Source of the DNA: Gracilibacillus salitolerans
GTDB taxonomy: Bacteria; Bacillota; Bacilli; Bacillales; Amphibacillaceae
Assembly (NCBI RefSeq): GCF_009650095.1
Contig: NZ_CP045915.1
Span: 4,650,001-4,714,000 of the forward strand
Reading direction: 5' to 3'
DNA length: 64,000 nucleotides
The notes under the pieces were generated by a model. It saw only the letters and a list, made by a program, of their open reading frames with translations. It had not been told where the DNA came from and made no database searches. How positions within the stretch are numbered: position 1 is the first letter of the stretch; each line of letters begins with the position of its first letter. The position numbers and the translations under genes are program-made. This document shows, one piece after another, positions 1-64,000 of this stretch.

Positions 1-148
1 GCTTGGTATCATCCATGAAAATACTGTAATTGCTAATGCCTACTTCTTTTAATGCTTCCAATAATTCCGGGTGTACAGCCTGATGTCTTTTCTTATATTC
101 CTCTTGTGAACCTTCCTTACACTCCATAATAAACATATAACGCGCCAT
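1..148 (-). CDS. rhaM: L-rhamnose mutarotase, N-terminal part (cut by window edge)
   Basis: The minus-strand frame from the ATG at 148 reads MARYMFIMECKEGSQEEYKK followed by RHQAVHPELLEALKEVG and SNYSIFMDD, and runs off the window edge with 49 residues visible. The spacing of the RH..VHPEL block and the NYSIF strand is typical of the RhaM/DUF718 ferredoxin-like fold, which interconverts alpha- and beta-L-rhamnose in the cytoplasm. A GGGGAGGATATTC ribosome binding site precedes the ATG. Rhamnose is released from rhamnogalacturonan, so the gene fits the pectin theme of the window although it lies far from that operon. Other rhamnose genes, if present, are outside the window. Confidence 0.85.
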   Translation of the reverse strand, partial: MARYMFIMECKEGSQEEYKKRHQAVHPELLEALKEVGISNYSIFMDDTK

Positions 149-347
149 GAATATCCTCCCCATCCTTGTAAACGTATTCATTATATCGTTTTGTTTTTAC
201 TTATGTTGGTTTCCATTTTATCACAGAACAAAACAAATATAAACAAAAATTAGGGAGAAAGACTTTTTGCAAATTAAATAATACTACGCCTCAAAGAAAA
301 AGATTATAAAATTTAGTAAGAACACTTTTTAACGAATGAGAATGAAA
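149..347. other. AT-rich intergenic stretch upstream of rhaM
   Basis: No gene, RNA or clear hairpin is visible. On the minus strand a TATAAT-like hexamer occurs about 35 bases upstream of the rhaM start, but no convincing -35 element lies at the right distance, so no promoter is called. Confidence 0.4.
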
Positions 348-557
348 AAGAGGTTGGGACAAAAGAGTAATTAAACAGGAAAAATCCGAACATTAATGCC
401 TGAGCAAATGTACGGCTTCGGCAAAATACTTCGCTTTCCGTGGGCACGGCTTCAGCTAACTGTGTGAGTTCCCACAGGAGTCTGCGTATTTTGCCTACGC
501 TAAGTTCAGATTGTTCGGATTCTCGTTCTCCCTATTTAGTTCTGTCCCAGCCTCTTA
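348..557. repeat. Dispersed palindromic repeat, TIR AAGAGGYTGGGACA (copy 1)
   Basis: The element begins AAGAGGTTGGGACAAAAG and ends with the near-complement TCTGTCCCAGCCTCTT. Inside are nested inverted segments: TCCGAACA with TGTTCGGA, and GCAAAATAC with GTATTTTGC. A close second copy lies at 25042-25283. The right end overlaps the last codons and stop of the neighbouring HAD gene. No coding sequence is contained; it looks like a small non-autonomous element. Confidence 0.75.
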
Positions 558-1402
558 AAGTAGTTCTCTAAATAATGATAGACGCCTTCTTTGTCATTTG
601 TATACTCTGTGATTTCCTTTACTAACGCTTTAATTTGATCCGTAGCATTAAACATAGCCACCGGATAACCTACATATTTCATCATCGGTATATCGTTGTT
701 ACTGTCCCCAATTGCCATGGTATCTTGTGGATTAATTTGATAATGCTTCAGTAACGTTTCAATTCCTGTTGCTTTATTTACTCCTTCTACCATCACTTCC
801 ACATTATGATGTGAGGACGATGAAGTGGTAAAATTGGTTTCCTTTTTCATTTTTTCCAGTTCTTCTATCCATGCTTTCATTTTTTTATGATCTTTAGAAA
901 AACAGAATATTTTTGCATATTTTTGGTCGGGTAAAGAGTCATGCCAGCGAATTTCACGCTCGATCGCAGCTTGTCTTTCCAACCATTCATTAATCCCTAC
1001 TTCATCTGGCTTCTCCCCACTGATCATTGACTCGATATACACTTGATCCTCTTTGAGAGAGAGTCTTTCCCCATCATTGGGATGCACTTCATAATAAATC
1101 TGATTTGATCTAGCTGATTGTACCACTTTATCCACAAGTTCTGTGGATAAGCTATGCTCTAATAACTTTTCTCCATTAACATATGTAATCATTCCATTTG
1201 CGGTAACAAATCCATCCAATTCTAAGCCATCTGGTGCTGAATCAAACACTTCGTTATAGGAACGGCCTGTCACGATAAAAACTCGAATCCCTTTTTTTCT
1301 GATATGTTGAATGGTGTCGAGTGTGTTTTTCGTTAATTGATTGTGGTTATTTAGTAGTGTGCCATCCATATCTAAACAAACTGCTTTTGGTGAAAATGTC
1401 AT
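536..1402 (-). CDS. Cof-type HAD-superfamily hydrolase (sugar-phosphate phosphatase-like)
   Basis: A 288-residue cytoplasmic protein of the Cof/YkrA-type HAD family, which dephosphorylates small phosphorylated metabolites; the substrate cannot be read from sequence. Motif I is DMDGTLL at residues 11-17 (nucleophile and acid/base aspartates), motif II is VTG near 44-46, and motif IV is GDSNNDIPMM near residue 235. The region between carries the C2-type cap. The start is set by an AAGGGGGA site upstream of the ATG. The last residues, RLGQN and the stop codon, are encoded by the terminal inverted repeat of the repeat element at 348-557, so the original C-terminus was probably replaced when the element inserted. 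It stands alone, with no operon partner. Confidence 0.85.
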   Translation of the reverse strand: MTFSPKAVCLDMDGTLLNNHNQLTKNTLDTIQHIRKKGIRVFIVTGRSYNEVFDSAPDGLELDGFVTANGMITYVNGEKLLEHSLSTELVDKVVQSARSNQIYYEVHPNDGERLSLKEDQVYIESMISGEKPDEVGINEWLERQAAIEREIRWHDSLPDQKYAKIFCFSKDHKKMKAWIEELEKMKKETNFTTSSSSHHNVEVMVEGVNKATGIETLLKHYQINPQDTMAIGDSNNDIPMMKYVGYPVAMFNATDQIKALVKEITEYTNDKEGVYHYLENYFKRLGQN

Positions 1403-1455
1403 TGTTACGGTCCCCCTTCTAAACTAGCCGTTAACTAGTATAGCATAAGAAATAT

Positions 1456-1490
1456 AAGCTCACCATTGAATCATATCGATGAGTGAGCTT
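1456..1490 (-). terminator. Stem-loop terminator after the dioxygenase gene
   Basis: AAGCTCAC and GTGAGCTT form an 8 bp stem around a 19-base loop, followed on the minus strand by an AT-rich tract. It lies 16 bases after the stop of the dioxygenase gene. Confidence 0.55.
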
Positions 1491-1505
1491 GGAATACAAA
1501 GTAGT

Positions 1506-2483
1506 TTATCTATCTTTTTGAGCTGTTTCTAAAGGATGGAGGTTGGCTTCTATTTCGTTTCGTTTTTCTTCTAGGAATGGTGGGAGGGCGATGTTCTCTC
1601 CCAGATGTTCGATTTTTTCATCTGTGTCAAAGCCTGGTCCATCTGTGGCTAGTTCAAATAGAATACCATTAGGCTCACGAAAGTATAGCGATTGAAAATA
1701 ATAACGATCGACAAGTCCGGAGTTAGGCAACCTTTCTCTGGTAATTCTCTCTTGCCACTTTTCGAGCTCTTGATAATCTGCTACACGAAAAGCAACGTGG
1801 TGTACACTACCTCTTCCGGGGCGCTCCTTTTGCAATTCCGGACGAACTTCAAGATGTACCTCTGCACCTGTACCGCCTTCACCCGTTTCAAACACTTGCA
1901 TATCAGTTTCTCCTTCCGGGTTAGAATAAGTACCGGCATGATGAAACCCGAGTACGTCTGTTAAAACTCTTTCGGTGGTGGCTAATTCCGGAACAGTTAA
2001 TCGAACTGGACCCAAACCAGTAATACCATATTTCTTTGGCACTGGACTGTGCTCCCAGGGAATACCGGCATTTACACCTTTGTTATTTTCGTCAGATACG
2101 AGAACAAGTCGCTGCCCTTCATGATCTTGAAAAGGTAATACTTTTCGTCCGAATTTTTCTCCCATGCCGTCATGGACAATATCATATTCGTCCAGACGTT
2201 CCTCCCAAAAGCGTAACGCCTCATCACTGGCAACACGTAAAGAGGTATAAGAAATACTATTATTACCCGGATACGTATGTCCCGCATTTGTTATTTCAAA
2301 AAAGGTTAAATCTGTTCCAGGTCGTCCAATTTCATCTGCATAGAATAAATGATACATACTCGGATCATCCTGGTTTACCGTTTTTTTAACTAATCGCATT
2401 CCTAATATATCTGTATAAAAATGAAAGTTATCTTTAGCAGTAGCTGTAATTGCTGATACGTGGTGTATTCCTTTTAGTTCCAT
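1506..2483 (-). CDS. Ring-cleaving dioxygenase of the glyoxalase fold (MhqO/MhqA type)
   Basis: A 325-residue protein with two vicinal-oxygen-chelate (glyoxalase/bleomycin) modules, roughly residues 1-145 and 150-290. Metal-ligand candidates include H7/H8 of GIHHVSA and HHVAFRV in the second module, followed by the conserved FREPNGILFELATDGPGF segment. The family includes the Bacillus hydroquinone-specific extradiol dioxygenases MhqA/MhqE/MhqO, induced by quinone and electrophile stress; they use Fe(II) to open aromatic rings. The start follows a GGAGGCAGCTT ribosome site. The gene is monocistronic with its own terminator. The exact substrate and a MhqR-type operator could not be identified. 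Confidence 0.85.
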   Translation of the reverse strand: MELKGIHHVSAITATAKDNFHFYTDILGMRLVKKTVNQDDPSMYHLFYADEIGRPGTDLTFFEITNAGHTYPGNNSISYTSLRVASDEALRFWEERLDEYDIVHDGMGEKFGRKVLPFQDHEGQRLVLVSDENNKGVNAGIPWEHSPVPKKYGITGLGPVRLTVPELATTERVLTDVLGFHHAGTYSNPEGETDMQVFETGEGGTGAEVHLEVRPELQKERPGRGSVHHVAFRVADYQELEKWQERITRERLPNSGLVDRYYFQSLYFREPNGILFELATDGPGFDTDEKIEHLGENIALPPFLEEKRNEIEANLHPLETAQKDR

Positions 2484-2556
2484 AAGCTGCCTCCTTGAAT
2501 TTATTGTTAGTTCTATTATAAACTTTTCTTTATCTCAAATTCAAAATAATGAGATC

Positions 2557-2584
2557 TTGACAATTAATAGGTTTTTGATACAAT
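2557..2584 (+). promoter_or_regulatory. Sigma-A-type promoter for the thiW leader
   Basis: TTGACA at 2557-2562 and TACAAT at 2579-2584 are separated by 16 bases. It would give a leader of roughly 110 bases before the riboswitch. A weaker pair nearer the riboswitch (TTGCTA / TATCAC) is an alternative. Confidence 0.5.
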
Positions 2585-2699
2585 CTTTTTGTAATATCAT
2601 TTATAAATGGCTTTAGCTGATAATAATGTAAAACTAAGGCTTCCGCAAAAGTATTGGTGACAAGCCAAGTTTTGCTAATAATTACATAAGTGTTATCAC

Positions 2700-2800
2700 T
2701 ACTAGGGGTGCCTGTTAAGTAAGGGCTGAGAAAAAAGCATAATGAAGCTTTTTAACCCTAAGAACCTGATCTGGTTGGTACCAGCGGAGGGAAGTAGCTA
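2700..2800 (+). ncRNA. TPP (THI-element) riboswitch
   Basis: The thi-box core is complete: GGGGTGCC near 2705, GGCTGAGA near 2724, then a variable hairpin, ACCC, GAACCTGATCTGG at 2762-2774 and ACCAGCGGAGGGA near 2780-2792. This aptamer binds thiamine pyrophosphate. It lies directly upstream of thiW and is followed by an intrinsic terminator, so TPP binding should switch off thiW by premature termination. Confidence 0.95.
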
Positions 2801-2815
2801 AACTTTTTGCATGGT

Positions 2816-2856
2816 ATAGCCAGGTTCTTATTCGGAATCTGGCTATTTATTTATTT
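2816..2856 (+). terminator. Riboswitch expression-platform terminator
   Basis: ATAGCCAG at 2816-2823 pairs with CTGGCTAT at 2839-2846 and is followed by the T-rich run TTATTTATTT. It lies just after the TPP aptamer and 44 bases before the thiW start, as expected for a TPP-controlled attenuator. Confidence 0.75.
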
Positions 2857-2899
2857 CAGGATAGTGATGCACTTCTATTCTAAAGAGGAGGAAGTTTGC

Positions 2900-3400
2900 A
2901 TGAATCGTACTTTATTATTAACAACGATGGCCGTTTTTATTGCGATTGGTACATTAGGTTCGCAATTTCTATGGTTCCCAACCGGAATTGCCAAAGCAAA
3001 TCCTGTGCAGCATGCGGTTAATGTGATGGCTGCTGTTACTCTTGGTCCCATTCCTGCTGTAATCATCGCTTTTACTATCGGACTTTTACGAAATTTATTA
3101 GGAATAGGGACATTACTTGCCTATCCAGGTGGCATGGTAGGAGCTTTACTTGCTGGCTATCTGTATCGATGGACGAAAAAAAGAACCTTGGCTGGTGTCG
3201 GAGAGATAATTGGTACCGGTGTGATAGGTGCATTACTATCCGTTCCATTTGCAAAAATTTTAATGGGGACTTCTGTCGGTGCTTTAGCTTTTTTACCAGG
3301 CTTTCTAGTAAGTAGTGTTACAGGAGCTATTATCGGCCTCCTGATTTTATCCAGAGTAAAACATACTTCTTTGATGCAACAACCAATTTCAAGTAAATAA
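2900..3400 (+). CDS. thiW: ECF transporter substrate-specific component ThiW
   Basis: A 166-residue integral membrane protein with about five to six hydrophobic segments, matching ThiW, the S component of an energy-coupling-factor importer predicted to take up a thiamine thiazole precursor. The SQFLWFPTGIAKANPVQHAVN block near residues 18-40 and the GLLRNLLGIGTLLAYPGGM segment near 67-85 are characteristic. The start at 2900 follows AGAGGAGGAAG; an in-frame ATG at 2807 would place the start inside the riboswitch terminator and is rejected. The upstream TPP riboswitch ties expression to thiamine status. The EcfA/EcfT energising module is not in the window and is presumably shared. Confidence 0.9.
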   Translation: MNRTLLLTTMAVFIAIGTLGSQFLWFPTGIAKANPVQHAVNVMAAVTLGPIPAVIIAFTIGLLRNLLGIGTLLAYPGGMVGALLAGYLYRWTKKRTLAGVGEIIGTGVIGALLSVPFAKILMGTSVGALAFLPGFLVSSVTGAIIGLLILSRVKHTSLMQQPISSK

Positions 3401-3410
3401 AGATACTTAT

Positions 3411-3458
3411 AAACAACAAATCATGGCGTACTTTCGCTTGATTTGTTGTTTATTTTGA
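3411..3458 (+). terminator. Strong terminator after thiW
   Basis: A perfect 13 bp stem (AAACAACAAATCA with its complement, loop of 15 bases) followed by TATTTTGATT. It lies 10 bases after the thiW stop. Confidence 0.8.
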
Positions 3459-3465
3459 TTTATTC

Positions 3466-3783
3466 AACAAATCTTTGCTCGCTCTCTTTAAATTTGTTGT
3501 TTATCTTGATTTTCAAGACTTTTCACTTAGAAAATAAAAAGGATGGGACAAAACATAAAAAATATACTGATAACCGAACATTCAAAAAATCAGAATCGAG
3601 TACCGCTCTTCCTTGGATATCCCGTTTTGTTCCTTGGATATCTCATGCTCTTCCTTGGATATATTCATTTATCCTAGGAAGAATTATATTTTTCCAAGGA
3701 ACAGAAATACTTATCCAATGAACAAAAACACGAACTTGATGTTCGTGTTTTGTCGTAAATCAAGGCTTCTGTCTCAGCCCCTC
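3466..3783. repeat. Repeat region with TGGGACA/TGTCTCA ends and three 21-bp-spaced TTCCTTGGATAT units
   Basis: This stretch between thiW and the ferredoxin gene holds no supportable gene. A block from about 3538 begins GGATGGGACAAAAC and ends TTCTGTCTCAGCCCC, like the ends of the repeats at 348 and 25042. Inside, TTCCTTGGATAT occurs at 3609, 3630 and 3651, exactly 21 bases apart, followed by inverted partners (CCTAGGAAG, CCAAGGAAC, CCAATGAAC). An extra weak inverted pair, CAACAAATC with AAATTTGTTGTT, lies at 3466-3500. Confidence 0.6.
3725..3751 (-). terminator. Terminator after fdxA
   Basis: AAAACACGAAC and GTTCGTGTTTT form a perfect 11 bp stem around a 5-base loop; on the minus strand it is followed by TTTTTGTT. 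It lies 35 bases beyond the ferredoxin stop codon. Confidence 0.75.
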
Positions 3784-3786
3784 GTT

Positions 3787-4026
3787 TTAGTCATTTCCGA
3801 AAAAGGCTTCTGCTTTTTCTAGATAGAATTCTTGCTCTGGAGTAAGATCATACTCCTCTTCAATTGCATCTACGGGGCACACTGATTTACATGCTCCACA
3901 ATCGATACAAATATCCGGATCTATATAAAATTGATCTGGGCCTTCGACTATACAGTCTACTGGACACACTGTTGTGCATTCGCCAGATTTTTCTGTTTCA
4001 CATGGTGCTGTTATTACAAATGCCAT
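3787..4026 (-). CDS. fdxA: 7Fe-type ferredoxin FdxA
   Basis: A 79-residue, very acidic cytoplasmic electron carrier. Cysteines C9, C17 and C50 fit the [3Fe-4S] site and C21, C40, C43 and C46 the [4Fe-4S] site, with a non-ligand C25, the arrangement known from Azotobacter ferredoxin I and the short Bacillus-type 7Fe ferredoxins. The first cluster motif is C-x7-C-x3-C-P; the second is CIDCGACKSVCP. Length agrees with the Bacillus proteins (about 77-82). A CTAGGAGGATGCAAG site precedes the ATG. The gene is monocistronic, and a structured repeat (4045-4185) lies immediately upstream of its ribosome site. Confidence 0.92.
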   Translation of the reverse strand: MAFVITAPCETEKSGECTTVCPVDCIVEGPDQFYIDPDICIDCGACKSVCPVDAIEEEYDLTPEQEFYLEKAEAFFGND

Positions 4027-4044
4027 CTTGCATCCTCCTAGATG

Positions 4045-4185
4045 TTTATCACAGCGTTAACCGTCCGTAAGATCCCTACTTCAATGGGGGGAATCAGACG
4101 CTAACTTCTTGATAAGTTTCGCTAACCATCAGTAGGTGGATTACAATCACTGATGGAAGTCTCACTTTATCAATCTATTATTTAC
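4045..4185. repeat. Multi-hairpin dispersed repeat (copy a), upstream of fdxA
   Basis: Shares with 7803-7965 and 16475-16635 the blocks GTTAACCGTCCGTAAGA, GCTAAC..CTTGATAAGTTTCGCTA, ATCAGT-GGT, and a terminal TCTCACTTTAT. The blocks pair into nested stems: TTGATAAG loop with TATCAA-like partner, and the TCAGT..ACTGA arm. It is non-coding and sits between fdxA and its upstream promoter region. Confidence 0.7.
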
Positions 4186-4308
4186 GATAAAGCATGTTCG
4201 ACTTGGATTGCAAGTGTTTTAGTCAAATTTATAACGTTCGAGAGTAAAAAATGGTTTTCATCTGATTTATCTCCTCAAAAGACTCCTAAAATTAAATTAC
4301 TTACGTAA

Positions 4309-4351
4309 AAGCAAGAACCCGATTCATTTTATTAGAAACGGGTTCTTGCTT
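4309..4351 (-). terminator. Terminator after the aldo/keto reductase gene
   Basis: AAGCAAGAACCCG pairs perfectly with CGGGTTCTTGCTT (13 bp). On the minus strand the stem is followed by TTTTACG. It lies 18 bases after the reductase stop. Confidence 0.75.
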
Positions 4352-4368
4352 AACTATTTTATCAGTTT

Positions 4369-5208
4369 TTATCTCTTGTTAAATGTGTCTGGATCAGGAC
4401 CAACACGTTCATCCTTATTCATATCGTGAATTAACTTCATTTCCTCTTCTGTTAATGCAAAGTCAAAAACATCTGCATTATCATGAATACGATGCTGTTT
4501 CACTGATTTCGGAATGGTCACAACCTCTTGTTGTAAATCCCAACGCAAAATAACTTGTGCTGTCGATTTACCATGGCGTTTTGCAATATCAGTTAATGTT
4601 GGGTCAGCCAAAAGTTTTCCTTGTTTCAGTGGAGACCATGCCTCTAGCTGAATATTATGTTTTTTGCAGAATTCATGCAAATTACGTTGTTGTAGGTGCG
4701 GGTGATATTCAACTTGATTTACCATCGGTGTTACTTGTGCATTATTCATCAAATCTTCTATATGATGCTCTTTAAAATTACTTACACCAATTGCGCGGAT
4801 TTTTCCATCATTATATAATTTCTCCATTGCCTTCCAAGACTCTTTGTATTTATTTTGTTCTGGAACTGGCCAATGAATTAAATATAAATCTAAATATTCC
4901 AGACCTAATTTATCTAAGCTTGTTTCCAATGCTTGGATTGTTTCCTCGTAGCCTTGATCCCCATTCCAAAGCTTAGAGGTAATAAATAATTCTTCACGAG
5001 GAATGCCAGAATCTTTGATTGCTTTACCTACACCTTCTTCATTACCATAAACGGCTGCTGTATCAATACTCTTATAACCATGTTCCAGTGCCCACTTAAC
5101 GGAATTATAAACTTCTTCTCCTTCTTCCACCAAGAAAACTCCTAGACCAAACCATGGCATCTTAACACCATTATGTAACGTAGTGGTTGATTGCAAACTA
5201 TTAACCAT
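4369..5208 (-). CDS. Aldo/keto reductase (YvgN/YtbE type)
   Basis: A 279-residue NADPH-dependent (beta/alpha)8 oxidoreductase of the AKR5 type, close in layout to Bacillus YvgN/YtbE, which reduce methylglyoxal and other aldehydes. The catalytic tetrad is visible: D in SIDTAAVYGNEEGVG (about residue 49), Y54, K in ITSKLWN (about 79) and H in LIHWPVP (about 112). The C-terminal IPKS..H segment near residue 232 binds the 2'-phosphate of NADPH. An AAGGAGGAATTTGAG site fixes the start. It is monocistronic with its own terminator; the physiological substrate is not indicated by its neighbours. Confidence 0.9.
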   Translation of the reverse strand: MVNSLQSTTTLHNGVKMPWFGLGVFLVEEGEEVYNSVKWALEHGYKSIDTAAVYGNEEGVGKAIKDSGIPREELFITSKLWNGDQGYEETIQALETSLDKLGLEYLDLYLIHWPVPEQNKYKESWKAMEKLYNDGKIRAIGVSNFKEHHIEDLMNNAQVTPMVNQVEYHPHLQQRNLHEFCKKHNIQLEAWSPLKQGKLLADPTLTDIAKRHGKSTAQVILRWDLQQEVVTIPKSVKQHRIHDNADVFDFALTEEEMKLIHDMNKDERVGPDPDTFNKR

Positions 5209-5329
5209 CTCAAATTCCTCCTTTGTTCATTGTCTATACTATCTTGCCACATTCCACCAAAAATGAAAAACATAGTGCTCAAAAAAGGAAAATAACAGGG
5301 CAGAAAAACAAGGTGAATTCACCCTCTTA

Positions 5330-5395
5330 GCTTCTTCGATTTACTTGAACCTTGAAGCGGGGTTTACGGCGGATTAGCACCGTGATAAACGGTGC
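5330..5395. repeat. Partial structured repeat abutting the helD stop
   Basis: GGATTAGCACCGTGATAAACGGTGCT forms an 8 bp stem (AGCACCGT/ACGGTGCT) directly next to the helD stop codon. Together with the preceding CTTGAAGCGGGGTTTACGGC it resembles a decayed copy of the multi-hairpin repeat seen at 4045, 7803 and 16475. It may act as the 3' end of the helD transcript. Confidence 0.4.
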
Positions 5396-7765
5396 TCACC
5401 CTGTTCCTTTGTCCCAAATTTGATGGACTTTGTAATGTCGATACTGTTGTTTAGGTATGTTTTCAATAAAGTCGGTTGGTTTTCCAATTGTAAATAGTGC
5501 TAATTGGTGCATAGCTCTTGTACATGCTGTATAGAATAAGTTTCGTTCTAACTCATCCTGAAAATTGTCATTGGATGCATCGACAATGATGACCGCATCA
5601 AATTCAATTCCTTTCGCAAGATATGCCGGAATCACTACAATACCTTTTTCAAAAATGTGTGCTTCCTGTGTCATTAAATGAATGTCTATACGATTTCTTA
5701 ACCGATCATATATGTCCATACACTCTTGCATCGTTTTTCCGATTAATGCAATGGTTTCGTGACCTTCTTGTTCATATTCGTTTATTTGATCGAGCACTTT
5801 TTCAATCATAATATCACGTTGCTCCAACTCCATCACAACTGGAGTCTCCCCATCACGCTCAAACGGCTCAATTAGATCACCATTTGGCATAAATGATTTA
5901 GTGAATTCCACAATCGGAGCTGTCGAACGGTAGCTTCTCGTCAACACGATTCTTTCATGTTTTTCCTGCCATTTCTCTGATAACAAAGTCTCTTCTCTTA
6001 AAGCGTGTGCATAAATTGCTTGATTAATATCACCTAATAAAGTCATACGACTAACCGGGAACATCTTCTTCATCAATGCAAACTGAAACGGTGTATAATC
6101 CTGCGCTTCATCGATAAACAAATGTTGAATCGCTCGCTGCGCATCAAATCCTAGCAAGCTTTTTTCAAAATAAATATAAGCTGGTGCATCTTCCCATGTT
6201 AAATATTTATGTTTTAAATATTCATTCGTGATACGACATATTTCTTGCCACTGAGACGGATGTGTAACTTTTGTACTCGCAACTCGTTCCTTGCTTGAAA
6301 ATAACTTACGAAATGTTTTAAGTGGATCGACGAACGCTAATTGCTTTACCTTCTTTCGTAGTGGACGAAGTCGCCAAGCAACTACTCGTTTACGTAACAT
6401 TTCCTCCTCACGGTCATAGTCATCAAACGTATCTTCCGAAAATTGGTTTTCATCTTGCAATGTTTGGTGAACGTCGACATAATCAGCCTTTTCTAATAAT
6501 TCACTTTCTTCTAATACCCAATCTTTCTCTCTTTCAACCTTCTCTAGTCTTTTCAGTTGATACAATATCCAATTGGCTACCTTTTCTAAACGATCCGGAA
6601 TGGCTAAAGTGCTTTCTGTCTGATAGAAATATTTTTCAACCATTTGTTTTGGAATAACTGTTTGCCCTCTAAATGTAATATTGCGAAAAGCGAGCCCTTT
6701 ATTGGCAAGTTGGTCTAAAAAGCGATCAATTAAATCTTTATATGCTAAGCTAGCCTTGTAATGCATGGCTTCTACTCTTGCCTCGTAATTTTCTGCTTGT
6801 TTTTGTAAATAATACTCCATTTGTTCGAAAGGGGTTTCTAATTGAAAGCTATCATCTAACTGCCGGTGTAAATATTGATAAAATGTCATCTGCTGCATAT
6901 TATCTTCACCAAGTTCCGGAAGCACGGTTGCTACATAACTGTTGAATAATGGATTTGGTGAAAAAAGTACAATTTGCTCGGATGTTAATGTTTCGCGATA
7001 GCGATACAATAAGTAGGCTACACGCTGCAATGCTGCAGAAGTTTTTCCACTACCAGCAACACCTTGAACAATCAATACTTTTGCCTTTTCATTACGTATA
7101 ATTTGATTCTGCTCTTTTTGAATCGTTGATACAATGCTTTTCATCTTTGTGCTTGCCTGATTACCTAAGACAGACTGGAGTAAATGATCACCAATAGTCA
7201 GCCCTGTGTCGAACATTCCTTTGAGTTCACCATTACTAATCACATATTGTCGTTTTAACGTTATTTCCCCGGAAATATTTTCTTGAACGGTGTCGTAACT
7301 TGCCGGTCCTGGCGGGAAATCATAGTACATGCTCGAAATAGGTGCCCTCCAGTCATATACTAGGAAATTTTCTTCATCTTCATCCATCACAGAGGCCAAA
7401 CCAATATAGATCGGTTGTTCAGCGGACTGTCCATCTTCTTTAAAGTCAATTCGACCAAAATAAGGTTTATCCTTTAGACGGTGTAGTATGTCTAAACGTT
7501 CACTTACTTGCCCATGGCTTCGTTCGCGTTCCGACAGAAACTCTGCTTGCTGTTTTATACTGGCTTCTGTTTCAATTTTATCGTCCATTTCTTCTATATT
7601 TACCGTTACGTCTTCCCAAAAATCACGTCTGATATCAATGACATCTTCTTTTAAACCTTTTATTTTTGATTGTAATGATGTGATTTTTTTACCAATTTCA
7701 TCCACTACCTTAGTTACCCTTTGCTTTTCCTGCTGCCATTCTTGATCTTCTCGCTCGTCTGCCAC
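5396..7765 (-). CDS. helD: RNA polymerase recycling motor HelD (UvrD-like ATPase)
   Basis: A 789-residue superfamily I helicase-like protein. The N-terminus (residues 1-100) is a long charged coiled coil, the arm that enters the RNA polymerase secondary channel in HelD. Walker A is GVAGSGKTSAALQ near residue 235, Walker B is FIDEAQDY near 570, and helicase motifs TRSYRSTAPIVEF and YTACTRAM follow. HelD binds core RNA polymerase and uses ATP to release it from stalled complexes. Length matches Bacillus subtilis HelD (about 774). The start is the GTG at 7765, placed six bases after GGAGGTG; the in-frame GTG nine bases earlier overlaps that site. Monocistronic. Confidence 0.92.
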   Translation of the reverse strand: MADEREDQEWQQEKQRVTKVVDEIGKKITSLQSKIKGLKEDVIDIRRDFWEDVTVNIEEMDDKIETEASIKQQAEFLSERERSHGQVSERLDILHRLKDKPYFGRIDFKEDGQSAEQPIYIGLASVMDEDEENFLVYDWRAPISSMYYDFPPGPASYDTVQENISGEITLKRQYVISNGELKGMFDTGLTIGDHLLQSVLGNQASTKMKSIVSTIQKEQNQIIRNEKAKVLIVQGVAGSGKTSAALQRVAYLLYRYRETLTSEQIVLFSPNPLFNSYVATVLPELGEDNMQQMTFYQYLHRQLDDSFQLETPFEQMEYYLQKQAENYEARVEAMHYKASLAYKDLIDRFLDQLANKGLAFRNITFRGQTVIPKQMVEKYFYQTESTLAIPDRLEKVANWILYQLKRLEKVEREKDWVLEESELLEKADYVDVHQTLQDENQFSEDTFDDYDREEEMLRKRVVAWRLRPLRKKVKQLAFVDPLKTFRKLFSSKERVASTKVTHPSQWQEICRITNEYLKHKYLTWEDAPAYIYFEKSLLGFDAQRAIQHLFIDEAQDYTPFQFALMKKMFPVSRMTLLGDINQAIYAHALREETLLSEKWQEKHERIVLTRSYRSTAPIVEFTKSFMPNGDLIEPFERDGETPVVMELEQRDIMIEKVLDQINEYEQEGHETIALIGKTMQECMDIYDRLRNRIDIHLMTQEAHIFEKGIVVIPAYLAKGIEFDAVIIVDASNDNFQDELERNLFYTACTRAMHQLALFTIGKPTDFIENIPKQQYRHYKVHQIWDKGTG

Positions 7766-7802
7766 TGATTCCACCTCCGTGACGTTGATTTTGTCATCTC
7801 TT

Positions 7803-7965
7803 TTACCAAGGTGCTAACCGTCCGTAAGACCCCACTTTATGCTTTAAGTATTGCAACGAAGTTAAGCAGAGGTTACGGATGCTAACACCTTGATAAGTTT
7901 CGCTATCAATCAGTGGGGTAGAATCCCCCACACTGATTTAATTCTCACTTTATTATATTCCAACT
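7803..7965. repeat. Multi-hairpin dispersed repeat (copy b), upstream of helD
   Basis: The fullest copy. Outer arms GGTGCTAACCGTCCGTAA and GGTTACGGATGCTAACACC pair, TTGATA and TATCAA form an inner stem around AGTTTCGC, and AATCAGTGGGG pairs with CCCCCACACTGATT. It ends in TTCTCACTTTAT. It lies directly upstream of the helD ribosome site, as copies a and c lie upstream of fdxA and the DUF1002 gene. Confidence 0.75.
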
Positions 7966-7974
7966 AAACTTGTA

Positions 7975-9786
7975 TCAATCATGAACAGTTTGTGTTGTGA
8001 CTAGATTAGCATAAAAACCCTTTTCTTTCATTAATGATGAATGGGTTCCTTTTTCAATTATTTTACCTTCCTTTAGAACAAGTATCATATCAGCCTTCTC
8101 AATCGTATTCAAGCGATGTGCAATCACAAAACTAGTCTTCCCTTCCATTAATGTTTCTAATGCATCTGTTATTTTTAATTCTGTTATTGTATCAATACTG
8201 CTTGTCGCCTCATCTAATATTAAAATGGACGGATTGGCTAGCATCGCCCTTGCAATCACAATTAGTTGACGTTGTCCTTGGCTAATTCCTTGGCCATTTC
8301 CTTCAAGCATCGTATCATATTGCTTTGGTAATTGTTCGATAAAAGTATGGGCATTCGCCATTTTCGCAGCTTCTTCCACTTCCTGATCGGTAGCATTTAG
8401 CTTTCCATAACGAATATTTTCTCTAACTGTCGCATCAAATAAATAAGAATCCTGCAAAACAACACCTAAATGACTCCGAATACTTTTATTCGTCAGATTA
8501 CTCATCAAATGGCCATCTAATAGGATATCTCCTTCTTGTTCCTCGAAAAATCTAGCTAACAAGGAAATAATCGTTGTTTTTCCTGCTCCGGTAGGTCCAA
8601 CTAATGCTACTGTTTGACCTGGCTTTGCGTGAAAAGATATATCTTGTAAGACGTGTTCATCGGTATGATAAGAAAATGAAACATGACGAAAAGCCACATC
8701 TCCCTTTACCCGGTGAATATCTTGTTTCTTTTGGTTTGTTTCATCTGCCTCTTGATCCATTACTTCAAACGCTCGCTCAGCACCCGCAACCGCAGACAGA
8801 ATCGTATTAAATTGATTGGCTAAATCATTTAATGGACGAGTGAACTGGCGTGCATATGTCGTAAAAGTCACAATGATACCGATTGTAATTGAGCTTGCAT
8901 TGGTAGCCAGCACAATCCAGCCACCGACCCCAACGATAACCGCAAAACCGAAGTTGTTTAAACCGTTCATTAACTTCGGGATAAATCCGGAATATACTTG
9001 AGCCCAGTATCCTACCTTTCTTAATTGTTCATTATGTTGTCGATATTGATCGATCACACGGTGCTCCTGGTGAAACAGTTTCACCATCGAATGACCTGAT
9101 AACGTCTCCTCTAAAAAACCAGTCATTTCACCGAGTTCTTTCTGCTGTTCCTTAAAATAATAACCCGTTCTATTCGTAATCCACTTCATCCCGAGATACA
9201 TTAACGGCACGATGGTTACCGTCATAAAGGTTAGAAGCGGACTAAGCAAGATCATCACAACTAATGTTCCAACGAGTGTCAATATACTTGTCGTCACTTG
9301 AATGACAGCCGTGTTCAACGTTCTACTCACATTTTCAATATCATTGGTCAGCCGGCTCATCAAATCACCACTTTGAGATTTCTGAAAATGCATAACCGGC
9401 AAACGTAAAACATGCTCAAATAGTTCTTTCCGCATAGCAAAAACTGTATTTTGCGAAATATCAATCATCCAATAATTTTGCAATGCCAGTGTTACAGATT
9501 GGAAAACAAAGACAAATGCTAACAGAATAAGAAGCATTTCAAACGAAAAAACACTTTCTGCACCTGTCATTACATCCACTGCCACTCCAATAAAGTAGGG
9601 ACCAAGCAAGGACAATATAGCACTTAGAAACACCATGATTAACACCAGCCAAAACATGATCCTGTCCGTTTTCATATAGCTCCAAATGCGGGTTAAAGTA
9701 GCTCGAAGTTTTTTTACTTTTGGTTTTTTTCCTATCATCGGGTGATGCCTTGACCGTGGCTGAACTTCTACTTTTTTGTTAGCCAT
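7975..9786 (-). CDS. yfiC: Heterodimeric ABC exporter subunit, YfiC-like
   Basis: A 603-residue half-transporter: six membrane helices in residues about 45-340, then the nucleotide-binding domain (about 355-603). Walker A is ALVGPTGAGKTT, Walker B LILDEATSSID with the catalytic glutamate, and the signature is the degenerate ISQGQ. It starts 8 bases inside the 3' end of the partner gene, so the two are translationally coupled. Sizes match Bacillus YfiC (604) and YfiB (573). With the partner it forms an asymmetric multidrug-type exporter: this subunit supplies Walker A/B of the active ATP site. The substrate is unknown. TM287/288-like heterodimers are the structural model. Confidence 0.88.
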   Translation of the reverse strand: MANKKVEVQPRSRHHPMIGKKPKVKKLRATLTRIWSYMKTDRIMFWLVLIMVFLSAILSLLGPYFIGVAVDVMTGAESVFSFEMLLILLAFVFVFQSVTLALQNYWMIDISQNTVFAMRKELFEHVLRLPVMHFQKSQSGDLMSRLTNDIENVSRTLNTAVIQVTTSILTLVGTLVVMILLSPLLTFMTVTIVPLMYLGMKWITNRTGYYFKEQQKELGEMTGFLEETLSGHSMVKLFHQEHRVIDQYRQHNEQLRKVGYWAQVYSGFIPKLMNGLNNFGFAVIVGVGGWIVLATNASSITIGIIVTFTTYARQFTRPLNDLANQFNTILSAVAGAERAFEVMDQEADETNQKKQDIHRVKGDVAFRHVSFSYHTDEHVLQDISFHAKPGQTVALVGPTGAGKTTIISLLARFFEEQEGDILLDGHLMSNLTNKSIRSHLGVVLQDSYLFDATVRENIRYGKLNATDQEVEEAAKMANAHTFIEQLPKQYDTMLEGNGQGISQGQRQLIVIARAMLANPSILILDEATSSIDTITELKITDALETLMEGKTSFVIAHRLNTIEKADMILVLKEGKIIEKGTHSSLMKEKGFYANLVTTQTVHD

Positions 9787-11500
9787 CCAGTGTCACCCCT
9801 TCCTTTTGCTGCGTGCGCCACATTGTTTGATACAAGACATTCGTTTGTAGCAGTTGCTGATGTGTTCCCAACCCGGCTATGCTCCCTTTCTCTAACACAA
9901 TAATCTGATCGGCATCTTTTACTGAGCTGATTTTTTGTGAAACGATAAAAGTAGTGCATTGCCTCAATCTAATCGCTTCTAACACACTTGATTCTGTGGT
10001 GGCATCCAATGCACTTGTGCTGTCATCAAGCAGTAATACACGCGGATTATCTGCTAGTGCCCGAGCGATGGATAACCGCTGTTTTTGCCCCCCTGACAAG
10101 TTCACACCTCTTTGACCAATTAGGGTTTGATAGGCTTCTGGCAAAGTCATAATAAAGTCATGCAGTTGAGCTTCTTTCGCTACTTTTTCTGCTTGTTCTT
10201 GCGCAAGATGTTCGTTTCCCCATGTGATATTATCGAGAATTGTCCCAGAAAATAGAAAACCTTCCTGAGGAACTAACGTCACATCGTGCCTTACCTTATT
10301 TCCTAATTGTTCCATTGGTTTACCATCTACATAAATGATACCTGCTGATGGATGGTACAAATAGGGAATAAGGTGTAATAATGTTGTTTTTCCTGCCCCA
10401 GTTTCTCCTAAAATACCTATTTTTTCTCCCGGCTTAACATGAAAATTAATATTTCTTAATACTTCTTGACTTGTTTGAGGATAGGTAAAGGAAACATCCT
10501 CAAAGTGAATATCACCTTTAATCATTGCTCTTTGCTGCTGTTTGATAACCTCATCATCAGCAGACTGTTTGAGAATATCATCAATTCGCTTTGCGGATGC
10601 TCGCCCTCTTGACAGGTTCATAAGTAAAAAGGAAAACACACCAAAGGATGCCAGCATTCTTGTTGCATAGTTAATGACACCCACCACTTCACCAGCCCTA
10701 GCTGAGCCGGTATCTAGTTGAATGAAACCAAACCATAATAATCCAATCATCGCTATATTCATGATTAACATGACAATGGGCATGACCACTTCCATTATCC
10801 ATAATGCTTGCCTATTTTTATCCTTAAGACTTGTATTTACTTTTGAGAAACGGTTATTTTCAAATGTCATACGATGGAAAGCTTTCACTAGTTTTATTGC
10901 CAACAGGTTTTCACGAATAACGTTATTAATCCGATCCACCCGTTCCTGTACATGTCGAAACAACCGCATCCCCTTAATCATCAACCAAAACATAACCACA
11001 AATAAGATAGGAATTGTAGCTAATAAAATGAAAGCCAGAGGTATGTTTAATGTAAATGACATCACAATGCCAAATATGATAAACAAAGGTGCGCGCAACA
11101 TTATTCGCATAAAGGTAAATAATAAATTTTGGACTTGTATTACGTCATTCGTCATTCTCGTCAATAAAGTGGATGTGGCAAATTGTTGAATTTTCATCGC
11201 AGAAAACATTTGAATATTACGAAACATATCATTCCGCATATCATGTCCTACGCCTTGACTAACTTCTGCTGCAAAGAAAGAACTCGTAATACCGGCTGCA
11301 AATGCTAATAAGGTGATTGCCAATAGAATAGCCCCATACAAATAAATAGTCGACATATCTTCTGCGATAATGCCATCATCTATCATTTTTGCCATAATGA
11401 TCGGCTGTACCAATTCTACTATTAACTCTACAACCATTAGAAAAAGTGCTAGGAACATTGCTTTTTTATATGTATTTGCATATGTAAAAATAATTTTCAT
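9779..11500 (-). CDS. yfiB: Heterodimeric ABC exporter subunit, YfiB-like
   Basis: A 573-residue half-transporter and first gene of the pair. Six membrane helices span roughly residues 15-300; the ATPase domain follows from about 330. Walker A is GILGETGAGKTT and the signature is canonical LSGGQKQR, but Walker B reads VLLLDDSTSALD, with aspartate where the catalytic glutamate is expected. So this subunit's own ATP site is degenerate while its signature completes the active site of the YfiC-like partner, the known division of labour in heterodimeric exporters. A GGAGGATAACG site precedes the ATG at 11500. BmrC/BmrD-type drug exporters are an alternative, but the lengths fit YfiBC better. Confidence 0.88.
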   Translation of the reverse strand: MKIIFTYANTYKKAMFLALFLMVVELIVELVQPIIMAKMIDDGIIAEDMSTIYLYGAILLAITLLAFAAGITSSFFAAEVSQGVGHDMRNDMFRNIQMFSAMKIQQFATSTLLTRMTNDVIQVQNLLFTFMRIMLRAPLFIIFGIVMSFTLNIPLAFILLATIPILFVVMFWLMIKGMRLFRHVQERVDRINNVIRENLLAIKLVKAFHRMTFENNRFSKVNTSLKDKNRQALWIMEVVMPIVMLIMNIAMIGLLWFGFIQLDTGSARAGEVVGVINYATRMLASFGVFSFLLMNLSRGRASAKRIDDILKQSADDEVIKQQQRAMIKGDIHFEDVSFTYPQTSQEVLRNINFHVKPGEKIGILGETGAGKTTLLHLIPYLYHPSAGIIYVDGKPMEQLGNKVRHDVTLVPQEGFLFSGTILDNITWGNEHLAQEQAEKVAKEAQLHDFIMTLPEAYQTLIGQRGVNLSGGQKQRLSIARALADNPRVLLLDDSTSALDATTESSVLEAIRLRQCTTFIVSQKISSVKDADQIIVLEKGSIAGLGTHQQLLQTNVLYQTMWRTQQKEGVTLDG

Positions 11501-11785
11501 CGTTATCCTCCATTATCTCTCTATTTTATATTATAACGGAATTAAAGCGCTTCCTCCATTCATCTTGTTTAAGAACGTGTAAATTTTGTAAAGCAATTAA
11601 TAAAATTGTTATATTTCGGTAAATCATATGGCTTTTTTACAATTTTCGATAGATAATGACGTTGCAAGAAAACTATGGAATTCACAAAGATACTGTCAGC
11701 TTTTTTACCACTCTAATAGATTTTATTGTTTAATCCATAGACAATATTCTTGTAATACTAAGATTTTCAAGGGGGATTTAGAGAA

Positions 11786-12784
11786 ATGAAAAAAATACTT
11801 TTATTGTTAGTCGCTTTGTTAACTTTCTTTGTTATCACAGCTTGTGGTCAAAGTGATGATTCAAACGGCAGCAGCAATGATGAGAGTGAGAACACAGAAG
11901 AAAATACCAACGAGGATACAGATGCAGAAGAAACAGAAGAGAATGAAGCAGAAGCTAGTGATGAAGCAGACCTTCCTGAAGAACTGATTATGGGATTCGT
12001 TCCATCACAAGATTCTGACACCATTGCAGATACCGTTGCTCCTTTAGCGGACAAGCTTTCAGAAGAATTAGGAATCCCAGTCGAAGGAAAAGTTATGACA
12101 AACTACACGGCACTAGTTGAAGCAATGGGCACTAATGAAGTACAAATCGGTTTTATTCCTGCTTTTGCTTATGTACTAGCAAACGAAAAACATGATGTTG
12201 AGGTAATCTTGAAATCCGAACGCTATGGCAGTGGAACATATGTAGCACAATATCTTGTAGACGCTGACTCCGATTACGAAGAATTAGCTGATTTAGAAGA
12301 TGCCGTTTGGGCTTATGGAGACCCGACATCTACCAGTGGTTACTTATTCCCGGCAGCACAAATTATGGATGAGTTTGGTGTAGACGATCCACAAACAGAA
12401 TTTTTCTCTGAAGCATATCAAACTGGTGGACATGATAACTCAGCAATTGAAGTTTATCAAGGAAACGCAGATGTAGCAACTACTTTCGATGATGTTCGAA
12501 CTGAATTAGAAGAAGAATATCCAGATATCATGGAAAAAACAAGAGTTCTTGGATATACAGATGAAATTCCCAACGATACCATTTCTATAACGAAGGAATT
12601 AAGTGGTGAGCTAGTTCAAACGATTAAAGATTCTTTCCTATCATTTAATGATGATGAAGAGATGATCCAAATTATGAATGATGTGTACAGTTGGGATGCA
12701 ATCATTGAAGCTGAAGACAGCGAATATGACGTTGTTCGCAGTACTTACAATAAATTCGGTGATGATATAAGCTTAGATGAATAA
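11786..12784 (+). CDS. phnD: Phosphonate/phosphite-type ABC transporter binding lipoprotein
   Basis: A 332-residue secreted lipoprotein. The signal peptide has a lipobox VITAC with the lipidated cysteine at residue 20, followed by a long Ser/Asn/Asp/Glu-rich linker (about 21-65). The mature domain starts with LIMGFVPSQDSDTIADTVAPL, typical of PhnD-family binding proteins for phosphonate, phosphite or phosphate; YGDPTSTSGYLFPAAQI near residue 180 is the anion-binding strand-helix. It is followed by the ATPase and two permeases. No C-P lyase or phosphite dehydrogenase gene lies near, so the ligand is open. A perfect palindrome after the gene may raise its expression over the downstream genes. 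Confidence 0.88.
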   Translation: MKKILLLLVALLTFFVITACGQSDDSNGSSNDESENTEENTNEDTDAEETEENEAEASDEADLPEELIMGFVPSQDSDTIADTVAPLADKLSEELGIPVEGKVMTNYTALVEAMGTNEVQIGFIPAFAYVLANEKHDVEVILKSERYGSGTYVAQYLVDADSDYEELADLEDAVWAYGDPTSTSGYLFPAAQIMDEFGVDDPQTEFFSEAYQTGGHDNSAIEVYQGNADVATTFDDVRTELEEEYPDIMEKTRVLGYTDEIPNDTISITKELSGELVQTIKDSFLSFNDDEEMIQIMNDVYSWDAIIEAEDSEYDVVRSTYNKFGDDISLDE

Positions 12785-13000
12785 GAAAAGCGTAGAGCGC
12801 CCGTTCAGCAACGTACAAACTGCGCCCGAGCAACACGGGTGGATCGATGTTGCCACGCAAAGTGGCGATTTTAATCGATCATACTTCCGGAAAGAGATAA
12901 AGGAAACTCTTTGGGAGCTGAAAGCGAATCGATGTTGACTTATCGTACGGAGCTAGACAGATACGCAAATTTTATACTTTCTTTACTATAAGATAGGTTG
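12785..13000. other. Structured non-coding spacer between phnD and phnC
   Basis: No gene is present. Nested inverted segments are visible: GATCGAT with ATCGATC around GTTGCCAC..GTGGC, and CTTTCCGGAAAG-like stems near 12890. Composition is more GC-rich than the flanking genes. It may be a decayed repeat; no second copy was found in the window. Confidence 0.4.
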
Positions 13001-13029
13001 AACAGGAGAGAGCATGCTCTCTCCTGTTT
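13001..13029 (+). terminator. Perfect palindrome between phnD and phnC (attenuator or stabiliser)
   Basis: AACAGGAGAGAGCA is followed immediately by its exact complement, giving a 14 bp self-complementary sequence ending in TTTC. It lies 26 bases upstream of the phnC start. With only a short T-run it may be a leaky terminator or an mRNA 3'-end stabiliser that sets a high PhnD to PhnC/E ratio. Confidence 0.55.
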
Positions 13030-13054
13030 CCATATGAATGAAAGGGGCTAGACC

Positions 13055-13831
13055 ATGATTGAGTTCAATGATGTCTCACTTGTCTATCCAAATGGGACAG
13101 AAGGGTTAAAAAATATAAATGCAAAAATCAATGAAGGAGAATTTGTCGTTATCGTCGGTCTTTCTGGGGCAGGTAAATCTACTTTTATCCGCAGTATTAA
13201 CCGACTCGTAACACCTACTAGTGGCTCTTTAATAGTAGATGATGAAGATATTTTAAAAGCTAATGGCAAAGACTTACGAAAGCTCCGCACCAAGATCGGA
13301 ATGATTTTTCAAAGCTATAACCTAGTAAAGCGATCCACCGTTATGAAAAATGTTATTTCAGGTCGCTTAGGTTATACAGGAACATTAAGAAGTATTTTGA
13401 ACATATTTTCTAAAGAAGATAAATTATTAGCATATGAAAATTTGAAACGTGTAAACATTGAGGAAAAATTATATAACCGTGCTGATGAACTGAGTGGTGG
13501 GCAGCAGCAACGTGTTAGTATTGCCCGTGTGCTAACACAAAAACCGAAATTAATCTTAGCGGATGAACCGGTAGCAAGCCTTGATCCACCTACCTCTCAC
13601 CAGGTAATGAAATATTTAAAGCAGATTAACCGTGAAGATAAAATCACAACGATTGTGAACCTTCACTTTATTGATATGGCGATGGAATATGCCGACCGAA
13701 TTATCGGCATGCGTGCTGGTGAAGTGGTTTTTGATGGTCCAGCAAGTGATGTGACTGAACAAACATTTGAAGAAATCTATGGTCGCTCGATCCGTGACGA
13801 AGACCGTCGAGGAGGGGTGGAGGATGAGTAA
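13055..13831 (+). CDS. phnC: Phosphonate-type ABC transporter ATP-binding protein
   Basis: A 258-residue cytoplasmic ATPase. Walker A is GLSGAGKST near residues 35-43, the signature LSGGQQQR near 148, Walker B LILADEPVASLDP near 166-178 and the switch histidine lies in IVNLHFIDMA. The NLVKRSTVMKNVISGRLGY segment after the Q-loop is typical of PhnC. It begins after GAAAGGGGC and overlaps the next gene by 8 bases, so ATPase and permease are translationally coupled. With PhnD and the two permeases it forms a complete importer. Confidence 0.9.
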   Translation: MIEFNDVSLVYPNGTEGLKNINAKINEGEFVVIVGLSGAGKSTFIRSINRLVTPTSGSLIVDDEDILKANGKDLRKLRTKIGMIFQSYNLVKRSTVMKNVISGRLGYTGTLRSILNIFSKEDKLLAYENLKRVNIEEKLYNRADELSGGQQQRVSIARVLTQKPKLILADEPVASLDPPTSHQVMKYLKQINREDKITTIVNLHFIDMAMEYADRIIGMRAGEVVFDGPASDVTEQTFEEIYGRSIRDEDRRGGVEDE

Positions 13832-14624
13832 AGAATCTTCCTTCGTTCCAAAAGGTTTATATCCTTTTAAGACCAAGTTAATCATTACTATCGCATTAAT
13901 GGTTGTCACTGGCTTTTATTTACTTAGTTCGATTAAAACGGAATCATTTATTGTTCATTTTTTTGTAAAGTTGCCGAATGTCTTTGGCTTAGTAGGTGAT
14001 TTTTTTCCACCTGATTGGAGTTATGTCAACCAAGTATGGCCGAAGTTGTTTGAAACGCTACATATAGCTATTATTGCAACCACTATCGCAGTTATTATCA
14101 GTATTCCTTTTTCTTTATTAACTGCTAATAATGTGACAACCAATACCTGGATCTATCAAGGGATGCGCCTTATCTTAAATATCATCCGTACGATCCCGGA
14201 TATTATTTTAGCGGTTGTATTTGTCGGTTTATTTGGTATTGGTGCCTTTTCTGGGATTATCGCCTTGATCATTTTCGCAGTTGGGATTCTAGTGAAACTA
14301 ATGAGTGAAGTGATTGAGACGATTGATATGAATCAGACAGAGGCAATTCGTGCATCGGGCGGGAATGGGATGCAGACAATTAGTTTTGCGATTGTGCCTC
14401 AAGTACTGCCACAATTCATCTCATTCAGTCTGTACGTATTCGAAATAAACATCCGTGCCTCACTGGTATTAGGGTTAGTTGGTGCCGGTGGTATTGGTCA
14501 ACTATTAAACACACAAATCAACTTTATGAACTATCCGGCTGTTAGTACGATTATTATCATTGTATTTGCCGTGGTCGTTGTGATTGATTTCATTAGTGGT
14601 AAGTTAAGGGAGGGACTTGTATAA
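13824..14624 (+). CDS. phnE: Phosphonate-type ABC transporter permease 1
   Basis: A 266-residue inner-membrane permease with about six helices and the binding-protein-dependent transport loop EAIRASGGNGMQTISFAIVP near residue 170, the site that docks on the ATPase. The start at 13824 follows GGAGGGGTGGAGG; an upstream in-frame ATG at 13767 lies inside phnC and is rejected. The gene overlaps phnC by 8 bases and its stop overlaps the next start by one base. PhnE permeases are often encoded as two different subunits in Bacillales, as here. Confidence 0.88.
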   Translation: MSKESSFVPKGLYPFKTKLIITIALMVVTGFYLLSSIKTESFIVHFFVKLPNVFGLVGDFFPPDWSYVNQVWPKLFETLHIAIIATTIAVIISIPFSLLTANNVTTNTWIYQGMRLILNIIRTIPDIILAVVFVGLFGIGAFSGIIALIIFAVGILVKLMSEVIETIDMNQTEAIRASGGNGMQTISFAIVPQVLPQFISFSLYVFEINIRASLVLGLVGAGGIGQLLNTQINFMNYPAVSTIIIIVFAVVVVIDFISGKLREGLV

Positions 14625-15427
14625 TGTCAGAACAATTGACTCTTCCGGAAAAACCAAAAAGTAAGCTTACATTATATAAACGCATTTTCATTTTTATCCT
14701 TATTGCGTTGATTTATATTTGGACATTTACAAGTCTTGAAATACGCTGGGATAATATTTTCAGTGAACGTACATTAGATAACTTTGATCGAATTATACCA
14801 AAATTCTTCCAGCCAGCTGTTGAAGAAACCGGGAATATTCTCGAAATGATGTTCGAGACATTGTTTATAGCCTATACCGGATCATTGGCAGCAGCTATCA
14901 TTGCCGTGCCGCTTGCATTCTTATGTGCTTCAAACATGGTTCGCAACAAATTTCTAAATAATATCGGCATGTGGATTTTAGGTGGAGTACGAGCCTTTCC
15001 CGAGATTGTGCTTGCGATTATTTTTGTGGCAGCTGTAGGACCAAATCCTTTTGCCGGGGTATTGGCGATTGCCATTGGTTCGACCGGGATGCTTGGGAAG
15101 TTATATTCCGAGGTTATTGAATCAATTGATATGAATACTATTGAAGCTTTGGAAGCCAGTGGTGCAAATAAATTGCAAATTCTATTTTACGGGATCTTTC
15201 CACAGGTATTGCCTGAGTTTCTATCCTATGCGATTTATCGATTCGAGATTGACGTTCGTGCTTCTTCCGTGCTGGGGATCGTTGGTGCGGGTGGTATCGG
15301 TACATTGATTACCTTTGCCTATATGAATCGAAATTGGGAAGAAGTAGGGATGATTCTGCTTGTAATTATAATTACCGTTACCATTATTGATCAGATTTCA
15401 GGTTTTCTTCGTAAGCGATTGGTTTAA
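14624..15427 (+). CDS. phnE2: Phosphonate-type ABC transporter permease 2
   Basis: A 267-residue permease paralogous to the preceding gene, with helices from about residue 17 onward and the ATPase-docking loop EALEASGANKLQILFYGIFP near residue 175. The shared C-terminal block RASSVLGIVGAGGIGTLI corresponds to RASLVLGLVGAGGIGQLL in its partner, showing that the pair arose by duplication. It overlaps the upstream stop by one base (TAATG), so the two are translationally coupled. It is the last gene of the operon and is followed by a strong terminator. Confidence 0.88.
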   Translation: MSEQLTLPEKPKSKLTLYKRIFIFILIALIYIWTFTSLEIRWDNIFSERTLDNFDRIIPKFFQPAVEETGNILEMMFETLFIAYTGSLAAAIIAVPLAFLCASNMVRNKFLNNIGMWILGGVRAFPEIVLAIIFVAAVGPNPFAGVLAIAIGSTGMLGKLYSEVIESIDMNTIEALEASGANKLQILFYGIFPQVLPEFLSYAIYRFEIDVRASSVLGIVGAGGIGTLITFAYMNRNWEEVGMILLVIIITVTIIDQISGFLRKRLV

Positions 15428-15470
15428 ACTAAATGAACGCTTTAGCAACGCTACTAGATTAGTTTAATAC

Positions 15471-15512
15471 AAACAAACCGTCATAGTTCACTTAACTATG
15501 ACGGTTTGTTTT
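15471..15512. terminator. Bidirectional terminator between the phn operon and the DUF1002 gene
   Basis: A perfect 18 bp stem begins AAACAAACCGTCATAGTT and closes over a 5-base loop; T-rich sequence follows in both directions. The flanking genes converge, so it can serve both. Confidence 0.85.
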
Positions 15513-15537
15513 CACTTCTAAGGCGAGGAAAGTCCCC

Positions 15538-16443
15538 TTAATTGAATAGGCCTCTAATGGAGTCGAGAATGTTTTGGAAAAAGTTTTTGACCCCTTGCCA
15601 GAATCCTTCGGTGTCGCCTCCAGTTACTTCGTCTAGTTTTCCTTTGAGGTCACTGACGATTGTTTCCAGTTGTTCGGTGACTTGACCGAAGTCGATGTTC
15701 AGTTCGCGCATTTTTTCAAACAAATTCGTGAGCATTTCTCGGTCTTCTGGGCTTAGTTCGATATTCAATTTGTCCAATTGCTCACTAACAATACGCTCGA
15801 CATCTTCTTTGGTTGCTGGATTTTGTTCTGAGATCTCACGCTTAATTTCACTCAATAGTTCACTAACTTTTTCTTGATCAATTCCTGCGTCTTTTGCTAG
15901 GTCTGTTGCTACGTCTAATTCCTCATTTGCTACTTCCATTCGATCTTGATCTAAAGTTTCCCCATCAACATTAAAAGCTTTGTAAATCCCTGTCAGAGCT
16001 GAATGTCCTGTTACCTTTTTCGGTGATGCTACTTCGATAAGCGCATTTTCTACACCAGCTGTTAATAAGGCGTTTGCGTACATTTCATTGGTTACTTCCG
16101 TTATATTTTCTGGGTTGACAACATTGACAACCACTCCATGTCCTTCTTCTTTACGTGTAATTTTTGCAGAAGAGTACATATTAGAGCTTGGATCTCCACC
16201 AATGAAATTAACAAGGTCTTCAGCCGTCACCGTATATTCATCTACTTGTTCAGGGTCTGTTGCGTTTAATAAACTTCTTACTTTATCTCTATCTGAATCT
16301 GACAGCGCCTCACCGAGCACTACTTTCGGTTTACCATACCTTTCATCAATGACGTCTTCATCACCATCACTTGCCAAAGCAAAAGGTGCGACAGCTAGTC
16401 CGATTAAGGTCACTACAATAAGCATCCATGTTATTTTTTTCAT
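15538..16443 (-). CDS. Secreted DUF1002 protein (YpuA family)
   Basis: A 301-residue exported protein. Residues 1-24 form a signal peptide with an A-L-A cleavage site before SDGDEDV. The DUF1002 domain covers about residues 35-200 (YGKPKVVLGEAL, FIGGDPSSNMYSSAKI, TGHSALTGIYKAF); the C-terminal part is predicted helical, acidic and coiled (about 200-300), ending in an aromatic amphipathic segment. Bacillus YpuA belongs here; the biochemical role is unknown. An AAGGAGATAATCT site precedes the ATG. It is monocistronic, with a structured repeat (16475-16635) directly upstream. Confidence 0.85.
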   Translation of the reverse strand: MKKITWMLIVVTLIGLAVAPFALASDGDEDVIDERYGKPKVVLGEALSDSDRDKVRSLLNATDPEQVDEYTVTAEDLVNFIGGDPSSNMYSSAKITRKEEGHGVVVNVVNPENITEVTNEMYANALLTAGVENALIEVASPKKVTGHSALTGIYKAFNVDGETLDQDRMEVANEELDVATDLAKDAGIDQEKVSELLSEIKREISEQNPATKEDVERIVSEQLDKLNIELSPEDREMLTNLFEKMRELNIDFGQVTEQLETIVSDLKGKLDEVTGGDTEGFWQGVKNFFQNILDSIRGLFN

Positions 16444-16474
16444 AGATTATCTCCTTTTCGCGATAATACTTACT

Positions 16475-16635
16475 CTTATCACGGCGCTAACCGGCTGCAA
16501 GACCCACACTTCAAATTTCGAGCATTGCTAGGAAGATAAGTGGGGGATCACGTACGCTAACACCCTGATAAGTTTCTCTATCAATCAGTAGGGTAAAACC
16601 CACACTAATTGAAGTCTCACTTTATATTATGATAG
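16475..16635. repeat. Multi-hairpin dispersed repeat (copy c), upstream of the DUF1002 gene
   Basis: Shares GGCGCTAACCGGCTGCAAGACC, ACGCTAACACCCTGATAAGTTTC, CTATCAATCAGTAGGGT and the terminal TCTCACTTTAT with copies at 4045 and 7803, in the same orientation and again just upstream of a minus-strand gene start. Non-coding. Confidence 0.7.
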
Positions 16636-16712
16636 ATTTTTATAATTATGGGAAGAAATTTATGCTTTTTTATATACTTTTTCCTAAAATGAAAGCGGCT
16701 AAACCTATAAAA

Positions 16713-16746
16713 CAAAAAACTTCCAGCCTATGAACAGGACTGGAAG
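16713..16746 (-). terminator. Terminator after ridA
   Basis: CTTCCAG and CTGGAAG form a stem with a 13-base loop, followed on the minus strand by TTTTTTGTTTT, 11 bases beyond the ridA stop. Confidence 0.75.
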
Positions 16747-16756
16747 ATACTTTTGC

Positions 16757-17134
16757 TTATTTTTTTGCAATTACATCCATTTCTACGCCAACACCTTTAG
16801 GTAATTTGCTCACCTCTACTGTCGCTCTTGCCGGATATGGTTCTTGTAAAAACTGCGCATATGCCTCATTGATAGTAGCAAAGTCATCCATGTTCGTAAT
16901 ATAAATTGTGAATTTCACAACATTGGCAAATGTTAAACCTGCTTCAGATAAAATTGCATCCAAGTTTTTCATTACTTGTTCTGTCTGAGTGGCAATATCC
17001 CCCTCTACTACTTCCATTGTTTCCGGATTTAGCGGGATTTGACCCGAAACAAAGACTAAATCTCCTGCATCAATTGCTTGTGAATAAGGCCCAATTGCTT
17101 GTGGCGCTTTATCTGTATGTATTGCTTTAACCAT
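16757..17134 (-). CDS. ridA: RidA family enamine/imine deaminase
   Basis: A 125-residue cytoplasmic protein of the RidA/YjgF/YabJ family, which hydrolyses reactive enamines such as 2-aminoacrylate. Family hallmarks are QAIGPYSQAIDAGDLVFVSG near residues 12-31, the NMDDF..IN segment and the arginine of the PARATVEVSKLP block near residue 105, which binds the carboxylate of the substrate. Length is typical (124-130) and the protein should be a trimer. A AAAGGAAGTAG site precedes the ATG. It is divergently transcribed from yjbQ and has its own terminator. Confidence 0.93.
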   Translation of the reverse strand: MVKAIHTDKAPQAIGPYSQAIDAGDLVFVSGQIPLNPETMEVVEGDIATQTEQVMKNLDAILSEAGLTFANVVKFTIYITNMDDFATINEAYAQFLQEPYPARATVEVSKLPKGVGVEMDVIAKK

Positions 17135-17237
17135 TTTTACTACTTCCTTTCCATATTTGTATTTACAGAAAATTTTAACATATAATTGATTTCTAGTAGA
17201 ATATTTATAACACTATTCTAAAAAAGGGATGATAATA

Positions 17238-17639
17238 ATGGAAAAGACGTTTTCTTTAAAAACAAGTCAACATGATCAAATGATTGATATTACGTCAGAG
17301 GTGGCCCAATATCTTCGAGAACAAAATGTGTCAGATGGTATCGTGATTGTTTCGTCATTACACACGACAGCAGGAATCACGGTCAATGAAAATGCTGATC
17401 CCGACGTAAAAACAGACTTTTTGCGGAGATTACGTGAAGTGTATCCATGGGAACACCGAGAGGATTTACATATGGAAGGAAATACTGCTGCACATCTCAA
17501 GGTGAGCACTGTTGGTCATAACCAAACAATGGTCGTCTCTAACGGACGTCTCTTGTTGGGGACATGGCAAGGTATTTATTTCTGTGAATTTGACGGACCA
17601 CGTCATCGCAAATTCCATCTTAAAGTGATAGAAGGATAG
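17238..17639 (+). CDS. yjbQ: YjbQ/UPF0047 family protein (secondary thiamine-phosphate synthase-like)
   Basis: A 133-residue protein of the YjbQ/UPF0047 family. The conserved core is visible: [19 protein letters not shown] near residues 40-58, [18 protein letters not shown] near 83-100, and [19 protein letters not shown] near 109-127. The histidines and glutamate form the presumed metal site. Some members show weak thiamine-phosphate synthase activity; the true role is unclear. The ATG at 17238 is chosen because AAAGGG lies nine bases before it; the in-frame ATG at 17229 touches that site. It is divergent from ridA. Confidence 0.85.
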
Positions 17640-17659
17640 GTTGCTCGAAAAAGAGCAAC
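17640..17659 (+). terminator. Short stem-loop after yjbQ
   Basis: GTTGCTC pairs with GAGCAAC around a 6-base loop, followed by TTCACTTTT, directly after the stop codon. Confidence 0.55.
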
Positions 17660-17772
17660 TTCACTTTTGGATAGGTGGCCATTTTACTGTAATAACAGAA
17701 ACGATAGCAGTTAGATGTTTTTTACATATCTGCAATTCCAGGTGAAATCCTATGTGAAAGGGAGGGTTAAAG

Positions 17773-19131
17773 ATGTCGTTAAACATGACAGAAAATGAAA
17801 TCTCATTAGCAATCATTCAAGCATTAAAAGATGGAAAGAGAGCATTATTTCAGGAATTTATTGATGAACTACAACCATATGATATGGCACAACAATATCA
17901 CAGCCTTCCGGTAAAACATCGAAATAAGTTTCTTCTCTACTTGTCCATTGAACAATTAACGGACCTTTTACAAGAGCTGGATAAAGAAGAGCAGTTAGAA
18001 GTTATCTATAAACTAGGAATTGAAAAGTCCTCCAAAGTATTAGACCTAATGCAAAATGATGACTTAGCCTCTCTACTTACCGACTTAGAACCGGAAAAAA
18101 TTGAAGAATTATTATCGGAAATGCACGAAGAAGAATCGAAAATCGTACAAAATCTCATGAATTATCCGCTTGAAACAGCCGGTAGAGTGATGAATAATCG
18201 ATATGTGTGGATTCCTCAACATTACACCATCCGGGAAGCGGTTGATAAATTAAAACACTTTGTAGAACTTGCTGAATATCTTAATTATTTATATGTGATT
18301 GATGACGATAAAAAGCTTGTCGGTGTTGTATCGTATAAAGACCTACTTTTAGCTGATTTACAGGATAAAGTAAAAGAGGTTATGTATCGAAGAGTAGTAA
18401 AGGCAGATGTACATACAGATCAAGAAGAGGTTGCTAAGCTGATTAGTCGCTATGATTTCGTATCCCTACCGATTGTCGAAGAAGACAACAAATTAGTTGG
18501 TGTAATCACTGTTGATGATGTCATTGATATTGTAATGCAGGAAGCAAATGAAGATATTGAAAAATTGTCTGCATCCGGTAAAGCGATTGGTTTCAACACG
18601 AAACCTTTTGTCGCTGCTTATAAAAGACTTCCCTGGTTAATTCTATTACTATTCATTGGTCTTATATCAGGCAGCATTATTAGTAGCTTTGAAGACACCT
18701 TAGAGACGGTTGTTGCCTTAGCTTCCTTTATGCCGCTCATTGCCGGTATGACAGGGAACACCGGAACGCAATCATTAGCAGTGGTGGTTCGTGGGCTGGT
18801 TTCTGAAGATTTGAACTTCAAACAAGCGCTTAAACTTATTCTCCGGGAGCTATGGGTTGGAATTATTATTGGGGTAACTTGTGGTCTTATGATCGCGGTC
18901 ATTGCTTATTTGTGGAGAGGTAATATGACGCTAGGATTAGTGGTAGGCAGTTCCTTGTTGATTACCTTAATTATCGGAACATTAGCTGGTACTATTATCC
19001 CGTTAATTCTATATAAACTAAAGATTGACCCTGCCGTTGCTTCTGGTCCGCTCATTACAACGATTAACGATATTTTTTCTTTATTGATTTACTTCGGTAT
19101 CGCAACAGCATTTATTACTAGATTAATGTGA
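17773..19131 (+). CDS. mgtE: Magnesium transporter MgtE
   Basis: A 452-residue magnesium channel. The N-terminal superhelical domain covers about residues 10-130, two CBS domains about 135-260 (VWIPQHYTIREAVDKL, then VKADVHTDQEEVAKLI), the plug helix about 262-280, and five membrane helices about 285-450 (LIAGMTGNTGTQSLAVVVRGL is the pore signature). CBS and N domains close the channel when cytosolic Mg2+ is high. The start follows GGGAGGGTTAAAG. The 113-base leader shows no M-box core, so Mg2+-responsive riboswitch control is not evident here. Confidence 0.93.
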   Translation: MSLNMTENEISLAIIQALKDGKRALFQEFIDELQPYDMAQQYHSLPVKHRNKFLLYLSIEQLTDLLQELDKEEQLEVIYKLGIEKSSKVLDLMQNDDLASLLTDLEPEKIEELLSEMHEEESKIVQNLMNYPLETAGRVMNNRYVWIPQHYTIREAVDKLKHFVELAEYLNYLYVIDDDKKLVGVVSYKDLLLADLQDKVKEVMYRRVVKADVHTDQEEVAKLISRYDFVSLPIVEEDNKLVGVITVDDVIDIVMQEANEDIEKLSASGKAIGFNTKPFVAAYKRLPWLILLLFIGLISGSIISSFEDTLETVVALASFMPLIAGMTGNTGTQSLAVVVRGLVSEDLNFKQALKLILRELWVGIIIGVTCGLMIAVIAYLWRGNMTLGLVVGSSLLITLIIGTLAGTIIPLILYKLKIDPAVASGPLITTINDIFSLLIYFGIATAFITRLM

Positions 19132-19174
19132 TCGAGGTGCTGTTCGTGTTTTTTGATGGGAGTTCCTATTTTTT

Positions 19175-19292
19175 CGGTCCTCCTGTCGTTTAGATCACTT
19201 CTATCAGACGCGAGGGAGTCCTTGAACGGTCCTCCCGTCCTTTTGACCGCTTCTATTGGACACGAGAGCTCCTTTTGGCGATCCTCCCGTCC
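19175..19292. repeat. 52-bp tandem repeat, 2.3 copies
   Basis: Units at 19175-19226 and 19227-19278, with 14 bases of a third. Each begins CGGTCCTCCYGTC and carries CTTCTAT near position 24 and CGAG near position 37. CTATTGGAC in unit 2 has an inverted partner GTCCAATAG just after the partial unit. It lies in the convergent gap between mgtE and uxaC. Confidence 0.7.
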
Positions 19293-19315
19293 AATAGGAA
19301 ACTTTTAATCATCAA

Positions 19316-19341
19316 AAAGCGCCCAGACAATCTGAGCGCTT
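19316..19341 (-). terminator. Terminator after uxaC
   Basis: AAGCGCCCAGA and TCTGAGCGCTT form an 11 bp stem with one mismatch and a 2-base gap; the minus-strand side continues with TTTTTGATG. It is five bases after the uxaC stop. Confidence 0.7.
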
Positions 19342-19345
19342 CTAT

Positions 19346-20746
19346 TTAAAAGTTAAAATATTCTTTTGCATTGTAATAGGAAATATTTTGTACAATCTCT
19401 GCCAAAGTTTCCTCATCATTCGGATATTCACCGTTTTCGACCCATGCGCCGACTAAGTTACACATAATGCGACGGAAATATTCATGACGCGTATAGGATA
19501 AAAAGCTGCGTGAATCGGTAAGCATTCCAATAAAGCGGCTGAATACACCGATATCCGCCAATGTTTCCATCTGATTAATCATGCCTAACTTCGTATCATT
19601 ATACCACCATGCTGTACCTAATTGCATTTTCCCTGGTACGCCTCCACCTTGGAAGCTGCCAATAATGGTTGCAATGGTCACATTGTCTCTTGGATTCAAT
19701 GAATAAAGAATAGTCTTCGGCAATGCATCCGCCTGATCTAATGAATCAAGTAGTTGTACCAATGGCTGAGCTAGTAGACTATCGTTCATTGAATCAAATC
19801 CTGTATCAGGGCCAAGCTGGTTAAACATACGAGTGTTATTGTTGCGGTGAGCATTAATATGATATTGCATCGCCCAGCCTTTTTTATGATATTCTTTGCC
19901 TAGAAAAGTAAGCGTGAATGACTTATATTTTTTCTCTTCTTCTACAGACACTTTCTCACCTTTTAATGCTTTAGCGAAAATGGCACTAACTTCCTCTTCT
20001 TTTGCTTGCTCATACATCGTTTCGTCTAATGCATGATCGGAAACTCTGCCGCCGATTTCATGGAAGAAGTCGATTCGTTGTTGTAATGCTTGCAAGAAAG
20101 CATCATAAGAATCAACAGCAATACCAGAAACATCAGCTAATTTTTGTACCCAGTCCGTAAAGCCCTCACGGTTAATTTCAAGCCCTTTATCTGGACGGTA
20201 ACTTGGTAATACTTTTACATTAAAGTCAGAGTCTGCTTTTATTTTCTCATGATATTCTAAAGAGTCAGTTGGATCATCTGTGGTACAAACCACTTCTACT
20301 CCAGACTTCACGATAAAATCACGAACATTCCATTCTCCGCTATTTAACAGCTTATTAACCTTTTCCCAAATAGCAGGTGCGGTATTTTCATTAAGTGGTT
20401 CTTCTACTCCGAAATAGCGGTTTAATTCTAAGTGTGTCCAGTGATAAAGTGGATTACCGATCAGCTGTGGTACTGTTTTTGCCCATGCTAAAAACTTATC
20501 GTAATCACTCGCATCACCTGTCACATATTTTTCTTCGATACCATTTGCTCTCATTGCACGCCACTTATAATGATCACCGTATAGCCATACTTTCGTAATG
20601 TTTTCAAATTGCGTATTCTCATAAATTTCTTGTGGACTTAAATGGCAATGGTAATCGATAATTGGTAAATCTTTCGCGTATTTGTGATACAATGTTTCGG
20701 CAGTTTTATTTGTTAACACAAAATTTTCATCCATAAACGATTTCAT
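19346..20746 (-). CDS. uxaC: Glucuronate (uronate) isomerase UxaC
   Basis: A 466-residue amidohydrolase-fold enzyme converting D-glucuronate to D-fructuronate and D-galacturonate to D-tagaturonate. Metal ligands appear in PIIDYHCHLSP near residues 29-39; other family blocks are WKWRAMRANG-like YKWRAMRANGI near 60, VVCTTDDPTDSLEYH near 212, and MQYHINAHRNNNTRMF near 298. Length fits the family (about 466-473). It lies downstream of uxaE on the same strand but separated from it by a MITE-like element, which ends only about 40 bases before its start; a GGGG-rich ribosome site precedes the ATG. Whether uxaC still shares the uxaE promoter is open. Confidence 0.93.
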   Translation of the reverse strand: MKSFMDENFVLTNKTAETLYHKYAKDLPIIDYHCHLSPQEIYENTQFENITKVWLYGDHYKWRAMRANGIEEKYVTGDASDYDKFLAWAKTVPQLIGNPLYHWTHLELNRYFGVEEPLNENTAPAIWEKVNKLLNSGEWNVRDFIVKSGVEVVCTTDDPTDSLEYHEKIKADSDFNVKVLPSYRPDKGLEINREGFTDWVQKLADVSGIAVDSYDAFLQALQQRIDFFHEIGGRVSDHALDETMYEQAKEEEVSAIFAKALKGEKVSVEEEKKYKSFTLTFLGKEYHKKGWAMQYHINAHRNNNTRMFNQLGPDTGFDSMNDSLLAQPLVQLLDSLDQADALPKTILYSLNPRDNVTIATIIGSFQGGGVPGKMQLGTAWWYNDTKLGMINQMETLADIGVFSRFIGMLTDSRSFLSYTRHEYFRRIMCNLVGAWVENGEYPNDEETLAEIVQNISYYNAKEYFNF

Positions 20747-20785
20747 TATATCCCCACTTTCCTAAAATTTAAAATAACGTAGTTT

Positions 20786-21209
20786 ACATAAACTGCGAAG
20801 TACCGTGTACATGGATTTGCCTTCTTCCATTCTTTTCTTGATGAGTGCATAACCATCGCTGCGGAAAAATACTCCCTTTCCGGGGGCACGGCCTCAGCTA
20901 ACTTTGCAAAGTGGATCTTCGGCTCGCGCTGTTCCCCCCAGGAGTGTCGCATTTTTCCGCAGCTTTGACTAGTGTTTTGGAATAGTGAGAAGAAATCCCT
21001 TGATTATATTTCCGAAGATTTTCTTCTTTCAACAATCAGAACATTAGAACCAGCAGAGTCAGAATACGGAGACTCCTATGGGCACGCGTCCGAAGACCCC
21101 GCAGGAAAGCGTAGTATTCTGCCGAAGCGAATGCTAGCATTCACCTTAAATCAGAATGGGAGGAAGCTACACCAAGTCAAATTTTCACTAGTTCGCGGTT
21201 TTTATCTTA
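20786..21209. mobile_element. MITE-like element (copy C) between uxaE and uxaC
   Basis: Left end ACATAAACTGCGAAGTA and right end TTCACTAGTTCGCGGTTTTT are inverted relatives. Two internal hairpin modules follow one another: one bounded by CTGCGGAAAAATACTCCC and GCATTTTTCCGCAG, the other by CAGAATACGGAGACTCC and GTATTCTGCCG. The layout is the same as in copies at 27672-28128 (same orientation) and 51458-51949 (inverted). No transposase is encoded, so mobilisation would need a helper in trans. Confidence 0.75.
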
Positions 21210-21230
21210 TGTTCCTAAATAATACGGTAA

Positions 21231-22721
21231 TTATAATCCCAGTAAGTCTAGGTGTCGTCCGATATGTTTTACTAATGCTGCACGGTAAGCATCTTCATTT
21301 TTCAATAATGTAGTGAAAAATTCTGTTCTAAACAAATCGGCACCGGATTCGCTTTTAGCTGTTAAGAGTATCCCATATGTAACATGGAATAATTGACGGG
21401 ATGCGTCATGATCCATATATGATGGCAGATCCTCATCTTTGGTTTCAAATAATGGCGCCACGCTCTCTAAGTCTGGTGTTACATGATAATACTTCAATGT
21501 CTCTTCAAAATGCTCTTCCGCATAGACATGCATGCGACGATAAAGATCCGGATTTACTTGTGCAATAACACGAACTGCTTCCAACCAGTTGGTACCAGCT
21601 GTTTTAATATGGAGTAAACCTTCCGTGTACTTACCAATGATCGGGAATACACTGAATTTGTCACTACCAGAGTGAATACTTAACTTGTAACCAAAGTACT
21701 TAGCGATATCTGCATGCTCATGTAATTCTTTTTCAAATTGCGTAAGATCTCCAATATAATCAATACCTTTTTGGAACTCACCACAGAATCTTGGCGCTAA
21801 ACTTTGAACAGTAACTCCTCTTCTACGTAGTTCTTCAGCAACGAAAAAGTGAGCTTCCGGTGCAGTAACTGTTTCTGTTTCATCAATTGAAATTTCAAAA
21901 TCAATCGCTTTCTCCGCTTTGGAAATATATGCATTAAACACATGTTCCATGAAATCAATGGCTTCACCATACACAAGGACATTTTTATGAAGGCTTGCTT
22001 CATCAAACGCTATATCCAGACCCTGTACATTAAATGTTTTATTTAAGTAATGGCTGTTATAGTATTCTTTGCGATCTACAGGTAAATCAGCATATTCCTT
22101 ATGCACATCCTCTTCTACCAGACCTTCGACATCATTGCGTATTTGCTCGGAGCAATCCAATGTGATAAAAGAGAACCCTAAATCCAACGCATATTCAATA
22201 TCTTTTTCCAATTTAATATGGTCAGCATCTGCTCCATAACCATCTTTATAGCCTTCTTGGAATACTGCAAAAGTTGCTGCATCTAAAATATCTGTCATCG
22301 TACGGTTTAACAAAGTTAATTCACGAACACTTTGCTGAGCTAGAATCGGTTTTACTTTTCTCCCTTTGACCGTTTCGATATGTCCAGGAGACGCTACACC
22401 TAAACGGTCACCAAGTCCCATTGTTGCAATTTCTGTACCAAAAGCCTGTGGTTTCGTATAATCAAAGAATTGATTCAATACTTTACTATTTTCATGTGTT
22501 AATGGGCACACTTTTCCGTTTGCCACTGTGTCCCCCTGTAAAGCATCGAATAATGGCCCTTCTCCTGCAGCTACCAGGTATTTGGTTGTATCGGACTTTA
22601 CCATAACAACGGAAGCATTATCTTTCTTTTCAAGAGATTTTTCATAAACTTGTATTGCTTCCGACGACTCCGGTAACTTTCCTGCTTGCAATGCTTCCAC
22701 AACTGATTGAAATTGTTTCAA
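21231..22721 (-). CDS. uxaE: Tagaturonate epimerase UxaE
   Basis: A 496-residue protein matching the UxaE family, first assigned in Thermotoga maritima, which epimerises D-tagaturonate to D-fructuronate. This replaces the altronate branch and lets galacturonate flow through the mannonate route. Family blocks seen include VVMVKSDTTKYLVAAGEGP near residue 38, GLGDRLGVASPGHIETVKG near 102, LDLGFSFITLDCSEQIRNDV near 183 and KLSIHSGSDKFSVFPIIGKYTEG near 344, where histidine and aspartate probably bind a metal. The start is the TTG at 22721 behind GGAGTGGAGATAA. It is divergent from a LacI-type regulator with a shared palindromic operator and is followed by uxaC. Confidence 0.82.
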   Translation of the reverse strand: MKQFQSVVEALQAGKLPESSEAIQVYEKSLEKKDNASVVMVKSDTTKYLVAAGEGPLFDALQGDTVANGKVCPLTHENSKVLNQFFDYTKPQAFGTEIATMGLGDRLGVASPGHIETVKGRKVKPILAQQSVRELTLLNRTMTDILDAATFAVFQEGYKDGYGADADHIKLEKDIEYALDLGFSFITLDCSEQIRNDVEGLVEEDVHKEYADLPVDRKEYYNSHYLNKTFNVQGLDIAFDEASLHKNVLVYGEAIDFMEHVFNAYISKAEKAIDFEISIDETETVTAPEAHFFVAEELRRRGVTVQSLAPRFCGEFQKGIDYIGDLTQFEKELHEHADIAKYFGYKLSIHSGSDKFSVFPIIGKYTEGLLHIKTAGTNWLEAVRVIAQVNPDLYRRMHVYAEEHFEETLKYYHVTPDLESVAPLFETKDEDLPSYMDHDASRQLFHVTYGILLTAKSESGADLFRTEFFTTLLKNEDAYRAALVKHIGRHLDLLGL

Positions 22722-22767
22722 TTATCTCCACTCCTTTTTTGTTAACGGTTCCATTGTTTCAAAAAAT

Positions 22768-22785
22768 AATAACAACGTTGTTATT
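22768..22785. promoter_or_regulatory. 18-bp perfect palindromic operator for the LacI-type regulator
   Basis: AATAACAACGTTGTTATT, with the central CG typical of LacI-family operators. It lies between the divergent uxaE and regulator starts, seven bases upstream of a TATACT hexamer at 22793 for the regulator and downstream of TATATC-like -10 sequence on the uxaE side. It could repress both directions. Confidence 0.65.
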
Positions 22786-22860
22786 TTTATGATATACTAT
22801 TTAAAAATAGAACACAACAATAAATTATACAATTTTTCAGAAAGTTAAAGGTGATTAATT

Positions 22861-23850
22861 ATGAGTGTGACCATTAAAGATATCGCAAAAGAAGCGAATG
22901 TCAGCTATTCCACTGTATCCAAAGCATTAAATAACAGTCCGCTGGTAAAAGAAGTAACAAAGCAAAAAATCCTTCGTGTCGCAAAAGAAATGGGCTATGA
23001 ACCAAATTTAGCTGCCAAACAATTAGTTCGGAAAAAGACAGAAGTTGTCGGATTAATTTGGCCTACCATTGAAAGAATTGTACTCGCAACATTAGTAACC
23101 AATATTAGTAAAGCTTTTGAATCTACACGCTATTCGATGATTTTGTCTGTAGACTCCACTGATACAGCGATGGAAACCTTTAAAAAGTTCCAGGTGGATG
23201 GCATGATTGTTTTTGCTGAATCAGAGAACATGATTCCTGAAGAAAATATTCCTCTTGTTGCTTATGGTGTATCAGGAAAAACAAAGGTAACCTATCCAAT
23301 CATAGATGCCAATCATGAACAAGCAATGGAGAAGGCAGTACAATATTTATATGATTTAGGCCACCGACATATTGCTTATGTTGGGTTAATGAATACAGAT
23401 GATGCCCTGCAAAACGAGAAAGTAGAAGGGTATCAAAAAGCTATAAAAAAAATTGGTCTTACTGAACAAAGCATTGCAACGGATGGGTTAGATTGGTTTG
23501 ATGGTTATCTGGCAGTGGATGATGTATTACATGTAGAAAAACGACCAACAGCTATCATAGGTAGTAGTTATGATATCAGTAGTGGTATTTTACGTGCCTT
23601 ACAAGAAAAAGGACTTGGGGTACCAGATGATATATCCTTAATCAGCTATGACAATATTCCCCAAATGGAAACAACAGAAATTCCAATGACTTGTATTGGC
23701 GTACCTGTTGACGAGCTTGCAGAAGAAATCGTGCAAGCGATTATTGAACGGATTGAATCGGAAGAAAAGGATGTGATTAAGAAGTTACATCCATCTCTAA
23801 CAGAACGACAGAGCGCTGGACCAGTTCCAGAGGATGTAACTTCAAGTTAA
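22861..23850 (+). CDS. LacI-family regulator of hexuronate use
   Basis: A 329-residue DNA-binding repressor. Residues 4-24 (TIKDIAKEANVSYSTVSKALN) are the LacI helix-turn-helix and NLAAKQLVRKKTEVVGLIWP near 54-73 is the hinge leading to a periplasmic-binding-protein-like effector domain (about 60-320). The divergent uxaE gene and the palindrome between them suggest that it responds to a uronate intermediate. AAAGGTGATTAATT precedes the ATG. KdgR- and UxuR-like roles are both possible; the name cannot be fixed from sequence. Confidence 0.85.
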   Translation: MSVTIKDIAKEANVSYSTVSKALNNSPLVKEVTKQKILRVAKEMGYEPNLAAKQLVRKKTEVVGLIWPTIERIVLATLVTNISKAFESTRYSMILSVDSTDTAMETFKKFQVDGMIVFAESENMIPEENIPLVAYGVSGKTKVTYPIIDANHEQAMEKAVQYLYDLGHRHIAYVGLMNTDDALQNEKVEGYQKAIKKIGLTEQSIATDGLDWFDGYLAVDDVLHVEKRPTAIIGSSYDISSGILRALQEKGLGVPDDISLISYDNIPQMETTEIPMTCIGVPVDELAEEIVQAIIERIESEEKDVIKKLHPSLTERQSAGPVPEDVTSS

Positions 23851-23898
23851 GGATAAAATCGAAAGTAGAGGTTTCAATTTAGCCATGAAACAGAATAA

Positions 23899-23921
23899 GC
23901 TGAGTGAATAGTACACTCAGC
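23899..23921. terminator. Stem-loop between convergent regulator and deacetylase genes
   Basis: GCTGAGTG and CACTCAGC form an 8 bp stem with a 7-base loop; imperfect outer pairing (AAACA..TGTTT) extends it. It lies between the two stop codons and could serve both. Confidence 0.5.
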
Positions 23922-23939
23922 CGCTCTTGTTTCCAAGTT

Positions 23940-24911
23940 CTAATCTTGTAATATTTCTGGTACGGTAACCAACTCATATCCTTCTGCTCGTAATTCATCA
24001 ATCATTTCTGGCAATGCCTCAACTGTTTCAAATGGTCCTGAAGCATGATAATTATGCTGAAGCACAATGACACCTGGATTAGCCTCCTCCATCACTGTAT
24101 TAACAATTTCTTCTGCAGAAATTTCGCTCCAGTCTTTTGTATCAGCAGACCACATAATAGTCTGATAACCTTGGTTCTGAAGCCATTCTAGTTGATGATC
24201 TTCCAGTTCTCCAAATGGGGGGCGAAATAATTCTGGTTTTATACCGATAATTTCTTCTATTTCTTCATTAGCAGATTGTAGATTATCGATAAATTGCTCT
24301 TCTTCTAATTCAGGCAAATGTGGATGATCCCAAGTATGATTACCTATCACATGACCTTCTTCATGTATTTGTGCTAATATTTCCGGATATTCATTAACCC
24401 TCTCCCCTAAAACAAAAAAGGTTGCTTTTACATTCTTTTCCTTTAGAACCTCCAAAATCTCCGGAGTATATGTATCTTCTGGACCGTCGTCAAATGTAAG
24501 GGCGATTCTTTTTTCACTAGAATCCCCCATATAAACCTTTTCATGTTGTATAGGTTTTTTAATTTTCTGTCCCGGATAAATCCATGTGAGAAATGGAAAA
24601 GTTAGAAGTGATGGGTTAGCTTCGATTAATTCGGGTAACGGAACTCCTAATTGAATAGCTACTTTATAAAGCGTGTCTCCTGCCTTCACTATATACGGAT
24701 CTGGAATTTCCAGATATTGACCTGGATTAAGTATAGTAGATTGCAATTGATTCAGATTAGCAATAGTCTCTGTTGGTGTACCTAACTTATCAGAAACTTT
24801 CAATAATGTATCTCCGGGTTGTACTGTATAAGACTCAGCACTAACCGTTTTATGAAACACAGATAGACAAACTAAGCCTATTAAACTTAAAATGGTTACT
24901 TTTTTTAGCAT
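23940..24911 (-). CDS. LysM-anchored polysaccharide deacetylase
   Basis: A 323-residue exported enzyme: signal peptide (about 1-25), two LysM peptidoglycan-binding modules (SYTVQPGDTLLKVSDKLG near 27 and YIVKAGDTLYKVAIQLG near 73), then a NodB deacetylase domain (about 130-320). NodB motifs are ALTFDDGP (general base and metal Asp), GNHTWDHPH (metal histidines), RPPFGE, DTKDW and VLQHN. It probably deacetylates peptidoglycan or chitin-like oligomers at the cell wall. It is monocistronic and convergent with the LacI gene. Close Bacillus relatives include PdaA/YlxY/YheN-type proteins, most without this LysM pair. Confidence 0.88.
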   Translation of the reverse strand: MLKKVTILSLIGLVCLSVFHKTVSAESYTVQPGDTLLKVSDKLGTPTETIANLNQLQSTILNPGQYLEIPDPYIVKAGDTLYKVAIQLGVPLPELIEANPSLLTFPFLTWIYPGQKIKKPIQHEKVYMGDSSEKRIALTFDDGPEDTYTPEILEVLKEKNVKATFFVLGERVNEYPEILAQIHEEGHVIGNHTWDHPHLPELEEEQFIDNLQSANEEIEEIIGIKPELFRPPFGELEDHQLEWLQNQGYQTIMWSADTKDWSEISAEEIVNTVMEEANPGVIVLQHNYHASGPFETVEALPEMIDELRAEGYELVTVPEILQD

Positions 24912-25041
24912 AATGTTGATTAGATTCCCCTTAGTTGTTTATAAATTAATATTCGATAGAATCAGTTATTTTGTGATGGTGGCACGTTGTTTTGTTATAT
25001 TTCTTGTTCTTTTGATGAATGCTTTCGCGTTAACAAAACAA

Positions 25042-25283
25042 AGAGGTTGGGACAAAAGAGTAATTAAACAGGAAAAATCCGAACATTAATGCCTGAGCAA
25101 ATTTACCGCTTCAGCAAAATACTTCGCTTTGCGTGGGCACGGCTTCAGCTAACTGTGTGAAGAAGAGCACTTCACACAGTGGATCTTCAGCTCGTGTGAG
25201 TTCCCACAGGAGTCTGCGTATTTTGCTTACGCTAAGTTCAGGTTGTTCGGATTCTCGTTCTTCCTATTTAGTTATGTCCCTTG
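25042..25283. repeat. Dispersed palindromic repeat, TIR AAGAGGYTGGGACA (copy 2)
   Basis: Begins AAGAGGTTGGGACAAAAG and ends TATTTAGTTATGTCCC; the left 45 bases are identical to copy 1 at 348-557. It contains an extra inner stem lacking in copy 1, CACTTCACACAGTGG. It fills the gap between the deacetylase and PepSY genes, with no gene inside. Confidence 0.75.
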
Positions 25284-25315
25284 CTTTTATAATAAACTCA
25301 TACGCTATACTACTA

Positions 25316-26143
25316 TTAATCATCGTAGTCTAGTTTATGGATTTCCCCAGTTCTTGCATCTATCTCTAACTCTACTTCACCTTTATCTGTTCTAATTTCG
25401 ATTTCATAGATGTGTCTGCCATCATCTTCATCTAACTCTAATTCTTTGATTGTTCCAGAATATTTATCTAATGCAATAGAACGGGCTTCATCTGTTGAAA
25501 TTTTACTCTTCATGTTATCTGATGAACGTTTTTGTTTAGCTTCTGCCTCATCCTCATCTACTGAAATATAAACAATTTCCCCAGATTTTGCATTAATCTC
25601 TAACTCAACTTCTGCCTTTTCCGTTATAATTTCTAGCTCATAATTGTAATTTCCATCGTCTTCATCAAGCTCAATCCCTTTGACTGTTCCAGAATACATT
25701 TCAGTTGCAATTGTTTTCGCTTCTTCAATCGAAAGTAATGAGCTTGCTTGATTCTTTATCTCTCCCTTATCATCATCTCTGCTATTTTGTTGGTTATCAG
25801 GAAGTGATACTGTTGTAACTTCTTTTTCAGAATTGCTGTTTGTTATTTGCTTCATATCTTCTCTTAATGCTTCCTCTTCTATATTGATAACTTCACCAGT
25901 TTCAGCGTCTACTTTCAACTCATATTCCAGATCTGCTCCTTCGATTTCAACTTCATATATTTTTTCATTGTCGTCTAACTCAAACTCCATAACCTCTCCA
26001 GAGAATTTCGAAGCTACCTTTTGTTCTGCTTCCTCTTGTGATAAATAAGCACTAGCCGGATTAGCTGAGAATTGTATTGCTGCTAATACCACTCCCGTTA
26101 CAATTAACCCTGATACAATTGTGAAAAAGGTTTTGTTTTTCAT
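25316..26143 (-). CDS. Exported protein with three PepSY domains
   Basis: A 275-residue protein with an N-terminal signal or anchor helix (about residues 5-30, ending NPASA) and three PepSY modules: about 33-95, 135-200 and 213-275. Each has the same pattern of a helix with E-A, the strand E-L-D and the ending A-x-T/S-G-E-I/V (DAETGEVINI, NAKSGEIVYI, DARTGEIHKL), so the protein grew by internal duplication. PepSY domains are linked to control of extracellular proteases, but the role here is unknown. The ATG at 26143 is preferred because GAGGAGG is seven bases before it. Highly acidic. Confidence 0.85.
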   Translation of the reverse strand: MKNKTFFTIVSGLIVTGVVLAAIQFSANPASAYLSQEEAEQKVASKFSGEVMEFELDDNEKIYEVEIEGADLEYELKVDAETGEVINIEEEALREDMKQITNSNSEKEVTTVSLPDNQQNSRDDDKGEIKNQASSLLSIEEAKTIATEMYSGTVKGIELDEDDGNYNYELEIITEKAEVELEINAKSGEIVYISVDEDEAEAKQKRSSDNMKSKISTDEARSIALDKYSGTIKELELDEDDGRHIYEIEIRTDKGEVELEIDARTGEIHKLDYDD

Positions 26144-26232
26144 TTTCATTCCTCCTCGTTTGTTGTTACTTATATAATAGTCAAGGAAGATGAGTATACC
26201 GTGAGAGAAAAATGAGAAAACAGTGAGAAATT

Positions 26233-26266
26233 AAAAACCCGCTTCCAACATTGTCGAAAACGGGTT
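26233..26266 (-). terminator. Terminator after the azoreductase gene
   Basis: AACCCG and CGGGTT form the stem; the minus-strand side continues with TTTTTAATTT. It lies about 55 bases after the azoreductase stop. Confidence 0.6.
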
Positions 26267-26319
26267 AATATATAAATTTTACTTCAGATTCTATTTATAT
26301 ATTTGAAAAAAATTTTACA

Positions 26320-26964
26320 TTAAACTTTAAGAGTTAACTCACCTAAACGTTGTGCAGATGCTTTTACTTCTTCTAAACCTGCAGCAATGATCTCATCCGT
26401 CTTATCAGGCATGGCGTTATGTCCTTCTATAATTACCTCATCTATAACTTCCATACCGAATATTCCACCGATTACATTGCGCATATAATTCACAGCCATT
26501 TCCATCGGAGCTGATTCAGGTGTAGAGTAAATCCCTCCACGAGCATTTAGGAATATTGCTTTTTTGTCTGTTAATAACGGAACCAGGTTACCTTCAGCGC
26601 TATATTTAAATGAGAAGCCTGCAGCATATACATAGTCAATGAAAGTTTGTAATTTAGCTGGGATTGTCAAATTCCATAACGGGAATGCGAAGACAACTAC
26701 ATCTGCAGCCGAAATGGCATCCATTGCTTTTTGCTTTGCTGCTAAAAGGCGTGATTCTAAGTCTGTTAATTCTTCATCGTTTTGTACTTTACCGAAAGCA
26801 TTAAACATATCCTGACCAAAGAATGGTGTATCTTCTTCATACACATCATAAGTTGTAATATTTAATTCTTGACCTTCCAATTCAGCCATAAAAGCTTCAT
26901 ACATTTTACTAGAAATTCCTTCTGTTGAAGGACGATTATTCGCCTTTACTACTAATACATTCAT
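26320..26964 (-). CDS. azoR: FMN-dependent NADH:quinone oxidoreductase / azoreductase
   Basis: A 214-residue flavodoxin-fold enzyme of the AzoR family, which reduces quinones and azo dyes with NADH by two-electron transfer. The FMN phosphate loop is VKANNRPSTEGISSKM near residues 6-21, FPLWNLTIPAKLQTFIDYV near 94-112 and NARGGIYS near 142-149 contact the flavin ring. Length is typical for Bacillus AzoR proteins (about 208-211). A AAAGGGGACATTTTAAC site precedes the ATG. It is monocistronic. With the ring-cleaving dioxygenase elsewhere in the window it fits a quinone-detoxification role, but no shared operator is visible. Confidence 0.9.
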   Translation of the reverse strand: MNVLVVKANNRPSTEGISSKMYEAFMAELEGQELNITTYDVYEEDTPFFGQDMFNAFGKVQNDEELTDLESRLLAAKQKAMDAISAADVVVFAFPLWNLTIPAKLQTFIDYVYAAGFSFKYSAEGNLVPLLTDKKAIFLNARGGIYSTPESAPMEMAVNYMRNVIGGIFGMEVIDEVIIEGHNAMPDKTDEIIAAGLEEVKASAQRLGELTLKV

Positions 26965-27119
26965 GTTAAAATGTCCCCTTTGTTACCTATTTACTTCTAA
27001 CTTACCTAATTATAATGGATTATATTAATAATCAATAGTACGCACTTTAAAGTGGCATAGTATCATAAAGGAGACTATTCAGGCTTTTGCAAAACACACT
27101 TTATGAGGCTATAATCCAG

Positions 27120-27584
27120 TTATTTTAATTGTTTCCACACCGATTGGTATACATCTTTAAGCGGAATGTTATGAAGCTTTGCTATCTTTTTACAATCCTC
27201 ATATTCCGGGGATGCTTTGACTACTTTCCCTCTCTGTACACCTTCTTTTACGGTAACAGGTCCCCACTCTGTGTCGACTGTCTTTATGCTTCGCTCCATC
27301 CGGTATACTGTCAACGGATAGTAGCGAATTCCCAAGGTTGTCGTTTCAGATAAAAGGATATCCTTCATTTCTGTTAACCGTGTTTCACTGCATAACAATT
27401 GTAATTGGACAGCAGGGCGATTCTTCTTCATGTAAATAGGTGTGTAATACACATCATTCGCCCCTGCGTCGAACAATTTATCCATCACATAGCCAAGCCA
27501 TTCTCCCGGAGTATCATCCAAGTTCACTTCTATTTTGATCATATTTTGATCCGTATGTTCATGATCTGGCGGGTGTTTGCTCAT
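27120..27584 (-). CDS. larC2: LarC2: C-terminal half of the nickel-pincer cofactor cyclometallase
   Basis: A 154-residue protein equal to the C-terminal domain of LarC, which inserts nickel into the pincer nucleotide of lactate racemase-type enzymes using CTP. Diagnostic blocks are EVNLDDTPGEWLGYVMDKL near residue 18, YTPIYMKKNRPAVQL near 46, LLSETTTLGIRYYP near 78 and KASPEYEDCKKIAKLH near 123. It has its own ribosome site (GAGGTGAAGTTAA), so it is an independent gene. The matching N-terminal half, larC1, lies at 52049-52816 on the same strand, 24 kb away. In Lactobacillus plantarum the two are adjacent and fused by frameshifting. larA, larB and larE are not in the window. Confidence 0.87.
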   Translation of the reverse strand: MSKHPPDHEHTDQNMIKIEVNLDDTPGEWLGYVMDKLFDAGANDVYYTPIYMKKNRPAVQLQLLCSETRLTEMKDILLSETTTLGIRYYPLTVYRMERSIKTVDTEWGPVTVKEGVQRGKVVKASPEYEDCKKIAKLHNIPLKDVYQSVWKQLK

Positions 27585-27671
27585 TTAACTTCACCTCAAG
27601 CCCTTTTCCTATAATACTTTTAAAATAATCATCTATTTTTTAACCACCAAAGTTAACATAATATACGTTTT

Positions 27672-28128
27672 CGATTTGCTTTCTGCCATTCTTTCTGTAG
27701 AGAGTGTTATGTCACCGCTTCGGCAGAATACTGCGCTTTCCGTGGGCTCGGCTTCAGCTAACTTTGCTAAGAAAACCACTTTGCAAAGTGGATCTTCAGC
27801 TCTCGCTGTCCCACAGGAGTCTCCGTATTCTGCCTACGCTAAAAGTGATTCTCTAATTATTGTAAGAATAAAACCCACGGAGCTATATTCTTAAGATTTC
27901 CTCTCACTTAATCAGCGAGCTACTCTAAGCTGCGGAAAAATGCGACACTCCTGTGGGAAAGGAACAGTCTGAAGACCCCGCAGGCAGTGGGGTTCTGCTG
28001 AGGAGGCTGAAGCGTTCCCCACAGGAAAGGGAGTATTTTTCCGCAGCGACGATTTAGCACTCAACTATAATGAGAATGGAAAAAAGCATCACTTCGAAAA
28101 TTTTCACTAGTTCGCAGTTTGTATCTAC
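27672..28128. mobile_element. MITE-like element (copy A), left boundary of the 23 kb segment
   Basis: Reads GATTTGCTTTCTGCCATTCT at the left, two hairpin modules (CGGCAGAATACTGCGC..GTATTCTGCC, then CTGCGGAAAAATGCG..TTTTTCCGCAG) with a conserved linker (GTGATTCTCTAATTATTGTA and onward), and TTTTCACTAGTTCGCAGTTT at the right. It is the reverse complement, along its whole length, of copy B at 51458-51949. The left terminal repeat is decayed. The rest of the 27585-28199 gap shows no gene. Confidence 0.8.
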
Positions 28129-28199
28129 TACTAAAGAAGACTTCATCACTTATAAGGATATAATAAGCACCGTTTTATAAAACTATTACTATCCCGGCT

Positions 28200-28949
28200 T
28201 TACACTTCTGGTAAAATCCGTTTTAGGAATTGTTTTGTTCTGGGCTCTTTTGGTTGTTCCAGTACTTCTTTTGGATCACCTTGTTCGACAATATAACCGC
28301 CATCCATAAAGATGACATGATCGGACACATGTTTAGCGAAAGATACCTCGTGGGTTACGACTACCATGGTCCACCCTTCGTTTGCCAAATCTTTAATAAC
28401 CCCCAACACCTCACCAATTAACTCAGGATCAAGTGCAGATGTCGGTTCATCAAACAACATCAATTCCGGCTCGATTGCAAGTGCACGAGCAATACCGACA
28501 CGCTGTTGCTGACCACCTGATAATTGATGTGGATATAAATCCATCTTATCCTGTAGGCCTACTTTTTCTAATAAACGTTTGGCTTCATCTGTTGCTGTTT
28601 GTTTATCTTTTTTCTGTACGATAACAGGACCTTCTGTTACATTTTCTAATGCGGTCTTATGTGGAAAAAGATTATACGATTGAAAAACCATACCCGATTT
28701 TCTTCTCAATTGGAGCATCTCTCTTTTGCTTAATTTCTCGTTAAAATCTAACGAAAAACCATCATGGAATTGATAATCTCCTTTATTAGGAATTTCCAGA
28801 CCATTTAAACAACGCAGTAAGGTCGTTTTACCAGAACCGGAAGGACCCATTATCGTCACTACTTTTCCTTTTTCAACAGGTAAGTCAATATCCTTAAGAA
28901 CTGTCAATTCACCAAAGCTTTTTTGAAGTCCCTTAATTGATAATAGCAC
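28200..28949 (-). CDS. tcyC: Amino-acid (cystine-type) ABC transporter ATP-binding protein
   Basis: A 249-residue ATPase of the polar amino-acid uptake family. Walker A is GPSGSGKTT near residues 34-42, the signature LSGGQQQR near 143, Walker [14 protein letters not shown] near 160-172 and the switch histidine VVTHE near 200. It starts at GTG 28949 behind AGAGGGGGGATA and is the third gene of an operon after binding protein and permease. Length fits Bacillus TcyC (247). Substrate is inferred from the binding protein. Confidence 0.85.
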
Positions 28950-28961
28950 GCTATCCCCCCT

Positions 28962-29666
28962 CTACTTTGCTATATAACGTTCTAGCCTGCGTTCAATTAT
29001 TTCCTGTACAATCGATAATAAAAAGCAAATAATCCAATATAAAACCGCAGCTTCTACATATAAAAGCATAAATTGATAGGTTGTTGCTGCAATCTCTTGT
29101 GCTTTACGAAATAATTCCGTTACTAAAATCAGAGAGGCAAGTGACGTATCTTTTATTAAACTAATAAATGTGTTCGAGAGAGGTGGAATGGAAACTCTAG
29201 TTGCTTGTGGCAAGATAATTCTTCGCAATGTTGTCCCATATGTCATCCCAACTGTATAGCCAGCTTCCCATTGGCCTTTTGGAATCGAAGAAATCGACGC
29301 ACGAATCACTTCTGATGCATATGCCCCGACATTTAATGAAAAAGCTATAACTGCACTTGGTAATGGATCAATTGTTAATCCAATCGTTGGCAAGCCGTAG
29401 AACACAATAAACAATTGTACTAATAATGGTGTACCTCTAATTGCCGAAACGTAAAAAACAGCAGGTGCACGTACAATTCTAAGTGGTGACAAACGCATAA
29501 TGGCTGTAATTAAAGCAATAATTATACCCAGTAAAAAAGAAACAAGTGCAAGGGGAATCGTATATTTGATTGCCCCTTCCACCATTGGCCAGAATGCTCG
29601 AAGAATTAAATCCCAATTTCCTGACTCATTTGTGACAGTAAACAGCAGATTATTTGCTAGAAACAT
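28962..29666 (-). CDS. tcyB: Amino-acid (cystine-type) ABC transporter permease
   Basis: A 234-residue permease of the HisM/GlnP class with five or so helices and the ATPase-docking loop EAGYTVGMTYGTTLRRIILPQ near residue 147. The N-terminal block (about 30-65) and GTPLLVQLFIVFYGLP near 82 are typical of polar amino-acid permeases. The ATG at 29666 gives 234 residues, the length of Bacillus TcyB; a TTG at 29675 is an alternative. Either way it overlaps the end of the binding-protein gene, so the two are translationally coupled. Confidence 0.83.
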   Translation of the reverse strand: MFLANNLLFTVTNESGNWDLILRAFWPMVEGAIKYTIPLALVSFLLGIIIALITAIMRLSPLRIVRAPAVFYVSAIRGTPLLVQLFIVFYGLPTIGLTIDPLPSAVIAFSLNVGAYASEVIRASISSIPKGQWEAGYTVGMTYGTTLRRIILPQATRVSIPPLSNTFISLIKDTSLASLILVTELFRKAQEIAATTYQFMLLYVEAAVLYWIICFLLSIVQEIIERRLERYIAK

Positions 29667-30486
29667 CTTCACCAAACCATTCTTCGGAAATTTCCGCTAA
29701 TGTACCGTCTTCTTTCATTTCTGCTAATGCTCCGTTAAATGCTTCTATCAGATCTTCATTTCCTTTCCGAAATGCAAATGCTGACTCAGAAACATCGTCC
29801 TGTTCTGCTGCAATTTTGACTGAATCGTCTCCCGTTTCATTGATATATTCCAACACTGCCAATTTGTCATTTACCGTTAAGTCCACGCGCCCTAGTTTAA
29901 TATTTTCAATTGCTTGAGCAAGACCTTCTACTCCAATAATTTCTGCTCCATTTTCTTCCGCAATAGAACTGAAGTTACTTGTTAAGGACTGCGCTGATTG
30001 TTTACCTTCTAAATCTTCAAATGATGTCACCTCTTCATTATCAGCAGGAACAACCACTACTGCGCCTGTATAAGTATATGGTTCTGAGAAATCATAAGAC
30101 TCTAAACGCTCTTCGTCAATCCCAACCTGGTTAGCAATTACATCGAAACGTTCTGCATTTAAACCAGCAAACATAGAATCCCATTGCGTTTCATTAAATT
30201 CTACTTCTAATCCTAAACGAGAAGCTACTTCACGCATCACTTCTACATCATAACCTGTTAACTGATCATCTTCATCATGGAAAGTAAATGGTGCATACGT
30301 TCCTTCCGTACCTACTGTAATCACACCAGCCTCTTGAATTTGTTCATATAAATTGGTGTCTGTATCTTCTTGAGTTTCCTCAGTTGTTGTATTTCCTGTA
30401 TCTTGTTCTTCTTGATCAGCATTCCCACATGCTGCAAGTAAAATAAGTAAACCAATAATCAGAATAAAAAAATGTATTCTTTTCAT
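29650..30486 (-). CDS. tcyA: Amino-acid (cystine-type) ABC transporter binding lipoprotein
   Basis: A 278-residue lipoprotein: signal peptide with lipobox LLAAC (cysteine at residue 20), an acidic Thr/Glu-rich linker, then a family 3 solute-binding domain. TVGTEGTYAPFTFHDEDDQL and GYDVEVMREVASRLG near residues 57-90, ETQWDSMFAGLNAERFDVIAN near 99-120 closely follow the TcyA pattern of Bacillus cystine importers. It is the first gene of the operon tcyA-tcyB-tcyC; GGGGGTTATCAAC precedes the ATG. No S-box or T-box leader is seen upstream. Another polar amino acid is possible. Confidence 0.85.
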   Translation of the reverse strand: MKRIHFFILIIGLLILLAACGNADQEEQDTGNTTTEETQEDTDTNLYEQIQEAGVITVGTEGTYAPFTFHDEDDQLTGYDVEVMREVASRLGLEVEFNETQWDSMFAGLNAERFDVIANQVGIDEERLESYDFSEPYTYTGAVVVVPADNEEVTSFEDLEGKQSAQSLTSNFSSIAEENGAEIIGVEGLAQAIENIKLGRVDLTVNDKLAVLEYINETGDDSVKIAAEQDDVSESAFAFRKGNEDLIEAFNGALAEMKEDGTLAEISEEWFGEDVSSK

Positions 30487-30564
30487 GTTGATAACCCCCA
30501 GTAATGTTGTCGGTTTTAAACTTTCCTTGCTGATTATACCGCACGCCTTATTTAAAGTAAAACA

Positions 30565-30604
30565 AAAGAGAAGAGACGAATCAATATATTAGTCTCTTCT
30601 CTTT
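30565..30604 (-). terminator. Terminator after the sugar isomerase-like gene
   Basis: A perfect 13 bp stem (AAAGAGAAGAGAC with its complement) around a 14-base loop, followed on the minus strand by TTTGTTTTAC. Confidence 0.8.
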
Positions 30605-30618
30605 CATATTAAATATGC

Positions 30619-31461
30619 TTAGGCTTGCTGGTATTTTTGCCGCAGATACTGAATACTATTATCAATATATGGCTCCTTTGTATTTTCTAATAACACTTCG
30701 ATAAAAGGTTTCTGTTTTTTTAGCAATGCAAATAACAAGTCATAGTTTAACATTCCCTTTCCGGCAGGGACCATCTTGATCCATTTATCCTCTATGATAA
30801 AATCTTTTGCATGAATGGCAACGATTCGATCGCCAAATAATTCAAATGATTCCTCAAAGACCTGTTCTTGGTTATAATAGTTTTCCATCGACATAAAATT
30901 TGCCGGGTCAAAAATGACTTGCAGATGATTAGAATTAACTTCTTCTAATAGTCTTTTCATTTTCTGCGGGGTATGAATCGGATGGTTGATCCCGCCTTCC
31001 ACTCCGACAATGACACCCCATTCCTCCGCTTCATCGGTTAATTCCTTAACACTGTTGACGACTTTCTGAAAACCCTCTTCCGTAAAATTATCTTCCGTAT
31101 ATCCCATTTTCTCATTCACGTTCCCTGTTTCTGATCCAACAATGCTGCAACCAAAGTCTCTAGCAAAACGGATATGCTCTTTGAACCTTGTTAACAGTTG
31201 TTCACGCCTCGTTAGATCAGGATGAATCATATTAATATAACAGCCGAGAACCGCTACATTGACGTTATGTTGTCCGAATGCTTGATTTATATATTTCGCA
31301 TAGCCGGGACTTAATGTACCTGTGTCAGTCGGCAGGTTTTTTAATGATTTGGCTAATGCTAATTGGACAGCATGTAATCCTTTGGAAGATACTTCTGCCG
31401 CTATTTGTTGTGGATCTGTATAGTCAATATCATGACCACGTATTCCCAGGTTTAAATGCAT
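30619..31461 (-). CDS. Sugar phosphate isomerase/epimerase-like TIM-barrel protein
   Basis: A 280-residue protein of the xylose-isomerase-like TIM barrel (AP endonuclease 2) superfamily, which includes IolE, hydroxypyruvate isomerase and ketose 3-epimerases. Metal-ligand candidates are E in IVGVEGGINHP (about residue 152), D and N in VIFDPANFMS (about 186), H in IVAIHAKDF (about 216) and E in FIEVLLENT near 258. The reaction cannot be assigned. It lies just beyond the terminator of the pectin operon and is separated from it by a short MITE fragment ending right before its TTAGGAGG ribosome site. A role in uronate or keto-sugar epimerisation would fit the context but is inference. Confidence 0.75.
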   Translation of the reverse strand: MHLNLGIRGHDIDYTDPQQIAAEVSSKGLHAVQLALAKSLKNLPTDTGTLSPGYAKYINQAFGQHNVNVAVLGCYINMIHPDLTRREQLLTRFKEHIRFARDFGCSIVGSETGNVNEKMGYTEDNFTEEGFQKVVNSVKELTDEAEEWGVIVGVEGGINHPIHTPQKMKRLLEEVNSNHLQVIFDPANFMSMENYYNQEQVFEESFELFGDRIVAIHAKDFIIEDKWIKMVPAGKGMLNYDLLFALLKKQKPFIEVLLENTKEPYIDNSIQYLRQKYQQA

Positions 31462-31476
31462 ATCATCAACCTCCTA

Positions 31477-31606
31477 ATAGATAAAAACTGCGAACTAGTG
31501 AAAATTTTAGGGAGTATTTTTCTGTAGCGACGAACTTACACCCAACTTTTTAAAAATGGAAGAAAGCAAACCCACAAGAGAATTACTTTGCGCACAGTAC
31601 TTTTCG
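31477..31606. mobile_element. Short internally deleted MITE fragment (copy D)
   Basis: Starts TAGATAAAAACTGCGAACTA and ends GAATTACTTTGCGCACAGTA, matching both ends of the MITE at 51458-51949, with AGGGAGTATTTTTCTGTAGCG as the only internal remnant. About 130 bp. It lies directly upstream of the ribosome site of the isomerase-like gene. Confidence 0.7.
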
Positions 31607-31610
31607 ATAA

Positions 31611-31653
31611 AAAAAGACAGTATTCCATTTGTTAAAATGGCCACTGTCTTTTT
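31611..31653 (-). terminator. Terminator of the pectin operon (after kduD)
   Basis: AAAAAGACAGT pairs with ACTGTCTTTTT, and an inner CCATTT/AAATGG stem continues it; on the minus strand it ends in a T-run. It lies seven bases after the kduD stop. Confidence 0.85.
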
Positions 31654-31659
31654 GTAAAA

Positions 31660-32442
31660 TTATCTTGCCAACCAGCCGCCGTCTACTGCCAGGATGTGGC
31701 CGTTCATGTAGTCTGATGCTTTGCTGGACAGGTAGACGACTGTCCCCATTAGATCACTGGGGTTTGCCCAGTAGCCGGCTGGTATTCTCGATAGGATTTC
31801 TGCATTTCGTTGTTCGTTTGAACGGATTGGTGCGGTATTCTTCGTCGCGAAATATCCTGGTGCAATAGCGTTCACTTGTATTCCGTGTTCAGCTAACTCA
31901 TTGGCAAAAGATTTGGTCAAACCAGCCACGGCATGCTTACTGGCGGTGTATGGCGGAATAAATTTACCGCCCTGGAAGGAAAGCATAGATGCAATATTAA
32001 TGATCTTTCCGGAACCTTTCTCAGCCATGACTTTCGCTGCCGCCTGACTCAAGAAGTAGACTGCATCGAGATTTAATGCCATTACATCATCCCAGTCCTC
32101 ATCTTTAAATTCCAATAACGGATTCCGTCTGATTGTACCTGCATTATTAACAAGAATATCTACTGTGCCAAAGGTATCGACGCAAGCTGGAACAACCTTT
32201 TGTAATTGCTCGCGATCCGCCAGATCGGCTTGGAAAAATTCTGTTTTTCCTTCAATATTGTTTAAATACTCTTTTGTTTCATCCCAATTGGTGCCGTGTG
32301 TTACGACAAATACGTTGGCACCAGCCTTGGCTAAAGCTACTGTATAAGCCTGACCAAGTCCCGTGTTCCCGCCTGTAATAATTGCTGTTTTACCTTTTAA
32401 CGAAAAATAATCTAGTGAAAAATCTTGTAAACCTTCACCCAT
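31660..32442 (-). CDS. kduD: 2-dehydro-3-deoxy-D-gluconate 5-dehydrogenase KduD
   Basis: A 260-residue short-chain dehydrogenase. The cofactor loop is ITGGNTGLGQAY near residues 21-32, NNAG near 97-100, the catalytic serine in NIASMLSFQGG near 149 and the YTASK active-site tyrosine and lysine near 162-166. KduD reduces 2,5-diketo-3-deoxygluconate to KDG in unsaturated-uronate breakdown. It follows kduI by 12 bases and is the last gene of the pectin operon, with a strong terminator. The N-terminus LQDFSLDYFSLKGKTAIITGG is typical of KduD from Bacillus. Confidence 0.92.
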   Translation of the reverse strand: MGEGLQDFSLDYFSLKGKTAIITGGNTGLGQAYTVALAKAGANVFVVTHGTNWDETKEYLNNIEGKTEFFQADLADREQLQKVVPACVDTFGTVDILVNNAGTIRRNPLLEFKDEDWDDVMALNLDAVYFLSQAAAKVMAEKGSGKIINIASMLSFQGGKFIPPYTASKHAVAGLTKSFANELAEHGIQVNAIAPGYFATKNTAPIRSNEQRNAEILSRIPAGYWANPSDLMGTVVYLSSKASDYMNGHILAVDGGWLAR

Positions 32443-32454
32443 GAAACATCCTCC

Positions 32455-33285
32455 TTAACGTAATTGATCCATGCTAATATGATCCATATCGGTATACGTA
32501 ATGTTCTCACCACACATACCCCAAATAAAGGTATAGTTACTTGTAGCCGTTCCACAATGGATTGACCAGCTTGGAGAGATAACAGCTTGCTCATTCTTCA
32601 ATATAAGGTGTCTTGTTTCACTTGGTTCACCCATAAAGTGGAATGCACGAGTGTCTTCTGCCATATCAAAATATAGATACACTTCACTTCGACGATCATG
32701 CGTATGAGCTGGCATCGTGTTCCATACACTACCAGGCTGAAGCATAGTTAAGCCCATCTGCAATTGACAGCTCTCACATACATTTGGATGGATGTATTGG
32801 TGAATCTTTCGTTCATTTAAAGTACCTGATTCACCTAATTCTAATGGCTTAATGTCTTTTATATCAATCTTTACAGTAGGATAAGTATGATGTGCTGGTG
32901 ATGATAAGGTATAGAATTTCGCAGGATTAGCTGGATCATTGGAACCGAACCAGACTTCCTTTGTACCACGGCTTACATATAATCCATCGTGACGTTTCAT
33001 ATCATAACGTTCACCATCTAATAGTACGTAGCCATCGTTGCCGATATTAATGATACCTAGTTCCCGACGCTCTAAGAAATAACTTACACCTAACTGTTTA
33101 TCAAGCTTGATTGTCAATTCCTCTGATGCAGGTGTTACACCCCCAAAGATCATCCGATCCACATGTGTATAAGTTAAGTGGACTTTTCCTGCTTCAAATA
33201 ATTTCTCTACCAAAAATTTCTCACGTAACTCATCGGTATTATATCTTCTAATTTCCTCTGGGTGATTGGCATAGCGTAATTCCAT
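32455..33285 (-). CDS. kduI: 5-keto-4-deoxyuronate isomerase KduI
   Basis: A 276-residue double beta-helix (cupin) zinc enzyme that converts 5-keto-4-deoxyuronate to 2,5-diketo-3-deoxygluconate. Zinc ligands lie in MPAHTHDRRSEVYLYF (two histidines and a glutamate, about residues 194-203) and in SWSIHCGTA (about 240-248). Length matches the family (276-278). AAGGAGGAATTAAAA precedes the ATG. It stands between kdgK and kduD, giving the full route from unsaturated uronates to KDG phosphate cleavage. The substrate would come from GH105 action on unsaturated oligosaccharides. Confidence 0.95.
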   Translation of the reverse strand: MELRYANHPEEIRRYNTDELREKFLVEKLFEAGKVHLTYTHVDRMIFGGVTPASEELTIKLDKQLGVSYFLERRELGIINIGNDGYVLLDGERYDMKRHDGLYVSRGTKEVWFGSNDPANPAKFYTLSSPAHHTYPTVKIDIKDIKPLELGESGTLNERKIHQYIHPNVCESCQLQMGLTMLQPGSVWNTMPAHTHDRRSEVYLYFDMAEDTRAFHFMGEPSETRHLILKNEQAVISPSWSIHCGTATSNYTFIWGMCGENITYTDMDHISMDQLR

Positions 33286-33307
33286 TTTTAATTCCTCCTT
33301 GTACTTG

Positions 33308-34297
33308 CTATCTACTAATTTCCTGATTCATACTTGCGCTGAATTGTTCGACTTCTTCAGCAGAAAACACATTGCCATCTCCTTTTATGGTATGTTTCAA
33401 GACAGCATTTGCCGTTGCGAAGGAGACAATCTTTTCCTCTGACCAATTATTCAGAAAACCATAAATAATCCCCGCTGCATAGGCATCCCCCCCACCAATA
33501 CGATCAATTACAGGATCTATCGTGTATTCGATAGACTGCTGAATACGTCCTTTTGTATAGAGGTTTCCTTGTAAAGAATGTTTAGACGAAGATGCTACTT
33601 TTCTTGTAGTGGATGCAAATAATGCAATGTTTGGATATGTATCCTGGATGGTTAGATAATATGCTGTTAAATCATCCTGTTGTTCTATACCCAACAGATA
33701 AACAGCATCCATACTATTACAAAATGCGATATCGACAAAAGGTAACACTTCTTGAATTGCCGCGCTTGCTTGCTTCTGAGACCAAAGTTTGGAGCGGTAG
33801 TTAAAATCAAAGCTAACCTTGATTCCTCTTTGACGTGCTTTCTGCATTGCTCTTCGTGTTATCATCCGTAGCTCTTCAGATAACGCGAGTGTAATTCCTG
33901 TTGTATGAAAAACATCAACACCTTCTAACACCTGGTCCCAATCTATTTCGTCTGATCTGATATTCGCAAAACTAGAAAACTTGCGATCATAGGTTACTTG
34001 ACTGGCACGGTTTCCAAAACCTGATTCTACAAAATAAAGCCCCAAGCGATCTCCGCCATAAACAAGCTCATTGATTTCTACACCGTTTGCTTGCAAATAA
34101 TTTTCACAGGCATTACCAATATTATTTGCAGGCACTTTCGTAATATATCTGCTTGTAATGCCAAGGTTTGCCAATGAAACGGCAACATTTGCTTCTGCGC
34201 CACCATAGTAAAAGTCAAATTGATTGGTTTGCTGCAAATGGACAGTCGGATCTGTTGTTAATCGCAAAAGCATTTCACCAAAAGTTAATACTCTCAT
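33308..34297 (-). CDS. kdgK: 2-dehydro-3-deoxygluconokinase (KDG kinase)
   Basis: A 329-residue PfkB-family kinase that phosphorylates KDG to KDPG. The N-terminal signature FGEMLLRLTTDP and the substrate-binding FYYGGAEANVAVSLANLG near residues 29-46 are typical; the catalytic base lies in DRIGGGDAYAAGIIYG near residue 269. It overlaps the preceding aldolase gene by four bases (ATGA), so the two steps are translationally coupled. Confidence 0.93.
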   Translation of the reverse strand: MRVLTFGEMLLRLTTDPTVHLQQTNQFDFYYGGAEANVAVSLANLGITSRYITKVPANNIGNACENYLQANGVEINELVYGGDRLGLYFVESGFGNRASQVTYDRKFSSFANIRSDEIDWDQVLEGVDVFHTTGITLALSEELRMITRRAMQKARQRGIKVSFDFNYRSKLWSQKQASAAIQEVLPFVDIAFCNSMDAVYLLGIEQQDDLTAYYLTIQDTYPNIALFASTTRKVASSSKHSLQGNLYTKGRIQQSIEYTIDPVIDRIGGGDAYAAGIIYGFLNNWSEEKIVSFATANAVLKHTIKGDGNVFSAEEVEQFSASMNQEISR

Positions 34298-34938
34298 ATA
34301 CTTACCTCTCTTGCTTTTGCCATGTACTCCTTAGCTAGCTCGGTAATTTTCTGATAGTTTCCTTCCTTTGCAGGAGCTACCAGATTTCCGCCCACTCCAA
34401 CTACTATTGCACCATTCTTCAGCCACTCCTGGATATTATCCAAACTGACACCACCAGTAGGCATCATATTAGCTTGAGGAACAGGACCGTGCACCGCTTT
34501 TATAAACCCAGGGCTGATATTGCTTCCTGGAAAGATCTTGACGATATCCGCTCCTGCTTCCATCGCTTCTTTCACCTCTGTAACGGTTAAACAGCCGGGA
34601 AAATAAGGAACTTGATACAAGTTACATAGTTTAGCAGTATCTGCATCAAACGAAGGTCCGACGATAAACGACGCTCCTGCAAAAATAGCTTGCCTTGCTG
34701 TGTAGGCATCTAATACAGTACCTACTCCAATGGTCACTTCACTATCATCCTGATAATCAGTCTGTAATTGTTCGACAGCGTTTTCTACATTCGGTATCGA
34801 GTAGGTTAACTCAATCTGTTTCATACCACCTGCAATACAAGCATCGGCAACTTTTATCGCTTGCGCTACCGAGTCGGTTCGAATTACTGCGACAACTTTC
34901 TGTTGCTCAAGATTTTGCAAAACGGATAATTTCTTCAC
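34294..34938 (-). CDS. kdgA: KDPG (bifunctional 4-hydroxy-2-oxoglutarate) aldolase
   Basis: A 214-residue class I aldolase that splits KDPG into pyruvate and glyceraldehyde 3-phosphate. The Schiff-base lysine lies in GADIVKIFPGS near residue 134; ELTYSIPNVENAV near 40 and GVGTVLDAYTARQAI near 73 complete the family pattern, and the phosphate loop is PTGGVSLDNI near 162. Translation starts at GTG 34938, overlapping the esterase stop (GTGA), behind GAGGTGA. Named eda in many genomes. Confidence 0.92.
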   Translation of the reverse strand: MKKLSVLQNLEQQKVVAVIRTDSVAQAIKVADACIAGGMKQIELTYSIPNVENAVEQLQTDYQDDSEVTIGVGTVLDAYTARQAIFAGASFIVGPSFDADTAKLCNLYQVPYFPGCLTVTEVKEAMEAGADIVKIFPGSNISPGFIKAVHGPVPQANMMPTGGVSLDNIQEWLKNGAIVVGVGGNLVAPAKEGNYQKITELAKEYMAKAREVSI

Positions 34939-35627
34939 AGACTCACCTCATTTCGTTTCACCAGAGAAGCCAATGGATGTTTAATCCGGATTAACTCTTT
35001 TACAAATAATCGACAATGCTGATGGGCTCCTCTTTCATGTAAATGAGTATTATCAACTGCCCCGTCAGGATATGCTTCGTACTCACCCGGTTCCAGTCTC
35101 ATAAACCATTCTTTAGATTTTTCATCACCTAGCTCTTGTAACGCTTCTCTAGTAAGGGTAAGCATATCGATACAAACTACTTCTTCCTTTTCCGCCAGCT
35201 CTCTGACAGCTTGCGGATAATCACCGTGTGTTTCTTGCAAATGACCATTCTCATCAAAATGTCTTCGGGCTATCGATGTTAAAAGAATTGGTGTAACACC
35301 GAAAGCACGTGAGCGTTGAATAAAAAATCGCAAATTATCCTGATAACTTGTATAAGGATTCGTCGCCCGTTCCTCGTCAGGCTTTTGATCATTGTGACCA
35401 AACTGAATCAGGACATAATCACCTGCTTGAAATTCCTTTTCGATTGCATCCCAGCGTTCTTCCGCAATAAAGGACTTGCTACTGCGACCTGATGCTGCAT
35501 GGTTGCGAACGATTAGCTCATCTGTGAAATAATGCCCTAGCGTTTGCCCCCAACCCATTTGCGGATATTTAAATGTTTCAGCTGTCGCCATGGTAGAATC
35601 TCCTGCTAACAATAAACGTGATGACAT
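34935..35627 (-). CDS. rhgT: Rhamnogalacturonan acetylesterase (SGNH hydrolase, RhgT-like)
   Basis: A 230-residue SGNH/GDSL esterase without a signal peptide, so it acts in the cytoplasm on imported oligosaccharides. Block I is LLAGDSTMA (Ser near residue 11), block II NHAASGRSSKSF near 43, block III IQFGHNDQKPDEE near 75 and block V DNTHLHERGA (Asp and His near 192-195). The layout matches Bacillus RhgT/YesT, which removes acetyl groups from rhamnogalacturonan. Its ATG overlaps the GH105 stop codon (TAATG). It thus works together with the adjacent GH105 enzyme. Confidence 0.88.
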   Translation of the reverse strand: MSSRLLLAGDSTMATAETFKYPQMGWGQTLGHYFTDELIVRNHAASGRSSKSFIAEERWDAIEKEFQAGDYVLIQFGHNDQKPDEERATNPYTSYQDNLRFFIQRSRAFGVTPILLTSIARRHFDENGHLQETHGDYPQAVRELAEKEEVVCIDMLTLTREALQELGDEKSKEWFMRLEPGEYEAYPDGAVDNTHLHERGAHQHCRLFVKELIRIKHPLASLVKRNEVSL

Positions 35628-36721
35628 TAGCTATCCTCTTTTCCCATTTCAAGTTGTATACTGGCAAGTATAAAAGCACCGACGCCATGCAAGTCATTTG
35701 TACTTGTTTTGCGTTGAACATAATAATCATACGTTCCTATCGAAGTACCAATACAAATATCCGTTAATTGGAAGCGACCGTCGTCATCTACTTTGACTTT
35801 ATCATCGATTAAACCTTGATAGGCTTTCTCTGCTTTGGCGCGATAAGATGGATCGATATATCCCTTGTTGACTGCTTTGGCAATGGCATAGGTGAATAAA
35901 CAAGAGCAGGAGCTTTCTAAATAGTTATCGGGCTGATCTTGTTTGTCGACCACCTGATACCATAGCCCTGTTTCTTCATCTTGGAATGCTACTAACGCGT
36001 CGATTAACTCTTGAACTACTTGCTTTAGTTCATCTCGTTTCGGATGATTCTCTTCAAGCATTTCAATGAAATTAGTCGTCACCATCGCATACCAGCCCAA
36101 TGCACGACCCCATACTTCTGGTGCATGACCTCTCTCTGTTGCCCAAGGTGTTTGTTTACTTTCATCGTATCCATGGTAGTAAAGACCATTTTCTTTCTTT
36201 GTGTTCTTGCGCATTAACCGTTCCTGTTCCAGGACTAATTCTGTCAGTTCTGGTTCATCGAACAGTTGTCCATATTGAATGGCAAACGGCCCTGCCATAT
36301 ATAAACCATCCAACCACATTTGATACGGGTATTTATCTTTATGCCAAAAGCCGCTTTCTTTTGTTTTATTTAACGTATTCAATAGATTTCTTAATTTGGA
36401 AGCAGCCATTTTATACCGCCTATCTTTGGTTTTTTCATATAATGGCAGCAACAGAAGGCCTGGTTGAATTGCATCTAATTCGCTTCTGGCAAAATAGAAA
36501 TTTCCTTCCTCATCTACTAACTTGTCGACATACTCCTTATAATAATCAAAATACTTCTCTTCCCCTGTGTACTTATATACATCCTGCATACCGCAAAGGA
36601 AAACACCTTGATGATAATGCCAGCGATCTGCTGGAGGTAATTTCACCGGTTCATATTGATCCATTAACGTATCACATGCTATTTTTGCCCAATCCAAGGC
36701 TGATAATTGTTTGACTGTCAA
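35627..36721 (-). CDS. yteR: GH105 unsaturated rhamnogalacturonyl hydrolase (YteR/YesR-like)
   Basis: A 364-residue (alpha/alpha)6-barrel enzyme without a signal peptide. It hydrates and removes the unsaturated galacturonyl residue that lyases leave on rhamnogalacturonan oligomers. The catalytic aspartate sits in PYQMWLDGLYMAGPF near residue 138, in line with YteR; HAPEVWGRALGWYAM near 215 and SCSCLFTYAIAK near 285 line the cleft. The start is ambiguous: TTG at 36721 has GAGGAG eight bases upstream, whereas GTG at 36730 overlaps the stop of the GH43 gene and touches that site. Unsaturated substrate implies a lyase elsewhere in the genome. Confidence 0.88.
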   Translation of the reverse strand: MTVKQLSALDWAKIACDTLMDQYEPVKLPPADRWHYHQGVFLCGMQDVYKYTGEEKYFDYYKEYVDKLVDEEGNFYFARSELDAIQPGLLLLPLYEKTKDRRYKMAASKLRNLLNTLNKTKESGFWHKDKYPYQMWLDGLYMAGPFAIQYGQLFDEPELTELVLEQERLMRKNTKKENGLYYHGYDESKQTPWATERGHAPEVWGRALGWYAMVTTNFIEMLEENHPKRDELKQVVQELIDALVAFQDEETGLWYQVVDKQDQPDNYLESSCSCLFTYAIAKAVNKGYIDPSYRAKAEKAYQGLIDDKVKVDDDGRFQLTDICIGTSIGTYDYYVQRKTSTNDLHGVGAFILASIQLEMGKEDS

Positions 36722-36726
36722 CCTTC

Positions 36727-38295
36727 TCACTCCTCTAGTCCGCGATATTCAAACCAATCAAAGTCGGCAAAATTGGCTGTGTCTTTACCGTTTCCGGAAC
36801 AATACATACCGATATACGCCCCGATAAACCCTCCGGCCAAATCAGTACTTAAAATTCTACCATCAACATTTTCAGCTAACACTTGCCAATCAAAAGGCTT
36901 TGTTGTATAGAAAAATGTATAATCTTGACCCTGAGCTTCTACTTTCAGATAAATCTTATCGTGATCAACCTGCTCCTTTGCAATGATGTCGTCTTCGCCC
37001 GCTTCCCTTCTTACTAATCGTACAAAGGTTTGACTGCCCTCTAACAACACTTCCACTCGGAATTGAAAATGATGATTTTGCAAAAGTACAATCCCCGCTG
37101 TCTCATGTTCAGCTTTCGGTTCAAACTCCATAACCGTTTGGACCAAAAAGTTAATATGCTGTTGCCTTCTGCCAACAAATGCAGGATTTTCTTCTTCCAT
37201 AATGGTTTCTTGCTTTGCTTTTAGTCGTAAATAACCAGGGCGATCCGTTAAGGACCAGAAATCCCCTCGTGGCGTCCGTAAAAAGTTCCAGATATCGTCT
37301 AGTTGCTCCGATTCAAACGAATCAGCATATGGTAATGCAGGCCATTTATGTTCTGGCAAGTTGGGGAATTCCATCTCAGGTTCGATGATTCCTTTCCCTG
37401 GATTGACAATCGGCCAACCGTCTTCCCATATAAATGGCACAAGGAATGTTTCGCGGCCTAGGTTACGATAATAGCCACCATATGGTCTTGACGCCAATGC
37501 GACCATCCACCAATCTCCATGCTGTGTTTCAACAATATCAGCATGCCCGACGTTTACAATGGGATGATGATTGCCTAAATGACGGTGTGTTAAGATTGGA
37601 TTTGTTTCCGTCATTTCATATGGTCCTGTTACCTCTTGACTTCTAGCGATTGTAACCGCGTGGGTATGCCCTGTTCCACCTTCTGCAATGATTAAATAAT
37701 ACCAACCATTGATTTTATACAAATGTGGCGCCTCTTGTGCATGGGCATTCTTTAATGCGCCATCCCATAAGCTGTATGTTGGCCCCACGAGTTGTTTTTT
37801 CTCCAGATCGAGTTCTTGCAGCCAAATTTCATTATGTTTTTTGTACTTTCTCCCTGAAGGTGGTTTGCGATTTCCGGTATAATAAACCTTGCCGTCATCA
37901 TCAAAGAAGAGAGAAGGATCAATACCAGGTGCTCCTTCAAGCCAGACAGGGTCCGACCATGGACCAGCAGGATCTGTAGCGGTCACATAAAAGTTCCTTC
38001 TTGCTCCTTCTTTACTTACCACAAAGGTGGTGATCATATAGAAGGTGCCATCATGATAGCGAATCGTTGGTGCATAGATACCTCTTGAATTTGGTGTTTG
38101 ATCTAAGTTTAGCTGCTCTGGGCGATCGAGGACATGACCGATTTGCTTCCAATTAACAAGGTCTTTACTGTGAAAAATCGGGACACCGGGAAAATATTCA
38201 AAACTTGAGGTGACAAGGTAATAATCGTCACCTACACGACAGATCGACGGATCCGGGTAGAACCCCGGAATAATAGGATTTTTAAATGTTTTCAT
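36727..38295 (-). CDS. GH43 glycosidase (beta-xylosidase/arabinofuranosidase type)
   Basis: A 522-residue enzyme with an N-terminal five-bladed propeller (about residues 1-310) and a C-terminal beta-sandwich (about 325-520) as in XynB-type GH43 proteins. Catalytic residues are the base D15 in YPDPS, the pKa-modulating D126 in GIDPSLFFDDDG and the acid E188 in QEAPHLYK. No signal peptide, so it trims imported oligosaccharides; arabinose- or xylose-bearing pectin side chains are likely, given the operon. Its ATG overlaps the GH28 stop and its stop is six bases from the GH105 start, so the hydrolase genes are closely coupled. Confidence 0.87.
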   Translation of the reverse strand: MKTFKNPIIPGFYPDPSICRVGDDYYLVTSSFEYFPGVPIFHSKDLVNWKQIGHVLDRPEQLNLDQTPNSRGIYAPTIRYHDGTFYMITTFVVSKEGARRNFYVTATDPAGPWSDPVWLEGAPGIDPSLFFDDDGKVYYTGNRKPPSGRKYKKHNEIWLQELDLEKKQLVGPTYSLWDGALKNAHAQEAPHLYKINGWYYLIIAEGGTGHTHAVTIARSQEVTGPYEMTETNPILTHRHLGNHHPIVNVGHADIVETQHGDWWMVALASRPYGGYYRNLGRETFLVPFIWEDGWPIVNPGKGIIEPEMEFPNLPEHKWPALPYADSFESEQLDDIWNFLRTPRGDFWSLTDRPGYLRLKAKQETIMEEENPAFVGRRQQHINFLVQTVMEFEPKAEHETAGIVLLQNHHFQFRVEVLLEGSQTFVRLVRREAGEDDIIAKEQVDHDKIYLKVEAQGQDYTFFYTTKPFDWQVLAENVDGRILSTDLAGGFIGAYIGMYCSGNGKDTANFADFDWFEYRGLEE

Positions 38296-39788
38296 TATAA
38301 TTCACCTGCTTTTTGGAGAAAATCCCCTTCGCGAACATCTCCAGAAATATTTAGTTCTTCCGTATCTTCATAGACAAGAACCGGTTCTTGATCAGTTTGA
38401 TTTGTCGAGGTTAACTCATCAATCTTGATTCGCCTCGCATGATGTAATTGAAGCGCTGGTCCTTTTCTTTGCGTTACTTCTACATGATGGAGACGAAGAT
38501 CCTCCACATATTTTGCCAAAATACCTTCTCCTGCCATTTCAATCACTTCACGAACCATGTCCGGCTCACCGCCAGGAACTGTTTCGTCTAAGGTCATTTC
38601 CAGTGTGACATGCTCTAAACTCACCTTTTTCACAGGCATTTCTGGTAAACCATAAATAAATCCTGCCGCGGCACGACAGTTTCTCGCCGTAATATGACTA
38701 ATGTTTATTTGTTCAACTACAGGTGTTTTTTCTGTCACAGCTACAGGTGCGGCATTCAGTAATTCCGGATTGCTTTTACTTACACCATGACGATAGAACG
38801 AATTAATTGCTATTGGACAAAGGACGTCATCCATCATAATGTTTTGCACTACAATATTTCGGATATAACTTCCTCGCTCACGGTTTGTTTTAATCCGGAT
38901 ACCACGGTCCGTACCATCAAATATACAGTTAGATACTGTAATATTTTCAATCCCACCGGAATTTTCACTACCAAATACAACACCACCATGGCCATGATGC
39001 ATGGTACAATTGGTGACTGTTACATTTTTGGTAGGCACCCCGTAATGACGACCATCTTGATTAATCCCTGATTTCAGTACTACACAATCGTCTCCTACAT
39101 CAAAATGACAAGTTGATATTCTGACATTCTGGCAGGAGTCGATATCTAATCCATCACCGTTTGGCGTATCTGCTGGATTCTGAAATGTGACATTTTGAAT
39201 CGAAACATTATTACAAAATACTAGATGCGTATTCCAGAAAGGGGAGTTTTTAACGGTAACTCCTGAGATTGTGACATGATCGGCTTCGAAAAATTGGATA
39301 AGTGGGGGCCGTAAAAACTGGGAAGACCATTCCACTAAATTGGTATCTGCCGGTTCGGTAAAATCCTTGTTAGCTTCAGCAATTTCCTCCGTTTTAGGTG
39401 ATTGAAAATGTTCACCTTTTCTTAACTGCTTATTCACCTTCCACCATGCTTGCCCATTCCCATCGATCACACCATCACCTTTGATCGCTACATTTGTCAG
39501 ATTTTCACCAAAGATTAACGGCATAAAACCATAGCAGACATAACCGGACCAACGGGTTTTTACCACCGGAAAGCGCTCAAAATCATCGGTAAAGGATAGG
39601 ACTGCACCTGCATCAAGGTACAATGTCATGTTGCTTTTCAAAGCAAATGGTCCTGTTTGATATGTCCCAGACGGAATATATACAGTACCTCCACCAGCTG
39701 TTTCGCAGGCATCAATTGCTTGCTGAATCGCCGCTGAGCTGTCAGTTTCGTTTGGAACTTGATAATCTTTTATATTAAATAGACTCAT
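38295..39788 (-). CDS. GH28 polygalacturonase-family glycosidase
   Basis: A 497-residue right-handed parallel beta-helix protein. GH28 motifs are present in order: NGDGLDID near residue 210, VGDDCVVLKSG near 232, HGHGGVVFGSE near 265 and RGIRIKT near 295. Family members hydrolyse galacturonan, or rhamnogalacturonan in exo- or oligo-specific forms. There is no signal peptide, so it should act on imported oligosaccharides as an intracellular exo-enzyme rather than attack polymer. ATG 39788 is preferred, six bases after GAGGTG; a GTG at 39797 is the alternative. Galacturonate released here can feed UxaC. Confidence 0.88.
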   Translation of the reverse strand: MSLFNIKDYQVPNETDSSAAIQQAIDACETAGGGTVYIPSGTYQTGPFALKSNMTLYLDAGAVLSFTDDFERFPVVKTRWSGYVCYGFMPLIFGENLTNVAIKGDGVIDGNGQAWWKVNKQLRKGEHFQSPKTEEIAEANKDFTEPADTNLVEWSSQFLRPPLIQFFEADHVTISGVTVKNSPFWNTHLVFCNNVSIQNVTFQNPADTPNGDGLDIDSCQNVRISTCHFDVGDDCVVLKSGINQDGRHYGVPTKNVTVTNCTMHHGHGGVVFGSENSGGIENITVSNCIFDGTDRGIRIKTNRERGSYIRNIVVQNIMMDDVLCPIAINSFYRHGVSKSNPELLNAAPVAVTEKTPVVEQINISHITARNCRAAAGFIYGLPEMPVKKVSLEHVTLEMTLDETVPGGEPDMVREVIEMAGEGILAKYVEDLRLHHVEVTQRKGPALQLHHARRIKIDELTSTNQTDQEPVLVYEDTEELNISGDVREGDFLQKAGEL

Positions 39789-39799
39789 TTCATCCACCT

Positions 39800-40111
39800 C
39801 TAATCTAGTAAATCTTCTCTTAATGGTGTGAACACATCTAAGAGTTTACTTTTAGTTAATGCCTTGACACCGTGTACAGCGTTGGACGGGATTCGAAGAG
39901 AATCTCCCTTTTCGACGATGATTTCTTTTCCATCGACATGAAAGGCCAGTTGACCTTCTAAACAATAGGTTAATTGTTCATGTGGATGGCTGTGGGAAGA
40001 TCCTTCTGCACCCTCCTCAAACGATACTTCCATCATCATTAGTTGCTCTCCTGGTGCATGAATTTTTCTTGTAACTCCTGGTTCTGCCTGTTCCCAATTG
40101 TTAACAGCCAT
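39800..40111 (-). CDS. kdgF: KdgF-like cupin (unsaturated uronate linearisation)
   Basis: A 103-residue single-domain cupin. SHSHPHEQLTYCLEGQLAFHVDG near residues 38-60 holds the metal-binding His-x-His and Glu, and the second cupin motif is PSNAVHGVKAL near 76. KdgF enzymes help turn the cyclic 4,5-unsaturated uronate into the linear keto form used by KduI. Its position in an operon with kduI, kduD, kdgK and kdgA supports this role. The start overlaps the MFS stop codon by one base. Confidence 0.82.
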   Translation of the reverse strand: MAVNNWEQAEPGVTRKIHAPGEQLMMMEVSFEEGAEGSSHSHPHEQLTYCLEGQLAFHVDGKEIIVEKGDSLRIPSNAVHGVKALTKSKLLDVFTPLREDLLD

Positions 40112-41310
40112 TATGACTCCTCCTTTAATTTTGTTATCATTGGTAAAATGAACTGAATAGCCATTGCTAACATAATCACATAGGCAACCGTGTTCGTATC
40201 AATTTCATTGGAACACACCATAAATACGATTATTCCTAAACCACGGCCAATATTAATAATCGTTTCTCTCAGGACGACGGACTCAACGCGAAACTCGGAG
40301 CCAAGTGGAATCCGGTCAATCCATTGAAAATAATAAGCGGCATATGCATTCGCTTGTAAAGGTTTAAACATATTTTGCGTTACCATAAATAAGATGACAC
40401 TCCACATTGCAATCTCCCAGGTTAAAAAAGAACCTGCGACAAAGAAACCAATTGCTGCGATCCATAAATATTTTTTTGTTTGTTCAATATTGGCAAATCG
40501 AGAAATGATATAGCTTGCCAGTATCGAGACTGCCAGGAAACCGGCATTCAAGTAACCGACAGCACTCTCATCATCAAAAATGCTATAAATCAAGATTGGT
40601 GGTATATACATAAGAATCCCTTGGGGAAAACCGATAATAAACCAACCTGCTAATGCATGTCGGAATGCCTTTTTTCGTTCGATAATCTGACCTAAATATC
40701 TCATATAATAATTACGGTGACGGATCGATTCTCTCTTGATACGGAAACTGCCGATCGTTGCTGCCAGAAACATCAGAAAGGCAATCGAAAAAACAATCAG
40801 ATAACCAGATAATCCTGCAAACAAACCAATAATAAACCCGGCAAGTGCTGGTGCAATAAGGTTTGCAGAACCCATCACTATTTGATTCCACCCTAAATAA
40901 CGGTGCCGATTTTGATCAGAAGAGACTTCATGAACAATGGTAAAATACGCTACCCAATAAAGTCCCTGTGCTATTCCCCTCAGCAGCGCAAATAAATAAA
41001 AGTAATGGACAATCTCTTCCTGAACCATAACAATGAGCAAATAAAAAATGGCAGTCATCAATATCCCATAACGATATATTGTTGTCCTGCCTTTTTTCTT
41101 TGACATTTTTCCAATTAAAAAGGTTGTCGCTGCTTGTGACAGAATGGCAATCAGATTATAAAGACCGTTTACCCATAAACTGTTTGTTAAGCGCCATAAG
41201 TATAGGTTGACAAAGATAATCGATAATGAACCGCCAAATTGAAAAATTGCATGATTGATTAATATATTTACAGCATGTGATGATAACCGTTTGTTATAGT
41301 CTAGTTTCAT
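40111..41310 (-). CDS. MFS transporter in the pectin operon
   Basis: A 399-residue major facilitator protein with about 11-12 helices. The loop 2-3 motif is GKMSKKKGRTTIYRYG near residue 72. Family assignment beyond MFS is not possible. It lies between the unknown 381-residue gene and kdgF, so uptake of uronates or export of a toxic intermediate are both conceivable. The start is uncertain: ATG 41310 is used; the TTG at 41322 has a weak GAAGTG site and would add four residues. Its presence beside a complete ABC importer suggests two substrates, such as monomers and oligomers. Confidence 0.8.
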   Translation of the reverse strand: MKLDYNKRLSSHAVNILINHAIFQFGGSLSIIFVNLYLWRLTNSLWVNGLYNLIAILSQAATTFLIGKMSKKKGRTTIYRYGILMTAIFYLLIVMVQEEIVHYFYLFALLRGIAQGLYWVAYFTIVHEVSSDQNRHRYLGWNQIVMGSANLIAPALAGFIIGLFAGLSGYLIVFSIAFLMFLAATIGSFRIKRESIRHRNYYMRYLGQIIERKKAFRHALAGWFIIGFPQGILMYIPPILIYSIFDDESAVGYLNAGFLAVSILASYIISRFANIEQTKKYLWIAAIGFFVAGSFLTWEIAMWSVILFMVTQNMFKPLQANAYAAYYFQWIDRIPLGSEFRVESVVLRETIINIGRGLGIIVFMVCSNEIDTNTVAYVIMLAMAIQFILPMITKLKEES

Positions 41311-41325
41311 CGATCGAATCAAGCT

Positions 41326-42471
41326 TTACACTTCTTTCTGTTCGCTTATTTCGCCTTTCAAAATGGGACATTTCCCCATGACCCTCTCCCAAAAGTTGGT
41401 GGGAATCGGTTTGGGATCTTTTTGCCAAAGGTGATGTAGTTGTTTTCGAATAAGTGTTGCTTGTGTAGTTGCGTTCATATCGCCTTCTTTTAAGCCTAAT
41501 CCTAGTTCTACAGCTTCCGGCATATTAGGATAATATTCTCCTTGCTTTACTTGGGCAACATTCGGTGCTTTTGGTGAATGAGCTAATTCTCTTGAGAAGG
41601 CACCGTCTTTCTGTTTTAATTTCTTCATGTTGTTAATCGTTATTTCTGATATTTCTTTTAGGTCTGCTTCTGAAATATCAGGTTTAATATAACTTATCAG
41701 GTCAATCGGATTGCGGATATAACACATATCTATCGCTTCTTCTGTCTTTATACAATGTAGTATTGTTTGATAGATACGACCTTGATTTGGCATCGAAATT
41801 TGATATCTCCGGTAAAAGGTATGTAATTTAAACGTACCCGATATACGAACATATAGAGATCCTTCTCCCCATAAACCTGTTTGTTGGTCTTGCCTTTCCG
41901 CTAAATATTCAGCAAAAGCATCAACATATTTCCGTTGTGTTGCTTCATCCATTTGTCCAAAATATACGGTGGAAGAAGCAAGCAAGTCACAACCTCTCCA
42001 ACTATTTCGTAAATCAATACTGTCCCATTTTTTCTGGTAGGAAGATAACGATTTAGTATAATCAGGAGCAACCTGATTTTTCACTGGCAATGGATACAAT
42101 GGTGATGCTCCTAGTCGCTTGAGACTATTCAGCGAATAATGAAGTGCGCGATGAACCATCACTTCATCCTTTTTCATATTGGGGTTATGATCATAAAAAT
42201 AACCAGCCCGAGGATCCTGCCTCATCTGGAAAAAAGCGATCATTTTTTCCTTCAGCGTTTGTGGCATATTATCTAAAAGTTGATGTCTAAGTAAAATGTT
42301 TATTGCTTGGGAAGTGGACTCGATGTCCGGTGTGAACCGGTCATCGAGCACAGAGCTTCGTGCATAATAGAATCCGCCTGTAAGTGGATCAAATTGTTCT
42401 AATAACCAAGAGAATACTCCATTAAATAAACCATCCAACCTATTACTCTCTGCATCACGCCAATTCGTCAT
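41326..42471 (-). CDS. Protein of unknown function in the pectin operon (predicted alpha/alpha toroid)
   Basis: A 381-residue cytoplasmic protein; no signal peptide or membrane helix. I do not recognise the family. Aromatic and glycine-rich turns recur between helical stretches: LDPLTGGFYYARSS-like QFDPLTGGFYYARSS near 26, RQDPRAGYFYDHNP near 90, RNSWRGCDLLASS near 156, DQQTGLWGEGSLYVRISGTFKLHTFYR near 196 and QKDGAFSRE near 296. Such repeats of Gly-Phe/Tyr-Trp after helices are typical of (alpha/alpha) toroids such as glycosidases, lyases and cyclases. It is flanked by importer permease and MFS genes, with an AGAGGAGTCG ribosome site, so a role in oligosaccharide processing is likely but unproven. 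Confidence 0.7.
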   Translation of the reverse strand: MTNWRDAESNRLDGLFNGVFSWLLEQFDPLTGGFYYARSSVLDDRFTPDIESTSQAINILLRHQLLDNMPQTLKEKMIAFFQMRQDPRAGYFYDHNPNMKKDEVMVHRALHYSLNSLKRLGASPLYPLPVKNQVAPDYTKSLSSYQKKWDSIDLRNSWRGCDLLASSTVYFGQMDEATQRKYVDAFAEYLAERQDQQTGLWGEGSLYVRISGTFKLHTFYRRYQISMPNQGRIYQTILHCIKTEEAIDMCYIRNPIDLISYIKPDISEADLKEISEITINNMKKLKQKDGAFSRELAHSPKAPNVAQVKQGEYYPNMPEAVELGLGLKEGDMNATTQATLIRKQLHHLWQKDPKPIPTNFWERVMGKCPILKGEISEQKEV

Positions 42472-42495
42472 GAAAACGACTCCTCTTGAATAGAA

Positions 42496-43374
42496 TTAAC
42501 CTTTCACAGAACCTAATAGCGCACCCTTAGCAAAGTACTTCTGTAAGAATGGATACACTAATAGAACCGGAACAGTTGCAACTACGATCGTTGCCATTTT
42601 TACTGTTACTTCTGGTGGTGGAACATCTGAATACGCTTCGGCATCATAGTTCATTCCACTAGCTAATACTACAATTTGCCGCAATAGTACCTGTACTGGC
42701 CATTTATCTGCATCTGCCAGATAAAGGATCGCATGCATATAAGTATTCCAGTAAGTTACCGCATAGAATAAGGAAATCGTCGCAATGGCTGGCAGAGAAA
42801 TCGGAATAACGATTCGAAACAGAATACTAAAATCATTTGCTCCATCAATTTTCGCGGATTCTTCCAATCCCTGCGGTAAATTTAAGAAGAAGCTTCGTAA
42901 AATAATCATGTTAAAAGCATTGATCGTTACCGGAATAACCAGTGCCCATAAAGTATCTAATAATCCGGTTTGCTGTACGACTAAGAATGTCGGGATCATT
43001 CCACCGTTGAACAGAAGGGTGAATACAATTAAGAAATTTATAACCCTACGTCCAACGAGGTCTCGTCGTGATAGACCATATGCCGTTAAAGTAGAGAAGA
43101 ACATACTCCACAATGTTCCACCAACTGTTACAATGACAGATACTCCTAAAGCTCTGAAAATCGTATCGGTGGAGAAAATATATTCATATGCTTTTAATGA
43201 AAACTCAGTTGGAAACAATAGAAATTTTGTACTTGCAACTTCTGCACTTGTAGCAAAAGAACTACCGACCACATGAATAAAAGGGAGTACGGTAATCACC
43301 GCTAAAAGCCCTAATAAGAAATAGTTAAAGAAATCAAAAACCCTATTGCCTGCAGATATTCGTTGTTGTGCCAT
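42496..43374 (-). CDS. ytcP: Oligosaccharide ABC transporter permease (YtcP/LplC-like)
   Basis: A 292-residue permease of the carbohydrate uptake CUT1 class with six helices. The ATPase-docking loop is EESAKIDGANDFSILFRIVIPIS near residue 185 and the C-terminus ends in FLQKYFAKGALLGSVKG, the typical LplC/YtcP tail. It follows the YteP-like permease by 26 bases. With that and the YtcQ-like lipoproteins it imports rhamnogalacturonan-derived oligosaccharides, as inferred from the homologous Bacillus system. No ATPase is encoded here; CUT1 systems usually share MsmX. Confidence 0.88.
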   Translation of the reverse strand: MAQQRISAGNRVFDFFNYFLLGLLAVITVLPFIHVVGSSFATSAEVASTKFLLFPTEFSLKAYEYIFSTDTIFRALGVSVIVTVGGTLWSMFFSTLTAYGLSRRDLVGRRVINFLIVFTLLFNGGMIPTFLVVQQTGLLDTLWALVIPVTINAFNMIILRSFFLNLPQGLEESAKIDGANDFSILFRIVIPISLPAIATISLFYAVTYWNTYMHAILYLADADKWPVQVLLRQIVVLASGMNYDAEAYSDVPPPEVTVKMATIVVATVPVLLVYPFLQKYFAKGALLGSVKG

Positions 43375-43400
43375 TTTTTCACCTCACCTATTGTTGTCTA

Positions 43401-44363
43401 TTAATAGATACCCTCTTCATTGAATCTCTTCGCTAACCAGTTGGCAAATACTACCATCACAAGTCCGACAGCCCCTTTAAAGAAACCAACCGCGGTACTG
43501 TAACTAAATTGCCCTTGTTGCAAACCGGCAACATAGACATACGTATCAAAAATTTCAGCTACATTCCGGTTAGATGAGTTCAATAATAAATAAACATGTT
43601 CAAAACCTAACTCTAAAACATCACCTATTTTTAAAATTAACAATACGATTATAACGTTACGAATCGCCGGTAAAGTAATGTGCCACATTTGTCGGAATCG
43701 GTTGGCCCCGTCCATTCTTGCAGCTTCGTACAACTGCGGGTCCACTGCTGTAATCGCCGCCAAGAAGATAATGGTCCCCCATCCAGCTTCTCGCCAGATA
43801 ACTTGCAAAATATACATCGGTCGGAACCAATCATCATTTAAAAGGAAGTTAATTTTCTGGAAACCAAAACTCTCTATAATAGCGTTTACAATTCCGCCAT
43901 CAAGAGTCAGCATCACATAACTGATCGAAACAATAACCACCCACGACATAAAGTGTGGTATATAGATAAGAGTCTGTACACCTCGTTTAAAAAAGCTATG
44001 TCGAACTTCATTAAGCATTAACGAAATAATAATCGGAATTGGAAAGAAAACAAAGATCTGTAAAGCAAATAAAACCAATGTATTCTTAAAGATCATCCAA
44101 AATTCAGAACTCGCAAATAACCGATTAAAGTGTTCAAATCCAACCCATTCACTACCTCCAATCCCCATATATGGCTTATAATCTTGAAATGAAATGATTA
44201 AGCCATACATCGGTAAATACTTATAAATGAGGAAGTAAAGTAAACCTGGCAGAATCATTAGATAAAGCAATCTATTCCGTTTGATTTTTCGCCATGTTTC
44301 TGATCGTTTCATTTTTCTAACTTGTTTTGTTTCTTCTTTTGCAGTTAATGTAGTTGTTCCCAT
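43401..44363 (-). CDS. yteP: Oligosaccharide ABC transporter permease (YteP/LplB-like)
   Basis: A 320-residue permease, partner of the following YtcP-like protein. After a charged cytoplasmic N-terminus (residues 1-30) come six helices; the docking loop is YEAARMDGANRFRQMWHITLPAI near residue 210 and the C-terminus NWLAKRFNEEGIY is the LplB/YteP signature. Length equals Bacillus YteP (321). It lies 248 bases downstream of the nearest binding-protein gene, behind a structured spacer that may lower its expression relative to the lipoproteins. Confidence 0.88.
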   Translation of the reverse strand: MGTTTLTAKEETKQVRKMKRSETWRKIKRNRLLYLMILPGLLYFLIYKYLPMYGLIISFQDYKPYMGIGGSEWVGFEHFNRLFASSEFWMIFKNTLVLFALQIFVFFPIPIIISLMLNEVRHSFFKRGVQTLIYIPHFMSWVVIVSISYVMLTLDGGIVNAIIESFGFQKINFLLNDDWFRPMYILQVIWREAGWGTIIFLAAITAVDPQLYEAARMDGANRFRQMWHITLPAIRNVIIVLLILKIGDVLELGFEHVYLLLNSSNRNVAEIFDTYVYVAGLQQGQFSYSTAVGFFKGAVGLVMVVFANWLAKRFNEEGIY

Positions 44364-44399
44364 AAGCAGAATCCTTTCTTTTAAAATTCATTTGTAAAT

Positions 44400-44605
44400 G
44401 TTGTCTTAACAAAATCCTACGTCATTGGTTATATAACGTAAATAATCATTATCTTACGAGTTGCCATTCCTATTATGGAATAGTCTTTTCTTCATATATT
44501 TGTTTTCAATAAGCAACTAACATAACATAATGATCATCTCCTATTCATACAACCTGACAGATATGGGTTGGGCCCTTAAAATGATTCACCCTAAGAGCCC
44601 TTGTT
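44400..44605 (-). ncRNA. Structured 3' spacer after the first binding-protein gene (duplicate 1)
   Basis: Holds a long inverted pair, AATAATCATTATCTTACGAG at 44441 with GCAACTAACATAACATAATG at 44513, and a stem GGGCCCTTA/TAAGAGCCC at 44570-44600. The same architecture recurs at 46268-46483 after the second binding-protein gene. On the minus strand no T-run follows, so it looks like an RNA 3'-end stabiliser or processing site rather than a plain terminator. Confidence 0.5.
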
Positions 44606-44611
44606 CTACTA

Positions 44612-46108
44612 TCATTCAGATGCGTTAAATTCTTCGATAATCGCATCTCCACCTTGCGATTTCCAGTTTTCAACTGCATCATCAAAGCCTGCTTCATCCA
44701 TTTGACCAATAATATAGTTATATGTTGCGTCTGTAATAATTTCCTGAAGTCTCGCACCATCATCCACATATGTCTTTGAATATAGTGGTACTGTTGGATC
44801 CTCAATTAAATAATCTTCATTTTCTTTTGTTAACTCTTCAGCTTTCTCTTTTGCATCATAATTAAATACAGACTCATAACGCCCGTTTGTTTCAGGCTCG
44901 CCAATCCCTATCGCCATATATGGTTTTACTTCTCTATCCGTTAAGGCTTTGTCATCTGACGGCAAAGCGCGATCATCGACAACCTCATAATGCTCACCTT
45001 CAATACCCCAATAAGAATAGTTCGCTATTTCTGGCGTCATCATTTGGTTGAAGAAATCTAAGATGTTTAATAATTCTTCCTCTGTTTCTACAGAGCTTTT
45101 CGGGAACATCACTAAACTCCCATAACCAGGAATTGACCAAACTCCAAATTCACCATCTGGTCCAGCGATCTTGTTCTGCACATCGAATTCTACATCAGGA
45201 TTTATCGCTATTGCGTCATTATTTAAACTAACTACATCACCCATGGAACCTACATACATTCCAGCTGTTCCATTTTTAAAGAATTCTTGCTGGTCCGTTT
45301 TGCTTGTTACAGGAAAATCTTGATTGATATAACCGTTATCATACATTTCCTTAAAGAAATCCAGCGTTTCTTTATATTCATCAAACATAAACTCTGGCAT
45401 TAGTTTTCCGTCCTTCTCCCCCCAGTTATTTGGTGTACCAAACCAGGAAGCAACAGTTTTAAATGCACCGTATACTAAATCACTACGGTCAGTTAAACCA
45501 AATGTGTCGTCCTCACCACTTTGATTAGGATCATCTTCCGTAAAAGCTCTTGCCATTTCCATAAATTCATCTGTTGTTGTCGGCACCTCTAAACCAAGAT
45601 TTTCAGCCCAATCCTTGCGATAAATAAGACCTTGACTGGATAAAGGACGTCCTTGATATAACGTATATAGGTTGCCATTTATCCGCGTGTTATCTAATAC
45701 GGTGTCTTTTAATTTCGCTAGATTCTCAAATTCATCCAAATATTGTCCAACTTCCCAGAACTGTTCATCTTCAATTGCATCGCGGAATTGAATAAATGAT
45801 GCTTGGTTTTTTAGGAAAACTGCTTCTGGTAATGAATTTGTTGCAAATGCCGTATTTAATCGGTCTTCATAATTGTTATCTGGTACCCATTGGATTTCAA
45901 TTTCTTTGTCGGTCTCTTCTTCAATTATTTCTAAAATTTTGTCGTTTGGTACTTCTGGTGAATGTAAGTTAGCCATGACCGTAAATGAATCGCCGTCACC
46001 TGAACCACCAGTTCCTTCACTTGATGCACTATCACTACTACAACCAGCAAAAACTAAAAGCGATAGAAGTAATACTGTAATTAGTTTCTCTTTTTTCCAA
46101 TTAATCAA
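44612..46108 (-). CDS. ytcQ: Oligosaccharide-binding lipoprotein (YtcQ/LplA-like), copy 1
   Basis: A 498-residue family 1 solute-binding lipoprotein; lipobox LVFAGC near residues 18-23, then a Ser/Gly-rich linker. MANLHSPEVPNDKILE begins the binding domain. Length equals Bacillus YtcQ. The start is TTG 46108 in MINWKKEK, with AAAGGATGG upstream; the in-frame ATG nine bases earlier lies in that site, and the second copy has the homologous TTG start. It is highly similar, over its entire length, to the next gene upstream (46484-48037): both end EEFNASE, and spacers and leaders are duplicated too. Confidence 0.86.
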   Translation of the reverse strand: MINWKKEKLITVLLLSLLVFAGCSSDSASSEGTGGSGDGDSFTVMANLHSPEVPNDKILEIIEEETDKEIEIQWVPDNNYEDRLNTAFATNSLPEAVFLKNQASFIQFRDAIEDEQFWEVGQYLDEFENLAKLKDTVLDNTRINGNLYTLYQGRPLSSQGLIYRKDWAENLGLEVPTTTDEFMEMARAFTEDDPNQSGEDDTFGLTDRSDLVYGAFKTVASWFGTPNNWGEKDGKLMPEFMFDEYKETLDFFKEMYDNGYINQDFPVTSKTDQQEFFKNGTAGMYVGSMGDVVSLNNDAIAINPDVEFDVQNKIAGPDGEFGVWSIPGYGSLVMFPKSSVETEEELLNILDFFNQMMTPEIANYSYWGIEGEHYEVVDDRALPSDDKALTDREVKPYMAIGIGEPETNGRYESVFNYDAKEKAEELTKENEDYLIEDPTVPLYSKTYVDDGARLQEIITDATYNYIIGQMDEAGFDDAVENWKSQGGDAIIEEFNASE

Positions 46109-46132
46109 ATAAACCATCCTTTAGTATTATTT

Positions 46133-46146
46133 TTGTTGTACAACAA
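46133..46146. promoter_or_regulatory. 14-bp palindrome TTGTTGTACAACAA upstream of copy 1 lipoprotein
   Basis: A perfect palindrome 25 bases upstream of the coding start. The related sequence TTTTTTGTACAACAACATC occurs at the same place before the second lipoprotein gene (about 48060-48078). It may be a regulator site or a remnant of duplicated leader sequence. Confidence 0.4.
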
Positions 46147-46267
46147 TGCCTCGAAGTATAGATTAATATAGCAAGCATCTAACGACTATCTTTATTTAAT
46201 AGATACTATAACACTATAAAGAGACGAACTTTGGTAAGTAGAATACTTTCTTTTTATATTCGATTAT

Positions 46268-46483
46268 GCATTGTTGCTTTAACAAAATCCTACTTTATAG
46301 GGTATATAACGTAAATAATCATTATCTTACGAGTTGCTTTCCATGGTGTTGTATAGGTTTTGGTTTTCATTTCTGTTTTATATAAGCAACTAACATAACA
46401 TAATGATCATCTCCCATTCATACAACCTTACAGATATAGGTTGGGCTCTTAAAATGAGTATTTTAAGAGCCCATTTACTATTA
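46268..46483 (-). ncRNA. Structured 3' spacer after the second binding-protein gene (duplicate 2)
   Basis: Duplicate of 44400-44605. Inverted pair at 46314-46337 and 46385-46410, plus a perfect 12 bp stem GGGCTCTTAAAA with its complement at 46443-46472 directly after the stop. The rest of the 46109-46483 gap holds no gene. Confidence 0.55.
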
Positions 46484-48037
46484 TCATTCGGATGCGTTAA
46501 ATTCCTCGATAATCGCTTCTCCACCTTGAGATTCCCAATTCTCTACTGCATCATCAAAACCAGCTTCATCAATTTGCCCTAAAATATATTGATAAGTTGC
46601 ATCTATGATGATTTCTTGAAGTCTTGCACCATCATTTACGTATGTCTCAGAATAAAGTGGTACAGTAGGATCTTCGATTAAATAGTTCTCATTATCTTTA
46701 AACAATTCTTCTGATTTAGCTTTCACATCATAATCGAAGTAACCTTCATAGCGACCGTTTGTTTCTGGTTCGCCGATTTCAATAGCTTGGTAAGGTTTTA
46801 CTTCTCGATCAAACAATGACTGATCATCTGTTGGTTGAGCACTATCTTCAATGACTTCATAATGCTCTCCTTCAATACCCCAATAAGCATAATTTATTAC
46901 TTCTGGTGTCATTAATTGATCAAAGAATCCTAAGATTTTCTTTAAATCTTCTTCTGATTCAATAGAGCTTTTCGGGAACATTACTAAACTACCATAACCT
47001 GGGATAGCCCATACACCAAACTCCCCATCCGGTCCTTCAATATGGTTATGCACATCAAATTCTACATCTGGGTTAATAGCTACTGCATCATTATTTAGAC
47101 TACCAACATCACCCATGGAACCAACATACATACCTGCAGTTCCGTTTTTAAAGAATTCTTGTTGATCTGTTTTACTAGTTACAGGAAAGTCTTGATTAAT
47201 GTATCCGTTTTCATGCATTTCTCTAAAGAATTCCATTGTTTGTTTATATTCATCGAACATAAACTCAGGTAATAGTTGACCATCTTGTTCTCCCCATTCG
47301 TTCGGAGTACCAAACCAGGAAGATACTGTTTTGAATGCACCATAAATTAAATCACTACGATCTGTAACACCAAATGTATCATCTTCACCATTTCCATCTG
47401 GATCATCTTCCGTAAACGCTCTTGCCATTTCCATAAATTCTTCTGTTGTAGTCGGTTCTTCTAATCCAAGATTATCAGCCCAATCTTTACGATAGATTAA
47501 ACCTTGTCTTGATAAAGGACGACCTTGATATAATGTGTATAAATTGCCATTTACTCTCGTATTATCAAGTACATTTTCTTTTAATTTAGACAAATTTTCA
47601 AACTCATCTAAATATTGTCCTACTTCCCAGAACTGTTCATCTTCCATTGCATCACGGAACTGAATAAACGTTGCCTGGTTTTTCAAGAACACTGCCTCAG
47701 GTAAAGAATTGGTTGCAAATGCTGTGTTTAATCGATCTTCATAGTTATTATCTGGTACCCATTGAATTTCGATATCTGTATTAGTTGCTTCCTCAATCTT
47801 TTCTAATACTTTTTCATTAGGTACTTCTGGTGTGTGTAAGTTTGCCATAATCGTAAATGAATACGCTTCTCCCGAATCTGCCTCCTCTTCATCAGTGTCA
47901 TTTGTTTCTTCTTGAGAAGTGTCATCTTCAGATGCACTATTGTCTCCACCTTCAGTCGTGCTATCACTACTACATGCAGCTAATACTACAAATAATAGTA
48001 AGAACATGATTCCCATTAGTTTTTTCCAATTACTCAA
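46484..48037 (-). CDS. Oligosaccharide-binding lipoprotein (YtcQ/LplA-like), copy 2
   Basis: A 517-residue lipoprotein, first gene of the pectin operon. Lipobox VVLAAC near residue 20, a linker richer in Asp/Glu/Thr than in copy 1, then the same binding domain (MANLHTPEVPNEKVLE, FKNGTAGMYVGSMGD, IPGYGSLVMFPKSS). The start is TTG 48037 behind GGAGGGTGG; an in-frame ATG far upstream at 48118 would give a non-signal N-terminus. Copies 1 and 2 are tandem duplicates that may have diverged in ligand choice or may simply raise dosage. A cre site and inverted repeat lie about 100 bases upstream. Confidence 0.86.
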   Translation of the reverse strand: MSNWKKLMGIMFLLLFVVLAACSSDSTTEGGDNSASEDDTSQEETNDTDEEEADSGEAYSFTIMANLHTPEVPNEKVLEKIEEATNTDIEIQWVPDNNYEDRLNTAFATNSLPEAVFLKNQATFIQFRDAMEDEQFWEVGQYLDEFENLSKLKENVLDNTRVNGNLYTLYQGRPLSRQGLIYRKDWADNLGLEEPTTTEEFMEMARAFTEDDPDGNGEDDTFGVTDRSDLIYGAFKTVSSWFGTPNEWGEQDGQLLPEFMFDEYKQTMEFFREMHENGYINQDFPVTSKTDQQEFFKNGTAGMYVGSMGDVGSLNNDAVAINPDVEFDVHNHIEGPDGEFGVWAIPGYGSLVMFPKSSIESEEDLKKILGFFDQLMTPEVINYAYWGIEGEHYEVIEDSAQPTDDQSLFDREVKPYQAIEIGEPETNGRYEGYFDYDVKAKSEELFKDNENYLIEDPTVPLYSETYVNDGARLQEIIIDATYQYILGQIDEAGFDDAVENWESQGGEAIIEEFNASE

Positions 48038-48146
48038 ATTAACCACCCTCCAGAATCTTATTTTTTGTACAACAACATCTTGCCGTGTACAATTTAATAG
48101 TAAGAAATAGATAAGCATTTGTATATAATCACTTTTTCACAGTGAT

Positions 48147-48160
48147 TGAAAACGCTTACT
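48147..48160 (+). promoter_or_regulatory. cre site (CcpA operator)
   Basis: TGAAAACGCTTACT fits the consensus TGWAARCGYTWNCW at every position. It lies about 110 bases upstream of the first lipoprotein gene and should mediate glucose repression of the pectin operon. Confidence 0.7.
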
Positions 48161-48311
48161 GCAAAAAGAAAATATGTGAGCTTTTTTTTAAAAATGATCA
48201 TTTTTTAGTACAGGAGAAAATAATATTAAATAATGATTATTTTATTTGCCACTGTTCACTAAATCCCTTGATTGGCATGGGTTCATGCCTCCTTATAAAA
48301 TGATCATACAT

Positions 48312-48325
48312 TGAAAGCGCTTCAC
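48312..48325 (+). promoter_or_regulatory. Imperfect cre-like site upstream of the yesL-like gene
   Basis: TGAAAGCGCTTCAC has the TGAAAGCG half and the CGCTT core, with a shifted end; it lies about 80 bases before the yesL-like start. Confidence 0.45.
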
Positions 48326-48403
48326 ATTTACTATTTACGGAATGTGAATAACAAGGTATCCTATTATATAATAGCATTTAATTTACAGAATTAGGTGGGT
48401 TTT

Positions 48404-49063
48404 ATGATGGAACTTTCAGGAATGTGGGGCGGTTTTTACCGCATTAGTGTATGGGTTACTCGGTTTGCATGGTTAAATATACTATGGATAGCATTTACTT
48501 TATTAGGTTTAATTCTCTTCGGTATTATGCCAGCGACGATTGCTATGTTCGCTGTTGCCCGCAAGTGGGTTTTAAAAGAATATGATACACCTGTTTTTGA
48601 AACCTTCTTTAAAGAATATAAGTATAATTTCCTACGTGCTAACCTATTTGGCTTAATTATTTATATTATTGGTTATTTTTTATCTGTTTTTTTAAAATAT
48701 ACAGGATTAATGAATAGTTCGAATTTATATCCAGTACTATTTGGAATTTTTGTATTAGCTGCGTTCCTTTACGTTATGCTGGTTTTATATATTGCACCAG
48801 TTTATGTTCATTATCAGCTTCGCTTTTGGCAATATATTCGATATGCGGTGTCAATTGGAGCAGTGAACTTACACTACTCTATCTGTGCTATTACAGTTTT
48901 AGCCGGGATTTATTTTGCTTCTCTGAAATTTCCTGGTATCACACTTTTTTTTAGTTTTAGCGTTAGCGCTTACGCAACGATGTTTATTGTTCATATTGGT
49001 TTTAGGCAATTGCTAAAAAAACAACAAGAACAAATTGAAAAAACACCCATATCCACTTCCTAG
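48404..49063 (+). CDS. yesL: DUF624 membrane protein (YesL-like)
   Basis: A 219-residue membrane protein with about five helices (residues about 18-45, 75-100, 105-130, 150-170, 175-200). The N-terminal block YRISVWVTRFAWLNILWIAFTLLGLI and FAVARKWVLKEYDTPVFETFFKEYKYNF are DUF624 hallmarks. Such proteins accompany CUT1 oligosaccharide importers in Bacilli and may modulate them; no activity is known. AGGTGGG precedes the ATG pair at 48404/48407. It is followed by the AraC-type regulator and transcribed away from the pectin operon. A related DUF624 gene is at 54528-55157. Confidence 0.85.
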   Translation: MMELSGMWGGFYRISVWVTRFAWLNILWIAFTLLGLILFGIMPATIAMFAVARKWVLKEYDTPVFETFFKEYKYNFLRANLFGLIIYIIGYFLSVFLKYTGLMNSSNLYPVLFGIFVLAAFLYVMLVLYIAPVYVHYQLRFWQYIRYAVSIGAVNLHYSICAITVLAGIYFASLKFPGITLFFSFSVSAYATMFIVHIGFRQLLKKQQEQIEKTPISTS

Positions 49064-49108
49064 CGCTATTCATCTGTTTAAAATATATCGATTAAGGAAG
49101 TTATGTCT

Positions 49109-51412
49109 ATGAAAAAATTCTCTACTCAACATTATTTTAAACTGATAGCATTTTTAGTTATCTTAAGTACAGTTCCTGTTGTTATTACTGGTGGATTATC
49201 TTATTGGCAATCATCTAAGGCAATTGTGGATTATTCCAATGACGAAAAAAAGCAAAATATTTATCAAATACAAACTAACGTGGAACAAGTATTAAAATAT
49301 ATTGATCTATCTACGACCTATTTTGTGCGTTCAGCTCAAACACAGGAATTTTTAAAAGGAGATATGAATGGTAAGTCTTTTAGTGATTTTCATAAGTTAA
49401 GGAAAGACTTAAATCATTTACAAACAATAGATACGGGAATTGAAGATGTTATATTAGTAAGTTTCGATAAGAGATGGCTCATAAATAACGATGGTTTAGT
49501 GCATCTTGATAATCAAGCTTATGAACAAATAAACACAAACTATTTAAACTTACCCGAGAAATCTGTTTGGCTAATGGAAGAAGCAAATCAGATACATTTA
49601 CCGAATGCTACAAAAAGAAGCTGTTCTCATTATATTAATTTAGTGAAAAAACTGCCGATCTTATCATCACAACCAGATGGTCTTATATCCATTATTGTCC
49701 CTACTTGTGAATTGAATGAAATCATGGCGCAAAGTAATGACAGTGAATCATTTATTATTTTAGATGATAATAATCAGACGATTGCCCACAGTAATGCGGA
49801 GTACACTGGAGAAGATGGATATATCCCGAATAATTTGTTTAATATGATAGATCGAAATGAATTAGAAGGCCAATTTGAGTATCAAATTAATGGAACAGAT
49901 TTTAAAATCTCTTATCAAACTTCAGAATATAATGATTGGACTTATCTTTCTTTGGTGAAATTAAGTGACTTGCATATGAAATCAAGCTCTATCGGTTGGT
50001 TAACGGTCTTAATTGTTTCGATATTGCTAATTATTTCATTATGCATTGCCTTTATTGGCAGCAAAGTTTTATATAAACCAGTCAAAAAATTAAAAAGCGT
50101 GATAGATTCTTCAAGTGAAGGTAAGACTGTATCCGGAAATACTACTAATGAATTCGATTTAATCGAGACACATATTGAAAAATTATTAAATCAAAATCAT
50201 TTGTTAGAAAAGCGTGTCCAAAGTCAGGTTACACAGTTAAAACAACTTTTCATGATTCGATTATTACAAGGAAAAGTAACGAATAGCGAACTTCCGCTTA
50301 AAGTGAAATCCTTTAACTATAACCAGAATTGGACAGGGTTAACGGTCTTTTCATTAAAATTAGATGAAATTGACCAGGAAAAATTTAATAAAAATGATCA
50401 GGATTTGATTCTATTTGCGATTAACAATTTAATTGAGGATCTTATTCCAAGCCAGGAACGTTTTACTCCTGTGGTAATTAATGACACCCAATCCACTCTT
50501 ATTATAACGGAGTGTGACAATGAATCTGATTATACCCATATAATTAATCAGAAGGTGAAACTAATCCAGACCAAAGTGATGGAGTTATTCCACCTGTCAG
50601 TCAGCATCGGTATCAGCAACCGTTTCAACGAACTAGAAGAGTCAGATACAGCTTTTAAAGAAAGTAAAGAAGCATTAAAATATCGCCTAAAAATGGGCGA
50701 GTCTTCGATTATTTTCTATGAAAATCTTAATAGGCGCTACTCTAGTGTTGCACCGTATCCGACAGCAATTAAAAATAAAATTTTTGATGCTATTAAGTTA
50801 AGTGATAGAGAACATGCCTTAACTGAGATTGCCAAGTTTTTTGAATATCTGGATCGCCACGATATTCACCATCAACAGCTAGAAATTATCTTATCCAGGT
50901 TCTTATATGAATTATATGAATTAAAAGAATTGCTTGGTGCCCATGTTGAAGACTTCCAATCAACTGATATGATTACGTATTATCAAAACTTAAACTCGAT
51001 TGAAGCGATTCATGACTGGGTCAGCGATCACATTATCTTTCCTCTTATCGAGAGTATTGATGCTAAAGATGATTCAAAGAACAAGAAAATTTCGGATAAA
51101 ATGATTCGAATTATTCATGAGGATTATAATAAAGACATTTCACTTGATGTGATTGCAGCCGAGGTACACTATAATCCAAATTATTTAAGCAGTATTTTCC
51201 AAAAGGAAACAGGATACTCTTTTAGTGAATATTTACTTCGTTATCGACTTAACAAAGCGAAAGAATGGCTCACGACAACTAATATGTCAGTAAAAGAGAT
51301 TGCTGAAAAATTACAGTATAATAATTCTCAGAACTTTATCCGTTCCTTTAGAAAAATGGAAGAAATCACCCCAGGTAAATACCGGGCACAATATAAAAGT
51401 AAAGAAGCATAA
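49109..51412 (+). CDS. yesS: Membrane-bound AraC-family regulator (YesS/YtdP-like)
   Basis: A 767-residue transcription factor with an N-terminal helix (about residues 12-32), an extracytoplasmic sensor region (about 35-290), a second helix (about 293-317), a cytoplasmic linker and a C-terminal AraC/XylS DNA-binding domain (about 665-765: DISLDVIAAEVHYNPNYLSS, then SVKEIAEKLQYNNSQNFIRS). YesS and YtdP of Bacillus (about 761-772 residues) share this layout and activate rhamnogalacturonan genes; here it should sense oligosaccharides outside the cell and activate the divergent operon. ATG 49109 is preferred with AAGGAAG eight bases upstream; ATG 49103 is too close. Confidence 0.88.
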   Translation: MKKFSTQHYFKLIAFLVILSTVPVVITGGLSYWQSSKAIVDYSNDEKKQNIYQIQTNVEQVLKYIDLSTTYFVRSAQTQEFLKGDMNGKSFSDFHKLRKDLNHLQTIDTGIEDVILVSFDKRWLINNDGLVHLDNQAYEQINTNYLNLPEKSVWLMEEANQIHLPNATKRSCSHYINLVKKLPILSSQPDGLISIIVPTCELNEIMAQSNDSESFIILDDNNQTIAHSNAEYTGEDGYIPNNLFNMIDRNELEGQFEYQINGTDFKISYQTSEYNDWTYLSLVKLSDLHMKSSSIGWLTVLIVSILLIISLCIAFIGSKVLYKPVKKLKSVIDSSSEGKTVSGNTTNEFDLIETHIEKLLNQNHLLEKRVQSQVTQLKQLFMIRLLQGKVTNSELPLKVKSFNYNQNWTGLTVFSLKLDEIDQEKFNKNDQDLILFAINNLIEDLIPSQERFTPVVINDTQSTLIITECDNESDYTHIINQKVKLIQTKVMELFHLSVSIGISNRFNELEESDTAFKESKEALKYRLKMGESSIIFYENLNRRYSSVAPYPTAIKNKIFDAIKLSDREHALTEIAKFFEYLDRHDIHHQQLEIILSRFLYELYELKELLGAHVEDFQSTDMITYYQNLNSIEAIHDWVSDHIIFPLIESIDAKDDSKNKKISDKMIRIIHEDYNKDISLDVIAAEVHYNPNYLSSIFQKETGYSFSEYLLRYRLNKAKEWLTTTNMSVKEIAEKLQYNNSQNFIRSFRKMEEITPGKYRAQYKSKEA

Positions 51413-51414
51413 GA

Positions 51415-51445
51415 AAACCGGGCAGCCTGAGCCGCCCGGTTTTTC
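51415..51445 (+). terminator. Terminator after the yesS-like gene
   Basis: AAACCGGGC pairs with GCCCGGTTT around a 10-base loop, followed by a T-run, directly after the stop codon. Confidence 0.85.
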
Positions 51446-51457
51446 TGTGTTTTGATT

Positions 51458-51949
51458 CGATATAGATAAAAACTGCGAACTAGTGAAAATTCAGATTTGC
51501 TCTCTTCCATTCTGATTATTGTTGAGAGCTAATTCGCCGCTGCGGAAAAAATACTCGCTTTCCGTGGGGAACGCTTCAGCCTCCTCGGAAGCCAAAACCG
51601 CTTCCAGTGGGGTCTTCAGACTGTTCCTTTCCCACAGAAGTCTCGCATTTTTTCCGCAGCTTAGAGTAGCTTACTGATTAAGTGAGAGGAAATCCTAAGA
51701 ATATAATTCCGTGGGTTTTATTCTTACAATAATTAGAGAATCACTTTTGGCGTAGGCAGAATACGCAGACTCCTGTGGGAACAGCACAAGCTGAAGACCC
51801 CGCAGAAAAGCGACTTTGCTTTTTGAGGAGGCTGATGCCGTGCCCACGGAAAGCGAAGTATTCTGCCGGAGCGGTATGCCAGTACTCTCTAGAGCAGAAT
51901 GGAAGAAAGCAAATCCACATGACAGTTACTTCGCAGTTTATGTATATCG
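51458..51949. mobile_element. MITE-like element (copy B), right boundary of the 23 kb segment
   Basis: The best-preserved copy, 492 bp. Ends CGATATAGATAAAAACTGCG and, inverted, CGATATACATAAACTGCGAA. Two internal hairpin modules (CTGCGGAAAAAATACTCGC..TTTTTTCCGCAG and GGCAGAATACGCAG..GTATTCTGCC) are joined by a linker containing AAGAATATAATTCCGTGGG. It is inverted relative to copies A and C. No coding capacity and no clear target-site duplication. The rest of the 51413-52048 gap contains only the yesS-like terminator and about 100 bases next to larC1 without visible features. Confidence 0.8.
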
Positions 51950-52048
51950 CGCTTGGATTATATGCAAGGGTACTTGAGGCTAGGAATATGCTAGAGGCCA
52001 TGGAAAGCTCGTATATATTCCATCTTCTGGCCAAGCGAGGCCCCCTCT

Positions 52049-52816
52049 TTAATTTTCACCGATTATTACTCTTAATACGTTGGGGTGATTTTTAAATGTT
52101 TTTGTTCCTGCACCATAGCCTATTTTTTCTACTTTGATGTTTGGCATTGTAGAAAAATCATCTGCTAGTGTCTTGATAATGGCTGCTCCTGTAGGGGTTG
52201 TTAATTCCCCTTTTACTTTGCTTTCTTTTAATGGAATACCTTTTAACACTTCCAATGTTGCTGGTGCAGGAACAGGATATACACCATGATCAATATGTAT
52301 GTGTCCAGATCCGACCGGCACAGCAGAAGATACAATCCGATCAATTTGTAATTCATCTATCAGTATCGCAGTACCAACAATATCTATAATCGAATCGATT
52401 GCACCAACTTCATGGAAATGTACATTATCCAACTCCATTCCATGTATTTTTGCCTCCGCTTCACCTATCACACGGAACATTTCTAAAGACATTTTTTTCA
52501 CCGCATCGTTTAGTTTACTATCGTCAATAAGTTTGACAATGTCTTTATATTGCCGGTGATGGTGAGAATGATCGTGATCATGACTATGTCCATGGTGATG
52601 GTGGTGATGCCCTTCATCGTAGTTCACATCGAACTTATTACTATTAATTCCGTTCTTTACTATTTTATCTAGCTTTAATTGATACTCTTTATCTAAATGT
52701 AATGCCTTTAGCTGATTCTCAAACCACTTCATAGAGATTCCAGTATCCAATAGAGCTGCAATAGTCATATCTCCGCTTATCCCGGAAAAACAGTCAAAAT
52801 ACATAATTTTAGGCAT
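52049..52816 (-). CDS. larC1: LarC1: N-terminal half of the nickel-pincer cofactor cyclometallase
   Basis: A 255-residue protein equal to the N-terminal domain of LarC. Diagnostic blocks are YFDCFSGISGDMTIAALLD near the start, a histidine-rich nickel-binding stretch (about residues 68-88, alternating His with Gly, Ser and Asp), VHFHEVGAIDSIIDIVGTA near 133, and TPTGAAIIKTLADDF near 209. It stops after NHPNVLRVIIGEN, where the LarC2 part would begin. The C-terminal half is encoded separately at 27120-27584. Start: ATG 52816 with GGAGGAGA upstream; an ATG 15 bases earlier lies within that site. It follows araN after a terminator, so it is probably a separate transcript. Confidence 0.88.
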   Translation of the reverse strand: MPKIMYFDCFSGISGDMTIAALLDTGISMKWFENQLKALHLDKEYQLKLDKIVKNGINSNKFDVNYDEGHHHHHHGHSHDHDHSHHHRQYKDIVKLIDDSKLNDAVKKMSLEMFRVIGEAEAKIHGMELDNVHFHEVGAIDSIIDIVGTAILIDELQIDRIVSSAVPVGSGHIHIDHGVYPVPAPATLEVLKGIPLKESKVKGELTTPTGAAIIKTLADDFSTMPNIKVEKIGYGAGTKTFKNHPNVLRVIIGEN

Positions 52817-52883
52817 GATTCTCTCCTCCATTTTTCATCTCTATTGACATTTTATCTCATTATATTATCCACGCGCAATAAAA

Positions 52884-52912
52884 GAAGGACTATTCGATTT
52901 GAATAGCCCTTC
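52884..52912 (-). terminator. Terminator after araN
   Basis: GAAGGACTATTC and GAATAGCCCTTC form an 11-of-12 bp stem around a 5-base loop, followed on the minus strand by TTTTATTG; ten bases after the araN stop. Confidence 0.8.
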
Positions 52913-52922
52913 GATTTACATA

Positions 52923-54257
52923 TTAGTCTGTTATTTGTGATTCCACTGCTTCTTGTGCTGCATCTAACGCCTCTTGTGGTGATTGAGAACCGTCACGTAA
53001 TACATTATTAAGCGTATTCGTGTTCAGCTCTGTTACAACATCTGGTGTTAATGGTGTTACATTTGTAGCAGCAATTTCATCTCGAATTTCTGTTAATGTA
53101 TCAAAGATATCATCACCAAAGAATTGGAAATATTTGTTATCTTCTAGCACTCTCTCATCATTCCATACACTATGACGAATTGGGTCAAATCCTAGGATTG
53201 TCCATAATTTAACGTTACCTTCTTCAGAAAGTTTAGCATACGCCAAGAATTCTTTAGCTAACTCTGGGTGCTCCGTCTGATTTGTTACTACAGTACCTGT
53301 ACCACCCATACCAGCAGAACGGTTTCCACCTTCTTCAAATGCTGGCATTGGACGAACTGCTATTTTTCCTTCTAAGTCTGGCATACTATCTGTAAAACGG
53401 CCCATGTACCAAATCGGCATACTGACCGCAGCTGCACCACCATCGTTCATGTAAGAATAAAATTCTTCAGCGTGTGGTTGTGAACCTGGAGCAACTTCAG
53501 CGATTTCTGCTTCTTGCATATCTAATAATAATTGTAACGCATCAACATTCTCTTGACGGTTTATTGTAGGATTACCATTTTCATCGATAAAATCTGATTC
53601 TTGTTGAGATACCATTTGGAAATATGGTAAATAATCACCTGGGAATGAATTGAACATCATTGCATCCGTATTCTCAACAACTTGTTCACCTGCAGCGATA
53701 AAGTCATCCCAAGTAGCGATAGATTCGATATCCACACCTGCTTCATCCATTATTTCGGTATTATAGTACATTACAGATGCACCAACGTGTGTTGGCATTC
53801 CGTAATAGTCCCCATCCTTAGAGTAAATCTGAAAACGAGATTCAACAAACTCGTCAATAATCGGTTCAACATGTTCATTCATTGGTAATAATTGTGGTTG
53901 ACCTTCTAAAAAGTTAGGAAAACGACCTATTTCAATATCAGCGATATCTGGCGCACCGCTTTCTGATTGCAACGCTAGTAATAAGTTATTATGCATTTGA
54001 TCATATGGATAAGTTTCTACAGTTAATTTAATTGCATTATCAGGATTTTCTTCATTCCAATTCGTTGCAGCATCTTCGTAAAAATCAACGTGTTGACCTG
54101 CAAACACCCATAATGTTAATTCTGTAGCATCCTCAATGTCTTCACCAACAGTTGTTACATCTTCTGCTTCATCTGACGTGTCATCTCCACCGCCACAAGC
54201 TACAAGAAACATAGCAACAATTCCAAATAAAATGGCTAACAAACTTTTTCTTTTCAT
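52923..54257 (-). CDS. araN: Arabino-oligosaccharide ABC transporter binding lipoprotein AraN
   Basis: A 444-residue lipoprotein with lipobox MFLVAC (cysteine near residue 21), an acidic linker and a family 1 solute-binding domain (ELTLWVFAGQHVDFYEDAAT near 46, APDIADIEIGRFPNFLEGQ near 102). Size and blocks match AraN of Bacillus (about 433), which feeds arabino-oligosaccharides to AraPQ. Unlike in B. subtilis, the order here is araP-araQ-DUF624-araN, with araN behind a 270-base gap that holds an AraR-type box and a cre site, so it may have its own promoter. Confidence 0.85.
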   Translation of the reverse strand: MKRKSLLAILFGIVAMFLVACGGGDDTSDEAEDVTTVGEDIEDATELTLWVFAGQHVDFYEDAATNWNEENPDNAIKLTVETYPYDQMHNNLLLALQSESGAPDIADIEIGRFPNFLEGQPQLLPMNEHVEPIIDEFVESRFQIYSKDGDYYGMPTHVGASVMYYNTEIMDEAGVDIESIATWDDFIAAGEQVVENTDAMMFNSFPGDYLPYFQMVSQQESDFIDENGNPTINRQENVDALQLLLDMQEAEIAEVAPGSQPHAEEFYSYMNDGGAAAVSMPIWYMGRFTDSMPDLEGKIAVRPMPAFEEGGNRSAGMGGTGTVVTNQTEHPELAKEFLAYAKLSEEGNVKLWTILGFDPIRHSVWNDERVLEDNKYFQFFGDDIFDTLTEIRDEIAATNVTPLTPDVVTELNTNTLNNVLRDGSQSPQEALDAAQEAVESQITD

Positions 54258-54296
54258 TTTTTTTACCCCCTAAATATTAAGATTGAAAACCTGATC

Positions 54297-54310
54297 AGTA
54301 ACCGCTTTCA
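54297..54310 (-). promoter_or_regulatory. cre-like site upstream of araN
   Basis: On the minus strand TGAAAGCGGTTACT, one deviation from TGWAARCGYTWNCW. It lies 40 bases upstream of the araN start. Confidence 0.6.
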
Positions 54311-54507
54311 ACTAAATGAAAGAAATAAACGAAGTTATCATTTTCATACCTGTTCGGACAAGATAGAAAATTCGAAGTACCAACCCCGTTTATATTTACC
54401 CTAACATTAACTATAAGATATCATTACTATTTAGATTTGTCAATAAGTTTATTTAAACGCGATATAAATTAATTGATTAACATTTTTGTTTATTAATACT
54501 TTTGATT

Positions 54508-54523
54508 ATTAGTACGTACATTC
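54508..54523. promoter_or_regulatory. AraR-type operator upstream of araN
   Basis: TTAGTACGTACATTCT with the palindromic core GTACGTAC, matching the AraR consensus ATTTGTACGTACAAAT in its centre. It lies between the DUF624 stop and araN, 250 bases before the araN start. Confidence 0.55.
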
Positions 54524-54527
54524 TTTA

Positions 54528-55157
54528 TTAAGCTTCATTATTATCTATCTTTTTAAACACTCTCATTGAAAAGAATGCTACAGATAGACCTATTAAACTT
54601 ACTGTACAGAACAACAACATACTAGGTAACTCTAAAGACATATAAAGTATAACAAATATGATTAGACCAATAAGAATTGTAGTTGGCATTTTTGTTATTC
54701 CTATAATTAAAGCATTTTTAAAATATTGCTTTACACTTGATTGATAATGACTTAATAATGGAAAAATCCAAATTACTAAAATACCGTATAAGAAAATGAC
54801 AAAGTAATATGCAAAGACAACAATAATTGGTACTTGGTCACCTAACTGTAATAAAGCATGATAATTTATGAACATTACTGCTGCAATAGCAGTTAGTATG
54901 AATCCGATGATATTCGATTTTATAAACTCTTTTTTGTACGATTGTTTAAAAGCTTTAAAAACGGATATATCTTCTTGTTTCTGAACCCATTTTCTTGCCA
55001 CACTTATAGTCGCTGTAGTAGCTGGAAAAATACCAGCTACTACAAGACCTAGCAAAGTAAATAAAATCCATAAAAAATTGAGCCAAGCTACCTGTACGAT
55101 TATTCTTAAAAGTCGATCCAATGAACCTACAAATTGTTGTCCAAACATCTTTGTCAC
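54528..55157 (-). CDS. DUF624 membrane protein in the arabinose transporter operon
   Basis: A 209-residue membrane protein with about five helices, paralogous to the YesL-like protein at 48404 (compare VAWLNFLWILFTLLGLVVAGIFPATTATISVARKWV near residues 22-58). It follows araQ by 17 bases and lies before araN, so DUF624 partners accompany both CUT1 importers in this window. Function unknown; an accessory role in transport or its control is inferred from context only. The last codons lie close to an AraR box. Confidence 0.82.
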   Translation of the reverse strand: MTKMFGQQFVGSLDRLLRIIVQVAWLNFLWILFTLLGLVVAGIFPATTATISVARKWVQKQEDISVFKAFKQSYKKEFIKSNIIGFILTAIAAVMFINYHALLQLGDQVPIIVVFAYYFVIFLYGILVIWIFPLLSHYQSSVKQYFKNALIIGITKMPTTILIGLIIFVILYMSLELPSMLLFCTVSLIGLSVAFFSMRVFKKIDNNEA

Positions 55158-55174
55158 ATCCTAAATAAACACTA

Positions 55175-56017
55175 TTATCCTTTTACTCCCCCAGTTGTTA
55201 AACCCGCAACAAAGTAACGTTGGAAGAAAATAAACAAGATAATGATTGGTACGATTGTCATGACCGATCCGGCAATTAATACATCATAGTTATTACCATA
55301 AGGCGTTAATAGTGTTGCCAAACCAATCGGTAAGGTAAACATATCATTTGAACGTAATACGATTAATGGCCATAAGAAGTTATTCCAGCTTCCAAGACCT
55401 TGCAAGATTGCCATTGCACCAAGTGATGGACCCATTAACGGCAGCATTATTTTGAAGAAAATACCATATTCAGTGGAACCATCAATACGTGCTGCATCCA
55501 TTAATTGTACTGGTAGTCCTAACGCGTATTGTCTAAAGAAGAATACTGCAATCGGTGCTACGACCATCGGTAAAATGACACCAAGATAAGAATCTACTAA
55601 TTGAGCTTTAATCATCATCTGGAATAATGGTAACATTAAAATTTCGAAAGGTACCATCAAGATGAATACTACAAAAGTAAAGAATAGGTTTCGACCTTTA
55701 AAATCATATACCGCTAACGCATAACCTACCATAGATGAGAAGAACAACGATAACACAATAGTAACAGCAGAAATAATTAAACTGTTCGTATACCAAGACC
55801 AATAGCTTCCCGCTTGTGTAAAGATATAATTATAGTTATCTAAATTTAGCATGCTCCAATCAAATGCTAAACTAATACCAGTACGCATCAATTCTGATGA
55901 AGGTCTTAAAGACGAAATTAATAGCATTATAACTGGGAATAGAGCAATTAAACATACAATTGCCATGCCAATATTAATAACCCATGTGAACGTATTTTTT
56001 CTTTGTTCGCTTTTCAT
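55175..56017 (-). CDS. araQ: Arabino-oligosaccharide ABC permease AraQ
   Basis: A 280-residue CUT1 permease with six helices. The docking loop is MDAARIDGSTEYGIFFKIMLPLM near residue 172; the C-terminus FQRYFVAGLTTGGVKG is the MalG-like tail. Length equals Bacillus AraQ (281). The start overlaps the araP stop by one base (TAATG). It works with AraP and AraN; the ATPase is not encoded here and is probably a shared MsmX. Confidence 0.88.
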   Translation of the reverse strand: MKSEQRKNTFTWVINIGMAIVCLIALFPVIMLLISSLRPSSELMRTGISLAFDWSMLNLDNYNYIFTQAGSYWSWYTNSLIISAVTIVLSLFFSSMVGYALAVYDFKGRNLFFTFVVFILMVPFEILMLPLFQMMIKAQLVDSYLGVILPMVVAPIAVFFFRQYALGLPVQLMDAARIDGSTEYGIFFKIMLPLMGPSLGAMAILQGLGSWNNFLWPLIVLRSNDMFTLPIGLATLLTPYGNNYDVLIAGSVMTIVPIIILFIFFQRYFVAGLTTGGVKG

Positions 56018-56955
56018 TATTCATCACCTCGCTTGAATGCACCTGTTAGAATTAATTGAATAAAACTAATAACGAAGATTATGAGCATTAGGATAACACC
56101 AATAGCTGCACCGAATCCCATGTCATTCTGTTGAATACCTTGTTGATAAATGTAACCAACTACTGTTAAACCAATATTCCCTGGTGATCCTGCTTCCCAG
56201 AATACGAAGCTTTCTTCAAACATTCTGAAACCGTTTATAATAGAAATAGTTACTACAAAAATGGTAACTGGTTTTAAGAAAGGTAATGTTACATACCAAA
56301 ACTTTTGGAATATGGATGCACCGTCAATGTCTGCTGCCTCATATAATTCATCTGGCACATTTTGTAATGCAGCTAAGAAGTAAAGGATATTAACCCCTAA
56401 CCAACGCCACACACAAAGCATAACCATTAAGAACATCCCTGACCATGCATTAAATCGCCAGTCAACTGATTCCATACCTAGCCAGTTTAAAAGTTGGTTA
56501 GCTGCAGCTGTATCCGTTTCCCCAAACATCAAACGGAAAATCATACCTGCTACGATTGTTGATGCTAATGTCGGCATAAATAAGGAAGCACGGAATAGCG
56601 TTTTCAACTTTGTAAATTTCGAATCTAATATTACTGCAAAAATAATTGGTAATATGGTTAATAATAGAACCGTTAAGACTACGTATATCGTTGTATTTGA
56701 TAACGCTTTATAAAAGGTCGGATTAAAAACCCTTTCATAATTTTGAAATCCAATAAACTCAACTTGCCCTGGTAACACACTCTGGAAACTCATGATAATA
56801 CCACGAATTGCCGGATAAACAGTTAGTATTAAGAAAGAAATAATAAATGGTGATACGAAAATATAAGGTACAACCTTTTTGGAATTTAAAAACTTCATAA
56901 ATGGGCTTGGACCTTTATTTGTATCAACTGTTTTAACTGTCTCATTTGTTGCCAC
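56017..56955 (-). CDS. araP: Arabino-oligosaccharide ABC permease AraP
   Basis: A 312-residue CUT1 permease with six helices after a cytoplasmic N-terminus (residues 1-28). The docking loop is YEAADIDGASIFQKFWYVTLPFL near residue 206. Length equals Bacillus AraP (313). It is the first gene of an operon with araQ and a DUF624 gene. A promoter, an AraR box and a cre-like site lie within 160 bases upstream, matching arabinose induction and glucose repression. Confidence 0.88.
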   Translation of the reverse strand: MATNETVKTVDTNKGPSPFMKFLNSKKVVPYIFVSPFIISFLILTVYPAIRGIIMSFQSVLPGQVEFIGFQNYERVFNPTFYKALSNTTIYVVLTVLLLTILPIIFAVILDSKFTKLKTLFRASLFMPTLASTIVAGMIFRLMFGETDTAAANQLLNWLGMESVDWRFNAWSGMFLMVMLCVWRWLGVNILYFLAALQNVPDELYEAADIDGASIFQKFWYVTLPFLKPVTIFVVTISIINGFRMFEESFVFWEAGSPGNIGLTVVGYIYQQGIQQNDMGFGAAIGVILMLIIFVISFIQLILTGAFKRGDE

Positions 56956-56972
56956 TATAACCCCTCCTCTAA

Positions 56973-56986
56973 TGAATCCGCTTTCA
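56973..56986 (-). promoter_or_regulatory. cre-like site in the araP leader
   Basis: On the minus strand TGAAAGCGGATTCA, two deviations from TGWAARCGYTWNCW (G for Y at position 9, A for T at position 10). It lies 18 bases upstream of the araP start, where CcpA could block transcription. Confidence 0.45.
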
Positions 56987-57058
56987 ATAATTGAACCTTC
57001 CCTAAACTCTACTGTAGTACAAGTTGTTTTAGTAACATAGATAAATTAATCGTTACTA

Positions 57059-57074
57059 AAACGTACGTATAAGT
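57059..57074. promoter_or_regulatory. AraR-type operator downstream of the araP promoter
   Basis: The core ACGTACGTAT lies about 13 bases downstream of the -10 element, so a bound repressor would block initiation. A weaker half site, TGTAGTACAAGTT near 57013-57025, lies about 45 bases away, the kind of spacing AraR uses for paired sites. Confidence 0.65.
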
Positions 57075-57086
57075 GGTTGTGGTTCT

Positions 57087-57115
57087 ATTATATATAACTG
57101 TATAAGTTTTTTCAA
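57087..57115 (-). promoter_or_regulatory. Sigma-A promoter of the araPQ operon
   Basis: On the minus strand TTGAAA, 17 bases, TATAAT (57115-57110 and 57092-57087). It directs transcription towards araP with the AraR box just downstream. Confidence 0.7.
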
Positions 57116-57213
57116 TCTTTTTCTTAAAAAAAACTAATTTTATAAACAAATACATTTACTTATCCTTTGTGTAATATCTTTTGTTAAACATAAAAACAAC
57201 TTCGTTTAATGAG

Positions 57214-57245
57214 AAAAGTCGATAAGGTTGGCCTTACCGACTTTT
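57214..57245 (-). terminator. Terminator after the second arabinofuranosidase gene
   Basis: AAAAGTCGATAAGG and CCTTACCGACTTTT form a 14 bp stem with one mismatch; it lies 10 bases beyond the stop codon. It separates the hydrolase operon from araPQ. Confidence 0.75.
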
Positions 57246-57254
57246 CCATACATT

Positions 57255-58733
57255 TTATTTAATCGTAATACTTAGGACTGATTTAGATGGTAATGTCAGC
57301 GTTAATTCACTACCATTCGTCTGAAAATCATTAAATGCGATTGGTTTTACATTGTCTGGGTTTTCAAATGTATTATGGGCATCCATTTCATCCGCCGTAA
57401 TGATGCGACCAGAAACCTCTGCAAGATCTTTACCGCGCAAATCAATTGCTAAATCTACTGATTCCGCTTTATCTAAGTTACATAATGTAATCGTAACAGA
57501 ACCGTCTGCTGCTTTTGATGCAGAAGCTGATACCTGTGGAATTTCTTTATCTCCCACTTTAATGGAACTAGTTTCGATGTTTAAGTTTAAGCGCTCCGCA
57601 TCCTGGTGTACTTTATACATTTCAAACACGTGATAAGTAGGTGTTAAAATCATTTTTTCCTTATCCGTTAAAATCATAGACTGAATAACGTTAATTGTTT
57701 GTGCAATGTTTGCCATTTGAACACGATCGTTATGCTCATTAAAAATGTTAAGTGAAATACCGGCTACCAATGCATCGCGAATCGTATTTTGCTGATACAA
57801 GAAACCTGGGTTCGTACCCGGTTCCACATCATACCATGCACCCCATTCATCAATAATCATGGCAATTCGTTTTTCTGGATCATACTTATCCATAATAGCT
57901 CCATGTCTTTCAATCAGCTCTTCAATGTAAAAAGTTTTTTCCATGGTAATATCCCATACATCTTCAGAAAATCCTGTTGCCGGTCCTTTGTTCCAGAAAC
58001 CACCTGGGTGTACATAATAATGTAAGCTTAAGCCGTCCATCAGGTGAGCAGCTTCTCTCATTAATACTTCTGTCCAGTTATAGTCAGCTACGTTGGCACC
58101 ACCAGCAATACGGAAAATTTCATTATCTCCGTAATTTCTTACGTAAGTCTGGAATCGACGATATAAGTCAGCATAGTATTGCGGGCGCATGTTACCACCG
58201 CATCCCCAGTTTTCATTACCTACACCAAAATATTTCAATTTCCATGGCTCTTCTCTACCATTTTCCTGACGCCATTTAGCCATTGGAGACTCACCATCGA
58301 AAGTCATATATTCTACCCATTCGGACATCTCTTGAACTGTACCACTGCCTACATTTCCATTAATGTATGGTTCTGTATCGAGCAGATCACAAAGCATATA
58401 GAATTCATGTGTACCGAAGTGATTATTTTCAATAACACCACCCCAGTGCGTATTTACCATACGTTTACGATTTTCTCTTGGGCCAATACCATCTTTCCAA
58501 TGATATTCATCAGCAAAACAACCACCTGGCCAACGTAGTACTGGTATATTCAAATTACGCAATGCTTCGACAACATCATTCCGTATCCCGTTGGTGTTTG
58601 GTATGTCGGAATCTTCACCGACCCAAAAGCCTTCATATATACATCGGCCTAAATGTTCCGCAAAGTGCCCATAAATATTTTTGTTAATCGTACCTTTTCC
58701 AACATCAGCATTGACAATTACTTTTTTCGTCAT
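57255..58733 (-). CDS. abf2: GH51 alpha-L-arabinofuranosidase (Abf2-type)
   Basis: A 492-residue intracellular retaining arabinofuranosidase. The acid/base is E174 in FGVGNENWG and the nucleophile E296 in [26 protein letters not shown] near 64-79 is the GH51 substrate loop. The barrel is followed by a C-terminal beta-sandwich (about 380-492). It corresponds to Abf2/XsaA-type enzymes of Bacillus (495 residues) and complements the AbfA-type enzyme at 60156. ATG 58733 lies six bases after GAGGTG; a GTG nine bases earlier overlaps that site. It is the third gene of abfA-GH27-abf2. Confidence 0.9.
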
Positions 58734-58746
58734 ACTTTTCACCTCA

Positions 58747-60075
58747 TTATAAATTTAATCTTGTTACTTTATGGCAGTTTTTAATATTGGCATCTGTTAT
58801 TTTTAATAACTTTGAAGCATGCGGGGCTAAGTCGTACGTTATCGATTCTGTTATTGTCCCTACATCTTGTTGTTCCCATACATCTCGAAGTTCCACTTGA
58901 TTATTAGTTATACCCAAATCATTTATAGTTACTTCTATAGTTTGTTGTTGATCAGCAATATTAAATAATGCTACATAAACGGTTTGCTCATCACCAAATG
59001 AACTCCAGACAACTCTGTCATTGTCACGGTAGACTTGACGTGCGCCACATCCATTTCGGTGTACCTCTAATACTTCTTGATTCGTTAATAATGAAAGTGT
59101 CCAATCATCATTATCTCTCAGTTCTCCTCCAAACATCAGTGGTGAACGGAAGATCGACCATAATGTCATCATGGTTACTTGTTCCTCTTTGGTAAATCTA
59201 GTATATCGATCCGATGCTCCTCCATCTACAGAGCGAATTCCAATATGCCCCAAGGGAAGCATATCCGCATCCGGCCAAAATCCAGGCCCAATATTTTTAC
59301 TCCATTTATAGCATCTTTCGAACATATCATATAGTAAATCCCAGATATCCCAAAAGTCATCTGTCATTCTCCACATGTTTGCATTTTCTTCTAAAAAACT
59401 AGCATATTCAAGTGTAGCCGGACCCGGTGATAGACTTAAAACCATTGGCCTACCACATTTATCGATCGCTTTTCGAATCATTTTTATTTCTTCTGCATGG
59501 ATGCCATATAACTTGGAATCCGCAATATCATCTACCTTGATGAAATCGACTCCCCAGTCAGCATACAATTGAAAAAGAGAGTCATAGTATTCCTGTGCCC
59601 CTTCTTTCCTGTGATCGACCCCATACATATCTGTATTCCAAGGACAAATAGAATTTGGTTTTGCGATATCTCTTGCACGTTTTTCTGTACCAAGAATCTT
59701 TGTGTTCTGGTGTACGGCTTGTCTAGGTATACCTCGCATGATATGAATACCAAATTTCAAACCTAATTGATGTACATAATCTGCCAGCGGTTTAAATCCT
59801 TGGTTATTTTTTGCTGATGGAAAGCGATTTTCAGCAGGAATTAATCGGGAATACTCATCCATTTCTAGAGGTACAAATGGGCGGTACGCAGATGAAATTG
59901 CTCCAGATTCTGACCATTGAATATCTACCACTATATATTCCCAGCCAAATGGTTTTAGATGTTCAGCCATATAATCTGCATTGCCCTGTACTTCCTCTTC
60001 TCTTACTGTTGCACCATAGCAATCCCAGCTATTCCAGCCCATTGGCGGTGTGACTGCATATTGATGGTGTTTCAC
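58747..60075 (-). CDS. GH27 glycosidase, probable beta-L-arabinopyranosidase
   Basis: A 442-residue intracellular GH27 enzyme. [13 protein letters not shown] near residues 9-21 and the nucleophile D182 in [11 protein letters not shown] mark the family; the acid/base is D239 or D240 in WRMTDDFWD. In alpha-galactosidases the sugar-binding loop has two aspartates (DD-C-W); here it reads VVDIQW (D51-I52), the Asp-to-Ile change known from the beta-L-arabinopyranosidase of the Geobacillus stearothermophilus arabinan cluster. Its place between two arabinofuranosidase genes under an AraR-type promoter supports that activity. The start is GTG 60075 with AGGAAAGG 12 bases upstream. An alpha-galactosidase role remains possible but less likely. 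Confidence 0.83.
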
Positions 60076-60117
60076 TTATAACCACTGCCTTTCCTAGGAC
60101 AATATGGAAATAGATAC

Positions 60118-60144
60118 GGAGGAGGTATACAAATACACTCCTCC
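60118..60144. other. Stem-loop between abfA and the GH27 gene
   Basis: GGAGGAG and CTCCTCC form a 7 bp stem around a 12-base loop. There is no T-run; it may be an RNA-processing or stabilising element within the operon. Confidence 0.4.
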
Positions 60145-60155
60145 ATCTACTTCTT

Positions 60156-61694
<1,539 letters not shown>

Positions 61695-61754
61695 TTATTT
61701 TAAAGTACTATAATTAAAACACTACTAATAAATTAATACGCTTACATAAAAGTA

Positions 61755-61770
61755 AGTTAAACGTACATGA
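61755..61770. promoter_or_regulatory. AraR-type operator, distal box of abfA
   Basis: GTTAAACGTACATGAT, a half-perfect match to the AraR palindrome centred on ACGT. Its centre is 33 bases (about three helical turns) from the box at 61788-61803, which suggests cooperative binding. Confidence 0.6.
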
Positions 61771-61787
61771 TTATACTCACAGCATAA

Positions 61788-61803
61788 ATATGTACGTATA
61801 ATA
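61788..61803. promoter_or_regulatory. AraR-type operator, proximal box of abfA
   Basis: ATATGTACGTATAATA, close to the AraR consensus ATTTGTACGTACAAAT. It begins at the -10 element and covers the expected transcription start. Confidence 0.7.
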
Positions 61804-61832
61804 AGATTATGGTATAAATGAATTTTTGTCAA
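61804..61832 (-). promoter_or_regulatory. Sigma-A promoter of the abfA operon
   Basis: On the minus strand TTGACA, 17 bases, TAATCT. The perfect -35 element and spacing make it strong; AraR boxes lie immediately downstream. The remainder of the 61680-61984 gap shows only a weak cre-like TGTAAGCGTATTAA near 61733-61746. Confidence 0.75.
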
Positions 61833-61984
61833 GAATCTAACAAGCGGAAATTAATATCTATATCTTTCCTATTTATCTTTTTATTTCCATAATCACGCTT
61901 TATTGTTTGACGTAACACTCTTGGTAAATGCCCTTCCCTGTAGTACTGCTTAAAAAGAAGAATCAGTTATGATGGAGTTATTAA

Positions 61985-63121
61985 CTAGTTCTTCTCTAAC
62001 TTATCACGGTGCTCCATATTTGGTTCGGCAGTTGACTGTCTAACAATTAAATCCGGTTCATACAATTGGGCTAATTGATCATACGTGTGTATCGCTTCGT
62101 TCTTCTTAATCATTTGTATAATAGCCTTTGCCGCGTCTAAACCTAATTGACTTTTAGGATGTTTAACTGATGTCAATTTAACTTCCGATATCTCCGCTAA
62201 CATTGAATCATCAAAGCCGATTAATGATAATTGTTCAGGTATTCTAATTCCTAACTTCCTTACTTCATCCATTAAATATAAAACTAATTGATCATTATAA
62301 CAGACGATGGCTGTTGGCTTATTTTCTTTCATTGCTAACAATTTTTTTAATTCTGCTAAGGGCTCTGTATGTTGGTTCTCTGTTGAATAAGTGACAATAT
62401 TCTTCGGATTTAATGACACATTTAAGTCCCTGTGCGCCTTAATATAACCTTTTAATCGTTTTTGTCCTTGGGAATCATCCGTCTTATACATGCACGCAAC
62501 TTCTTTATGACCCAATTCAAGTAAATGTTTTGTTTGGATATATCCACCCTTCTCATCATCTACCATAAAATATACCGGCTCTAACTCTTCATACAATGCA
62601 TTGATCATTACGTATGGGATTCTTGCTCGTTCCAGATTCAAGTAATATTTTAGATTAGGATTAGCTGAAGCACTATGTGTCGGTTCAATAATAATCCCGT
62701 CATAATTACCCGACAACAACTGACTTAATATTTTCTTCTCTTGTTCATACCTATTATTCGTATTAAAAATACTGACATGATATCCTTGTTCACTCAAATA
62801 ACCCTCTGCTCCACGAATAATGGAAGGAAAAATATACTCAGAAATATATGTAGTCACTATCGCAATATTTTTATTTTGTTGAACAAAAGAACGATCCTTT
62901 TCTTGAGCTGATCGATCCGCACAGAAAGTACCTGCTCCTTGTTCTCTGTATAACCAACCCTCATTTACCAATTCGCCTAATGCTAATCTAACAGTGTGCC
63001 TGCTTACATCAAACTGTCGCATTAGTTCACTTTCTGAGCTTATTTTTTCATGCTTTTGAATCAAACCTTCTAATATCTTCGATTTAATTGATTGCTTTAT
63101 CTTTTTATATTTAGCCTCCAT
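61985..63121 (-). CDS. araR: Arabinose repressor AraR (GntR/LacI chimera)
   Basis: A 378-residue repressor with a GntR-type winged helix (about residues 1-70: KISSESELMRQFDVSRHTVRLAL) joined to a LacI-type ligand-binding domain (about 85-360: NIAIVTTYISEYIFPSIIRG, VDDEKGGYIQTKHLLELGH, SLIGFDDSMLAEI). This fusion is diagnostic of AraR, which releases its operators when L-arabinose binds. AraR-type boxes in front of abfA, araP, araN and itself agree. AGGGGGTC precedes the ATG. A second, partial araR-like gene lies next to it at 63410-64000. Confidence 0.92.
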   Translation of the reverse strand: MEAKYKKIKQSIKSKILEGLIQKHEKISSESELMRQFDVSRHTVRLALGELVNEGWLYREQGAGTFCADRSAQEKDRSFVQQNKNIAIVTTYISEYIFPSIIRGAEGYLSEQGYHVSIFNTNNRYEQEKKILSQLLSGNYDGIIIEPTHSASANPNLKYYLNLERARIPYVMINALYEELEPVYFMVDDEKGGYIQTKHLLELGHKEVACMYKTDDSQGQKRLKGYIKAHRDLNVSLNPKNIVTYSTENQHTEPLAELKKLLAMKENKPTAIVCYNDQLVLYLMDEVRKLGIRIPEQLSLIGFDDSMLAEISEVKLTSVKHPKSQLGLDAAKAIIQMIKKNEAIHTYDQLAQLYEPDLIVRQSTAEPNMEHRDKLEKN

Positions 63122-63213
63122 TTTTCTGACCCCCTACTTCCTGCACACAAACAATGACTTAAGCGAGCACTTTTTATAAGCAGAAATTTCTTTATATATG
63201 TTGATGTATTAAT

Positions 63214-63227
63214 TGAAAGCGATTACA
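63214..63227 (+). promoter_or_regulatory. cre-like site in the araR leader
   Basis: TGAAAGCGATTACA, one deviation from TGWAARCGYTWNCW (A for Y at position 9). It lies between the araR promoter and its coding start. Confidence 0.55.
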
Positions 63228-63240
63228 ATGATGGTTTCAT
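63223..63240 (-). other. Five-codon upstream ORF in the araR leader
   Basis: Directly behind GGAGGAGAACTAAT an ATG opens MKPSL and stops. It lies about 100 bases upstream of the araR start and just after the promoter. It may be a leader peptide or a relic of an old gene start; the strong ribosome site is what makes it notable. Confidence 0.35.
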
Positions 63241-63255
63241 ATTAGTTCTCCTCCA

Positions 63256-63271
63256 AATTATACGTACTACT
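63256..63271. promoter_or_regulatory. AraR-type autoregulatory operator
   Basis: AATTATACGTACTACT carries the TACGTA core and touches the -10 element of the araR promoter, so AraR should repress its own gene. Confidence 0.6.
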
Positions 63272-63299
63272 AGTATAGCAGATCATCCGGTTATTACAA
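63272..63299 (-). promoter_or_regulatory. Sigma-A promoter of araR
   Basis: On the minus strand TTGTAA, 16 bases, TATACT, followed directly by the AraR-type box. Confidence 0.6.
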
Positions 63300-63338
63300 T
63301 ATTTGTATGGTATCTTTTGATAGGATATATCGCCAAAT

Positions 63339-63389
63339 AAAGCTTATACATTATGTTTCACCAGAGATTGAAACAGGTGTATACGCTTT
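63339..63389 (-). terminator. Terminator after the second araR-like gene
   Basis: AAAGCTTATAC and GTATACGCTTT form an outer stem with one mismatch; an inner GTTTCA/TGAAAC stem lies within. The minus-strand side continues TTTG. It lies 21 bases after the stop codon. Confidence 0.6.
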
Positions 63390-63409
63390 TTGGGTTCGCT
63401 ATTAAACTT

Positions 63410-64000
63410 CTACTCCATTTTATTTTTTAATGGTGCGGTCGAGTTACGGATGGTTAATTCCGGATCAAAACGAATAAGATCATTTTCCATATTTTGTTGT
63501 CTCTTGGAACCTTTATTTCTTTTCACCATATCCAGAATTACTTTTGCTGCTAATTCACCCATTTCACTCTTCGGATGGCTTACAGTAGTTAACTTCACTT
63601 CCGTTAGTTCAGCCATAAATGAGTCGTCAAATCCTACAATCGAAATATCTTCTGGCACTTTTAAGTGTGCTTCTCTTAAGACGTCCAGTAGTTTAATAGC
63701 CAATTCGTCGTTATAACATACAATTGCTGTTGGACGTTTATCCTTTGGTTCACTTAGTATCTGTTTTAACATTTCAATCGGTTTTGATGACTTTTCCTCT
63801 GTGTTATACGTCACAATATTATTTGGGAATATTTCGATATTATGTTTACGATGTGCTTTTAAATAACCTTTCATCCGTTTGGTTCCCTGGATATCATCAT
63901 TTTTAAAAAAGCCTACAATATTTCGATGACCTAGTTCAATTACATGTTCTGTTTGAATTAGTCCTCCTTTTTCATCATCTACTACAATATGAAAGGGTTC
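63410..64000 (-). CDS. Second AraR-like regulator, C-terminal part (cut by window edge)
   Basis: The open frame runs without a stop from 63410 to the window edge, giving about 196 residues of a LacI-type ligand-binding domain: FHIVVDDEKGGLIQTEHVIE, then MKGYLKAHRKHNIEIFPNN, AIVCYNDELAIKLLDVLRE and SIVGFDDSFMAELTEVKLT. These blocks match the adjacent AraR residue for residue in most positions, so it is a paralogue. The N-terminal DNA-binding domain is outside the window. It may be a second arabinose-responsive repressor or sense a related sugar. Confidence 0.85.
   Translation of the reverse strand, partial: EPFHIVVDDEKGGLIQTEHVIELGHRNIVGFFKNDDIQGTKRMKGYLKAHRKHNIEIFPNNIVTYNTEEKSSKPIEMLKQILSEPKDKRPTAIVCYNDELAIKLLDVLREAHLKVPEDISIVGFDDSFMAELTEVKLTTVSHPKSEMGELAAKVILDMVKRNKGSKRQQNMENDLIRFDPELTIRNSTAPLKNKME

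Follow-up and report, generated by a model that had tools for sequence, protein, structure and literature searches.

Genes for the two parts of LarC flank a pectin island in Gracilibacillus salitolerans and point to an ancient, putative two-polypeptide cyclometallase

How do the two parts of one enzyme come to be encoded on either side of a sugar-degradation island? The question arises from the window, a 64,000-nucleotide stretch of Gracilibacillus salitolerans DNA that carries larC in two pieces. LarC depends on CTP and introduces nickel into the nickel-pincer nucleotide (NPN), an organometallic cofactor that is rarely encountered; the mechanism by which LarC forms the nickel-carbon bond is still being worked out. 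In the window, the N-terminal part of this cyclometallase is encoded by larC1 (52049..52816, minus strand) and the C-terminal LarC2 part by larC2 (27120..27584, minus strand), separated by a segment of 24,464 bp. LarC1 covers positions 1-235 of PF01969 with 322 bits and LarC2 positions 239-375 with 173 bits, and against the NCBIfam LarC1 and LarC2 models the proteins reach 232 and 154 bits, exceeding the curated cut-offs of 90 and 50, so that together they hold the domains of LarC (PF01969, nickel-pincer nucleotide nickel insertase). A search of the whole genome (one contig, 99.7% complete) with PF01969 returned exactly two matches, larC1 and larC2, and no full-length LarC. The sequence-only reading of larC as two genes about 24 kb apart, colinear on the minus strand with larC1 first, is thus borne out, and the second full-length larC that it had named as counter-evidence was not found in the genome. 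Two separate polypeptides, as it had also proposed, are congruent with both ORFs being complete and having their own start and ribosome site: GAGGTGA lies 6 nt 5' of the larC2 start, and the larC1 start, ATG 52816, is preceded by GGAGGAGAG, the alternative ATG 52831 picked by the ORF listing being without a comparably good ribosome site. LarC1 also contains a His-rich stretch with 13 His within 21 residues.

Profile and PDB-chain alignments place the division between the two domains. The full-length LarC structures found (PDB 12bi-12bl) are all one-chain, and residues 20-254 of this 414-residue chain align with the window LarC1 and residues 263-403 with LarC2, the cut thus falling in a stretch of roughly 8 residues between the aligned parts. 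The LarC of Lactiplantibacillus plantarum has the same two domains in the same order, and its full-length form, as the earlier reading also has it, is made by frameshifting across larC1-larC2. A LarC2-only chain, presumably that of L. plantarum, has been crystallised (PDB 6bwo); it shares 93% sequence identity with the L. plantarum locus, and the window LarC2 matches it with 107 bits. That L. plantarum solves LarC differently had been anticipated and is supported: its larC1 stops at a stretch of ten A's, and upstream of the core the LarC2 frame offers neither a start codon nor an HxD tail, whereas in the window the genes lie far apart and larC2, starting on its own, is not the continuation of a slippery run. 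Among Lactobacillaceae loci, 14-50 in-frame codons precede the LarC2 core in 20 of the 22 read, the other two (L157 and L165) having 274 such codons and looking one-piece; this reading took 26 of 78 loci.

A stand-alone LarC2 is already named by NCBI. The window protein lies above the cut-off of model NF052512, 'nickel pincer cofactor biosynthesis protein LarC2', a name borne by some Gracilibacillus, Oceanobacillus, Aquibacillus and Neobacillus records among those listed. In Anaerobutyricum, larC1 and larC2 (EHLA_1342/EHLA_1341) are annotated as two genes in a published account that describes the lar set as scattered in its encoding and calls larC2 a P2CMN synthase, another enzyme's name (PMC7702098). 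By annotation, these two genes have consecutive locus tags, unlike the window pair.

Upstream, larC1 is directly preceded by a gene for a sugar-binding lipoprotein (52923..54257, minus strand; araN in the earlier reading, best family match below cut-off), with a terminator-like hairpin of 12 pairs and a T-rich tail between them (52884..52912, minus strand, a pattern match only). A regulator with an AraC-type C-terminal domain (49103..51412, plus strand, below family cut-offs) adjoins the 3' side of larC1; the 14 other island-bearing genomes of the genus likewise have it as the island gene nearest to larC1 on that side, extra genes intervening in some. Pectin / rhamnogalacturonan and unsaturated-uronate genes occupy 30619..48118 on the minus strand, where family scans detected a weakly sugar-binding-protein-like ORF (44612-46117), an MFS protein (40111-41322), GH28 (38295-39797), a weakly arabinanase-like ORF (36727-38295), GH88 (35627-36730), a GDSL esterase-like ORF (34935-35627), a KDPG-type aldolase (34294-34938), a PfkB-type kinase (33308-34297), KduI (32455-33285) and KduD (31660-32442). 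The 5' side of larC2 is adjoined by an amino-acid-type ABC transporter (28200..30486, minus strand), with its ATPase (28200-28949) recognised by family scan and its permease- and binding-protein-like ORFs (28962-29675 and 29650-30486) by eye. Directly beyond larC2 lies azoR for an FMN-dependent NADH-azoreductase (26320..26964, minus strand), and the flank continues with uronate genes (19346..22721, minus strand) for the tagaturonate epimerase UxaE (21231-22721) and the uronate isomerase UxaC (19346-20746), whose homologues in several relatives are found behind larC2 or behind the lar block. The outline of island and flanks drawn earlier fits these findings for the genes that were family-scanned; the scan left out five island ORFs (42496-43374 and 43401-44363 are without one).

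The proposal that the island was recently inserted into a contiguous larC1-larC2 pair, and thereby created the split, is improbable. The halves are colinear as it expects, and both junctions hold copies of a dispersed repeat of about 410 bp, the first between larC2 and the ABC transporter (27680..28100, no strand assigned, from a repeat search), the second, 84% identical and inverted relative to the first, between larC1 and the regulator (51498..51908, no strand assigned). The repeat is however a genome-wide family with at least 78 matches (from scoring 40 of 130 candidate places), and inverted copies, on recombining, would turn a segment around rather than insert one, which speaks against repeat-driven insertion; the junction repeats were rejected as its cause. 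Among the family-scanned island proteins (five island ORFs lying outside the scan) there was no integrase or transposase, and the island ends carry copies of the dispersed repeat.

Searching 159 genomes of the family, we found 50 that bear LarC, none of them in one piece; 49 have both halves, and one 73%-complete genome has larC1 alone. In 20 of these 49, larC1 and larC2 share a strand at a distance above 8 kb; they are 2-8 kb apart in nine and 0.3-2 kb apart in 16, with opposite strands in two, different contigs in one and a distance of 169 bp in one (larC1 in two pieces, as in G001 and G004, was counted as one place each). All ten compact loci read, from 16 with such a gap, have the order larE-larC1-larB-larC2. 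An apparent LarC1-X-LarC2 fusion, from an open frame of 727-780 aa at five loci, was rejected, as these loci turned out to carry the halves as separate ORFs on either side of larB. In other relatives, larC1 is parted from larB-larC2 by a LarA/SDR/FGGY-kinase block, and G109 combines both contents in the order larC1 - island - larA22 - SDR - kinase - larB - larC2 - larE. In the genus of the window, 16 of 17 genomes hold both halves, and the island, full or shortened, lies between them in 15 of these 16, as it does in G119 of another genus. In the window's genus the island stands alone between larC1 and larC2, and the larA block is elsewhere, in the order larA-SDR-larE-kinase-larB. Outside the genus, G119 apart, the loci read have larB or the larA block between the halves. 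The search for an uninterrupted pair in related genomes did return one, G015, where the 169-bp gap holds no island, and homologues of the AraC-type regulator, UxaE and UxaC come after the pair. This would suit a recent insertion, but G015 nests inside the island-bearing genus in the family LarC tree (AU p = 0.0147 against its exclusion, the group having been chosen after the tree had been viewed), so its close pair looks derived, with the island orthologues at another genome location, and the notion of the uninterrupted pair as the ancestral state found no support.

Two-gene LarC forms one clade with support 100/96 when 33 two-gene and 26 one-piece rows are placed in a single tree, a grouping recovered in all 200 bootstrap trees examined, and the window LarC groups with the split, not the one-piece, proteins. 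The underlying set of 77 rows, comprising 22 of the 40 family pairs, all 16 pairs read outside the family, 35 of 120 one-piece matches and four one-piece loci, lost 18 rows (13 fused, 5 split) in the final tree, which covers no two-gene LarC from outside Bacilli, such as that of Anaerobutyricum; the family LarC trees cover 40 of the 50 genomes with LarC, with G004 (larC1 broken), G008 (no larC2) and eight loci out. Two-gene LarC is older than the family, and creation of the split by the island is not supported. In our view, the products of larC1 and larC2 are very probably the subunits of an old and maintained two-polypeptide LarC, whose split predates the genus and whose neighbours were reshuffled.

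According to this old-division scheme, larC would have been divided once, long before the genus, in an ancestor of many Bacillales/Bacilli, the HxD tail of the free LarC2 either being gained at the division or already there before a fusion. In relatives, larC1 and larC2 lie in a lar operon with larB between them, to which others add, also between the halves, a catabolic block (LarA group 22 - SDR - sometimes LarE - FGGY kinase). In the lineage leading to the genus, the pectin / rhamnogalacturonan island may then have come between larC1 and the catabolic block, and the block with larB may later have moved or been replaced elsewhere, which would leave larC1 and larC2 flanking the island: an operon turned inside out, as it were, with the end genes kept and the contents exchanged. 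The larA block may have been relocated or replaced, since the genus is placed with G155/G032/G202/G152-154 in the LarA-22 tree (86/85) and with G027/G028/G109 in the family LarC tree (96/92). The wider LarC tree has it as sister to the other family members together with some genomes of other families.

Following translation, LarC1 and LarC2 would associate into an active enzyme. That they are instead independent enzymes with separate roles, no longer parts of one cyclometallase, is slightly less probable still than a recent insertion. Separate genes, sometimes on opposite strands, would be compatible with such a divergence, as would fusions of LarC2 with other domains (in G742 a YfiT-type bacillithiol transferase domain, in G877 an N-terminal domain of unknown kind) and a tail motif exclusive to stand-alone LarC2; against it, the halves co-occur in nearly every LarC-bearing genome of the family, and both proteins exceed the cut-offs of their domain models. 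The tail itself, HPPDHEHTDQNM at the N-terminus of the window LarC2, includes H10, D12 and M15, which are invariant in 40 of 40 aligned LarC2 (the window and 39 of 120 matches listed). EHxD is present in 112 of the best 120 stand-alone LarC2 from 1186 matches, the remaining eight showing HxDxxM by eye, and in none of 109 scored linkers of fused LarC (11 of the 120 proteins bear no score, the core-start pattern not being found). Within the family (n=41), 37 LarC2 have EHxD and two QHxD (G011 and G016), those of G067 and G080 being left out of the judgement because of the start codon picked for them; outside the family EHxD is found in 16 of 16 read, the last place being M in 15 and T in G311. 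With counts drawn from matches biased towards close relatives, the HxDxxM tail appears to distinguish the two-chain form in the set of sequences compared, and the window LarC2 carries the HxD tail of the two-gene clade. LarC2 alone has a predicted fold with pLDDT 91.8, in which a strand (10-23) starts at the HxD motif. Among the papers listed by our literature search, none was seen to describe a single-origin LarC fission, the LarC2 tail or the gene order.

A broader reading is plausible, although we stop just short of favouring it: a large part of Bacilli would use an obligate two-subunit LarC of single origin, in which the HxDxxM tail stands in for the lost covalent linker, either docking onto LarC1 or supplying a ligand for nickel or the CTP metal. 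As the chains need not be made together, the genes would be free to drift tens of kilobases apart and bracket an unrelated sugar island. In a natural LarC of two chains the domains are cleanly apart, so that each could be titrated, mutated and reconstituted, and a larC2 that lies far from larC1 is no ground for counting a bacterium as LarC-less.

The remaining NPN pathway is present in the genome, where the suggested search for larA, larB and larE located all three in a cluster at 1.535-1.540 Mb on the contig that carries larC at 4.677-4.703 Mb. At this locus, LarB, whose activity is that of P2CMN synthase, scores 307 bits (cut-off 175), LarE 376 bits (cut-off 150) and the LarA homologue, of NPN isomerase group 22, 544 bits (cut-off 400). 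LarA-, LarE- and LarB-type matches occur in 17 of 17 genomes of the genus (fragmented for LarE and LarB in G001), and in 16 of them the three types share a contig and lie within about 6 kb. Both larC genes are under purifying selection, with dN/dS of 0.09-0.18 for larC1 and 0.03-0.10 for larC2 (8 pairs each), next to 0.005-0.15 for three island genes. That the system is decaying, with larC a split pseudogene kept by inertia, as had also been considered, is the most improbable reading, for although a frame change interrupts larC1 in the draft genomes G001 and G004, decay is contradicted by dN/dS of 0.03-0.18, by the persistence of LarA-, LarE- and LarB-type matches throughout the genus and by two complete window ORFs with ribosome sites. 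The break in G001 suggests an assembly error, because larE, larB and uxuA are broken there as well; in G004, larE and larB are intact.

The NPN made by the two-polypeptide LarC would serve the LarA-group-22 enzyme, probably an epimerase acting on a hydroxy acid derived from a uronate. NCBIfam labels the protein 'group 22' and names no substrate, and no PDB relative was found at E 0.001 from which a substrate could be read. NPN as the sole mannonate route was rejected: the window genome has a full-length uxuA (matches above cut-off in 16 of 17 genomes of the genus), and the LarA block therefore need not be the only exit.

The nickel-inserting cyclometallase LarC is encoded in the window by two separate genes, as the sequence-only reading had proposed. 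Both larC1 (52049-52816, minus strand) and larC2 (27120-27584, minus strand) are complete open reading frames with a good ribosome site, and the pair spans PF01969 once, with larC1 matching profile positions 1-235 and larC2 positions 239-375. Aligned to a one-piece LarC in the PDB, LarC1 corresponds to residues 20-254 and LarC2 to residues 263-403, so that the division point falls where the LarC1 domain gives way to the LarC2 domain. When the whole genome (a single contig of 5.09 Mb) was searched, these two pieces were the only PF01969 matches, and hence there was no second full-length larC. LarC1 also carries a His-rich stretch (52550-52612, 13 His in 21 residues), and its length in relatives, about 240 to over 340 codons, appears by eye to vary mostly with this stretch.

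The divided form is widespread. LarC1 was detected in all 17 genomes of the genus and LarC2 in 16, without a single one-piece LarC, and in the family 49 of the 50 genomes with PF01969 (159 searched) hold both halves, again with none in one piece. An even sample of the order gave PF01969 in 91 of 397 genomes, with 25 full-length matches free of stops, 8 full-length with stops and 58 partial matches only, as counted manually from a table of matches lacking the weakest rows; two of the stop-interrupted cases, G307 and G412, proved on reading to be two adjacent genes each. Split pairs, some on opposite strands, also occur in the class sample (PF01969 in 110/398 genomes). In a combined LarC1 and LarC2 tree of 33 two-gene and 26 one-piece sequences, the two-gene form constitutes one clade (support 100/96), recovered in all 200 bootstrap trees examined, and we read this as pointing to a single division event; which state is ancestral depends on the root, here placed on six distant one-piece sequences. 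Lactobacillus plantarum (L146) is a different case: there larC1 terminates at a stretch of ten A's, and the frame encoding LarC2 lacks a start codon before the core. Stand-alone LarC2 is already a named protein at NCBI; no description of the two-gene clade or of the LarC2 tail was found in the open-licence literature searched on LarC terms.

The sequence-only reading further suggested that the segment with the pectin island had been inserted into a larC1-larC2 locus, and proposed looking in related genomes for an uninterrupted pair flanked by araN and azoR. Thirteen of the 16 genus pairs lie on one strand, 11-24.5 kb apart, and two (G002 and G012) on opposite strands. An uninterrupted pair was indeed found in the remaining relative, G015, with 169 bp between the genes, but the genes that follow it are not azoR but counterparts of UxaE, UxaC and the regulator at 22861. 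In the LarC tree, G015 branches inside the genus that bears the island (10-row clade, 95/93), and a tree grouping the 15 island rows without it was rejected (p = 0.0147), although this group was named after the tree was seen and the G015 branch is long. Island orthologues are present elsewhere in its genome. Taken together, the close pair is best read as derived. In G002 and G012 (L080/L081, L100/L101), it is larC1 that lies opposite to larC2 and the island, with two extra open reading frames of about 463 and 310 codons beside it.

The loci read outside the genus, G119 apart, instead show larB, or a block containing it, between the halves, which argues against the insertion. All ten compact loci read have the order larE-larC1-larB-larC2. 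In 13 family loci (G027, G028, G032, G067, G079, G080, G081, G088, G109, G152-G155), a block of a LarA-group-22 homologue, an SDR, an FGGY kinase and larB separates larC1 from larC2, as it does in G202 of another family. G109 has a window-type island too, between larC1 and the block, while in the genus and G119 the island is flanked by larC1 and larC2 and the block is absent there. In the three genus loci fully read, those of G000 (the window genome), G005 and G015, larA22-SDR-larE-kinase-larB lies away from larC, in G000 at L078:6981-12209 (C1, about 1.535-1.540 Mb); larA, larB and larE matches, which the sequence-only reading proposed to look for, are present. G030 splits these genes between two contigs, island-larA22-SDR-larE and larC1-kinase-larB-larC2. 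From these gene orders, the larC halves are taken as fixed ends whose contents were exchanged, through moves whose order we infer. The block in the genus may be its own, relocated, or a replacement: larE there is 77-78% identical to larE of G032/G202 and 42-47% to other larE, and the trees disagree moderately.

Decay of the lar system, the other suggestion, is countered by low dN/dS of larC1 (0.09-0.18) and larC2 (0.03-0.10; 8 genome pairs) and by LarA-, LarE- and LarB-type matches in 17/17 genus genomes, although larC1 is frame-broken in the draft genomes G001 and G004, a point against function. Three island genes gave 0.005-0.15 (7 or 8 genome pairs). We take the two-chain LarC to be functional, its chains presumably assembling after translation.

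Directly ahead of its core, stand-alone LarC2 carries HPPxxEHxDxxM or a variant. Of 1186 stand-alone homologues the best 120 were compared: 112 have EHxD and the other 8 retain HxDxxM; H10, D12 and M15 are invariant in 40 aligned sequences, the window's and 39 of these 120. EHxD was found in the linker of none of 109 scored one-piece proteins (11 further proteins were unscorable). Outside the family, all 16 LarC2 read have it, including the divergent G209, G434, G742 and G877, and in G311 T replaces the tail M. In the predicted LarC2 model, mean pLDDT rises from 64 (residues 1-10) to 93 (residues 11-20), and a strand (10-23) starts at the motif. We infer a role in docking or metal binding. On two larger proteins, LarC2 follows a ~170-residue domain of no recognised family (G877, L144:2651-3613) or precedes a YfiT-family bacillithiol transferase domain (G742, L141:444-1571).

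For the block SDR the closest match is D-mannonate oxidoreductase (279 bits, just below the curated cut-off of 281), and for the kinase gluconokinase (467 bits, well below 648). UxaC, UxaE, KduI and KduD are all encoded in the window, and its genome also has uxuA. The block's LarA falls in NPN (nickel-pincer nucleotide) isomerase group 22, a name that carries no substrate. LarA groups 19 and 20 are mannonate/gluconate epimerases, and a hexonate is the suspected substrate of group 18 (PMC7583248). The block probably supplies a step on a hydroxy acid during uronate use and is a candidate for a uronate or hexonate pathway that depends on the NPN cofactor.

A dispersed, imperfectly palindromic and apparently non-coding repeat of ~410 bp lies at both larC junctions (27680-28100 and 51498-51908, mutually inverted), with partial copies near 20818-21129 and 25105-25235 and at least 78 matches genome-wide, a lower bound because 40 out of 130 candidate places were scored. 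A TPP riboswitch (RF00059, 78 bits) is located at 2694-2809.
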